From a virus, in the IMG/VR virus record IMGVR_UViG_3300010368_004129, positions 1 through 30,750 of that record: a DNA stretch of 30,750 nucleotides. One strand, 5' to 3'. This document shows, piece after piece, positions 1 through 30,750 of the stretch. The notes beneath the pieces are model-generated. The model was not told the origin of the DNA. It ran no database searches and worked only from the letters and a program-made list of their open reading frames with translations. Position numbers and translations under genes: made by a program. Numbering within the stretch: position 1 is the first letter of the stretch; each line of letters opens with the position of its first letter.

Positions 1-681
1 TCCCTTAATGATCCTACTAGTTACATTACCTGTAGGGGACATACGAGCAACCCATTCATCCCCAAGGATACGGCGGCATCTGTTAATAATATAAGGTATA
101 TCAAAGAACTCAGAGTTCCAACCAGATAAGATATCAGGAAAGTCCTGCTCTAGATGCTGAATATACTTCTTAAAGAGATCTTTCTCGTCATCACACTTTA
201 TGTAAGTTACATCATCTTGATGATTCTTGTAGTCGTATAACCCAAAAGTCGTAAAGTGATCTGCTATAGTATCATATACAGTTATAACAGTTACTTTATG
301 ATTACCAGTTTGAATATCTGGGAAGTCGTCAGGAGAGTAAGTCTCGATATCAATAAACATCGTCTTAATGGGATGCTTATTGAAGTCTTCTTCTTCGTTC
401 TCCTCCCAGTAACGATCTACAAGATATTGTTGATGTGATTGTAAGTTTTCAAATACTCTCTTAATGCCGGTATCTTTAATAAACTTGTACCGACCATACT
501 GATTCTGGAACTTTTTCTTAATTAACTTAGTACCGAAAATGGACTCGTATTTACCATTACCTTCGACGAATAAATACGGTTCATGAGACGTCTCGTATGA
601 GATACGCTTACCGTTTTCATCCCACGTAAAGAGTTTAACTGAACTTTCTCTACCATTATATACTATATTTCGATAACTCAC
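1..681 (-). CDS. 43: DNA polymerase, family B, T4 gp43-like (partial, N-terminal 227 residues)
   Basis: This is the replicative DNA polymerase; the C-terminal part runs off the window at base 1. The visible 227 residues hold the N-terminal domain and the first two proofreading-exonuclease motifs: Exo I as FIDIET near residues 106-111, and Exo II as GWNSEFFDIPYIINR near residues 187-201, which supply the metal-binding Asp/Glu residues of family B polymerases. There is no ATG at the head of the frame; the upstream in-frame stop is at 712-714. I chose GTG at 679-681 because a TTGATA-16-TATAAT promoter ends exactly 6 nt before it. No Shine-Dalgarno is evident. The gene follows the glycosyltransferase gene, whose stop at 717 abuts the promoter, so polymerase can be transcribed separately. 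Family call is firm; the exact start is inferred from promoter spacing. Confidence 0.93.
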   Translation of the reverse strand, partial: MSYRNIVYNGRESSVKLFTWDENGKRISYETSHEPYLFVEGNGKYESIFGTKLIKKKFQNQYGRYKFIKDTGIKRVFENLQSHQQYLVDRYWEENEEEDFNKHPIKTMFIDIETYSPDDFPDIQTGNHKVTVITVYDTIADHFTTFGLYDYKNHQDDVTYIKCDDEKDLFKKYIQHLEQDFPDILSGWNSEFFDIPYIINRCRRILGDEWVARMSPTGNVTSRIIKG

Positions 682-687
682 ACCATA

Positions 688-715
688 ATTATAATGTAGT
701 TCCGCGTAGTATCAA
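688..715 (-). promoter_or_regulatory. Sigma70-type promoter of gene 43, leaderless spacing
   Basis: On the minus strand TTGATA (715-710), a 16-nt spacer and TATAAT (693-688) are followed by 6 nt and then GTG at 681. A -10 element ending at -7 puts +1 on the G of the start codon. Confidence 0.75.
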
Positions 716-716
716 C

Positions 717-1937
717 CTATTTATTATGTCTAGCTAGATTAATTCTCTTAGGATCACCGACATGGTATTGGTAGACTTCAGTATAACAGTCGATGTTATT
801 GTCACTCTCTAACCAGCGGGTATCAGCATAGGATGAAGCCTTTTTGCATAAAGACTTATAACGCTTTCGATCACCTAGAGTCCTCTCAATTTGAGCAATC
901 ATCTCGTCTCCTGTTTTGAATCTAATAGGGGCATTCTCGTACGTGCATATATCCTGGCATGCAATAGGTAGACCTAGTGCACATGCTTCGATATATTTTA
1001 AATCTGATTTTGAACGATTAAAAACATTATCCTGTAGAGGTGCTACAACCATATTGACGTTTAGATCACGTAATTTATCACCATATTCAAATAGCCTTGC
1101 CCATGGGTGAAATTCAATCTTACCGGCCATAACGAGCGGTTTGAGTGATAACGGGAAAGCTCCTAAAAATACCCATTGATATTTATCAACTGTTTTTGCG
1201 ATAACTCTATTTACATGCTCGAAGTCATCCTTCTGACCTACATTATTATCAACATCGAAGTGGGCTCCGGAGCCAGCGTATAAGATTCTTGGTTTCTTTT
1301 GATTATCCTCAAAACTCTTCATCGTGCGATTTAGATCACTTCTGTTACCTAACCAAAACTTAGGCATAAAATTAGGTATAACAGTTACGTTCTCATTACC
1401 TGTCTTCTCTTTATAGTAGTCACGCATGAATGGACATGTAACGGTAATCTCGTCACACATAGCCATAATCTCCTGAGCACTCTTTCTGATTTGAGGATCT
1501 GTAAATGCACTTTTAAACTTATTATAGTCAGGTATATCTTCCGAGAAGCAGATGTCATCAATTTCATATATAAGTCTAAAGTTTTGCTTGTCTGCAACAC
1601 CACGTAAAAATTTAATAAAATGTAATTGCTGTGGCGTTGCCTGTCTCTGTATACGTACACCTTTTACTCCTGTGTATTGTCTCGCATCCCCGTTCATTAC
1701 CGTCGTTCCGTGTACAACAGCTTTACTATGAGCATTCATAACCTGCTCAGGCCATATCATCCTCCAATGACCGCAACCGGAATAATCAGCATAGTAGTTC
1801 ATAAAACGTGGCATGCCGAGCTCCGGGGATTGTGGTACTGGTTGCTGCCCTTGTTTAACGCCACGTACTTGACTAGCTAGTCCCATTGGCAAATTAGCTT
1901 GCATAGGTGAGGCTTGGAATGGAAGTCTGTTAAGCAT
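717..1937 (-). CDS. Glycosyltransferase, GT-B fold (GT4-like)
   Basis: A 406-residue putative glycosyltransferase that would move a sugar from a nucleotide-sugar donor to an unknown acceptor. Residues about 215-225 (PRILYAGSGAHF) look like the linker into the C-terminal Rossmann domain of GT-B enzymes. The segment NRSKSDLKYIEACALGLPI near 308-326 matches the conserved donor-binding E-x7-E-like helix of the GT4 family (KSDLKYIEA.A.G.P). The N-terminal 45 residues are Pro/Gln/Met-rich and probably disordered. It lies between gp46 and gp43. In T4 the alpha-glucosyltransferase for DNA also sits inside the 46-47-55 cluster, so modification of phage DNA is possible, but virion or host-surface modification is equally open. 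An AATAGT or a TATAAT element upstream could serve it; neither fits the spacing rule well. Confidence 0.75.
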   Translation of the reverse strand: MLNRLPFQASPMQANLPMGLASQVRGVKQGQQPVPQSPELGMPRFMNYYADYSGCGHWRMIWPEQVMNAHSKAVVHGTTVMNGDARQYTGVKGVRIQRQATPQQLHFIKFLRGVADKQNFRLIYEIDDICFSEDIPDYNKFKSAFTDPQIRKSAQEIMAMCDEITVTCPFMRDYYKEKTGNENVTVIPNFMPKFWLGNRSDLNRTMKSFEDNQKKPRILYAGSGAHFDVDNNVGQKDDFEHVNRVIAKTVDKYQWVFLGAFPLSLKPLVMAGKIEFHPWARLFEYGDKLRDLNVNMVVAPLQDNVFNRSKSDLKYIEACALGLPIACQDICTYENAPIRFKTGDEMIAQIERTLGDRKRYKSLCKKASSYADTRWLESDNNIDCYTEVYQYHVGDPKRINLARHNK

Positions 1938-1968
1938 ATATATACTATTAATTATAGTAATTTTTTAT

Positions 1969-3774
1969 TTAATCCACAAATTCTACGCGTTTAGTAATAC
2001 CGTTACTCTTCTCCAAAAATACAATATCACCGGTGGCAGCTTTAATGCTTTCCTTACGATGGCTAATAACAAATATACACTCTTTTTGCGTTTCAACACG
2101 ATCATTTAAGATCTCTAAAACTAAGTCAACACCTTTTTCATCGAAACTACTATCAAATAGCTCATCATAAAAACTAAGGTTATAGTGAACATCTCCTTGA
2201 GCTTTTCGCATATCCATAAATGAGAAGAGGCATGCGAGGTCAATAGCTTTTCTTTCAGCTCCAGAAAAGTTATTATAGAGACATACCTTACCTTTTTCAT
2301 TAATAATCTCCTCTTCAAAATACTCATTAAAGACGCAGATACTATTACTATCTAGTTTCTTGAGATAGTGCGTAAGTTTAGAGTTAAAGTTGCGTAAAAT
2401 TTTCTTAACGATAAAGCTCTTTACTCCTTCTTCTGAGACGACAAACTTTGCAACATCTAAGAAGTCTAATCTATTTTTAAGACTGTTAATATCAGCCTTA
2501 ATAGTATCAACCTTATCTTGATACTCATTAACTACACTATCAAAAGTATTAGTTTCATTCCTTACTCCTTCTAACTCACTCTCAATTTCGGTTATACATT
2601 TTTGTATATAATTAACAGAGTCACTAACTTGACTGATACTATATTTCTCTCTCTCGATGTTAGTAATTTTATCGGCTAGAGTTTGAATTGCATTATTAAT
2701 TTTCTCTTCAAGAGTCTTTTTACCATTTAATTCACTAGTAAGTTCATCTAGTTTTATTTTCTGATCGGTTATACCAGCCTTTATATGACGCTTCTTTTCA
2801 TTGATAGCTTCTATATCATGATCAGCAATCGGTCGGAGACAAACCGGGCAATCGGCTTCTGATGTACCTATCTGTTTATAATCTTCAGCTGCAGTTCTTA
2901 GCGTCAGCCTACACTCAATTAAATCATGATTAATTACATCTATTTCATCTCGTACTGCTTTCTTTTTCTGGCTTACTTCCTCTTTCTTTTCTTCAAAGGG
3001 AGTAGCATCTAAATTATTAATACTATCCAGTCGCTCATTAGCTGCTTTAAGATCAGCTGAGTGTCGGTTGCAGGTTGACTCTAATGTATTAACCTTCCTG
3101 CCATGGTCAATATCGAAATTATTCTTATGATTCTGCTGTAGTTGCAAATAACCGGACGTTTCTTCTAATCGAGTAACATTAATATCAAAGTCTTTCTTAA
3201 CCTCGCTCTGATCACTTCTAACATCATTTAGCATCTTAGAGAATACTTCTAGATTAAAAATCTTTTCAATAAACTTACGTTTCTCAACCTTATTCTTAGC
3301 CATAAAAGGTATATGGTTATTGAGAGTCATGATAACACAATTTTGAAATATCTCTGGTGATGATGACAATACGGTTTCAATATACTGGTTTGTATTTTGA
3401 ATAGTATCACGTGTCTTATCAACATCATTCTTATATATTGTGCATTTTGATGGCCCTAAGGTGCGTACAATTCTAAAGTCATTTATACCATATTGCGGGT
3501 CATCAACACTAAACAATAGCTCGACAGATGTCTTACCGTCTGTTAAATTATTAGGTATAAAGGTCTTCTTAATTTCGCGTAATGTATTACCAAATATTGA
3601 GAAGTATAGAGCATCAGCAATAGTACTCTTACCCACACCATTTCTTCTATCCTCCTTATCGCGATTTATACCAGTAACAATATGCAAGCCAGTCTCGAAG
3701 TTTACCTTCACTACTTCTTCACCGACTGATAAGAAGTTCTTAATTTTTAACTCTTTAAAATTTACGTATTTCAT
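1969..3774 (-). CDS. 46: Recombination endonuclease subunit gp46 (Rad50/SbcC-like ATPase)
   Basis: The SMC-like ATPase partner of gp47. The complex resects DNA ends to make single strands for recombination-dependent replication and host DNA breakdown. The 601 residues show Walker A NGVGKST at 45-51, a long coiled coil split by a CPVC zinc hook at 309-312, the ABC signature FSGAE at 503-507, Walker B LSFYDE at 533-538 and a switch His in ISHR near 570-573. The length is close to T4 gp46 (about 560). The ATG overlaps the gp47 stop as ATGA, so the two are translationally coupled with gp47 upstream. Order and orientation match the T4 46-47-55 cluster. Confidence 0.96.
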   Translation of the reverse strand: MKYVNFKELKIKNFLSVGEEVVKVNFETGLHIVTGINRDKEDRRNGVGKSTIADALYFSIFGNTLREIKKTFIPNNLTDGKTSVELLFSVDDPQYGINDFRIVRTLGPSKCTIYKNDVDKTRDTIQNTNQYIETVLSSSPEIFQNCVIMTLNNHIPFMAKNKVEKRKFIEKIFNLEVFSKMLNDVRSDQSEVKKDFDINVTRLEETSGYLQLQQNHKNNFDIDHGRKVNTLESTCNRHSADLKAANERLDSINNLDATPFEEKKEEVSQKKKAVRDEIDVINHDLIECRLTLRTAAEDYKQIGTSEADCPVCLRPIADHDIEAINEKKRHIKAGITDQKIKLDELTSELNGKKTLEEKINNAIQTLADKITNIEREKYSISQVSDSVNYIQKCITEIESELEGVRNETNTFDSVVNEYQDKVDTIKADINSLKNRLDFLDVAKFVVSEEGVKSFIVKKILRNFNSKLTHYLKKLDSNSICVFNEYFEEEIINEKGKVCLYNNFSGAERKAIDLACLFSFMDMRKAQGDVHYNLSFYDELFDSSFDEKGVDLVLEILNDRVETQKECIFVISHRKESIKAATGDIVFLEKSNGITKRVEFVD

Positions 3775-4820
3775 TTTGGTCTATCTACTGATCGGTTATA
3801 TAGTTCTGTAGTGTATTTTGCAACTTCACTCTTATTATCAATATCTAACATGTTAATAAATTCAGTAATAGCTTCCGACATATCTACTCCAGAAAGATCA
3901 AACTCATTATCTTCTGCGAATTGTACTTTATTATAATTAGCATCATAATCAATTCTAATATCACTGGGCTTATAACTAGCAAGTTTTGTAACTAGTAAAT
4001 CCATATCTGCAGAATTAACATTTTTATCTACAATAAATTTAATAATGTTACCGGTTACTTCAGATCTAAAGTATGCTTCAGGATCTTTTTGTGTTATAAG
4101 CTTAGATAGGAATATCTTAACATGTTTAGGTGTTACGGTATTTTTATAAAACTCATAACTTAAATCCTCGAGATCTAAAACATAATATCCTTTGGTCTGG
4201 CCTGAATCACCGAAATCCATTTCATAAGGGTTACCGACATATATGATTTCACTATTATCAAACTTTCTACTCGCTCTTAAGTGGAAGTGGCCTGAGAATA
4301 CTAGAGGCGCTTTATTAGCTAAAGCTTCAGGATTATCACCATGGTCACAAACCTTGAAGGAGTTCATTTTAAAGTTTACTAGCTCGAAGTGACCGAATAC
4401 TAGATCACAATCTGGAATGTCTTTTAGTTGAGTGCCCCATGGGCAGAAGACTGTATTAACGCCGTGTATATTACATTGCGCCATTTTATCATAGACTGTA
4501 AGGTTACTATAACCTCTCAATATACTCAGACTGTTAATCTCACTTGTATCTTTATACCATGCATCATGATTACCAGTAATCATCGTAATATTAAAGTCAC
4601 AGAATTTATCTAAAAAGTCTTTAGCGAAGTTTAATGTTTTGACGCTTATCTCATCCCTATAATGGAAGAAATCTCCACAAAAGATAATATCAGAAATACC
4701 TTTAGACTTCAAGTCTTCAATATACCAGTCACTCCATTGATTTGCTACACCTAGCCAGAAGTCACTATTCTGGTGAACGCCGAGGTGTATATCAGAAAAT
4801 ATAGCTACCTTTTTACTCAT
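3771..4820 (-). CDS. 47: Recombination endonuclease subunit gp47 (Mre11/SbcD-like nuclease)
   Basis: Metallophosphoesterase nuclease partner of gp46. The phosphoesterase motifs are in order: DIHLGVH at 10-16, GDFFHYRDE from 49, GNHD at 83-86 and GHFH at 177-180, which provide the two-metal site. The open frame extends upstream to 4865, but MSKKVAIFSDIHLG at 4820 is the sensible start: it lies 1 nt past the gp55 stop (4822) and puts the first metal motif right at the N-terminus as in the family, giving 349 residues (T4 gp47 has 339). It is downstream of gp55 and overlaps gp46 by ATGA. Confidence 0.96.
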   Translation of the reverse strand: MSKKVAIFSDIHLGVHQNSDFWLGVANQWSDWYIEDLKSKGISDIIFCGDFFHYRDEISVKTLNFAKDFLDKFCDFNITMITGNHDAWYKDTSEINSLSILRGYSNLTVYDKMAQCNIHGVNTVFCPWGTQLKDIPDCDLVFGHFELVNFKMNSFKVCDHGDNPEALANKAPLVFSGHFHLRASRKFDNSEIIYVGNPYEMDFGDSGQTKGYYVLDLEDLSYEFYKNTVTPKHVKIFLSKLITQKDPEAYFRSEVTGNIIKFIVDKNVNSADMDLLVTKLASYKPSDIRIDYDANYNKVQFAEDNEFDLSGVDMSEAITEFINMLDIDNKSEVAKYTTELYNRSVDRPK

Positions 4821-4821
4821 A

Positions 4822-5331
4822 TTAATAATCGTCATAATTTGGCTTAACATAAACCTGACCGCCACCAGAATCTAACATCTCTCTCTCATAAACCTGCTCT
4901 CTATAATCACATAGAGTTTGATGATGTTTTTTCTCCTTTTTAATTCTATTAATAAAGGCATGGAATGCGATAGTAGTAAAATAAGAGAACGGATTATATT
5001 CTGAATCTACATTGAACTTTTTATTCTGCAGAGCTGTATACATCTTAACTAGAGCATCACCAATCATGTCTTCTTTATAAGTGTAATTTATAAAATTAGA
5101 TTTATTACCTAAGCCGTAAGCGATCCTCTTAAGTGAGTTTGCTAGTTCAAAAATACAATCCTCAGTTACGTAATACTCTCTAATCTGTTGTTTAAACACA
5201 GCAGGGTTAACGTAGTACTGGTCAATCTTCGGCTTAGGCCCTCTCTTCTTAGGAGCCGGTTTATCCTCGATTACAGGAGCCTCAACAGTCTTAGGCTTTT
5301 CGTCAGTCTTAGTTTCTTTGTCGCTTGGCAT
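4822..5331 (-). CDS. 55: Late-transcription sigma factor gp55
   Basis: The divergent sigma factor that directs host RNA polymerase to T4-type late promoters (TATAAATA). The 169 residues carry the gp55 core: NFINYTYKEDMIGDAL near 92-107 and NPFSYFTTIAFHAFINRIKKEKK near 130-152, which closely resemble the gp55 region 2-like segment. The first 45 residues are Lys/Pro/Glu-rich with an AT-hook-like KKRGPKPK at 28-35. Its presence agrees with the many TAAATA elements in this window. The coactivator gp33 and clamp genes 44/62/45 are not in the window. The gene heads gp55-gp47-gp46 and is preceded by TATAGT with 6 nt to the ATG. Confidence 0.92.
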   Translation of the reverse strand: MPSDKETKTDEKPKTVEAPVIEDKPAPKKRGPKPKIDQYYVNPAVFKQQIREYYVTEDCIFELANSLKRIAYGLGNKSNFINYTYKEDMIGDALVKMYTALQNKKFNVDSEYNPFSYFTTIAFHAFINRIKKEKKHHQTLCDYREQVYEREMLDSGGGQVYVKPNYDDY

Positions 5332-5337
5332 AATATA

Positions 5338-5343
5338 ACTATA
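5338..5343 (-). promoter_or_regulatory. -10 element before gene 55 (TATAGT, 6 nt to ATG)
   Basis: TATAGT on the minus strand ends 6 nt before the gp55 ATG at 5331, the same spacing as the TATAAT elements of the other early genes. No convincing -35 box lies 16-17 nt upstream (GTTACT), so this is weaker than the others. Confidence 0.45.
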
Positions 5344-5372
5344 GTATAGTATATGACTAAGTAACTATCAAC

Positions 5373-6806
5373 TTATTTCTCAGTAACCTGCACTATTTTA
5401 TAAGGTATCTTCTCCTGCTCATAAATCTCTTTTCTACGAGCAACATGCTTTTGACCATATTTAAGCTGATCTGCTATATCAATTATTTTAAGATTATCCT
5501 TACTATCATGCAGTCGTAAACCACGTCCAATAGTCTGAATAGTGCGTATAGAGCTTTTACCACCTGCAGCAAATACAATCATGTGTATATTTTTAATATT
5601 AACCCCGGTACTAAAAATAGAACTCATAGCTATACAAACTACATTATCTTCTATCTCCATTATTCTCTTAATATTTTCACGCTCTTCAATCTCTAACTCA
5701 CCTTTAACAAAGTATACTCGTTTATCTTTTAAAGCAGACATTAGATCGTAAAGTGTTTCGCCGTGTTTCAGATGATTTACTAATACTAGAGCATTATTGT
5801 TAAAATTAGCACATATCTGATTTATTATATTGTTTCGAAATTGATTCTCATATATAAAATCTAATTCAAGCCTGTAATTCAGTTTAGCAGCTGCGCCTGT
5901 TTTATACGCCGGTGAGCTTAAAAATTCAGATTCAATAATAGTTGTACTTGCTGGTGTTAAGTGTTTTTCGGTACGTAGCTGAAAACTATCCTTTTCGTAA
6001 ATAATACTCCCTATCTTACCGACAATATTCCATTCATCAACTTTACTATCAGGCATAGTACCGGTCAAACCGAACTTATGAACAGTTCTGATCTGCTGTA
6101 CCATCTTACTTACCTTATTACTCTTTTTGACTTTATGACACTCGTCTATAACTAACGCATCTACCTTTTCTAACCAGTCATTATCCTTAAATTGACTCTG
6201 AAGTATACCTAGGTTAGCTATAATAACATTAGCAGTAAAGTCTGGTTTATTCTTACCGGACCATTTAGTATACTTAAAGGGTGCATCATATTCACTAAAG
6301 TCGCTAAACGTCTGATTGACTAAGCCTAAATCTGGTACAATCAAAAGACATTTAAATGTATCACCCGTACTCTTAAACATACTCGATAGTAGAGAGCATA
6401 TTGTTAGAGTCTTACCGGCACCTGTACCCATTTTTAGAATACCTCTACCAAATTGAATTGCTTTCTTACAAGCAGCTAACTGATAATCTCTCAATGGTAA
6501 TGTTAACTCATCATATACGTCTGCGGATGCTAACGTAGGTTTTATAATATCAGATACATTACTATCAATATGTAATTCCTCATCAGGGTAAACTTCCTTA
6601 ATGTATCTTAATATATCAAAAAACAATCCAGCTTCGAAGAGACCGGTTGGTGTAATACAATAATTTCTGATATCAGCAAAATGTCTAGCTCTACCCTTCA
6701 ACCTAAATCGAGCTGTTGCATCGGTTTCACTAAAAAAATCGCGAATAGCGGGCACGAGTTCGCCTGCTATTCTAATCTTATTATTAACTAGTTCAAATTT
6801 AATCAT
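5373..6806 (-). CDS. uvsW: UvsW-like superfamily 2 helicase
   Basis: ATP-dependent DNA helicase and annealing enzyme that processes branched recombination intermediates and removes R-loops so that origin-driven replication gives way to recombination-driven replication. The 477 residues show an N-terminal domain of about 100 residues, RDYQ at 106-109, Walker A GTGAGKT at 127-133, the DECH box at 221-224, LTGT (motif III) at 247-250 and motif VI QTIGRGLR near 424-431. Its ATG lies 2 nt after the UvsY stop, so it is probably cotranscribed with uvsY, as expected for functionally linked recombination genes. Confidence 0.94.
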   Translation of the reverse strand: MIKFELVNNKIRIAGELVPAIRDFFSETDATARFRLKGRARHFADIRNYCITPTGLFEAGLFFDILRYIKEVYPDEELHIDSNVSDIIKPTLASADVYDELTLPLRDYQLAACKKAIQFGRGILKMGTGAGKTLTICSLLSSMFKSTGDTFKCLLIVPDLGLVNQTFSDFSEYDAPFKYTKWSGKNKPDFTANVIIANLGILQSQFKDNDWLEKVDALVIDECHKVKKSNKVSKMVQQIRTVHKFGLTGTMPDSKVDEWNIVGKIGSIIYEKDSFQLRTEKHLTPASTTIIESEFLSSPAYKTGAAAKLNYRLELDFIYENQFRNNIINQICANFNNNALVLVNHLKHGETLYDLMSALKDKRVYFVKGELEIEERENIKRIMEIEDNVVCIAMSSIFSTGVNIKNIHMIVFAAGGKSSIRTIQTIGRGLRLHDSKDNLKIIDIADQLKYGQKHVARRKEIYEQEKIPYKIVQVTEK

Positions 6807-6808
6807 CC

Positions 6809-7210
6809 CTATATAGTTTCCATCTTCATTATCTCGATGATATTCTTGATGTCAAAACCTAAGCTTGTAAATGTTCTTTCAACCTTTTCTAGATAATCAA
6901 CAATTAGTTCTTGCTCATCGATACGATTTTGCAATTCTATCATTCCCTCATGTTGATATGAGCTTTTCTCTGCTATAGGTCTAGTCACCTTTACTGGAGA
7001 TTCTCGTTGTATAGCTTGTACTATATCTTCTCTTAAGGAATACCTTTCAGCTTTTAGATTAAGGAGTGACTTTTTATGCTGAATCAATCGACAGACCCAG
7101 TAGTGTTTACGAGCTGGAGTCTTAAGTGACATCTCTTTAATATTGAACTCATCGATATGTAGCTCAACCTCAATCTCTTTACTATACCTTTCAATTATTT
7201 CCGCATTCAC
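6809..7210 (-). CDS. uvsY: UvsY recombination mediator
   Basis: The mediator that loads UvsX recombinase onto gp32-coated single-stranded DNA. From the GTG at 7210 the protein has 133 residues; T4 UvsY has 137. It resembles UvsY in its overall charged helical composition, in the LIQHKKSLLNLKAERY segment (helical, Lys-rich, DNA-binding half) and in the C-terminal ending F..LGFDIKNIIEIMKME, matching UvsY's SRGFAIKHIQDMRAFE. Position next to uvsW supports the call. A longer frame begins with ATG at 7225, but codons 2-3 of that version (TAT AAT) are the -10 box of a strong promoter; transcripts starting there would begin at GTG 7210. I therefore prefer GTG. Confidence 0.85.
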   Translation of the reverse strand: MNAEIIERYSKEIEVELHIDEFNIKEMSLKTPARKHYWVCRLIQHKKSLLNLKAERYSLREDIVQAIQRESPVKVTRPIAEKSSYQHEGMIELQNRIDEQELIVDYLEKVERTFTSLGFDIKNIIEIMKMETI

Positions 7211-7216
7211 ATCCTT

Positions 7217-7244
7217 ATTATACATGTATTTACACGGTTTGCAA
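7217..7244 (-). promoter_or_regulatory. Sigma70-type promoter of uvsY-uvsW, leaderless spacing
   Basis: TTGCAA (7244-7239), a 16-nt spacer and TATAAT (7222-7217) are followed by 6 nt and GTG at 7210. The -10 box lies inside the longer open frame, which argues that frame's ATG at 7225 is not used. Confidence 0.75.
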
Positions 7245-7292
7245 CTATTAACTAGTGATATAACATAGAAAGCCTAAGCCGTAATACATAAA

Positions 7293-7298
7293 TAAATA
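7293..7298 (+). promoter_or_regulatory. Late promoter element (TAAATA, 5 nt to ATG)
   Basis: Two overlapping ATAAATA copies occupy 7288-7298; the second ends 5 nt before the ATG at 7304. T4-type late promoters start about 6 nt after the last A, which would be the start codon itself. It is divergent from the uvsY promoter. Confidence 0.6.
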
Positions 7299-7303
7299 TT
7301 AAT

Positions 7304-7699
7304 ATGAGGGATACACAGAGATTATTTGAACGTACAGTAGATAAACTGCTCAAAGGGGTGGAAGATATTGATTATGATGAGAATGAACTTAAAATGGGCA
7401 TCGATGTTGAGACGGAGCACCTAGAGGATCCTAAAGATAGAGCAACAGCAGAGAAAATCGCTAAGCACCATCTCGCCGAAGACCCTGCATATTATAGTAA
7501 GCTCAAGACAATACATGACGAGGATGAAGGTAATACAGTAGGTGGAGGTGCCCTTGGACCAGCAGCTGCAGTAGGTCATTCACAATCAGGTGATTGGTAC
7601 GCTCCCGGCGATGCTAGAGTACCTCAGATATTAGGCGGCATTCAGACTCGCCGTGGGACTATTGGCCGGAAACGTAGAAAAAAGAAAAAGAAAAAGTAA
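7304..7699 (+). CDS. DUF5661-like phage protein with polylysine tail
   Basis: A 131-residue protein of unknown function. Residues about 27-67 (GIDVETEHLEDPKDRATAEKI then AKHHLAEDPAYYSKL) resemble the DUF5661 pattern of an acidic VExEH segment followed by IAxxHLxExxxYYxxL. Residues 84-115 are Gly/Ala-rich and probably flexible. The last 14 residues are almost all Lys/Arg (RKRRKKKKKK), encoded by an A-rich run, and suggest nucleic-acid binding. It opens the plus-strand late block. Its N-terminus does not end in the Glu-cleavage pattern of the packaged set. The family assignment is from memory of the motif and needs a profile search. Confidence 0.65.
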   Translation: MRDTQRLFERTVDKLLKGVEDIDYDENELKMGIDVETEHLEDPKDRATAEKIAKHHLAEDPAYYSKLKTIHDEDEGNTVGGGALGPAAAVGHSQSGDWYAPGDARVPQILGGIQTRRGTIGRKRRKKKKKK

Positions 7700-7708
7700 G
7701 TACGTGCG

Positions 7709-8140
7709 ATGGAAACAGGTCACTGGACAATAAATGGCACGATACCCGAGGATGCCTTCGGCTTCATATATGAAATTACTAATACAGTAAATCAAAGGAA
7801 GTATATAGGTAAAAAACAGATGGTAAAGCGTATTAAACGAGCACCACTCAAAGGTAAGAAGCGTAAAAGAATTGATTTTGTAGAGAGTGATTGGAAGTCC
7901 TATACAGGCTCTTCAGATAGACTTAATGCTGATATTGAAGAGCTTGGTAAGGAGACTTTTACATTCCAAATTTTAAGATTTTGTGGTAGTAAATTTGAAC
8001 TAAGTTATTTTGAATCTAAGATGCAATTTGAACGTGATGTTTTATTAAGTGAAGATTATTATAATGGTATTATAAACTGTAGAATAGGTAGACCACCTAA
8101 AGCTCTAAAGGAACAGTATTATAATAAGGTTAATGAATAA
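7709..8140 (+). CDS. GIY-YIG nuclease-like protein
   Basis: A 143-residue protein with a GIY-YIG signature: GFIY at 18-21 and KYIGKK at 31-36, followed by a Trp/Tyr-rich SYTGSS segment and the helix LNADIEELGKETFTFQIL, as in phage GIY-YIG nucleases. A FESKMQFERDVL stretch near 108-119 supplies a conserved Glu, which could be the metal-binding residue of the family. It ends with YYNGIINCRIGR, common in this group. No separate DNA-binding domain is visible, so it may be a free-standing homing endonuclease or a repair or restriction nuclease. The start is the ATG at 7709, 9 nt past the previous stop, and it overlaps the next gene by 8 nt. Confidence 0.75.
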   Translation: METGHWTINGTIPEDAFGFIYEITNTVNQRKYIGKKQMVKRIKRAPLKGKKRKRIDFVESDWKSYTGSSDRLNADIEELGKETFTFQILRFCGSKFELSYFESKMQFERDVLLSEDYYNGIINCRIGRPPKALKEQYYNKVNE

Positions 8141-8690
8141 TGTAGATCTAGGAATATACAATATAAACCTTATTAACTGTAATGAAGTTTTTAAGGATGC
8201 TAGCGATAATATTGTAGATGATCTGTATAAATTTGATTTACTTCAAAAATCTCTGAGTAATGCTACTGTAAGACGTTTATTTTTACACTATACTATACTA
8301 CACCTGTGTGAAGCTATCTTAAAGAGTAAATCTAACAAGAAGAATATTTTATTCTTTAATAATACACAGTTGAATGATGTTTCTTTAGCTAAATTTTATA
8401 ATGAAAGTGATATTATTAAGTCTATATGCAGCGTCCTTAGGAAAGTTAAGGTTATGCTACCAGTAAAAGTATACATTAGTAGATATAGTCTGGATTACTT
8501 CCATCATCTACTCGAATCTAACCAAGGTAAAGGTTATTTACTACTAAATGAGGTAAGAAGTACTGCAGATCATGATAATACACGATTTACTTTTAGTAAA
8601 ATTAAGCAATACACTAAAAAATACGGATTAACTTGGCTTAATGAAGAGTACTTTAATAGACTATCAACTAAGTTTCTTCTAATTAAATAA
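8133..8690 (+). CDS. Unknown phage protein, 185 aa
   Basis: I do not recognise this gene. The 185-residue product is Lys/Asn/Leu-rich, probably mainly helical, with no signal peptide, membrane segment or clear motif. The ATG overlaps the GIY-YIG gene by 8 nt, so it is probably expressed with it. It is followed by a fresh late promoter for the packaged-protein genes. It has no capsid-targeting N-terminus. Confidence 0.7.
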   Translation: MNNVDLGIYNINLINCNEVFKDASDNIVDDLYKFDLLQKSLSNATVRRLFLHYTILHLCEAILKSKSNKKNILFFNNTQLNDVSLAKFYNESDIIKSICSVLRKVKVMLPVKVYISRYSLDYFHHLLESNQGKGYLLLNEVRSTADHDNTRFTFSKIKQYTKKYGLTWLNEEYFNRLSTKFLLIK

Positions 8691-8693
8691 ATA
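8684..8693 (+). promoter_or_regulatory. Late promoter element (TAAATA, 5 nt to ATG)
   Basis: TAAATAAATA holds two overlapping TAAATA copies, overlapping the preceding stop codon. The second copy (8688-8693) ends exactly 5 nt before the ATG at 8699. Confidence 0.65.
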
Positions 8694-8698
8694 ATAAT

Positions 8699-9211
8699 AT
8701 GGACAACTACACCCAACTTGCAAATAAAATTCTCAACGAGAGTATGGATAGCTCGAGACCTAGCAGTGATACAGCATTAAGTTATATGGAGGATCAAGAA
8801 TCTCCATCAGATGGACTACAAGCCATCTTACAAAAGTATCCAAGTGAAGTAGAGGATCTCAAAAATAGTGGAGAGTTTGCTGATGAGCTGTATGATGAGC
8901 TATTTGAATTTTATCTTGATAGTGGTGAGATGCCTTATGGTGTAGCAAAAGCTAGAACAGGGGATCCATATGAGTGGGTACATGCTAAATTAGATGAGTT
9001 GGGTGTGTTTAATGATGCCGAGCACGTTGAAGATAATCAAAATGCTATAACTCCTGATGATTTAAAAACTCTCGAGACTGTCAAAGCACTAGCAGGCGGT
9101 AAAGCAGATGGAGGCCTTTTTAGCAATCCTGAAAAACAAATACAACAAGCGTATGGTCAGATGCTTACCAAGATATCCAAGCAAATGAAAAACGTAGCTA
9201 AGAAGATGTAA
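8699..9211 (+). CDS. Putative capsid-packaged phage protein, 170 aa
   Basis: Function unknown. The N-terminus MDNYTQLANKILNE|SMDS has the layout of a T4 capsid-targeting sequence: about 14 residues ending in hydrophobic-x-Glu, after which the gp21-type protease would cut. The middle (ELYDELFEFYLDSGEMPYG then AKARTGDPYEWVHAKLDELG) is an acidic helical segment with conserved aromatic and Gly positions. The C-terminus (KQIQQAYGQMLTKISKQMKNVAKKM) is a basic helix. It is the first of four late genes, 8699 to 12421, that share this N-terminal layout, and it has its own late promoter. It could be a prohead core or internal head protein. Confidence 0.75.
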   Translation: MDNYTQLANKILNESMDSSRPSSDTALSYMEDQESPSDGLQAILQKYPSEVEDLKNSGEFADELYDELFEFYLDSGEMPYGVAKARTGDPYEWVHAKLDELGVFNDAEHVEDNQNAITPDDLKTLETVKALAGGKADGGLFSNPEKQIQQAYGQMLTKISKQMKNVAKKM

Positions 9212-9213
9212 TT

Positions 9214-9549
9214 ATGAATAAGTTTTTAAGAAGAATATACGAACTCGATTTGATCAATGAAGAAGATCAAGCACCACCTCCTCCAGGTGTTGCTGATGTC
9301 AATGATGTAACGCCTCAAGAGATTGATGATGCTCCTGAAGTAGAAGCTGAGGTTGGTACGTTATCCCCAGAGAGTGAGGTAATGTACGTTAGATTACTAA
9401 AGAAGGCTCTAGTTGTAGATCTTGACCCTGAGGATATTGACAATATTAATAGCTTAGCGGAGGTTAACGAAGAAAATGCTAAGCAGGTGCTAGGAGATAT
9501 CCTTATAATTATAAAGAGTTACTCAACTGAAATCGATATAGAAATTTAA
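9214..9549 (+). CDS. Small acidic putative head/core protein, 111 aa
   Basis: Unrecognised, strongly acidic protein. It starts MNKFLRRIYELDLINE|EDQ, a basic/aromatic amphipathic segment ending in I-N-E like the targeting peptides of its neighbours. Residues 20-45 are Pro/Glu/Asp-rich and probably disordered. Residues 50-111 (LSPESEVMYVRLLKKALVVD and on) look like a compact helical domain. The ATG is 2 nt after the previous stop and 2 nt separate it from the next gene, so it is cotranscribed. Small acidic proteins are typical of prohead core components, but this is inference. Confidence 0.7.
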   Translation: MNKFLRRIYELDLINEEDQAPPPPGVADVNDVTPQEIDDAPEVEAEVGTLSPESEVMYVRLLKKALVVDLDPEDIDNINSLAEVNEENAKQVLGDILIIIKSYSTEIDIEI

Positions 9550-9551
9550 AT

Positions 9552-10604
9552 ATGAGCTGGAAATCATTAACACAAGTATACTTACAAGAGGCTGCCTTAA
9601 AGAACGTTACTAAACTAACACGGCAACAACTAGTCGGTGAGGACGTCTCAATATACGCTAAAGAAAACGATAAAACAGAGCATATAGGTGACGTGAGTAG
9701 AGAGTACTATGATAGTGTTCTCAAAAATAGAGTTGAGCTAGGTTCGCATGAAAATGTTAGCTTACGTAAGGTAGTAGAGCAGCGTTTAGATAAATGTAAC
9801 GGTAATATTGATAACAATGCTGACATATGGCAAAATTATATGTTAGAAGGTGCTTTCGATATGTCAGCTGATAATTTTGATAGTAGTGAAGACTATTTAC
9901 TATCTCTAGTTGAGCAGAGTACACCGTTTTACCTAACTGATTTTATAAAAGCCAACTGGCCTGCTGCAGATGTAGTAAACAAATACTATAAATCTGCATT
10001 TACCAGTATGCCACAAGCTCCAGTTTTTGGCAGCCCGGGCGCAGGTGAATTATACTTAGCTTATTTTGCAAATGGCAGTAAGCCTAAGAAAGGTGATTTG
10101 AGTGTAGGCGGAGTTGAAATTGAACTTAAAGGGCCAGGTGGTCGTATTTTTAAGACACCAAAAATAGTTAATGATTTTAGCGACCTGCAGAAAGATTATA
10201 AAGATGAAGATGAATTATTAGATAATATTACTGAATATATTGCTAAACTATCACAAACTGCGCCACATAAATCATTGATTCGCGAAATGGTAGCATTATT
10301 TAAAGAATCAATGATTGAAGAGCATGCCTACTTCAGAGAACGCGGAAAGATGAGACCAGGTAACGAGCTCGTCTATATAGGGGGTTTAGCTCAATTATAT
10401 GCATATAAGCAAGTACAGGGATTTGACATCTTTATGTCCTTCTCCACACAAAAAGATGGTAGAATACTCTTCAAGCCAGTAAATATGAAGAGTATCAATA
10501 ATCTAGTAGGGCTGCATAAGCTAATTACAAGAGACACATTCTATAAATTTGGTGTTAACCGGGATGGTTCCGGTTGGTCACTAGATAGAACTCAATTAAA
10601 ATGA
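9552..10604 (+). CDS. PD-(D/E)XK nuclease-like protein with capsid-targeting N-terminus
   Basis: A 350-residue protein with a probable restriction-endonuclease fold. GELYLAYFANGSK (Glu166), KKGDLSVGGVEIELK (Asp182, Glu191, Lys193) and the following GPGGRI form the E...D...ExK active-site pattern of PD-(D/E)XK enzymes. The N-terminus MSWKSLTQVYLQE|AA ends in L-Q-E|A, the consensus T4 gp21 cleavage site, so the enzyme is probably carried in the head and delivered with the DNA. The target is unknown; host DNA and competing phage DNA are candidates. The stop overlaps the ATG of the ligase-NMNAT gene as AAAATGA, suggesting linked action. A TTTAAATATG string at its start overlaps the ATG and is not a spaced promoter. 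Confidence 0.75.
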   Translation: MSWKSLTQVYLQEAALKNVTKLTRQQLVGEDVSIYAKENDKTEHIGDVSREYYDSVLKNRVELGSHENVSLRKVVEQRLDKCNGNIDNNADIWQNYMLEGAFDMSADNFDSSEDYLLSLVEQSTPFYLTDFIKANWPAADVVNKYYKSAFTSMPQAPVFGSPGAGELYLAYFANGSKPKKGDLSVGGVEIELKGPGGRIFKTPKIVNDFSDLQKDYKDEDELLDNITEYIAKLSQTAPHKSLIREMVALFKESMIEEHAYFRERGKMRPGNELVYIGGLAQLYAYKQVQGFDIFMSFSTQKDGRILFKPVNMKSINNLVGLHKLITRDTFYKFGVNRDGSGWSLDRTQLK

Positions 10605-12421
10605 AAACATTCAAGCAATACTATAACACTATCCTAAATGAAGGTGGTGCCGCAGGTCATATGGCTCATCCATTTGACCTACCTCAAGTTAAGACAGGTA
10701 AGGATTTAGTGAGCTTCTTCGATAGAGCTGTTAATTCTATTAAGACAAACCCGCCTTCTGTTAAGATTGATGGTGTAAATGCTAGTTTTAGACTCATTGA
10801 TACACCTGAAGGTAAGGAATTCGCACTCGACAGAGGTAGTATGAAGCCTCTAGATCTTCAAGGTATCACAATTGATAAACTTTTAGCTAGATTTGGTGAG
10901 GGGCATGGAATGGTTAATGCTGGGCGTACGCTATTGACCATTATGAATGAGTCTATAGATGAAATTACACCCGAACTTAAGCAATTAGGTATGTGGGATA
11001 ATGCAAATAGATTTTTTAATACAGAGTTCGTGCAAGGTACTACTAATGTACTACAGTATGATAATGATTTCCTCGCGATCCATGGTATTAACGAGTTCTA
11101 TCAAGCGACTCCTAAGAGAAGAGCCAGTAAAGAGGTTGAGTACAATCCAAAGGTACTTGATTCACTTATTGAAAAGCTTGATAAGACTGCAGCAGAATAT
11201 AATTTTAAAGTATATGGTAGTGTACCAGCCACTTTAACTAAGCAGCCTAACTACGCACACGTGCTTAGTAAGAACTTTAACGTTAATGTAGGTACAGAAA
11301 GAATTTCAAAGCCCTTGCGCGATTATTTAAATGATGCTAATAACCCATTCGGGGATAAGATCACATTACAGGATGGTAAAAAGGTAGGAGCTCTTAGTAA
11401 GTTCGTCTATCTACAGATTCTTAACGGTGTACCACTCGATACATTTATAAAAGATGAAGCTGATCACCAAAAGGCTATTGATGGAGCGGCAATATACCAC
11501 GCTACTAGACTTTTAGGTGATGAGCTGCTAACAACCTTAACATCCGACATGGGTGACGTTAAGTACCACGAAGGTATTGTTATAAGAGACCCAAAATTTC
11601 ATAGCTCACCAGTCAAGGTTACCGGTGAATTCATTATTGGCGGTATGTCATCACAGTTTAGAAAAGAAGATGAAGAAGTGACGCCTTACTATTCTAATTA
11701 CGTTACAGAACCACCAGTCAGAGGAGATTTCTTCGGTAGAGGTCGATTTAAACAAAGTGTTGATGCAATAGGAGAGAGCTTTGATGCTGTCTACAACAGT
11801 ATAATGCTAAGAGAGTTTGAAGAGCCTGACAATGAGCGCGTTGTTGTTATATACCCCGGTAGATTTCATCCGTTTCATAAGGGTCATTCATCAATATACA
11901 ATAAATTGACGCAAAAATTTCCTTATGCCGACGTATATATTACTACTTCTGGTAAAACTGATGAAGATACATCACCATTTACGTTTGATGAAAAGAAAGA
12001 GATGATGATATCAGCTGGTGTCGATGCTGATAAGATCGTTCAAGTAGCATCTCCTTATATTGCTAAAGAGATAACTGAAAGATATGATGGAGATAATACT
12101 AAAATCATCTACGTAGTATCTCAGAAAGATATGGAGGGTTCATCAGCTAGATTCAAATTTGGCACTAAGCGAGACGGTACACCTAGCTACTTTCAACCTT
12201 TTGAGAGTGTGGGTGAGAGCGAGTATATGTCAAAGCACGGCTATGTTGATGTACTACCGACTATGGACTTCAAGATTAACGATAGAAGCGTAAGAAGTGC
12301 TTCAGAAATCAGAGATATGTATAAGAATGCTGATGATAGTCAAAGAGAAGATCTTATCCATAGTTTATACGGTTCTAAGGACCAGAAGATAAAAAATATC
12401 TTCGATAGCAAGCTAGTTTAA
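10601..12421 (+). CDS. ATP-dependent nucleic-acid ligase-like / NMNAT-like fusion protein
   Basis: A 606-residue two-domain protein. The N-terminal part is a covalent nucleotidyltransferase: motif I KIDGVN with Lys55 as the adenylated residue, a motif III-like FNTEFVQ near 139-145, motif IV EGIVIRD at 324-330 and a Lys pair near 337-339 as motif V. The C-terminal part, from about 412, is a HIGH-type nucleotidylyltransferase like NMN adenylyltransferase: PGRFHPFHKGH at 419-429 and a SASEIR segment near the end that replaces ISSTxxR. Such a protein could seal nicks or RNA breaks and make NAD or another dinucleotide. The N-terminus MKTFKQYYNTILNE|GG is very like the T4 internal-protein targeting peptide. 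The substrate (DNA or RNA) cannot be told. It overlaps the convergent gene at 12418 by 4 nt. Confidence 0.85.
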   Translation: MKTFKQYYNTILNEGGAAGHMAHPFDLPQVKTGKDLVSFFDRAVNSIKTNPPSVKIDGVNASFRLIDTPEGKEFALDRGSMKPLDLQGITIDKLLARFGEGHGMVNAGRTLLTIMNESIDEITPELKQLGMWDNANRFFNTEFVQGTTNVLQYDNDFLAIHGINEFYQATPKRRASKEVEYNPKVLDSLIEKLDKTAAEYNFKVYGSVPATLTKQPNYAHVLSKNFNVNVGTERISKPLRDYLNDANNPFGDKITLQDGKKVGALSKFVYLQILNGVPLDTFIKDEADHQKAIDGAAIYHATRLLGDELLTTLTSDMGDVKYHEGIVIRDPKFHSSPVKVTGEFIIGGMSSQFRKEDEEVTPYYSNYVTEPPVRGDFFGRGRFKQSVDAIGESFDAVYNSIMLREFEEPDNERVVVIYPGRFHPFHKGHSSIYNKLTQKFPYADVYITTSGKTDEDTSPFTFDEKKEMMISAGVDADKIVQVASPYIAKEITERYDGDNTKIIYVVSQKDMEGSSARFKFGTKRDGTPSYFQPFESVGESEYMSKHGYVDVLPTMDFKINDRSVRSASEIRDMYKNADDSQREDLIHSLYGSKDQKIKNIFDSKLV

Positions 12422-12729
12422 ATTTTTTCTATTGAAGTAATATTTGGGTAGTACGGTGTATTACTTAGCACCACTTTGACTTTATCACCGGGCTTATAAT
12501 ACTCCCTAAGCTTTGGATCAAATCCAAATTGATCTTTCATACCCCACTCGCTTTTTGTATCATGGCCTTTAAAGGTCATGACCAATGCTTTACCAAACTT
12601 ACCAGGTGATCTTTGAATTTGTGAAATGCCAGAAATTGTAAGAACTAACTCTTTCCCGAGATTCTTATTAAGAAAATCATCATGAATGATTGCGGCACTC
12701 TCTTCAAAATATTGTTTAAATTTTATCAT
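12418..12729 (-). CDS. Small putative capsid-packaged protein, 103 aa
   Basis: Unrecognised. The frame is open to 12786, but the ATG at 12729 is preferred: it lies 4 nt beyond the stop of the upstream gene and yields MIKFKQYFEE|SAAI, nearly the same targeting peptide as in the 26706 and 10601 genes. The rest alternates beta-like hydrophobics with a KPGDKVKVVL segment near the end, which could be an OB or SH3-like barrel, but that is a guess. It is the second gene of a short minus-strand late unit inside the plus-strand late block. Its stop overlaps the stop of the ligase-NMNAT gene. Confidence 0.7.
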   Translation of the reverse strand: MIKFKQYFEESAAIIHDDFLNKNLGKELVLTISGISQIQRSPGKFGKALVMTFKGHDTKSEWGMKDQFGFDPKLREYYKPGDKVKVVLSNTPYYPNITSIEKI

Positions 12730-12733
12730 ATAA

Positions 12734-13396
12734 CTAAGCTCCTTCGAATCCTGTATCTCTAGCGGCGGGATCTTCACTGATATCATCGAACTTCAAAGTC
12801 CTGATACCTCCATCTTCATCCTCTGCATCTTCTACTTGCTCATAATTATCCTGATAATCGAGGTGGTGGAATACTGAAGAGAGATAATCTGATGCCTTTG
12901 TAATTTTTGCTGCAACCCAACCATCTAAAGAATCTACATTGGCTATATGGTCGAATAATTTCGATGAATATTCAGCGGCTTTAAGTAGGTCAGCTCTCGC
13001 CATATCAACCTCACCATCATAATCGTCCTGGTCGTGGTCGTGATCACAGTCATCATCTATCTCACCAGCTTGTATATATACTGTCTCATCTTCAGCAACA
13101 CCACGAACATTTGGTATATGACGTACACGTGAATGGGGTGTAGTACTACCAATTGATGTTACTCTAATCATAGAGGGTGTACCGTGACCTAGACCAAGAT
13201 CGTCCTCTTCAGGAATCTCTTCATCATCATTAGGATTGACATAAGTCGGATCTGACCTAAACTTCGGACCACCTCTACCATCTGAATCTGCATCTCCTTT
13301 ACGGAGATGACCGCCCTTTGTATAGTGTTTACCTTTTGGAGCTTCTTTTGCTTCCATGTACGCCTCATATATGAGTTCAGATTCTACCTTAGCCAT
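12734..13396 (-). CDS. Putative virion protein with acidic His/Asp-rich region, 220 aa
   Basis: Function unknown. The N-terminus MAKVESELIYE|AYMEA fits the targeting-peptide pattern (I-Y-E|A). Residues 20-75 are Gly/Lys/Asp-rich and low in hydrophobics. Residues 114-132 form an Asp/His run (DDDCDHDHDQDDYDGEVD) that could bind metal. Residues about 135-180 (ADLLKAAEYSSKLFDHI then LDGWVAAKITKASDYLSSV) form a helical hairpin with a Trp-Val-x-x-Lys-Ile-x-x-Ala signature that I associate with phage capsid/scaffold-type proteins. It has a perfect TATAAATA late promoter, back to back with that of the 13429 gene. Confidence 0.75.
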   Translation of the reverse strand: MAKVESELIYEAYMEAKEAPKGKHYTKGGHLRKGDADSDGRGGPKFRSDPTYVNPNDDEEIPEEDDLGLGHGTPSMIRVTSIGSTTPHSRVRHIPNVRGVAEDETVYIQAGEIDDDCDHDHDQDDYDGEVDMARADLLKAAEYSSKLFDHIANVDSLDGWVAAKITKASDYLSSVFHHLDYQDNYEQVEDAEDEDGGIRTLKFDDISEDPAARDTGFEGA

Positions 13397-13401
13397 AATA
13401 A

Positions 13402-13409
13402 TATTTATA
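13402..13409 (-). promoter_or_regulatory. Late promoter, perfect TATAAATA (5 nt to ATG)
   Basis: On the minus strand TATAAATA ends exactly 5 nt before the ATG at 13396. It matches the T4 late consensus at every position and diverges from the plus-strand element at 13418. Confidence 0.8.
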
Positions 13410-13417
13410 CTATGTAT

Positions 13418-13423
13418 TAAATA
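13418..13423 (+). promoter_or_regulatory. Late promoter element (TAAATA, 5 nt to ATG)
   Basis: TTAAATA ends 5 nt before the ATG at 13429. The 32-nt gap between the two divergent genes holds nothing but the two late elements. Confidence 0.65.
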
Positions 13424-13428
13424 ATTAT

Positions 13429-13854
13429 ATGGAATTTGATAAGTTATATAACCAGCTCATGGAATCCTTACAAGAGGATGCAAAGAAGTGTTGGGACGGG
13501 TATGAAAAGGTTCCCGGTATTCCGCGTAGTAAGCAAGGCTCATGCAAGAAAAAAACTGAAGGTGAAGAAGTACCTGAAGAAGATGCTGAGTATAGAGGCA
13601 GGAAGGTAACTCTTAATAAGCCCACCAGAGGTGATGTTAAGAAGTTTAAGGTATACGTAAAGGATCCTAAGACTGGTAACGTTAAGAAGGTTAATTTCGG
13701 ACATGGTGGCACGTCTGCTAAGAAGAGAGGTGAGAAGACAATGAAGATTCGTAAGAGTAATCCAAAGGCTCGTAAATCTTTTAGAGCTAGACACAAGTGT
13801 GATCAAAAAAAAGATAGAACCACTGCAGGTTACTGGTCATGTAAGAAGTGGTAA
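13429..13854 (+). CDS. Basic Cys-containing phage protein (DUF5872-like), putatively packaged
   Basis: A 141-residue, strongly basic protein. The N-terminus MEFDKLYNQLMESLQE|DAKK resembles the targeting peptides of its neighbours. It is followed by KKCWDGYEKVPGIPRSKQ and GSCKKK, then a basic domain (YRGRKVTLNKPTRGDVKKFK, later GHGGTSAKKRGEKTMKIRK) and a C-terminal ARKSFRARHKCDQKKDRTTAGYWSCKKW block with two Cys. This arrangement is shared by many T4-like marine phage proteins of unknown role. The charge and Cys pairs suggest DNA binding, perhaps with zinc, inside the head. The Pfam name is from memory. A 15-nt-scale late promoter region precedes it. Confidence 0.78.
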   Translation: MEFDKLYNQLMESLQEDAKKCWDGYEKVPGIPRSKQGSCKKKTEGEEVPEEDAEYRGRKVTLNKPTRGDVKKFKVYVKDPKTGNVKKVNFGHGGTSAKKRGEKTMKIRKSNPKARKSFRARHKCDQKKDRTTAGYWSCKKW

Positions 13855-13874
13855 TAGAGTATAAAGCTATATAT

Positions 13875-13880
13875 TAAATA
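13875..13880 (+). promoter_or_regulatory. Late promoter element (TAAATA, 8 nt to ATG)
   Basis: TATTAAATA ends 8 nt before the ATG at 13889, so this one would leave a leader of about 3 nt if start-site spacing is as usual. Confidence 0.55.
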
Positions 13881-13888
13881 ATTCTACG

Positions 13889-14776
13889 ATGAGTATTAAG
13901 ACAACCATAAATACCCCAGAAAATACTCTCAACTACATGAAGTATGTTGAGATTGAAAATGATACTCGCTACCCAGCAGTAACTGGTGGATCGGGTCAAG
14001 ATGTTTTTAATAAGTCTGCAATTTTAGTACAGCAAATCGACCCGCTCGGGTTAGATATCGGTGGTCAATCAGGTACTGATTATGTTGAAAAATTTGGTGC
14101 TAATTTAGAACTTGGGAATAACTTAGAAACTATATGGGAGACAGGTGGTCTATATACCTTTTTAACTACTGCTGGTCCAATTTCAGCGGTAAGTACAGAT
14201 GCTACAGATAATCAAGCGGGTACAGGAGCACGTGAGATAGAAATTTTAGGTCTTGATGAGAATTATGAAACTATAACTGAGCTGATTTCAACTAATGCGA
14301 CTGATGGCCGGAATGGTGGTCCTGTATCTACTCAAAACTTTTTAAGAATCTACAGATCTAGAGTAACTAAATCAGGTTCAACTGGTACCAATGATAGTGT
14401 TATAACGATGAAATCAGGTGGTATAACGGTAGTTACAATAGGTACGCATGGTACCGGTGCCAATGAAGAAGGTTTTGGTCAATCACAGATAGGAGTATAC
14501 ACTATACCTGCAGGTAAGACGGGGTATTTAACGCAGTGGACCATGGGATGTAGCCGATATAATGAAGGGGTAAATGCCTTTATTTATGTAAGACCAATTA
14601 ACGGGAATGGTACTACATCTATATTAGATAATGTCTTCTTTATCGGTAATACAATAAAAGATTATAAAGTACCACTACCTCTAGAGGAGAAAACCGATAT
14701 CGAAATCAGAGCATATAACAGCGCTACTGGCGTACCTGTCAACACTACGTTTAATATAATCTTAGTAGATAATTAG
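13889..14776 (+). CDS. Virion structural protein, 295 aa
   Basis: Probable beta-rich structural protein. After an N-terminal Thr/Asn segment it has the LELGNNLETIWETGGLYTFLTT stretch (about 72-93), a pattern seen in structural proteins of many marine phages, followed by REIEILGLDENYETITELI and a Gly/Thr/Ser-rich beta-strand domain (TGYLTQWTMG, VNAFIYVRP, DIEIRAYNSATG). No membrane or signal segment. It lies between the head-protein group and the fibre-like gene, has its own late promoter, and may be part of the tail, fibre or head surface. The precise virion location is not deducible. Confidence 0.75.
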   Translation: MSIKTTINTPENTLNYMKYVEIENDTRYPAVTGGSGQDVFNKSAILVQQIDPLGLDIGGQSGTDYVEKFGANLELGNNLETIWETGGLYTFLTTAGPISAVSTDATDNQAGTGAREIEILGLDENYETITELISTNATDGRNGGPVSTQNFLRIYRSRVTKSGSTGTNDSVITMKSGGITVVTIGTHGTGANEEGFGQSQIGVYTIPAGKTGYLTQWTMGCSRYNEGVNAFIYVRPINGNGTTSILDNVFFIGNTIKDYKVPLPLEEKTDIEIRAYNSATGVPVNTTFNIILVDN

Positions 14777-14799
14777 GTTAGTTGTGAAAAAGAAAGAAG

Positions 14800-14809
14800 T
14801 AAATAAATA
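14800..14809 (+). promoter_or_regulatory. Late promoter element (TAAATAAATA, 5 nt to ATG)
   Basis: Two overlapping TAAATA copies; the second (14804-14809) ends 5 nt before the ATG at 14815. Confidence 0.65.
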
Positions 14810-14814
14810 ATCTT

Positions 14815-15381
14815 ATGAGTGGAGTCGTACCAAGAACAGGCGAAGTAAGTATATCGTGCATCAATTCGGTAAGAAGGTGCAAGACTAATCAGCAATCCCG
14901 TATTGTCGAAAATCCAAATACTTACGCTTCCGGTAGTCAAAACTTCTATAGAAATCAGGCTGCCATGCGCGGGTTTAATGGAGAGAATGAGGGTCTAAAA
15001 TTTTCTGAATTCAGAGGTGCTCAGGTTATAACGGCATGTATACGTACGCAAGCCGAAACTTACAAGTATTTTTATGGTAACAATGATGATGGTAAAATCT
15101 TTGCGTGTATTCAAGTTAATACTATTAATGCTGATGGAGGTGCAAGATATTACGGTTACCAGCTCAATAACGGGGCGTATCAAATATGTACAAACAATAA
15201 CTTTAAGACGTGGAATAATCTACAAGGAGGGGGACCAGCAGCCGGTACTTCCACAAACTATGACGTTCGCTTAAAGGATAATGTCACAGGAGCAAATCTA
15301 GGTAAGAGTGTTCAAGTATTATACGATGCTGTTGACCTCATATATATCTGCATACAGGCTAAAGATGGTACAATTATCTAG
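14815..15381 (+). CDS. Putative tail-fibre or virion surface protein, 188 aa
   Basis: Unrecognised in detail. The N-terminus MSGVVPRTGEVSISCINSVR is followed by NEGLKFSEFRGAQVI near 58-72, a Gly-x-Lys/Ser-x-Ser-x-Phe-x-Gly-Ala type motif often seen in phage fibre proteins just before the tip region. The rest is Asn/Thr/Tyr/Gly-rich and beta-like with no low-complexity collagen or coiled coil. Downstream is the glycan cassette, so this gene or the next is a candidate acceptor for glycosylation. The call rests on composition and position. Confidence 0.6.
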   Translation: MSGVVPRTGEVSISCINSVRRCKTNQQSRIVENPNTYASGSQNFYRNQAAMRGFNGENEGLKFSEFRGAQVITACIRTQAETYKYFYGNNDDGKIFACIQVNTINADGGARYYGYQLNNGAYQICTNNNFKTWNNLQGGGPAAGTSTNYDVRLKDNVTGANLGKSVQVLYDAVDLIYICIQAKDGTII

Positions 15382-15421
15382 AGGGCCGGTTAAGATGCCT
15401 TGATACTCGAGGCGATCATAT

Positions 15422-15427
15422 TAAATA
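15422..15427 (+). promoter_or_regulatory. Late promoter element leading the 15433 gene and glycan cassette
   Basis: ATTAAATA ends exactly 5 nt before ATG 15433, which decides the start of that gene. No further late or early element with correct spacing was seen until 26469, so this may drive the whole 11-kb unit. Confidence 0.6.
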
Positions 15428-15432
15428 GCCAT

Positions 15433-16341
15433 ATGCACTTTCAGAATGTATTACATGAAATAAGTCAGAGGTTCATATACACTATAAACTATACTAACGA
15501 TGCTGGTGAGCGGGCATATGCTTTAGTAACGACGTCACCTGAAATTGTACCAGACGAGGCGGTATCTGAAGTGTTGAGTACTACAGATCTCAAAGACAGT
15601 GCAGGTCTCGAAGAATTCGTCTTCTGGGACCTTTTTACTTCAACTGTATTACGTCTACCAGTACAGGGACGTGCTATTAGCTTTACATTTAGCAAGCTAG
15701 ATTTATTTCCCGTTCAAGATCCTGAAGATCTCCTGCATATTACGGACCAGGTTGCTATAGATAATTATAATGACGAGATTGTTAGTATACATAATAAGCG
15801 GAGGCAGGCTATTATAGATATACATACAGAATTAAGTACTGACTATAAGATGGTATTCACGGAAAAGGAGATAATGTATTATATAAACCTCATTAATACT
15901 CACTACTTTGCGGAGTATGAACCACAGCAAACATCATATCCAATAAAGTTGTGTATGTTACTCAAGAGTACTCCCTATAAGCTTTTAAGAGGCGAGGTAG
16001 TAGAGCAGGATTTTAATACAGCTAAAGATCAGTGGATGTTAGTTATCAAGCATCATATTGAAAAAGCTAAGAATCAGTTAGATAGTGAAGCAGCTTCATT
16101 AGATAAGGAGGCTGATACATATGATTGCGATTTAGAAGAGATTGAAATTATAAAAACTTTACTCGATGATATTCCGGAAGAGTTTGTAGATGAGCTAGAT
16201 GAATGTGGTACGTATAACGATCTGCTCGAGACGTGGCCGCCACTCTTACTACCAGCTCCGCCGTTTATCATCGACCAGCCATCAGGTATGAATGTTTTTG
16301 AGAAACTTAAAAACCGGATCGAGCGGAAATTTTATGATTGA
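15433..16341 (+). CDS. Unknown late protein, 302 aa
   Basis: I do not recognise this protein. It has a beta-like N-terminal part (FIYTINYTNDAGERAYALVTT), a central helical region with DQVAIDNYNDEIVSIHNKRRQ, a long acidic coiled-coil-like segment (EKAKNQLDSEAASLDKEADTY...DLEEIEIIKTLLDDI) and a Pro-rich end (WPPLLLPAPPFIIDQP). An upstream TTG at 15400 keeps the frame open, but ATG 15433 is chosen because of the late element 5 nt before it. It follows the fibre-like gene and overlaps the aminotransferase gene by 8 nt, linking structural genes to the cassette. A fibre assembly or virion role is plausible only by position. Confidence 0.7.
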   Translation: MHFQNVLHEISQRFIYTINYTNDAGERAYALVTTSPEIVPDEAVSEVLSTTDLKDSAGLEEFVFWDLFTSTVLRLPVQGRAISFTFSKLDLFPVQDPEDLLHITDQVAIDNYNDEIVSIHNKRRQAIIDIHTELSTDYKMVFTEKEIMYYINLINTHYFAEYEPQQTSYPIKLCMLLKSTPYKLLRGEVVEQDFNTAKDQWMLVIKHHIEKAKNQLDSEAASLDKEADTYDCDLEEIEIIKTLLDDIPEEFVDELDECGTYNDLLETWPPLLLPAPPFIIDQPSGMNVFEKLKNRIERKFYD

Positions 16342-17206
16342 TCTATCTAAGAATATACACTACGATGAGATATTTTTAGGCCAAGTTAAAATGTGTCTAG
16401 GTGACCTTGATATTGATAGCAATAGCCAACCTAGCGATGATGGTGTAGTGAATATTATATCTAACTATTATAATATCAATAAGAAAAATTTATCGATAGG
16501 GTTTGGCTCAGGTGACGTGTTAAAAAGAATTATAGACCTGCCAGAGGTGGATCATCTATATGTTGTCGAGCCAACGTTTAGGGGTGCAATGATATATGCT
16601 CGTAATAAAGGTATATCATACAGACCACTACATTATACTAAGTTTAACGAGATACAATTATCGATGTTTCCCGTTAACGGTATTATTTATATAGCAAATC
16701 CTAATGGTAATAATGGCCATAGCTTTAAGAAGGAAGATTTACTTGAGATTATTAGACGCAGTAAATTAACTATTTTAGATGAGGCGTACGTCGAGTTTGG
16801 AGGAGAGTCCCTTATAAATGATGTAAGTGATAAGCTAATAGTTTTAAGGACATTCAGTAAGAGTTTAGGTATGCCTAATATTAGGTGCGGCTTTGCAGTA
16901 TCGTCAGAATCAAATATTGATAAATTAAGAAGACATGATCTAATATATAACTCTACTAATTTAGCATATCATATTCTAAAAGAGAAGATTGATCAGATAC
17001 CGCCAATTGTTGATAGAATGAAACAGGGTAAAGATTTTCTACAGCAGAATTTTAGTCATATAAAATCTGATGGTAATTATGTTTTAATAGACATTAAATA
17101 TGCCGATACATTTAGTAAGTTCTGTAAATTTTCTACACGCGGTGACTATCTAAGAATCGCATTAACAAATACAAGATTATTAAAGGAGTGTCTACAGAAA
17201 TTTTAA
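16334..17206 (+). CDS. PLP-dependent aminotransferase, HisC-like
   Basis: A 290-residue class I/II (histidinol-phosphate type) aminotransferase, shorter than the usual 350. Visible landmarks are GSGDVLKRI (56-66, near the PLP phosphate site), ANPNGNNG at 121-128 (for the usual NPNNPTG), ILDEAYVEF at 147-155 with Asp149 and Tyr152 contacting PLP, and RTFSKSLGMPNIRCG at 172-186 with Schiff-base Lys176. It would move an amino group between an amino acid and a 2-oxo or phospho-sugar-like substrate. The frame is open from 16292, but ATG 16334 overlaps the previous gene by only 8 nt and fits the protein. First enzyme of the cassette. The true substrate is unknown. Confidence 0.85.
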   Translation: MIDLSKNIHYDEIFLGQVKMCLGDLDIDSNSQPSDDGVVNIISNYYNINKKNLSIGFGSGDVLKRIIDLPEVDHLYVVEPTFRGAMIYARNKGISYRPLHYTKFNEIQLSMFPVNGIIYIANPNGNNGHSFKKEDLLEIIRRSKLTILDEAYVEFGGESLINDVSDKLIVLRTFSKSLGMPNIRCGFAVSSESNIDKLRRHDLIYNSTNLAYHILKEKIDQIPPIVDRMKQGKDFLQQNFSHIKSDGNYVLIDIKYADTFSKFCKFSTRGDYLRIALTNTRLLKECLQKF

Positions 17207-18045
17207 ATATATCCGATCATAGAGATGCACAATCTAATATAGATACAGTTGATGGCGTATACTCTATGTTACGAGCAGTTGAGATTAATCCAACTGAGCT
17301 ATGTAATAGGCGATGCTCGTTTTGCCCTAGACATGATTCTAAATTATACCCTAATACTAATAATCATATAAGCTTAGATACTGTAAAGAATTTATGTACT
17401 AGCTTAAAATATATTAATTTTAATAATAGAGTAGGGTTTGTCGGTTTCGGTGAACCTCTATTACATGAAAATATCTATGAGTGTATTAAGGTTGTACGAG
17501 ATATGCTGCCTGATCTCAAGTGGTTAGAAATTAATACAAATGGTGATTTGTTAGATAGTAAGACCCTTGAGAACCTTCATGAAGCAGGTTGTTCTCATAT
17601 TGCAGTAAGTATGTATGATAAGGATATAACAAGCAGACTAATAGGGATGAGAGGGGATATACCTATTAATTTCGTATTCAGACACCACTACGATAAGAGT
17701 AATAATTATAATTTAAATATAGTTAATAGGTCAGAATTACTAAAAGGCGAGGCCACAACTTATTTTGATACACCGTGCCATATTCCATTCTATAAAGCCA
17801 TGATTGACTGGAATGGTGATGTATTGTTATGTAATAATGATTGGAAGAGAAGTAAAATATATGGCAATATAAACGAAGTAAGTTTTGATAAAATTTGGTT
17901 TGGTGATGAGTTGAATACTCATAGAGATAAGCTTATGTGTAGTAGATCACAATGCGACCCATGCAAGAACTGTTCAGTTAATGGATTATTGAGAGGAGCT
18001 GAATCAATAGAAGTATATAAGGCATACCATGAAAAAGTGTATTAA
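17188..18045 (+). CDS. Radical SAM/SPASM-domain enzyme
   Basis: An iron-sulfur enzyme that cleaves S-adenosylmethionine to start radical chemistry. CNRRCSFC (Cys39, Cys43, Cys46 counting from the GTG) is the CxxxCxxC cluster motif; VGFVGFGEPLLHEN follows as the GGEP-like SAM motif. The C-terminal region has CHIPFYKAMIDWNGDVLLCNNDW and a CSRSQCDPCKNCS cluster, typical of SPASM auxiliary-cluster domains. GTG 17188 overlaps the previous gene by 19 nt with AAGGA too close to act; ATG 17266 is a possible shorter start just 13 residues before the cluster. SPASM enzymes modify peptides, amino acids or sugars. In this cassette a sugar (for example dehydrogenation or epimerisation) is likely. Confidence 0.85.
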   Translation: MSTEILNISDHRDAQSNIDTVDGVYSMLRAVEINPTELCNRRCSFCPRHDSKLYPNTNNHISLDTVKNLCTSLKYINFNNRVGFVGFGEPLLHENIYECIKVVRDMLPDLKWLEINTNGDLLDSKTLENLHEAGCSHIAVSMYDKDITSRLIGMRGDIPINFVFRHHYDKSNNYNLNIVNRSELLKGEATTYFDTPCHIPFYKAMIDWNGDVLLCNNDWKRSKIYGNINEVSFDKIWFGDELNTHRDKLMCSRSQCDPCKNCSVNGLLRGAESIEVYKAYHEKVY

Positions 18046-18712
18046 TATTTTTATCGGCTTTGAAGAAGCACATCCTGAAGCTTATAATGTATGTCACAAA
18101 AGTATATTGAAAGGTAATAAGAAGTATGAGCTTAATATTAAACCTATTAATTATAATACTGTTTCGGACTATTACAGAGCTAAAGATGAAACAGAATCTA
18201 CTCAATTTTCGTTCGCTCGTTTCTGGACTCCATGGGAAAGCAACCGAACAGGGGTAAGTATATTTGTAGATAGTGACTTCGTCTTCCTTGAGTCTATAGA
18301 TAACCTCATCGATCTTTATGATGATCAATACGCTGTAATGTGCTGTAAGCATAAAGAGTATAAACCTAAGGGCGCGGTTAAGATGGGAGGTAAGCTACAA
18401 TCTCAATATCCTAAAAAGAACTGGAGTAGTTTAATTATCTTTAATAATTCGTACTTGGCTAACGATGCACTATGCCCTATATTTTTAAACTCGTATACCG
18501 GTGCCCATTTGCATAGATTTGAATGGCTTAAAGACAGTGAAATTGGTGCATTACCGGTAGAATGGAATTGGTTAGTTGATTACTATACTGAGACTGAAGG
18601 CTTCAAACCTAAAGCTTTACATTATACAGACGGGGGACCGTGGTTAGAGGGTTACGAGAACTGCTCGTATAGTGATAAATGGCACCAGATATATAATGAG
18701 ATATCTATATAA
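18029..18712 (+). CDS. Glycosyltransferase, GT-A fold (GT8-like), first of cassette
   Basis: A 227-residue probable glycosyltransferase. IFVDSDFVFLE gives the DxD metal/nucleotide-sugar motif at 81-83, preceded by FSFARFWTPW (a conserved Arg region). It has NWSSLIIFNNS near 131-141 and LPVEWNWLVDYY and LHYTDGGPWLEGY toward the C-terminus, the latter with a metal-binding-like His. Short, single domain, no membrane segment, so soluble. The start overlaps the radical SAM gene by 17 nt. Confidence 0.75.
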   Translation: MKKCINIFIGFEEAHPEAYNVCHKSILKGNKKYELNIKPINYNTVSDYYRAKDETESTQFSFARFWTPWESNRTGVSIFVDSDFVFLESIDNLIDLYDDQYAVMCCKHKEYKPKGAVKMGGKLQSQYPKKNWSSLIIFNNSYLANDALCPIFLNSYTGAHLHRFEWLKDSEIGALPVEWNWLVDYYTETEGFKPKALHYTDGGPWLEGYENCSYSDKWHQIYNEISI

Positions 18713-19649
18713 ACAGGATACCTATTTACCTCTTCTCTATAGTAAGTTAGGTGATGATGATATCAGCTTATTTCTTAAGAAATATTATGCGCATGCTAAT
18801 TTTGAGCAAGACCACTCATTTATACAAAATGATATCAAAGGACCTTTAACCATAACTAATATTAGCTTGCATATATATAATAAGTTAAAAAAGAAGAGTT
18901 ATAATAAGACTGATATACAGCAAAATGTATTCAATATTAACAAGCAACAGGTTAATAAGCTATCTAAAAATAAATTTAAGATTAACTACCCGTCCACTAT
19001 CGAACGTGGTGGTGTGACAAAGGAGGCTTTCCTTAATATCAGAAATAAAAAAATGTCTAATCGCTCTCTAGTATTATACTTTAGAGGGCCATGGAGAGAT
19101 TTTAACAATACGGCGTGTGTTGATATGTATCACATCACTGTATTGTATAGCGTAATAAAGCTACTAATCGATAATGGTAATTTTAAATCATTTAATGATG
19201 TGTTTATTGTACAAACAGATGTAGATATGAATGAGTTTGATGCATTTAAGGACCTAAAAGTATCAACTAATACCGGTAATGAGTTTTTAGAAGATACGTG
19301 CTTATTTGCAAATACTATTCATTTTAATATAGGTGAGTTGCCTGATCTATATAGCTTTACTCAACCCATTATATCATCCTCACATATATTTAATGACTTC
19401 CATCTACCAAAAGTTGATGATAGATTTATATTTGATGCAATTTACCCAGAGGTCCAATATAATGAAAGTACAAAAATACAATATTGTACAGACATGGAAA
19501 AACACTATAATGGTACGCAGACGAGCTGGCAAAATATTTGTAGTGATATAAGTAATTTGAAGACAATCCATAATAGCCGCGGAAATGTTTATAAAGTGGT
19601 TGAAAATATTATTGATGTAATTTATAATATTGATAATGAATGTTTGTAG
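18696..19649 (+). CDS. Unknown cassette protein, 317 aa
   Basis: I do not recognise this gene. ATG 18696 (MRYLYKQDTY) gives a 17-nt overlap with the previous gene, in keeping with its neighbours. The N-terminal 120 residues are Lys/Asn-rich. The second half has short hydrophobic strands (LVLYFRGPWRDF, VFIVQTDVD, TIHFNIGELP) that could form a Rossmann-type or GT-B-like fold, but no diagnostic motif was found. It sits between a glycosyltransferase and an oxygenase, so a role in the same pathway is likely. It could be a divergent glycosyltransferase or a sugar-modifying enzyme. Confidence 0.7.
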   Translation: MRYLYKQDTYLPLLYSKLGDDDISLFLKKYYAHANFEQDHSFIQNDIKGPLTITNISLHIYNKLKKKSYNKTDIQQNVFNINKQQVNKLSKNKFKINYPSTIERGGVTKEAFLNIRNKKMSNRSLVLYFRGPWRDFNNTACVDMYHITVLYSVIKLLIDNGNFKSFNDVFIVQTDVDMNEFDAFKDLKVSTNTGNEFLEDTCLFANTIHFNIGELPDLYSFTQPIISSSHIFNDFHLPKVDDRFIFDAIYPEVQYNESTKIQYCTDMEKHYNGTQTSWQNICSDISNLKTIHNSRGNVYKVVENIIDVIYNIDNECL

Positions 19650-20178
19650 AGAGTTTCTTAGTAGTGAAAAAAAGGCTAACCTCGCCATATTTTTAGATAA
19701 CTCCCCGTATTGGGAGAGCTTTTGCGATAATAAAAATACAGAGAGGAGCGCCTTTAACTTTACCCTAAAGTCAGATGAATTGCCTGACTTTCTCTCGGAA
19801 TTCAAATCACCAAAGCATAATCTATACCACTTCGTTGCTATAAAAACATACAAGAGTGGCAGTATTGATGAACATGTCGATTTTGCTCTAGGTGAAGTAC
19901 TAATACATAATCATCCTGGTATATTTATTAGTAACCCGGAAACGGTCATCTATTACGAAACAGTCGACCCTAATATGAAGGGAGGCGAATTGGTGATTGA
20001 ACACAATCTACTTAAACCGGTAGAGAACACTGCAGTAATAATTGCGCCAGGTACACCGCATGCGGTTACAGCAATTGAAGAAACAGTTAAACCTAGGATC
20101 GTCTTAGTATGTGAGCGATATAGAGTACTATCAAGGTATCTTAAAGATATTGAAACCCCGGAATATAAAAAAGGTTAA
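19636..20178 (+). CDS. 2-oxoglutarate-Fe(II) oxygenase-like protein
   Basis: A 180-residue probable non-haem iron hydroxylase. Iron ligands are visible: HVD (His80, Asp82) in SIDEHVDF and His142 in APGTPHAV, with Arg154 in KPRIVLVCERY 12 residues later to bind 2-oxoglutarate. GGELVIEHN at 117-124 matches the strand before the distal His. The spacing HxD-60-H-12-R is normal for the double-stranded beta-helix family. ATG 19636 (MNVCREF) was chosen over TTG 19630; the gene overlaps the previous by 14 nt. It may hydroxylate or otherwise oxidise the sugar, lipid or peptide that the cassette makes. Confidence 0.75.
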   Translation: MNVCREFLSSEKKANLAIFLDNSPYWESFCDNKNTERSAFNFTLKSDELPDFLSEFKSPKHNLYHFVAIKTYKSGSIDEHVDFALGEVLIHNHPGIFISNPETVIYYETVDPNMKGGELVIEHNLLKPVENTAVIIAPGTPHAVTAIEETVKPRIVLVCERYRVLSRYLKDIETPEYKKG

Positions 20179-20179
20179 T

Positions 20180-21136
20180 ATGAACATAGCAATCGTAGGA
20201 GGCGCCGGCTTTATCGGCAGACACACTGCTCGTGAACTTATATCGCACGGGCATACCGTATCAATATTTGATAATAACTTAGCTAACTGTCATGACTTCT
20301 TTAGTGAGGCAGAAATTCTGAGTTTACAGTTTGTGTATTGTGATGCTCAGGATTATCGTATGCTTAAGAGTATGTTATCATACGGTGACGGGTTTAGCGC
20401 CGTATATATGCTTGCAGCTATATCAGATAGTAAGGAAAATCTAGCTGATATACCTCATGCAGTTAGTACTAACATTATGTGCCTCGCAAATACGTTAGAA
20501 GCCGCAAATAGTCTAAAGATACCGCGAATTATATTTTCATCTACTGTGTGGGTGTACAGTATATCACCAGATACTCAAGTGAATGAGGAGTCTCCTCTAC
20601 ATATGAACAGCTCTGACCATGTTTATACAACATGTAAGGTAGCGTGTGAGGCTCTAGTGCGTAATTTTTGTGCTGTTAAGGCCATAGATTACACTATATT
20701 ACGGTATGGTATTGCATACGGACCTGGTTGTCACCCAGATACCGTTATGTCTCGGTTTATAACCAACGCAATTACCGGTGTTCCGCTCACTATAACCGGG
20801 GATGGGAACATTTACAGGAACTTCTTGAACGTAAATGATCACGCTAAGGGGAACTACCTAGCTTTATGTGATGGAGCTAAAAATGAGACTATTAATCTAG
20901 AAGGCCCTGAAAAAATAACGCTCACTGAAGTAGCAACAAGGGTCAAAGAGTTACATTCAGGTGATACTACTATTGAATATACGGGGCAACGGCATGGTGA
21001 CTATATAGGCAAGGTAGTTGATAATAAGAAAGCTGCAGCTATACTAGGCTGGAAACCTACAATTGATTTTAAAACAGGTTCTAAAACACTTTATGAGTAC
21101 ATCAAAAAAGATATTAATAATAGCGCCGCATGCTGA
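20180..21136 (+). CDS. NAD(P)-dependent sugar epimerase/dehydratase (SDR, extended)
   Basis: A 318-residue extended short-chain dehydrogenase/reductase. GGAGFIG at 7-13 is the Rossmann NAD-binding motif, FSSTVW at 119-124 contains the catalytic Ser/Thr, and YTTCK at 149-153 is the YxxxK active site. C-terminal NVNDHAKGNYLAL and TGDGNIYRNFLNV match UDP-glucose 4-epimerase-like and nucleotide-sugar enzymes. It would act on a nucleotide-linked sugar such as UDP-glucose, UDP-GlcNAc or dTDP-glucose; the substrate cannot be read from the sequence. The ATG lies 1 nt past the previous stop. It overlaps the deacetylase by 44 nt. Confidence 0.88.
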   Translation: MNIAIVGGAGFIGRHTARELISHGHTVSIFDNNLANCHDFFSEAEILSLQFVYCDAQDYRMLKSMLSYGDGFSAVYMLAAISDSKENLADIPHAVSTNIMCLANTLEAANSLKIPRIIFSSTVWVYSISPDTQVNEESPLHMNSSDHVYTTCKVACEALVRNFCAVKAIDYTILRYGIAYGPGCHPDTVMSRFITNAITGVPLTITGDGNIYRNFLNVNDHAKGNYLALCDGAKNETINLEGPEKITLTEVATRVKELHSGDTTIEYTGQRHGDYIGKVVDNKKAAAILGWKPTIDFKTGSKTLYEYIKKDINNSAAC

Positions 21137-21725
21137 TGATGAGGTATTAGGTGTTGGTGGTACTACACAGAAGTTTATCCGAGAGGGTCATGATGTATAT
21201 CTTATTATATGTTGTACACGCGAAAAAGACATTGAAGAATATAAAGAATGTACTACACACTTTAAGCAAACATTTCGCTTACCTTTTGAAGACGAGTCTC
21301 TAGAGGCACAAGTAACTCCTCTACTAAAGAGTATCGAGGAGGTATATACGGTTATAAAGCCAGATTGGACTTTTATACCTCGTGAGAATGACTTTAATCT
21401 AGATCATAGAGCGGTACATAGAGCGTGTGAAGTAGTCCTTAGACGGTATCAAGAACATGCGCCAGTTAAGATTTTCGAGTATGAAATACCTTCCTCAACT
21501 ACTCAGTCCTTTGATAATAATTTTAAAGGTAATGTATATATACCGCTGACCCGTAATGATGTTCTCACTAAGATAGATTTACTCGCATCACATATACATG
21601 AAGTGAGAGTATACCCTAATCCTAGAAGTAGCGAGGGCCTTCTCACTTACGCTAAATTTAGAGGTATGGAGTGTGATGCAGAATATGCTGAATACTTTAA
21701 CTTAATATACTCAAAAGACTTATGA
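21093..21725 (+). CDS. LmbE/PIG-L family deacetylase
   Basis: A 210-residue zinc-dependent de-N-acetylase. The N-terminal APHADDEVLG motif (His13, Asp15, Asp16, Glu17) supplies metal ligands and base; NDFNLDHRAVH near 99-109 supplies the second His. Family members remove acetyl from GlcNAc-type amino sugars (GlcNAc-PI, MshB, BshB, antibiotic and LPS sugars). ATG 21093 (MSTSKKILIIAPHADDE) is chosen; the frame is open to 21063. It overlaps the epimerase gene by 44 nt and the next gene by ATGA. A free amine from this step could be the site for the amidinotransferase below, which is an inference. Confidence 0.88.
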   Translation: MSTSKKILIIAPHADDEVLGVGGTTQKFIREGHDVYLIICCTREKDIEEYKECTTHFKQTFRLPFEDESLEAQVTPLLKSIEEVYTVIKPDWTFIPRENDFNLDHRAVHRACEVVLRRYQEHAPVKIFEYEIPSSTTQSFDNNFKGNVYIPLTRNDVLTKIDLLASHIHEVRVYPNPRSSEGLLTYAKFRGMECDAEYAEYFNLIYSKDL

Positions 21726-22342
21726 ATACACCATGGGATAATGTCTCGAAATTTGAAGAATTAATAGCAGACTACGCAGGTAGTAAATATGCTGTTGCTG
21801 TTGATAGTTGCACAAACGCTATCTTTCTCTCTCTTAAGTATGCTAAGGATGTATTACGGGAAGATGTAGATTATATTGAGGTGCCTAAGAAGACTTATAT
21901 ATCAGTACCCATGCAAGTAATGCATGCAGGTTATAGAGTAAAGTTTACAACAGCTGAATGGATAGGTGCATATAAATTAACCCCTCTATCTGTATATGAT
22001 TCCGCTCAGAGATTTACAAAGGGTATGTATATACCAGAGTCTTTATATTGTTTATCTTTCAACCATAAAAAGACCCTATCGACAGGTAAGGGTGGTATGA
22101 TTTTAACAGATGATATCGATGCAAAAAAATGGTTAGATATAATGAAGTATGATGGTCGTACATCTATATTTTATAATGAAAATACTGATATTGATCAACT
22201 AGGTTATCATATGTATATGGCTCCGGAACAAGCTGTTATTGGTATACAAAACTTCTACGGATTACCGGACAGGAACCCCGATAAAATGGGGTATAGAGAT
22301 TATAATCTCGATCTCTCTACATTAAAAGCATTCCATGGATAA
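21722..22342 (+). CDS. DegT/DnrJ/EryC1-type sugar aminotransferase, short
   Basis: A 206-residue relative of PLP-dependent sugar aminotransferases. Landmarks are YAVAVDSCTNAIFLSL near 23-38, VYDSAQRF at 91-98 with Asp93 for the PLP ring nitrogen, SFNHKKTLSTGKGGMILTDD at 112-131 with Lys116 or Lys117 as Schiff-base Lys, and MYMAPEQAVIGIQNF at 164-178. Full-length members have about 370 residues; the C-terminal domain is missing here, and the central region is shorter. It is not frameshifted: the stop overlaps the next gene by 8 nt. It may be a compact phage enzyme or a degenerate one. It overlaps the deacetylase by ATGA. Confidence 0.8.
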   Translation: MNTPWDNVSKFEELIADYAGSKYAVAVDSCTNAIFLSLKYAKDVLREDVDYIEVPKKTYISVPMQVMHAGYRVKFTTAEWIGAYKLTPLSVYDSAQRFTKGMYIPESLYCLSFNHKKTLSTGKGGMILTDDIDAKKWLDIMKYDGRTSIFYNENTDIDQLGYHMYMAPEQAVIGIQNFYGLPDRNPDKMGYRDYNLDLSTLKAFHG

Positions 22343-23153
22343 AAGAATTATAATTTTAGGTAACGGTAATTTAGGTAAATATTTAGAGCGGTATTTAAGT
22401 AAGCTTTACTCAGTTACAGTGTATGATAGAAGGCATTTTAATGCTATGTTCTTTTCTGATTCAGAGTTTTTTAAACGTAATATTAAATCAGGTGATGTAG
22501 TAATTAATAGTGTAGGTCTTTTAAAACCAAATATTAAGTCGCAGGAAGCTGCATGGGAGGTAAATGCTGTATTTCCTCAAATTATGCAATCTATATGTGA
22601 AGATAATAATGCCAACTTTATACATATATGCAGTGATTGCGTCTTTAAAGGAGATAAAGGTAAGTACCTGGAAATTGATGAGCCTGACTGCAACGAAGCC
22701 TACGGTATATCAAAAAGCCAAGTAACAGAAGGTACTATTATACGTACATCATTTATAGGTAAGTATGGCGGCTTACTTAAATGGGTATTAGATAGCTATG
22801 AGCTCGGAGCCGAAGAGATCACCGGTTATGATAACTGTATATGGAATGGTGTTACAGCTCTAGAGCTATGTAAATATATCACTTTAATTATTGATGCAGA
22901 TGATTTCTGGGACGGGGTTCAGCACTTTCATACACCCGGCGCCATCTCGAAGTATAATCTATGTAAATTGATTAGTGAGATTTACGGTTTAAATATTACT
23001 ATCAACCAGGTAGAAGCTACTGATATAAGTGGTACTACAATAAGCAATAAGCTCGATAGAACACTTGCTAGCACACGACGCTTACCATATGTACCTACCT
23101 TCGAGCAGCAGCTTAAGGAGCTTAAATTATATGATAGTAAACAGTCACAATGA
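22335..23153 (+). CDS. RmlD-like NAD(P)-dependent sugar reductase
   Basis: A 272-residue SDR similar to dTDP-4-dehydrorhamnose reductase. GNGNLG at 9-14 binds NAD(P), HICSDCVFKGDKG near 97-109 holds the catalytic Ser100 with the usual S-D-x-V-F-x-G run, and YGISK at 123-127 is the YxxxK site. The domain ends in a short region (PTFEQQLKEL). It would reduce a 4-keto nucleotide sugar, consistent with a deoxysugar. Start ATG at 22335 overlaps the aminotransferase by 8 nt; its end overlaps the amidinotransferase by 23 nt. Confidence 0.85.
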   Translation: MDKRIIILGNGNLGKYLERYLSKLYSVTVYDRRHFNAMFFSDSEFFKRNIKSGDVVINSVGLLKPNIKSQEAAWEVNAVFPQIMQSICEDNNANFIHICSDCVFKGDKGKYLEIDEPDCNEAYGISKSQVTEGTIIRTSFIGKYGGLLKWVLDSYELGAEEITGYDNCIWNGVTALELCKYITLIIDADDFWDGVQHFHTPGAISKYNLCKLISEIYGLNITINQVEATDISGTTISNKLDRTLASTRRLPYVPTFEQQLKELKLYDSKQSQ

Positions 23154-24225
23154 ATGGGATCAATTAGAGGAAGTTATCGTAGGCGATGGCTTTCCAACCT
23201 CCCTACCTCTACTCGATTATTCGTTTAAATTGTTCTTTCATGAAAACCTTTGGGATGAAAAACACTATGAATTTGGCGATCAGACTATTCAGAAATGGCA
23301 TTGTGAAGAGCATGCTGAAGATTTAGATAAGTTTAGTTACCTTCTACAGTCACTAGGTGTAAAGGTCAGACGTCCTAAAAAGCCTAAAAAACTAAGCAAG
23401 GTTAAGACCCCTTTATGGGGCAGTACTATTCACCCCGCTCTCAATGTAAGGGATATGGCTATGGTGGTTGGTGATACTATTATTGAATCTCCACCTACAT
23501 GTAGATACAGATATTTTGAGAACGATTATTTACATCATTTATTTTTAGAATACTTCAAGCAAGGCGGTAGGTGGATACAAGCTCCTAAACCTCTAATGAC
23601 CGATAATAGCTTCGACCTATCGTGGATTGATGAAGAGGATGGCAAGCAATATTACCAGAGTATTAAGCAAAAAGAACATTATATGGACTGCGGTCTAGAG
23701 ATAATGTTTGATGCTGCTAATTGTGTCAGACTCGGTAGCCATATATTAATGAATGTAGCTAATAAGAATCAGGAGTTAGGAGCTAAATGGTTGCAGCAAA
23801 CTCTAGGTGATAGATATAAGGTACTCACTACATCAGTTGCAGATTCTCATATTGATTCATCATTCTTACCGTTACGACCAGGCTTAGCTATTATCACAAA
23901 GGAGTATGTAAAGGAGAAGCTTCCTACAGAATTACAGTCATGGGATTTAGTCTATATACCTATGAAGCAGAGAGCTCAATCTGAAAAAGAAGCACAAGGT
24001 ATTAAGCTAGCGTCTCCTAGAATAGAACTAAACGTATTCTCGATCTCGCCTGAACTTATTGTATGTCACCCCCAGTATGAGGTAGAGTTAAATAGAGCTC
24101 TATCTAAGTACGGTATAACAGCAATAGGTACACCGTTCCGGCATTGTGAGATTTTTAGTGGTGCACATCACTGCACAACATTAGACATAAGACGGAAAAG
24201 TAAATATGAAAACTACTTCGAATAA
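23131..24225 (+). CDS. Glycine/inosamine-type amidinotransferase
   Basis: Transfers the amidino group from arginine to a primary amine, leaving ornithine and a guanidino compound. The 364 residues have the fold and catalytic triad of the AGAT/StrB1 family: NVRDMAMVVGD at 105-115, Asp194 in IMFDAANCVRLGSH, His240 in SHIDSSFLPLRPG and the nucleophile Cys348 in SGAHHCTTLDIRR. Relatives act on glycine (creatine pathway) or on scyllo-inosamine phosphate (streptomycin). ATG 23131 is chosen because AAGGAG lies upstream at 23115-23120, one of the few Shine-Dalgarno sequences seen here; the open frame extends to 23065. Within a sugar cassette, an amino sugar or aminocyclitol is the likelier acceptor, but glycine is not excluded. 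Confidence 0.88.
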   Translation: MIVNSHNEWDQLEEVIVGDGFPTSLPLLDYSFKLFFHENLWDEKHYEFGDQTIQKWHCEEHAEDLDKFSYLLQSLGVKVRRPKKPKKLSKVKTPLWGSTIHPALNVRDMAMVVGDTIIESPPTCRYRYFENDYLHHLFLEYFKQGGRWIQAPKPLMTDNSFDLSWIDEEDGKQYYQSIKQKEHYMDCGLEIMFDAANCVRLGSHILMNVANKNQELGAKWLQQTLGDRYKVLTTSVADSHIDSSFLPLRPGLAIITKEYVKEKLPTELQSWDLVYIPMKQRAQSEKEAQGIKLASPRIELNVFSISPELIVCHPQYEVELNRALSKYGITAIGTPFRHCEIFSGAHHCTTLDIRRKSKYENYFE

Positions 24226-24970
24226 TGCAATAACTTGCTCTACTGATTATAACTACATTCACTACCTATATAAACTGGTAGATAGCTTATATGTAAATAA
24301 TACAGACGCTGCTGTTTTTGTACGTCTTGTAGATTTTACACCGGCTCAATTTGAAGAAGTAAAATCTAAGATAACAAATAAGAAAGTAGAATATATACTC
24401 GATGAACCTAATCTCAGTAACCGTAAAGATATATTAAAAGATGTTGATCATGCGATGCATTATATTTACGGTGTAGATGTATGTAAAACAGGTAGTAAGA
24501 ATATTAAGAGACTACTTTATAGTAAACGTAGTGTATATACATGCCATAGCCGCTTTAAAACAATTAGTATGCTACTGAATAAAGGTTACAGTACTGTATT
24601 GAGTTTAGATGTGGACACTGTTGTTATAAGAGACATAAACCATATGTTTAATAATCATGAGTATGATGTATCTATTGTACCTACATATATAGACGGTAAT
24701 ACCGAATTATGGTATAATGAAGGTCTCTTACATATAAGCAATACCCCTCAATCAGTTTTATTTTTTAAAGAAGTCGAAGACTTTATTTTTGATAGCGACA
24801 GGTATTTTGAATGGAATATAGATTCAGAAGCTCTTGGCGAGTGTTTTGCAAGAAGACAAAATTTAAGAGTAGGTTATCTAGATGATGCTTATAAGGATAA
24901 AGAGTTCGACGATGATTCGTATATGTGGTCTGGTGACAGTATAAACAAATACAACGATAAGTTTAAATGA
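24206..24970 (+). CDS. Glycosyltransferase, GT-A/GT8-like, second of cassette
   Basis: A 254-residue probable nucleotide-sugar transferase. VLSLDVDTVVI gives the DxD motif at 135-137, preceded by CHSRFKTISMLLNKGY, the pattern before the DxD in GT8-like enzymes. YNEGLLHISNT and FEWNIDSEALGECF follow. No membrane segment. The start overlaps the amidinotransferase stop by 20 nt, and the stop overlaps the next gene by ATGA. Substrates unknown. Confidence 0.75.
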   Translation: MKTTSNNAITCSTDYNYIHYLYKLVDSLYVNNTDAAVFVRLVDFTPAQFEEVKSKITNKKVEYILDEPNLSNRKDILKDVDHAMHYIYGVDVCKTGSKNIKRLLYSKRSVYTCHSRFKTISMLLNKGYSTVLSLDVDTVVIRDINHMFNNHEYDVSIVPTYIDGNTELWYNEGLLHISNTPQSVLFFKEVEDFIFDSDRYFEWNIDSEALGECFARRQNLRVGYLDDAYKDKEFDDDSYMWSGDSINKYNDKFK

Positions 24971-25755
24971 ACAAAATAATACACCAGATGTGGGATAAAG
25001 GTACCCCACCAGATCAACTAGTTGAGTGGAGTAAAAAGCTTAAAATAATCCATCCAGATTTTAGGTATATGTTTTGGACTCTAGAGGATATGTATGATTT
25101 TATTGCGACTAAGTATAGTTGGTTTTTACCTACATTCGAGGCATACCCTGAGTTAATACAGAGAATAGATTCCTTCAGATATTTTATCATATATGAATAT
25201 GGCGGTTTATATATCGATTTGGATATTGAATGTTTTAAGCGATTAGATATTCTTTTAAAGGACGATTGTGTATTATTTCAAACACATCCGGAATATCAAA
25301 TTAAAAAAATAATAGATGATGATAACCGAGAGCATCCTTTACGTAAACACTTTCCATTACAGAAGCTTAGGAAAGGTTATTTTTTAACTAATAGTATTTT
25401 TTATGGTAATTGTGGTCATAAGTTTTTTAAGAGGTGTTTAGAGAATCTTGAAGAGAGTTATGAGGAAAGTAAGAGATACAGGTTTACAGAATTTGACTTC
25501 TTAAATAAGTCAAAGGTATGCAATACACACGCAATGATGGCAACAAGTGGTGGGTTTCTAACTAGAATGTTCTTTAAATATGGTAAGGTATATAACGTGC
25601 AGGACTACAGTTACAGCTTTTTTGAACCGTATGAGCATACCAGGCGTAAAGAAATTTTATTAAATAAAGAAGCTTTTGATAAAAAGGATCTTTATGGGAT
25701 GCACTGGAATTTAGGTAGCTGGATAAATTTAGAGGACTCGGAATATAAAATATGA
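24967..25755 (+). CDS. Glycosyltransferase, GT32-like (OCH1/capsular type)
   Basis: A 262-residue enzyme with the GT32 sugar-binding region containing DXD. The N-terminus NKIIHQMWDKGTPP is the IPKIIHQxW motif, and RIDSFRYFIIYEYGG (67-80) with LYIDLDIEC (81-89) gives the DxD at 84-86. Family members use UDP- or GDP-sugars in capsule, lipid A or mannan synthesis. HWNLGSW at the C-terminus is the usual His-containing close. It is coupled by ATGA on both sides to glycosyltransferases, so these three act in series. Confidence 0.88.
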   Translation: MNKIIHQMWDKGTPPDQLVEWSKKLKIIHPDFRYMFWTLEDMYDFIATKYSWFLPTFEAYPELIQRIDSFRYFIIYEYGGLYIDLDIECFKRLDILLKDDCVLFQTHPEYQIKKIIDDDNREHPLRKHFPLQKLRKGYFLTNSIFYGNCGHKFFKRCLENLEESYEESKRYRFTEFDFLNKSKVCNTHAMMATSGGFLTRMFFKYGKVYNVQDYSYSFFEPYEHTRRKEILLNKEAFDKKDLYGMHWNLGSWINLEDSEYKI

Positions 25756-26468
25756 AGGTGACTGATGTACATGTTTGCTATGTTATTAACGATAACAAGG
25801 ATTTTATAGATCTTACTATTAAGTCTGCTAGACAATTAAAAAAATTCTTTAGGTCTAAACAGCATAATTTAAAGATTTATGCGTTAAGTGAAATGATATT
25901 GGACGGGTTACCATCGTTTATTGAAAATATAGTTTCACCTCATAAAGGTATACCACTACTATGGCAACGTATGTATATACCGGAGCTGATTAATTCTGAT
26001 AAATGCATCTTCATGGATAGCGATACTCTAGCATATACTTGTATTAGTAAGTTATGGGATATTGATATTGGAGACAGTTATATAGCACTAGCTCCACACT
26101 ATTGCATGCATACTATCCAGGAGATGCTTAACCACTACGGTTTAAATGAGTTTCCACTATACAGAGCCAAGGGAGACGTACAGCAATATTATAATTGCGG
26201 TGTGTCTGTTATAAACAGTAGACTATGGAGAGACCTGAGCCTCATTGAAATACCACTAAAGTATTATGAGAGTATTAAAAGTACATCACATTGGAAAAAT
26301 GATGAACCTACATATAACGTCTGCTTTTCTGATAAGATATTTGAGCTCGATGAAACGTGGAATTACTATCCTATAGGTACTTACAAGAGAGCAAACATTG
26401 TACACTACTACGGTACGTACATTAAAGGTAAACCTTTTCATAATGAATTTGCTATTCATCCAGACTGA
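25752..26468 (+). CDS. Glycosyltransferase, GT8-like, last gene of cassette
   Basis: A 238-residue member of the GT8 (lipopolysaccharide/glycogenin-like) type. CIFMDSDTLAY gives the DxD at 89-91, QQYYNCGVSVINSRLW is the conserved N-C/S-G-x-x-x-x-N segment, and NIVHYYGTYIKGKPF holds the C-terminal metal-binding His. The stop at 26468 is followed by a perfect late promoter, so the cassette ends here. Confidence 0.85.
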   Translation: MKVTDVHVCYVINDNKDFIDLTIKSARQLKKFFRSKQHNLKIYALSEMILDGLPSFIENIVSPHKGIPLLWQRMYIPELINSDKCIFMDSDTLAYTCISKLWDIDIGDSYIALAPHYCMHTIQEMLNHYGLNEFPLYRAKGDVQQYYNCGVSVINSRLWRDLSLIEIPLKYYESIKSTSHWKNDEPTYNVCFSDKIFELDETWNYYPIGTYKRANIVHYYGTYIKGKPFHNEFAIHPD

Positions 26469-26476
26469 TATAAATA
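26469..26476 (+). promoter_or_regulatory. Late promoter, perfect TATAAATA (6 nt to ATG)
   Basis: TATAAATA directly follows the previous stop codon and ends 6 nt before the ATG at 26483. Confidence 0.75.
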
Positions 26477-26482
26477 ATTTAT

Positions 26483-26680
26483 ATGAAAGAAGAAATTCAA
26501 TTAAACATTACAGATCTAGCAGAATATCAAACTCACTTCGCAACTGATGTTAGTTTGTTTCTTGAAAAGGATAACAAGTCTGCAGCTACGAGAGCGCGTA
26601 AATCGCTACTAGAAATTTCTAAGCTATGTAAAGAGATTAGAAAACAAATTCAGGAGATTAAGAATAGCTCTACAGCTTAG
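26483..26680 (+). CDS. Small histone H1-like protein
   Basis: A 65-residue protein whose second half (NKSAATRARKSLLEISKLCK and EIRKQIQE) resembles the Hc1-type bacterial histone family signature (Lys-x-Ala-Ala-x-Arg-x-Arg-Lys...Lys-x-x-Lys-x-x-Arg-Lys). Two helices with regularly spaced Lys/Arg suggest DNA binding. Its first 30 residues are acidic, which is unusual. It has a perfect late promoter and lies next to putative packaged proteins, so it might be a head nucleoid protein. Confidence 0.65.
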   Translation: MKEEIQLNITDLAEYQTHFATDVSLFLEKDNKSAATRARKSLLEISKLCKEIRKQIQEIKNSSTA

Positions 26681-26694
26681 TACATAAAACTGCT

Positions 26695-26700
26695 TAAATA
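26695..26700 (+). promoter_or_regulatory. Late promoter element (TAAATA, 5 nt to GTG)
   Basis: CTTAAATA ends 5 nt before the GTG at 26706. The adjacent ATG at 26704 is out of frame, so spacing and frame agree on GTG. Confidence 0.65.
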
Positions 26701-26705
26701 ATAAT

Positions 26706-27125
26706 GTGAAATCGTTTAAGCAATTTTTTGAAGCAAACAAGCCACTTGGCTTAGTAGAGACGCTCCATTTCCAAGATTTAGGTCCCATTGAAGCTAAAGT
26801 TGATAGCGGCAATGGGGCTTATAATGTACTGCACGGACAAAACATCCAAGAAGTTGCAGACGGTCAAATATCATTTGATACCGTGAATGGTAAAACATTA
26901 ACTATGCCAGTTAGAGAGTATATTGATATTAATATAGGCTCTGGTAATATAGAGACAAGACCAGTAATCGAACTTGATATAGAGATTGGTGATGATAGCT
27001 TCCCTAAGACAAGATTTTCTGTAGGTGATAGATCATCTAACGAATATAAGATTCTATTAGGTAAGGACTTTATCGAACAGCTAGGCGGCTTAATCGATGT
27101 AAGTGCTGAAAACAACCTCGATTAG
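26706..27125 (+). CDS. Retropepsin-like/RimK-associated protease-family protein, putatively packaged
   Basis: A 139-residue protein with the clan AA aspartic-protease-like layout: IEAKVDSGNGAYNVLHG (Asp33-Ser-Gly35 in the DTG position), a beta-rich middle with RPVIELDIEIG, and the closing VGDRSSNEYKILLGKDFIEQLGGLIDVS that matches the R..(N/S)...LLGR.F motif of the family. The N-terminus MKSFKQFFE|ANK is almost the T4 internal-protein targeting peptide with F-F-E|A as cut site. It begins at GTG 26706. Possible roles are a peptidase delivered into the host or a non-enzymatic member. It overlaps the convergent gene by 4 nt. Confidence 0.72.
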   Translation: MKSFKQFFEANKPLGLVETLHFQDLGPIEAKVDSGNGAYNVLHGQNIQEVADGQISFDTVNGKTLTMPVREYIDINIGSGNIETRPVIELDIEIGDDSFPKTRFSVGDRSSNEYKILLGKDFIEQLGGLIDVSAENNLD

Positions 27126-27652
27126 TACCAGTCAGGTTTATTAACTGACGTCCAGGTAGCAAAAGGCTTATCTTCTCTAATATAAGATCTATACTGATCT
27201 ATTACTGACAGTCTTTCGAAGTCTTTATCTCGTCGACATTTGCAGTCTTGATTAATAGCGACAGCAAATTCAGTCAACCCAGTTTTATTAATAATAGTAT
27301 TGTGTAAATTACTCTTACACCATTTAATAAAATCTAATGTAAAATGTTCTTTTGAGCCTGGCCATCTAACCATTCGCTCCGTAAACATTTCAAGTGTGTG
27401 ATCGACTAACCACATAAAGTTATCAGTCGTCTCACGTGCCCATATACTGCATTGATGATTGAAGTAGCCTTTACCTCGTTTACGTGGTTTACCAGTTGAC
27501 GTCCTAGGACAATCTTCGTGATTTAACACTTCTTGAGGAAAGGCGTGTGCTAACATTATAGCACCTTCAATTTGCATCTTTGAACGAACATGTTGATCGC
27601 ATAATTCCTTCGCAGCAATAACAGGATCATTATCAGTACAAAATATATTCAT
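27122..27652 (-). CDS. Conserved phage protein (CDQHVxxKM family), 176 aa
   Basis: A conserved phage-type protein with N-terminal MNIFCTDNDPVIAAKELCDQHVRSKMQIEGAIMLAH. The aDQHv...E pattern recalls the first helix of T4 endonuclease V (DenV), and such proteins are sometimes annotated as pyrimidine-dimer glycosylases, but the catalytic Thr2 of DenV is not present here (residue 2 is Asn). CSIWARETTDNFMWLVDHTLEM and MVRWPGSKEHF follow, with conserved Trp and His. I cannot assign a reaction. It is transcribed with folE on the minus strand, and has its own TATAAT 6 nt before the ATG. Confidence 0.72.
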   Translation of the reverse strand: MNIFCTDNDPVIAAKELCDQHVRSKMQIEGAIMLAHAFPQEVLNHEDCPRTSTGKPRKRGKGYFNHQCSIWARETTDNFMWLVDHTLEMFTERMVRWPGSKEHFTLDFIKWCKSNLHNTIINKTGLTEFAVAINQDCKCRRDKDFERLSVIDQYRSYIREDKPFATWTSVNKPDWY

Positions 27653-27658
27653 ACCGAT

Positions 27659-27664
27659 ATTATA
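27659..27664 (-). promoter_or_regulatory. -10 element TATAAT, 6 nt to ATG of the 27652 gene
   Basis: Minus-strand TATAAT lies in the 24-nt gap after the folE stop and ends 6 nt before the ATG. No good -35 box is seen at 16-18 nt. Confidence 0.55.
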
Positions 27665-27676
27665 ATAGTGTTCCTA

Positions 27677-28327
27677 CTATCTACCCCAGTCGTTAACAAA
27701 CGTATAGAACTCACTACGCGTAGATGTATCATTCAGAAAATCCCCACTCAGTTTTGAGGTCTTCATCTCACATCCATCATGCTTAATACCGCGGAGGCAT
27801 GCGCAAGTATGAGATGCAGAGATCATTACTGCAACACCTTTATTACCTTCACATACTTCATCAATTGCTTTATGAATCTGAGTAGTTAGACCTTCTTGAA
27901 TCTGCGGACGTCTAGCATAATGCTCTACAATTCTATTCAATTTACTTAGACCGATAACTTTACCATCAGCAGAGGGTAGATAAGCAACGTGACACCTACC
28001 AGTAAATGCTAGGTGGTGATGTGAACATAAACTCTTTACAGGAATACCACCCTGAAATACCATCCCGTTATAGCCATCTGAAGGGAAAGCTGTAATATTA
28101 GGTAGTTCATTATAGCAGCCGGCTGCAATATCATTTACATAGGCTTTAGCAACACGCTTAGGTGTACCATCACTATTAGGATCGTTTCTCCAGTCAATAC
28201 GTAAAGCATCTAGAAACTTTTCATAAGCTTCTGTAGCGTTAAGGATAACCTGTTGTTTTTCGTCATCGCTGAGCGGCATATTACCATTAGCGGTTGGTAG
28301 CTTGGTTAGTTTAATTCTATCGGACAT
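27677..28327 (-). CDS. folE: GTP cyclohydrolase I
   Basis: Converts GTP to 7,8-dihydroneopterin triphosphate, the first step of folate and of 7-deazaguanine (queuosine/preQ0) synthesis. The 216 residues have zinc ligands Cys101 and His104 in CSHHHLAFTG and Cys175 in HTCACLRG, plus TPKRVAKAY near 55-63, PVKSLCSHHH, SKLNRIVEHYARRPQIQE (129-146) and the closing TRSEFYTFV, all as in the family. The frame is open to 28456, but ATG 28327 with TATAAT 6 nt upstream is preferred and gives normal length. With queD nearby, the phage probably makes a 7-deazaguanine derivative, often used to modify phage DNA. Confidence 0.96.
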   Translation of the reverse strand: MSDRIKLTKLPTANGNMPLSDDEKQQVILNATEAYEKFLDALRIDWRNDPNSDGTPKRVAKAYVNDIAAGCYNELPNITAFPSDGYNGMVFQGGIPVKSLCSHHHLAFTGRCHVAYLPSADGKVIGLSKLNRIVEHYARRPQIQEGLTTQIHKAIDEVCEGNKGVAVMISASHTCACLRGIKHDGCEMKTSKLSGDFLNDTSTRSEFYTFVNDWGR

Positions 28328-28333
28328 ACCCTT

Positions 28334-28361
28334 ATTATATAGTATAGTCCAACGAAAGCAA
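28334..28361 (-). promoter_or_regulatory. Sigma70-type promoter of folE, leaderless spacing
   Basis: TTGCTT (28361-28356), 16 nt, TATAAT (28339-28334), then 6 nt to the ATG at 28327. It overlaps by position the divergent late promoter region of the 28378 gene. Confidence 0.7.
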
Positions 28362-28367
28362 TAAATA
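28362..28367 (+). promoter_or_regulatory. Late promoter element (TAAATA, 10 nt to ATG)
   Basis: ATAAATA ends 10 nt before the ATG at 28378, an exception to the 5-nt rule. It sits directly behind the folE -35 box on the other strand. Confidence 0.5.
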
Positions 28368-28377
28368 TATTTACAAT

Positions 28378-29892
28378 ATGAGTGATTTCTTAAAATTAGT
28401 CCAGGAAGCGACACCGCCACATGTAATTGATCATTATGATAAAAATGCAAAGACAAAGAAGGGCGGTATAATTAATAAAGTTGTGAGTGGTGTGCAGAAA
28501 GTATCGAGTGCTATAGATACCATTGAGAAGTATGGTACAGGTAAGTGGGATATCAATGATACTCTGCAGAAGATATTAACAAAACAACTAGATAAGAGTA
28601 CGGATAAGATGGGATTATTTGGTAAGTCAAATTATAGTCAAATTAAACTCGGAGCTGATATCACTGACAAAATTAATAATTATACCGATGGCGAGGACTA
28701 TGACGTTAAGGCTGGTATTGAGAGAGCTAAAGCTGGTATTGAGAGGTCGCGTGAGGGTATGAGCGGAATGCGCGATACTTTAGATGGGGAGTCGCAAAAG
28801 ACTGACCCAGTTACAGGTGAGTCTACATTAAATGGTGGTTTTCTGAACATGATTAGTGAAGCTACGGCCGTATTAGATAGAGATAGAGATGGTGAGTTTC
28901 AGAATACAGCACAAATGAAGGGTGATAAGGAGGGTAAGTCTGCACAATTAAAGGTCTGGGACGTGTTAAAGAGTGCTTTGGATTTACCAGAAGATGCGCC
29001 TATGAAACTTACTCACCCAGATCCTCAATTGAGAGGTAAGAAAGAATTCGACAGAAGAATTGACTGGATTGCAAAAGGTGTACCTGCTTTTCTTAAGAAT
29101 GTTAAAGAGGAATACCCAGATATACCATTTATCTTTAAAGATCATAGTAAAGAGGATGGATTGTCAGTCTCAGCAATTGAGCAGGACGAGGAAGAGTTCA
29201 ACTTTAACGATACTACTAGACAGAATTGGATCAAAACCCTAGGTGCAGAAAAAGCAGAGAAAATTGTTAGAGGGCTTGTAGATATATATCCCGGCGATCG
29301 TATTGTGTTTGATGAGCCAGCACAAGACGGGCCGGTAGAAGACGAGCCAGTAAAACTAACGAGTGAAAATGCTTTATTCGAATTAGCGGGAAGAACAAGC
29401 TTTGGTGCTAAAGGTATTCAATGGACATTAAAGCCGAAATCGGCAGATGTAGGTAATATACTCGATAAGCGTGGTATAAGGTATCTGACGTACCTATTAC
29501 AAACAAATGATAACGCGTTTAGTGCACCAGAGAGTAATAAGGGTATTATATATGCATATGATAACAATAACGAGGTTATTAATCCAATAACTACTGATGG
29601 CGTCCAGTTTCAGTGGAACGGTCAAGAAGGTCTATATACTCTCAGCACCGATAATAAAGAGTTAATGGGAGTTAAATATAGTGAAGGTCAATTCCCTATT
29701 AATAAAGACGAGGTTATGCCGTTAACAGATGGTAAGCATATATTATATAGACCTGATGAAAATTCAGTATATATGAAATTTAAGATAGTACAGGATATGA
29801 ACAACGCTGACAAGTACCTGATAGATAAGGATAAAGGAGTTGCAGCGACCAAGGAAGATATAGCAGAAGCAGAAGCAGTTGGAGACAAGTGA
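28378..29892 (+). CDS. Large putative internal virion protein, 504 aa
   Basis: Unrecognised. The N-terminus MSDFLKLVQE|ATPP ends in V-Q-E|A, the gp21-type site, so this is probably packaged. A second potential site (M-I-S-E|A) lies at 158-162. Residues 111-123 hold a short repeat, KAGIERAKAGIER, in a helical region. The middle has DRDRDGEF and a charged stretch. The C-terminal half (from about 320, ENALFELAGRTSFG then GIQWTLKPKSADVGNILDKR) alternates beta strands and ends with an acidic helix. No enzyme motif was found. Late promoter upstream, no coupled gene downstream. Confidence 0.75.
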   Translation: MSDFLKLVQEATPPHVIDHYDKNAKTKKGGIINKVVSGVQKVSSAIDTIEKYGTGKWDINDTLQKILTKQLDKSTDKMGLFGKSNYSQIKLGADITDKINNYTDGEDYDVKAGIERAKAGIERSREGMSGMRDTLDGESQKTDPVTGESTLNGGFLNMISEATAVLDRDRDGEFQNTAQMKGDKEGKSAQLKVWDVLKSALDLPEDAPMKLTHPDPQLRGKKEFDRRIDWIAKGVPAFLKNVKEEYPDIPFIFKDHSKEDGLSVSAIEQDEEEFNFNDTTRQNWIKTLGAEKAEKIVRGLVDIYPGDRIVFDEPAQDGPVEDEPVKLTSENALFELAGRTSFGAKGIQWTLKPKSADVGNILDKRGIRYLTYLLQTNDNAFSAPESNKGIIYAYDNNNEVINPITTDGVQFQWNGQEGLYTLSTDNKELMGVKYSEGQFPINKDEVMPLTDGKHILYRPDENSVYMKFKIVQDMNNADKYLIDKDKGVAATKEDIAEAEAVGDK

Positions 29893-29944
29893 TCTCTCCC
29901 CCGTCCCTCTTATCTAAAGATATTTTAAGCTTACCATTTTTATA

Positions 29945-29984
29945 AATCAACTAGTTTTTTTTTATTTTATTAATTTAGTTGATT
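29945..29984 (+). terminator. Inverted repeat with T9 loop, possible terminator or operator
   Basis: AATCAACTA (29945-29953) and its exact reverse complement TAGTTGATT (29976-29984) flank a 22-nt T-rich loop containing nine consecutive T (29955-29963). A standard terminator has the T-run after the hairpin, so this may be atypical. The right arm contains the TTGATT -35 box of queD, so it could also be an operator. Confidence 0.4.
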
Positions 29985-30006
29985 ATGATCTTCTATAGGT
30001 TATAAT
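29979..30006 (+). promoter_or_regulatory. Sigma70-type promoter of queD, leaderless spacing
   Basis: TTGATT (29979-29984), 16 nt, TATAAT (30001-30006), then 6 nt to the ATG at 30013. Spacing is identical to gene 43, uvsY and folE. Confidence 0.75.
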
Positions 30007-30012
30007 ACAATT

Positions 30013-30642
30013 ATGAAATACTTATCTACTAAGGTTATACCCATGGGCAGTACTGCTTTTCGTCAATGGAAGGCGTATAGTCATTGCAAATTTATTCACG
30101 GATACCGTTTACAATGTAAGTTATGGTTTTCAGCTGATGAATTAGATGACCGTAACTGGGTATTTGATTTCGGTGACTGTAAAGATATTAAGACAGCTTT
30201 AGAGGATCAATTTGACCATACTACGTGTGTAGCTGCAGATGATCCAGAGCTTCATAGCTTTCAGCATTTAGCTGACCGCGGATTAATACAACTTCGTATT
30301 ATGCAAGATGGTGTTGGAGTCGAGAGAGCGGCCGAGTGGGTATACAACAAAGCAAGTGAGATTGTTAAGGATAAGACGCAAGGTAGAGTTACAGTCGCAA
30401 AGGTTGAGGTATGGGAGCATGAAGGTAATAGTGCCGTCTATGAACAATCGACTAGCTCTGCAGAAGATAAAAGTAATGCAAAGCCTGATGTAGAAGCTGC
30501 TATGCGGACCGCAGCTGTTGTTGAAAATACGGTAACTGAAGTACCGCCTGCAGAACCTAATACCGAGCCTGGTCATCCCCCTAAGCAGAGAGTAACTCAG
30601 GGTATGTCAAATCCATTCGGTGGAACGAGCTGGGGAGAGTAA
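30013..30642 (+). CDS. queD: 6-carboxytetrahydropterin synthase-like (QueD) with C-terminal extension
   Basis: Converts dihydroneopterin triphosphate (the FolE product) to 6-carboxy-tetrahydropterin, the second step to preQ0. SHCKFIHGY at 23-31 carries the catalytic Cys25 and zinc-binding His29; WVFDFGDCKDIKTALEDQFDHT at 49-70 matches the V.DF..LK..L...DH strand-helix, and VEVWEHEGNSAVY at 131-143 closes the active site. The third zinc His of the usual HGH is Tyr31, and the first zinc His must come from elsewhere (His24 is a candidate). From about residue 145 a 65-residue Ser/Pro/Glu-rich tail ending in NPFGGTSWGE is added. Early-type promoter upstream; overlaps the next gene by 1 nt. Confidence 0.85.
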   Translation: MKYLSTKVIPMGSTAFRQWKAYSHCKFIHGYRLQCKLWFSADELDDRNWVFDFGDCKDIKTALEDQFDHTTCVAADDPELHSFQHLADRGLIQLRIMQDGVGVERAAEWVYNKASEIVKDKTQGRVTVAKVEVWEHEGNSAVYEQSTSSAEDKSNAKPDVEAAMRTAAVVENTVTEVPPAEPNTEPGHPPKQRVTQGMSNPFGGTSWGE

Positions 30643-30750
30643 TGAGTCTAGATAATGCTTACAATAGAGTACCTAAACATACTGTAAGCAGTACAGGGAT
30701 GGGAGCCCCTATAACAAGAGAAAGAGACCCTCAACTCCAAAAACTTGAGA
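30642..30750 (+). CDS. Start of unknown gene downstream of queD (partial)
   Basis: An open frame begins at ATG 30642, overlapping the queD stop by 1 nt, and runs off the window after 36 codons (MSLDNAYNRVPKHTVSSTGM and on). It has no visible motif. Its coupling to queD makes a 7-deazaguanine gene such as queE or queC a candidate, but nothing in the 36 residues proves that. Confidence 0.6.
   Translation, partial: MSLDNAYNRVPKHTVSSTGMGAPITRERDPQLQKLE

Follow-up and report, generated by a model that had tools for sequence, protein, structure and literature searches.

Putative T4-type capsid-targeting sequences at the start of nine unrelated proteins from an uncultured marine T4-like phage

The internal proteins IPI, IPII and IPIII of phage T4, together with Alt, begin with a capsid-targeting sequence that is cut by gp21, with propeptides of 10–19 residues, and T4 mutagenesis placed the targeting residues of IPIII, aromatic or hydrophobic, at positions 4 and 7, according to the accessible parts of the literature. 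In T-even phages this signal has led to the detection of at least 10 Ips at the internal-protein loci, and an anti-restriction role is known for Ip1-3 (PMC12373910, available in part). Head-packed proteins processed by a prohead protease are also described, in the excerpts available, for phage P1 and the giant phage SPN3US; the locus analyzed here is similar in its inferred packing into the head and processing by a prohead protease, but these are other phages with other proteases.

We analyzed a stretch of 30,750 nt (the window), a fragment of a phage genome with 39 called genes, from the uncultured marine T4-like bacterial virus IMGVR_UViG_3300010368_004129. The original prediction held that nine unrelated proteins encoded here carry tag-like N-termini, and this was confirmed: all nine N-termini were found at start codons, and the proteins (A–I) fall into nine separate blast clusters. 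Seven of the genes (A–G) form a contiguous cargo island at 8699-13854 with UvsY, UvsW and sigma-55 alongside. The features are given below, with a slash after the last Glu of each tag.

8688-8693, plus strand: late-promoter core TAAATA, 5 nt before A
8699-9211, plus strand: A, 170 aa, function unknown; tag MDNYTQLANKILNE/S at 8699-8740
9214-9549, plus strand: B, 111 aa, function unknown; tag MNKFLRRIYELDLINE/E at 9214-9261
9552-10604, plus strand: C, 350 aa; tag MSWKSLTQVYLQE/A at 9552-9590
10601-12421, plus strand: D, 606 aa, NMNAT/cytidylyltransferase-like domain and putative ligase-like domain; tag MKTFKQYYNTILNE/GG at 10601-10642
12418-12729, minus strand: E, 103 aa, function unknown; tag MIKFKQYFEE/S at 12700-12729, exact T4 spacing
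12734-13396, minus strand: F, 220 aa, function unknown; N-terminus MAKVESELIYE/AY at 13364-13396
13402-13409, minus strand: late promoter TATAAATA, 5 nt before F
13418-13423, plus strand: late-promoter core TAAATA, 5 nt before G
13429-13854, plus strand: G, 141 aa, basic, phrog_7595; tag MEFDKLYNQLMESLQE/D at 13429-13476
26695-26700, plus strand: late-promoter core TAAATA, 5 nt before H
26706-27125, plus strand: H, 139 aa, GTG start, PF05618-type protease; tag MKSFKQFFE/A at 26706-26732
28378-29892, plus strand: I, 504 aa, function unknown; tag MSDFLKLVQE/A at 28378-28407

The tags are 9–16 residues long. We compared them with a strict rule taken from the published T4 mutagenesis, namely an aromatic residue at position 4, a hydrophobic residue at position 7 and a hydrophobic-x-Glu end. 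Five of the nine (A, D, E, H and I, the last with exact spacing) satisfy the full rule. B does so in part, with F4 and an I-N-E end but a non-hydrophobic residue 7, and its orthologues also keep a hydrophobic-x-Glu end; G, shifted by one (F3), likewise complies in part. The rule is failed by C, which has W3, L6 and Y10 instead, and by F, which lacks an aromatic residue near its start. The hydrophobic-x-Glu site is present in all nine tags, for which it was the selection criterion, and the small residue said to follow it (A, G or S) in seven, B (E) and G (D) being the exceptions. The weakest cases in the set are C, F and I.

The nine proteins had also been regarded as late, and the promoters bear this out. 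T4-type late elements lie 5 nt before A, F, G and H and 10 nt before the start codon of I, while B, C and D trail A in a tight same-strand series and E likewise trails F. Exact copies of TATAAATA show no enrichment (3 in the window, 8.1 expected); the late signal consists in the constant distance at which the shorter core stands.

Tags are retained among relatives of the individual proteins. Orthologues of A begin with MDKFTQFANKVLME, MDKFTVKASGILNE, MDKFTRTANHILSE, MDKFTELANNILTE and MDNYTQLANKLLKE, relatives of H with MKTFKQFFE, MISFKIFYE and MQSFKLFYE, and those of I with MSNFLKLVQE and MSSFLKKINE, whereas the body of G bears other tags in its relatives, such as MKKFKQYIDE in C48C1. G matches phrog_7595, of unknown function, at E 1.2e-16, and H matches PF05618 with 32.4 bits (cut-off 27). 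In E, the start at 12729 on the minus strand is preceded by a 6-nt Shine-Dalgarno match and the L028 orthologue begins at the same Met with the same tag, so the longer reading frame starting at 12786 was rejected. F represents a second class of N-terminus (E/AY), in which L-I-(F or Y)-E is followed by A or N and then Y in most F orthologues; the class was defined only after F had been seen, and F together with its orthologues supplies four of the 10 members. The N-terminus of I resembles that of UvsX of HTVC008M.

The two largest proteins of the island were studied further. Across seven aligned relatives of C, M1, W3, L6 and Y10 in the N-terminus and E166, D182, E191 and K193 in the body are invariant, and Pfam and PDB sequence searches with C gave no match above the cut-off. 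D contains an NMNAT/cytidylyltransferase-like domain (PF01467, E 3.4e-8; in a profile search of the PDB, NMN adenylyltransferase 2qjt, E 1.1e-5) and has only three distant matches in phage records. Its start lies at 10601, in an ATGA overlap with C; the gene-finder call at 10661 was rejected because aligned relatives retain the in-frame N-terminal extension. D orthologues are 67–93% identical, and their tags persist with varying length and a constant N-E/GGAAGH junction. Predicted structures were of low confidence (pLDDT 54.8 for C and 60.2 for D), and Foldseek with them found no match at E ≤0.001; the top rows for D included many weak hits to nucleotidylyltransferase folds, with T4 RNA ligase 1 no higher than rank 38 (E 0.077). 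Since these predictions gave no significant support, the PD-(D/E)xK-like nuclease of C and the additional ligase-like domain of D remain putative, inferred from motifs only.

The window N-termini resemble those of T4 IPI, IPII, IPIII and Alt in position, similar length, in part of the set the aromatic residue at 4, the hydrophobic-x-Glu end, the unrelated bodies behind them and the T4-type gp21, gp22 and gp23 of the window's relatives. They are unlike them in belonging to distant uncultured marine phages, in being longer and more variable, some with the aromatic residue at 3, and in having predicted enzymes among the cargo and seven tagged genes side by side in one island. As at the T-even internal-protein loci, the genes are polymorphic with only the leader in common, but the window proteins are larger, no likeness of their bodies to the Ips was noticed and the hosts are others. 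A gp21 homologue was found in the relatives G017 and G004, in the latter with GELNHP and SSR-x-LG; none lies in the window, itself only part of a genome. Moreover, G004 has a gp22 rich in cleavage-type sites and a gp23 with LNE/A near residue 61.

Position-specific matrices were dropped as too noisy with 2–9 training tags, and the rule from published residues was adopted for this reason. A matrix trained on T4 IPII and IPIII placed none of the 39 window proteins over threshold (D was miscalled in this set), while one trained on the window ranked gp61.1 second in T4, without IPII or IPIII among the listed T4 rows, and gave one control-phage protein a score of 18.5. Under the strict rule, positives made up 59 of 1677 N-termini of T4-like phages, but 4 of 625 N-termini from the five control phages (p 2.5e-5) and 59 of 7752 internal Met positions; orthologues enter the pooled p-values repeatedly. 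In the window, 4 of the 39 called genes were positive (p 2e-4), or 5 after correction of the D start (p 1.2e-5), both against the internal Met positions. S-PM2 was without enrichment under this rule (1/256), and the control phage P1 showed no significant enrichment. T4 lysozyme and, in all likelihood, UvsX of HTVC008M are false positives. A broad rule (aromatic at 3–5) was weakly enriched overall and not enriched in C48C1 (p 0.32) or S-PM2 (p 0.57). It yielded 20 clusters in which two or more different tagged N-termini occur, C being divided over two; the tail sheath and a 1661/2001-aa pair, which look like chance, were discounted, as were 15433 (uncertain) and C48C1 63080 with HTVC008M 114973 (weak), leaving by judgement about 15 tagged families.

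The DNA pattern of the tag matched at least 120 stretches in IMG/VR, compared with one for a codon-permuted control. Among the matches listed, 80 loci were read and contained 86 tag matches in 44 unrelated families, with 84 of the 86 near ORF starts (within 30 codons of an in-frame stop). A, G or S, not part of the pattern, follows the Glu in about 19 of 44 among the matches listed, against a background of 19%. Tagged bodies elsewhere include DUF6267, GNAT and HD, and L008, G017, G006 and G004 contain runs of unrelated genes, each with its own tag. Among the matches listed, 18 tagged records reach at least 35 kb; gp21 is present in 10 and gp23 in the same 10, with no base rate from untagged contigs. 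Tag and body change independently across orthologues.

Published virion proteomics, as far as the texts are accessible, detected tagged cyanophage SAM hydrolase, kinase and NMNAT-like enzymes, and virions are reported to contain the tagged NMNAT-like proteins of S-SCSM1, S-SZBM1 and the T4-GC190 family; the available portions of these accounts do not mention the tag. The window shares cytidylyltransferase/NMNAT-like cargo and tagged N-termini with the virion enzymes of S-CREM2, S-SCSM1, S-SZBM1, S-SM1 and T4-GC190, and the tagged cargo of S-CREM2 also adjoins UvsY, UvsW and sigma-55, but D differs from the cyanophage NMNAT-like enzymes in its extra N-terminal domain. The strict rule, fixed before the S-CREM2 list was seen, was met by 4 of 26 non-structural or hypothetical virion proteins against 3 of 167 undetected ones (p 0.007), and by none of 26 structural or lysis proteins. 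A T4-spacing rule (5/26 against 1/167) was written after seeing the list and was not used as a test. The other 22 of the 26 fail the strict rule, including gp155, gp156 and gp160 beside the tagged cytidylyltransferase, and therefore a protein can be present in the virion without the tag.

We conclude that the window N-termini are very probably T4-type capsid-targeting sequences, with core binding, cleavage and injection inferred from T4. This central claim of the original prediction is supported by the enrichment of the rule, the permuted control, the independence of tag and body, the head genes of the relatives and, in other phages, the partly accessible virion proteomes. In this model, short tags that are aromatic at about position 4 would bind the scaffold core late in infection, and otherwise unrelated proteins would thereby be incorporated into the prohead; gp21 would cut after hydrophobic-x-Glu, freeing the cargo inside the capsid, and the cargo would exit together with the DNA when the next cell is infected. 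That the tags are cut at the predicted Glu, that the proteins are in this phage's own virions and that they enter the host is only inferred.

It is very improbable, and was already disfavoured, that the shared starts arise by chance or translational bias, with Lys/Phe/Glu-rich N-termini aiding initiation or forming amphipathic helices without sorting. The loose form (aromatic at 3–5 plus hydrophobic-x-Glu) is common, occurring at 495 of 7752 internal Met positions, and is thus weak proof taken alone, and UvsX and lysozyme satisfy even the strict rule; however, strict-rule enrichment in T4-like phages and not in the five controls, the near-empty permuted search, the preference for A, G or S after Glu and the association of the tag with virion detection in S-CREM2 all oppose this explanation. 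A leader cassette spread by duplication or recombination and retained without function is hardly credible: four neighbouring L200 genes do have near-identical tag DNA, but in the window it differs in codons and length from gene to gene, and tags persist across the D orthologues.

Import may also be correct and delivery not, the tagged proteins being core, assembly or DNA-condensing parts that work inside the head, which we consider rather unlikely. Many tagged bodies are indeed small and basic, for example G; the bodies of 81 metagenome proteins among the matches listed have a median net charge of +0.6 per 100 aa against −1.6 for T4-like proteins, and loss of IPIII disturbs T4 head assembly (PMC9026906, accessible in part). 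Nevertheless, C, D, H and the DUF6267, GNAT and HD bodies resemble enzymes whose substrates are nucleotides, nucleic acids or proteins, and T4 Ip1-3 and Alt are injected, according to the portions of the sources available.

The data are best read as T4-type capsid targeting that carries enzymes in a distant marine clade. The shared tags on nine proteins suggest that, besides its DNA, the phage packs a set of enzymes and may inject them. Proteins that enter the host with phage DNA can work ahead of any phage gene expression, as a first move against host defences, and to our knowledge few are known outside T-even phages. The tag is one possible reason why purified cyanophage virions contain NMNAT-like enzymes, kinases and SAM hydrolases, and it predicts peptides beginning right after the tag Glu, for example after MKNFSSFLTE in S-CREM2 gp154, in existing mass-spectrometry data. 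We think it likely that T4-like phages worldwide use the tag as a general, readable zip code for the capsid, that dedicated marine cargo islands of about 7–12 tagged genes, in the window by UvsY, UvsW and sigma-55, load an enzyme arsenal, and that dozens of injected effector families can be listed from metagenomes by the tag alone. A tag that predicts capsid cargo would allow injected proteins to be found without cultures.

All nine N-termini that the original prediction had read as T4-like capsid-targeting tags (↓, predicted cut after hydrophobic-x-Glu) were found in the sequence, each at a start codon, and their bodies are indeed mutually unrelated, each in its own homology cluster. The start of gene E (12729) is backed by a Shine-Dalgarno match (6 nt) and an orthologue, and that of D (10601) by an ATGA overlap with C and by in-frame extension in aligned relatives. 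In keeping with the description of the nine as late proteins, the starts of A, F, G and H are preceded by late elements. The N-terminal domain of D, with motifs KIDG, EGIVIR and VKVTG, is inferred to be ligase-like and its second domain is NMNAT/cytidylyltransferase-like; C, with invariant E166, D182, E191 and K193, is a putative PD-(D/E)xK-like protein. H matches PF05618, in Pfam a putative ATP-dependent zinc protease, and no function was assigned to A, B, E, F, G and I.

The window (G000), an IMG/VR record of 30,750 bases, encodes homologues of T4-type gp46/gp47-like proteins, sigma-55, UvsW and UvsY. Megablast of bases 9000-30000 against 50,697 phage records gave no match; among these records D had three distant, partial matches and C none. 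Close kin were found among uncultured contigs. The search for the prohead protease gp21 succeeded in both longest relatives used, G004 (93,039 bases) and G017 (80,613). In G004, gp21 conserves GELNHP and SSR-x-LG with T4 gp21, the scaffold core gp22 contains 13 sites of the form hydrophobic-x-Glu before A, G, S, N or D, and in the major capsid protein gp23 the sequence LNE↓A occurs at residue 61, where T4 gp23 shows LTE↓A at 65, the T4 cut site. Other features of the window are as follows.

16292-26468, apparent block of sugar/surface-modification genes; only three members were Pfam-searched (aminotransferase, 16292; radical SAM/SPASM, 17188; PIG-L deacetylase, 21093)
26483-26677 (+), histone H1-like Hc1, 65 aa, PF07432 (E 7.7e-17), lying just before H; its own start codon is preceded, at 5-6 nt, by a late element
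27680-28327 (-), GTP cyclohydrolase I, PF01227, on one side of I
30013-30639 (+), 6-pyruvoyl tetrahydropterin synthase, PF01242, on the other side of I; with PF01227 possibly, by inference, a 7-deazaguanine DNA-modification pathway

According to PMC9026906, targeting of T4 IPIII depends mainly on residues 4 and 7 and processing on residues 8 and 10. We therefore built rule R from these roles (position 4 aromatic, position 7 hydrophobic, hydrophobic-x-Glu with Glu at 9-17), taking starts from a simple in-house gene caller. Ten T4-like genomes or contigs supplied 1677 N-termini, of which 59 passed, compared with 4 of 625 in the control phages T7, T5, SPO1, N4 and P1; internal Met positions passed in 59 of 7752 cases. 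S-PM2 showed no enrichment. Pooled p-values are optimistic, because orthologues recur across G000, G001, G004 and G006. The T4 internal proteins served as positive control: IPII and IPIII start MKTYQEFIAE, IPI MKTFKEFTSTTTPVSTITE↓A, and a 682-aa protein taken to be Alt MELITELFDE↓D. We think that rule-R-like starts on T4 lysozyme and HTVC008M UvsX are false positives. The starts of T4 gp61.1, likewise rule-R-like (NC_000866 18966-19130; hypothetical, 54 aa; MKTFKEFIKE↓D), and of the DNA end protector gp2 (76061-76885; MAIFQIINE↓S) are possible unrecognised tags within T4 itself.

Rule R passes, and TAAATA occurrences at spacing 4-6 before start codons per number of genes (G, uncultured contigs)
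Genome	Rule R	TAAATA
G000	4/39	8/39
G001	4/39	10/39
G004	7/131	26/131
G006	3/50	12/50
G017	6/94	30/94
C48C1	7/204	0/204
HTVC008M	7/197	13/197
T4	10/268	1/268 (peak 23-29)
KVP40	10/399	0/399
S-PM2	1/256	0/256
T5		0/184
SPO1		0/201

The T4-type late-promoter core TAAATA lies 5-6 nt upstream of start codons in the window (7304, 8699, 13396(-), 13429, 14815, 15433, 26483, 26706), G001, G004, G006, G017 and HTVC008M. With the T4 spacing from core to transcription start, transcription would therefore begin on the start codon and these late mRNAs would be leaderless. Among the papers listed by a literature search, the one consulted has the word "leaderless" in a reference title only.

A degenerate 30-base DNA pattern for MK[T/S]FK[Q/E][F/Y][hydrophobic]xE matched at least 120 IMG/VR stretches, and a control with the same codons permuted matched one. 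Among these stretches we examined 80 loci with 86 matches, 84 of which have an upstream in-frame stop at most 30 codons away; their 81 tagged proteins of at least 50 residues form 44 clusters. The residue after Glu, left free by the pattern, is A, G or S in about 19 of 44 (cluster-weighted), against 19% at internal hydrophobic-x-Glu sites (p 2.5e-4). Pfam was run on a single representative of 30 of these clusters: 9 matched at E 0.001, 6 with scores above the curated threshold (DPBB lytic transglycosylase-like, DUF6267, GNAT, CTP_transf_like, HD_4, DUF6321), and 21 had no match. All 18 tagged records of at least 35 kb were searched, and gp21 and gp23 occurred in the same 10, that is, in 10 of the 11 of at least 46 kb; there is no base rate from untagged contigs.

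Tag and body vary separately. Aligned D orthologues carry MKTFKQYYNTILNE, MKTFKQYYSTILNE, MKTFKNYILNE, MKTFNELYNLINE or MKSFKQFIINE, with GGAAGHMAHPFD directly after every variant, and the basic body of G follows MEFDKLYNQLMESLQE, MTFDNIVSKLLNE, MNFNDTVSHLLESFEE or, in C48C1, MKKFKQYIDE. A D relative with reversed domain order (contig L010, 10001-11620 plus upstream; G007, 21023-22687) has the called start MNLGQWLVEHIITE, which is tag-like although rule R rejects it; within the protein, LIME↓GG stands ahead of the second domain and could be a second processing site. By eye, 9 of 9 consecutive genes in L008 (8414-14005) and 12 of 14 in G017 (2319-10150) have their own tag-like start. Four adjacent genes of L200 (2357-3910), from four separate clusters, start MKTFKEYLEE (three) and MKTFKEYIRE. 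A second N-terminal class, hydrophobic-x-E↓A/N-Y, was defined once F was known, and F and its orthologues are 4 of its 10 members among the 1677 T4-like N-termini (window 12734-13396 (-); G006 13350, 25502; G017 71281; C48C1 68834; HTVC008M 109429); by comparison, 22 of the 23264 internal windows fit it, as do 2 of the 625 N-termini from control phages. Gene 89 of S-SCSM1, an annotated virion protein, starts MDSKTFNSLSE↓AY.

Published virion proteomes of cyanophages were compared with the tag. Table 3 of PMC10665884 reports 52 proteins in S-CREM2 virions, by which we split the 219 annotated genes: 4 of the 26 virion enzymes or hypothetical proteins passed rule R, compared with 3 of 167 among the proteins not detected (p 0.007); none of the 26 structural or lysis proteins did. 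The four are a SAM hydrolase (MKDFDSFLEE), an APH-like kinase (MKRFDAFLTE), a cytidylyltransferase (MKNFSSFLTE) and gp136 (MQTFSMFFSE); gp13 (MKDLHSFLTE) and the Cas9-like gp12 (RFASFMAE↓A from residue 18) were not counted. The cytidylyltransferase adjoins UvsY, UvsW and sigma-55, as does the window island. Likewise, detection in virions is reported for the S-SCSM1 NMNAT (PMC9602691; start MKSFLQFLKE↓A), the S-SZBM1 cytidyltransferase (per PMC10665884; MRFRQFIIE↓A) and, in S-SM1, the putative cytidylyltransferase T4-GC190 (PMC3037559), whose P-SSM2 member starts MKSFSQFLTE↓T, the S-SM1 N-terminus itself not having been seen. Against a link between tag and virion, however, 22 of the 26 S-CREM2 virion enzymes and hypothetical proteins fail rule R, including gp155, gp156 and gp160 from the cytidylyltransferase neighbourhood, although many of the 26 sit amid tail genes.

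The targeting-tag principle is already established for T4: according to PMC12373910, many T-even ip genes were discovered via the signal sequence, and PMC9026906 suggests that T4-like phages could package various proteins by the tag. The literature searched lacked most subscription papers and was screened in part from listings alone; within it we found no tag survey in marine T4-like phages, nothing tying the tag to cyanophage virion enzymes, and no paper from the tag letters as query.

Import into the head, the original reading of the shared tag, is well supported. Late in infection, a step with its timing basis in the late elements ahead of A, F, G and H, the tag would bring the protein to the core; gp21 would then remove it, as inferred from site conservation, and the cargo would go along with the DNA, injection being inferred from T4. 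The only part that T4 Ip1, Ip2 and Ip3 have in common is the leader, and the type IV restriction enzymes that they inhibit differ (PMC12373910); therefore anti-restriction or other early take-over work is the likeliest use of the cargo.

Follow-up and report, generated by a model that had tools for sequence, protein, structure and literature searches.

A BtrN-like twitch radical-SAM enzyme beside a short HisC-like aminotransferase in a glycan cassette of a marine phage

Results

Organization of the cassette

The analysed DNA, referred to here as the window (30,750 nucleotides, positions 1 to 30,750 of IMG/VR virus record IMGVR_UViG_3300010368_004129), comes from a marine virus of bacteria. Its left part carries T4-type replication genes recognised by eye, namely SbcCD/gp46-47-like genes, a UvsW-like helicase and a B-type polymerase fragment. 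A sugar/glycosyltransferase cassette adjoins the tail genes and spans positions 16334-26468, where 13 genes run head to tail, either overlapping or separated by a gap of at most one base:

16334..17206, + strand: short HisC-like PLP aminotransferase (ATG start at 16334; Pfam Aminotran_1_2, E = 6.9e-18; HisC 1h1c, E = 2.9e-20)
17188..18045, + strand: BtrN-like twitch radical-SAM protein (285 aa, GTG start; Pfam, sequence and fold matches)
18029..18712, + strand: glycosyltransferase-like protein (phrog_28018, E = 1.3e-50; GT8 matched weakly by one family member)
18672..19649, + strand: cassette protein of no known family, start uncertain (no Pfam or PHROG match; family present in 6 of 44 viral loci)
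19630..20178, + strand: possible 2OG-Fe(II) oxygenase (PF13640, E = 1.2e-4, a weak match under the Pfam cut-off)
20180..21136, + strand: NAD-dependent sugar epimerase/dehydratase (PF01370, E = 2.6e-37)
21093..21725, + strand: PIG-L-type deacetylase (PF02585, E = 6.5e-14)
21722..22342, + strand: shortened DegT-type aminotransferase (PF01041, E = 8.1e-20, in two pieces)
22335..23153, + strand: RmlD-like reductase (PF04321, E = 2.7e-11)
23131..24225, + strand: amidinotransferase, StrB1/GATM family (StrB1 1bwd, E = 1.1e-50)
24206..24970, + strand: glycosyltransferase (PF03407, E = 3.9e-12)
24967..25755, + strand: glycosyltransferase with DXD region (PF04488, E = 7.2e-19)
25752..26468, + strand: GT8-family glycosyltransferase (PF01501, E = 4.6e-19)

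The earlier note had placed the radical-SAM gene inside a glycan cassette, next to an aminotransferase and upstream of an amidinotransferase, and this layout was confirmed. Sugar-processing and glycosyltransferase genes surround the gene, the aminotransferase gene lies directly upstream with a 19-base overlap, and the amidinotransferase gene is found 5.1 kb downstream, with seven genes in between. The phrog_28018 glycosyltransferase-like protein is often encoded near the radical-SAM gene, within reach in 20 of the 44 non-redundant viral loci. The equivalent cassette of the viral relative L002 (2661-3602) contains two inserted genes, one for a further radical-SAM/SPASM protein of a different kind and one for an additional glycosyltransferase, which suggests that the cassette changes by whole-gene swaps. 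Further to the right, the window carries a GTP cyclohydrolase I gene (folE, 27677-28456); a QueE-like radical-SAM gene is present in relative L003 (648-1412), which also has folE. Together, these genes hint at deazaguanine DNA modification.

The radical-SAM protein carries a twitch domain

The CX3CX2C motif reported from the sequence was present and PF04055 matched residues 33-141 (E = 2e-12), in support of the radical-SAM identity; the three cysteines (C39, C43 and C46) are invariant. Pfam SPASM PF13186 matched residues 197-262 (E = 7.3e-12), and the C-terminal cysteine cluster was likewise found; its two parts, C197-X12-G210-X4-C215 and C259-X2-C262, do not vary across the family alignments. 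The assignment to full SPASM enzymes had to be revised. SPASM is defined by a seven-cysteine motif, CX9-15GX4C-gap-CX2CX5CX3C-gap-C, and two auxiliary clusters (PMC6231123), and the protein has only the CX12GX4C and CX2C parts, with no cysteine past C262. It can thus hold one auxiliary cluster at most, which makes the domain a twitch (half-SPASM) domain, and C197, C215, C259 and C262 align with BtrN residues 169/187/232/235. No NCBIfam model scored above its cut-off, and the PHROG matches were to general radical-SAM groups only. A relative with 87% identity, in L002, starts with ATG where the window gene has GTG. The gene is considered real, since relatives with 27-87% identity keep the frame open and its AlphaFold model is confident (pLDDT 91.5, pTM 0.91).

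BtrN is the nearest solved structure

In a phmmer search against solved structures, BtrN was matched at 5.7e-21 and the runner-up at 1.2e-4. A profile built without BtrN still found it at 1.4e-39, followed by a runner-up at 2.5e-8 that covered the core domain only. The model superimposed on BtrN with bound 2-DOIA with Z 25.1 (rmsd 2.8, 234 residues), ahead of ChlB and anSME (Z about 15.5) and the twitch dehydrogenase SpeY (Z 15.0), and Foldseek gave 3.5e-19 for BtrN and 2.6e-9 for the best non-BtrN match. Both the full-length sequence and the fold are therefore well above other twitch/SPASM enzymes in their similarity to BtrN, and the placement with BtrN rather than with peptide maturases stands.

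An alignment of 96 sequences was prepared (58 viral, 36 bacterial or archaeal, the window protein and BtrN, the last taken from the phmmer output with V in place of M as its first residue). All seven cluster cysteines of BtrN (16/20/23/169/187/232/235) and N151-R152 are kept in the window protein. R181, the counterpart of BtrN Arg152, which we take to be an active-site residue, is kept in 95% of the viral and 100% of the bacterial rows. BtrN C16, C20 and C23 are the published ligands of the radical-SAM cluster (PMC9012708). In the tree, the window protein belongs to an all-viral clade of 23 (support 99/97), and BtrN falls outside the virus and bacteria family on a long branch.

BtrN, the 2-deoxy-scyllo-inosamine dehydrogenase of butirosin synthesis (PDB 4m7t), has the full-length fold and the single four-cysteine auxiliary cluster in common with the window protein at about 26% identity. 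At alignment positions near the BtrN pocket, H117 is replaced by Y143, A118 by D144 and S173 by F201. Conversely, BtrN lacks, or has other residues at, the family-conserved R48, D50, Y54, Y143-D144, R165, D207-W208-N209, G266 and G270. The residues that the family shares and BtrN does not have suggest one substrate class common to the family and unlike that of BtrN. The butirosin pathway also has a nearby aminotransferase step (BtrS); this partner is of the DegT/StrS type, whereas the aminotransferase in the window is HisC-like.

The short HisC-like aminotransferase is linked to the radical-SAM gene

Residues D149, Y152, S175-K176, R184 and R274 of the 16334-17206 aminotransferase, which include the PLP lysine and the PLP-binding Asp, Tyr and Arg, were invariant in 17 viral sequences. 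A short HisC-like aminotransferase was within reach of the radical-SAM gene in 19 of 44 non-redundant viral loci, so more than half are without one. The reverse scan with the aminotransferase family returned 43 viral loci, which split cleanly into the 26 closest and 17 others. Among the closest loci, whose proteins have 268-317 aa when complete, 23 of 26 had a BtrN-like neighbour; of the three without one, two (L137, L140) stop at the end of their contig. In contrast, none of the 17 loci with longer HisC-like aminotransferases (about 345 aa) and none of the 16 uvsW control loci had such a neighbour. Many of the 23 linked loci lie on contigs that the first scan had already returned, and some are near-copies of one another, which leaves roughly ten new distinct contigs. 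The viral records compared here are fragments of genomes. The aminotransferase profile was learned from radical-SAM loci, and part of the linkage thus reflects shared ancestry.

In a second viral lineage (L030, L049, L054, L086, L089 and relatives), the BtrN-like family is found beside a short SDR-like protein instead of an aminotransferase; genes for a cell-wall hydrolase and a protein resembling T4 RNase H are present in some of its members.

We take Cj1437 and Cj1436 to be HisC-like. These enzymes of capsule clusters use PLP to act on dihydroxyacetone phosphate or serine phosphate; they belong to glycan pathways, as here, but no radical-SAM partner is described for them (PMC11800397). By analogy, the HisC-like partner in the window could instead make a small amino-phosphate.

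Distribution among viruses and comparison with known phage blocks

In a scan of IMG/VR, at least 598 stretches contained the motif, and at least 566 of these encode relatives. This number from a single scan, together with the phage radical-SAM genes already published (PMC2853527; PMC7029224), shows that the enzyme is not the rare phage use it had been regarded as. A nearly identical motif picked out 41 loci when 84,980 cellular genomes were scanned, and a BtrN-like enzyme was carried by a single genome out of 146 in the genus Bradyrhizobium and by a single one out of 150 in the Sulfurovum family. The named phages with such an enzyme are Campylobacter phages, in two of which it is annotated as 'BtrN protein', and Synechococcus phage S-SCSM2R, in which a HisC-type aminotransferase gene lies directly upstream.

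The Campylobacter phages CP220 and CPt10 have a swappable block with five radical-SAM genes and an amidinotransferase, to which no function was assigned (Timms 2010, PMC2853527). Like the window, the block encodes a BtrN-like enzyme (29% identity), an amidinotransferase (28%) and a HisC/CobD-like aminotransferase; unlike the window, it has five radical-SAM genes and no PIG-L/epimerase branch. A study of pelagimyophages describes a host recognition cluster in which tail fibre genes occur together with GT8 enzymes and radical-SAM cassettes that can be exchanged, and its authors interpret it as a means of host O-chain modification (Zaragoza-Solas 2020, PMC7029224). The window likewise has a variable region by T4-like tail fibre genes, GT8 and radical-SAM; in the part of the study consulted, 'radical SAM' is named only in general, with no enzyme type, partner or analysis of cluster ligands. 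Another report describes 12 radical-SAM genes in one T4-like genome from the environment (PMC5332604). In six of the viral relatives (L003, L008, L009, L010, L013 and L080), two to five radical-SAM genes of differing types are adjacent in one phage cassette.

Cellular relatives

The 127 genes nearest to the relatives in 33 of the 36 non-redundant bacterial or archaeal loci were scanned. The neighbours included methyltransferases, cytidylyltransferases (8), class III aminotransferases (7), MocA oxidoreductases (6), SIS (5), CBS (5) and GT2 (5), with named matches to KdsB, a PseF-like protein and NeuB. This gene content places the bacterial relatives in clusters for surface glycans. The radical-SAM and HisC-like pair of Sulfurovum comes directly after the end of a Kdo transferase gene, and in the phage relative L003 KdsB scored above the NCBIfam subfamily cut-off. 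GT29-like genes were found in 14 viral loci and in one Bradyrhizobium locus (L095, B. nitroreducens). In the latter, the GT29-like gene joins the aminotransferase and radical-SAM genes in an insert of three genes with 56% GC, flanked by DNA of 65 and 64%, and the set was absent from the other 145 genomes of the genus searched.

The amidinotransferase belongs to a separate module

StrB1 (1bwd) was the closest match of the amidinotransferase (23131-24225). In 31 non-redundant viral amidinotransferase loci, PIG-L was found in 16, the DegT gene in 14 and RmlD in 12; the BtrN-like enzyme occurred within 8 kb in 7 and the short aminotransferase in 3. Three long records (G011, G012 and G015; 69-107 kb, one of them 106 kb) encode the amidinotransferase but neither a BtrN-like enzyme nor a short aminotransferase; one of the three weakly matches a distant radical-SAM protein. 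These differing counts indicate that the cassette consists of two modules side by side, and on the strength of the reciprocal scan we reject the amidinotransferase as a pathway partner of the radical-SAM enzyme. The set of epimerase, PIG-L, DegT, RmlD and StrB1-like amidinotransferase (20180-24225 in the window) recurs in many marine phages that have no radical-SAM gene, and plausibly makes a guanidino sugar. Its DegT-type mini-aminotransferase (21722-22342, 206 aa) has lost internal and C-terminal parts and kept the PLP-lysine region. At least six phages have it at a length of 206-213 aa, and the L002 version is 99% identical, which points to a stable mini-enzyme, not a decaying gene.

A motif-bearing protein between the tail genes and the cassette

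The protein encoded at 15433-16341, between tail-type genes and the cassette, ends in the motif WPPLLLPAPPF. A very divergent family with a terminal WPxLLxPxP occupies the equivalent position in many phages, and in a WPTLLNPSP scan of the whole of IMG/VR all 15 true proteins were on contigs with a BtrN-like enzyme. The protein had no Pfam family and no informative PHROG match. Its model (pLDDT 83) gave no clear match, with a best E of 0.035 in the viral library and a best Z of 8.1 in the PDB, from helices only. It was considered as a substrate of the radical-SAM enzyme and set aside, as the strong co-occurrence is equally explained by shared inheritance.

Discussion

We propose, at about even chances of being right, that the 17188-18045 protein is a BtrN-type twitch oxidoreductase, which turns a sugar alcohol into a ketone that its partner then aminates, to give an amino sugar on the host envelope or the virion. 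The sequence and the model support this by a radical-SAM barrel, one four-cysteine auxiliary site, the conserved arginine and the linkage to the short HisC-like aminotransferase. Cleavage of SAM would produce a 5'-deoxyadenosyl radical that takes a hydrogen from a sugar or polyol at a carbinol carbon. With the second electron passed to the auxiliary cluster, the ketone would form. The neighbouring aminotransferase would convert the ketone into an amine, and the neighbouring glycosyltransferases would attach the amino sugar. As the cassette lies by tail genes, in the manner of the 'host recognition cluster' of T4-like marine phages, the product probably decorates the envelope or the fibres. Decoration of the host envelope would block competing phages; the alternative target would be the fibres of the virion itself.

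Many sugar-acting radical-SAM enzymes are epimerases, dehydratases or isomerases, and an enzyme of the same fold could act on a sugar without net oxidation. The BtrN pocket-region positions, which are not kept, would fit such a reading, and the authors of the SkfB study warn that sequence networks are poor predictors of function for twitch/SPASM enzymes (PMC6231123). Nevertheless, we regard it as unlikely. A fully ligated auxiliary cluster is the state of BtrN, which oxidises, unlike the redox-neutral MoaA with its open site (PMC9012708), and the window protein has the fully ligated four-cysteine site together with R181, present in 95-100% of relatives. Moreover, the nearest solved fold is a dehydrogenase, and a second twitch dehydrogenase, SpeY, is among the matches. 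We give still less weight to modification of a peptide or protein, for which the 15433-16341 protein with its WPxLLxPxP ending would be the best candidate substrate. The 15 of 15 co-occurrence speaks for it, but the largest intergenic gap in the cassette is one base, so no precursor peptide gene fits there, and the model has just a short helix before the barrel and no leader-binding (RRE) domain. The earlier note had named peptide-type clustering with a precursor gene nearby as the outcome that would overturn its reading; with no free coding space and BtrN as the nearest relative, neither was seen. In addition, the WPxLLxPxP protein is absent from 73 of 93 viral radical-SAM loci, one lineage of motif proteins occurs with distant radical-SAM proteins only or with none, and the bacterial relatives sit in glycan clusters without the motif protein within the loci examined.

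The suggested parallel to aminocyclitol antibiotic chemistry fared poorly. In a phage aminocyclitol pathway, the radical-SAM enzyme would oxidise an inosamine and the amidinotransferase would guanidinylate the same molecule. The closest solved relatives of the two enzymes, BtrN and StrB1, do come from aminocyclitol antibiotic pathways, and in the Campylobacter phages, too, radical-SAM genes stand together with genes for an amidinotransferase and an aminotransferase. Against this, the Pfam scan of the genes in 13889-29892 revealed no 2-deoxy-scyllo-inosose synthase, inositol-phosphate synthase or inositol dehydrogenase, the residues near the pocket differ from those of BtrN, and the amidinotransferase is a separable module, found more often with PIG-L (16/31) than with the radical-SAM gene (7/31) or the short aminotransferase (3/31) and present in G011, G012 and G015 without the BtrN-like enzyme. 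Such a pathway is thus very improbable. T4-like phages modify DNA with sugars, and the cassette, radical-SAM enzyme included, might accordingly make a hypermodified DNA base instead of a glycan; folE nearby and the relative with both QueE and FolE would be in keeping with this. We consider it extremely unlikely, as the bacterial relatives are in surface-glycan clusters, the GT8, Gly_transf_sug and GT29-like genes are of the envelope type, and the cassette adjoins tail genes, a setting for which O-chain modification is argued in PMC7029224.

Returning to oxidation followed by amination, the neighbouring KdsB, PseF, NeuB, Kdo transferase and GT29-like genes point to a sugar of the Kdo/nonulosonate class. 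We tentatively suggest, while thinking it more probably wrong than right, that a widespread viral 'oxidise then aminate' pair, composed of a dehydrogenase that is a sister of BtrN and the short HisC-like aminotransferase, aminates a surface acid sugar of this class. A CMP-sugar enzyme was near only 8 of the 36 bacterial loci, which makes the link suggestive, a lead.

Reports of radical-SAM genes in phages, both marine ones and those of Campylobacter, go back to 2010 and gave these genes no role; a concrete, testable reaction is now proposed for one abundant type of them. The placement with BtrN, the aminotransferase partner and the separation from the amidinotransferase are new here, and the three-gene version in a cultured Bradyrhizobium offers a place to work out the chemistry. 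If the acid-sugar proposal is true, the pair would be an oxygen-independent route for phages to new envelope or virion sugars. More broadly, phages would use radical chemistry to rewrite sugar coats, which would matter for how phages compete and how receptors change in the ocean.
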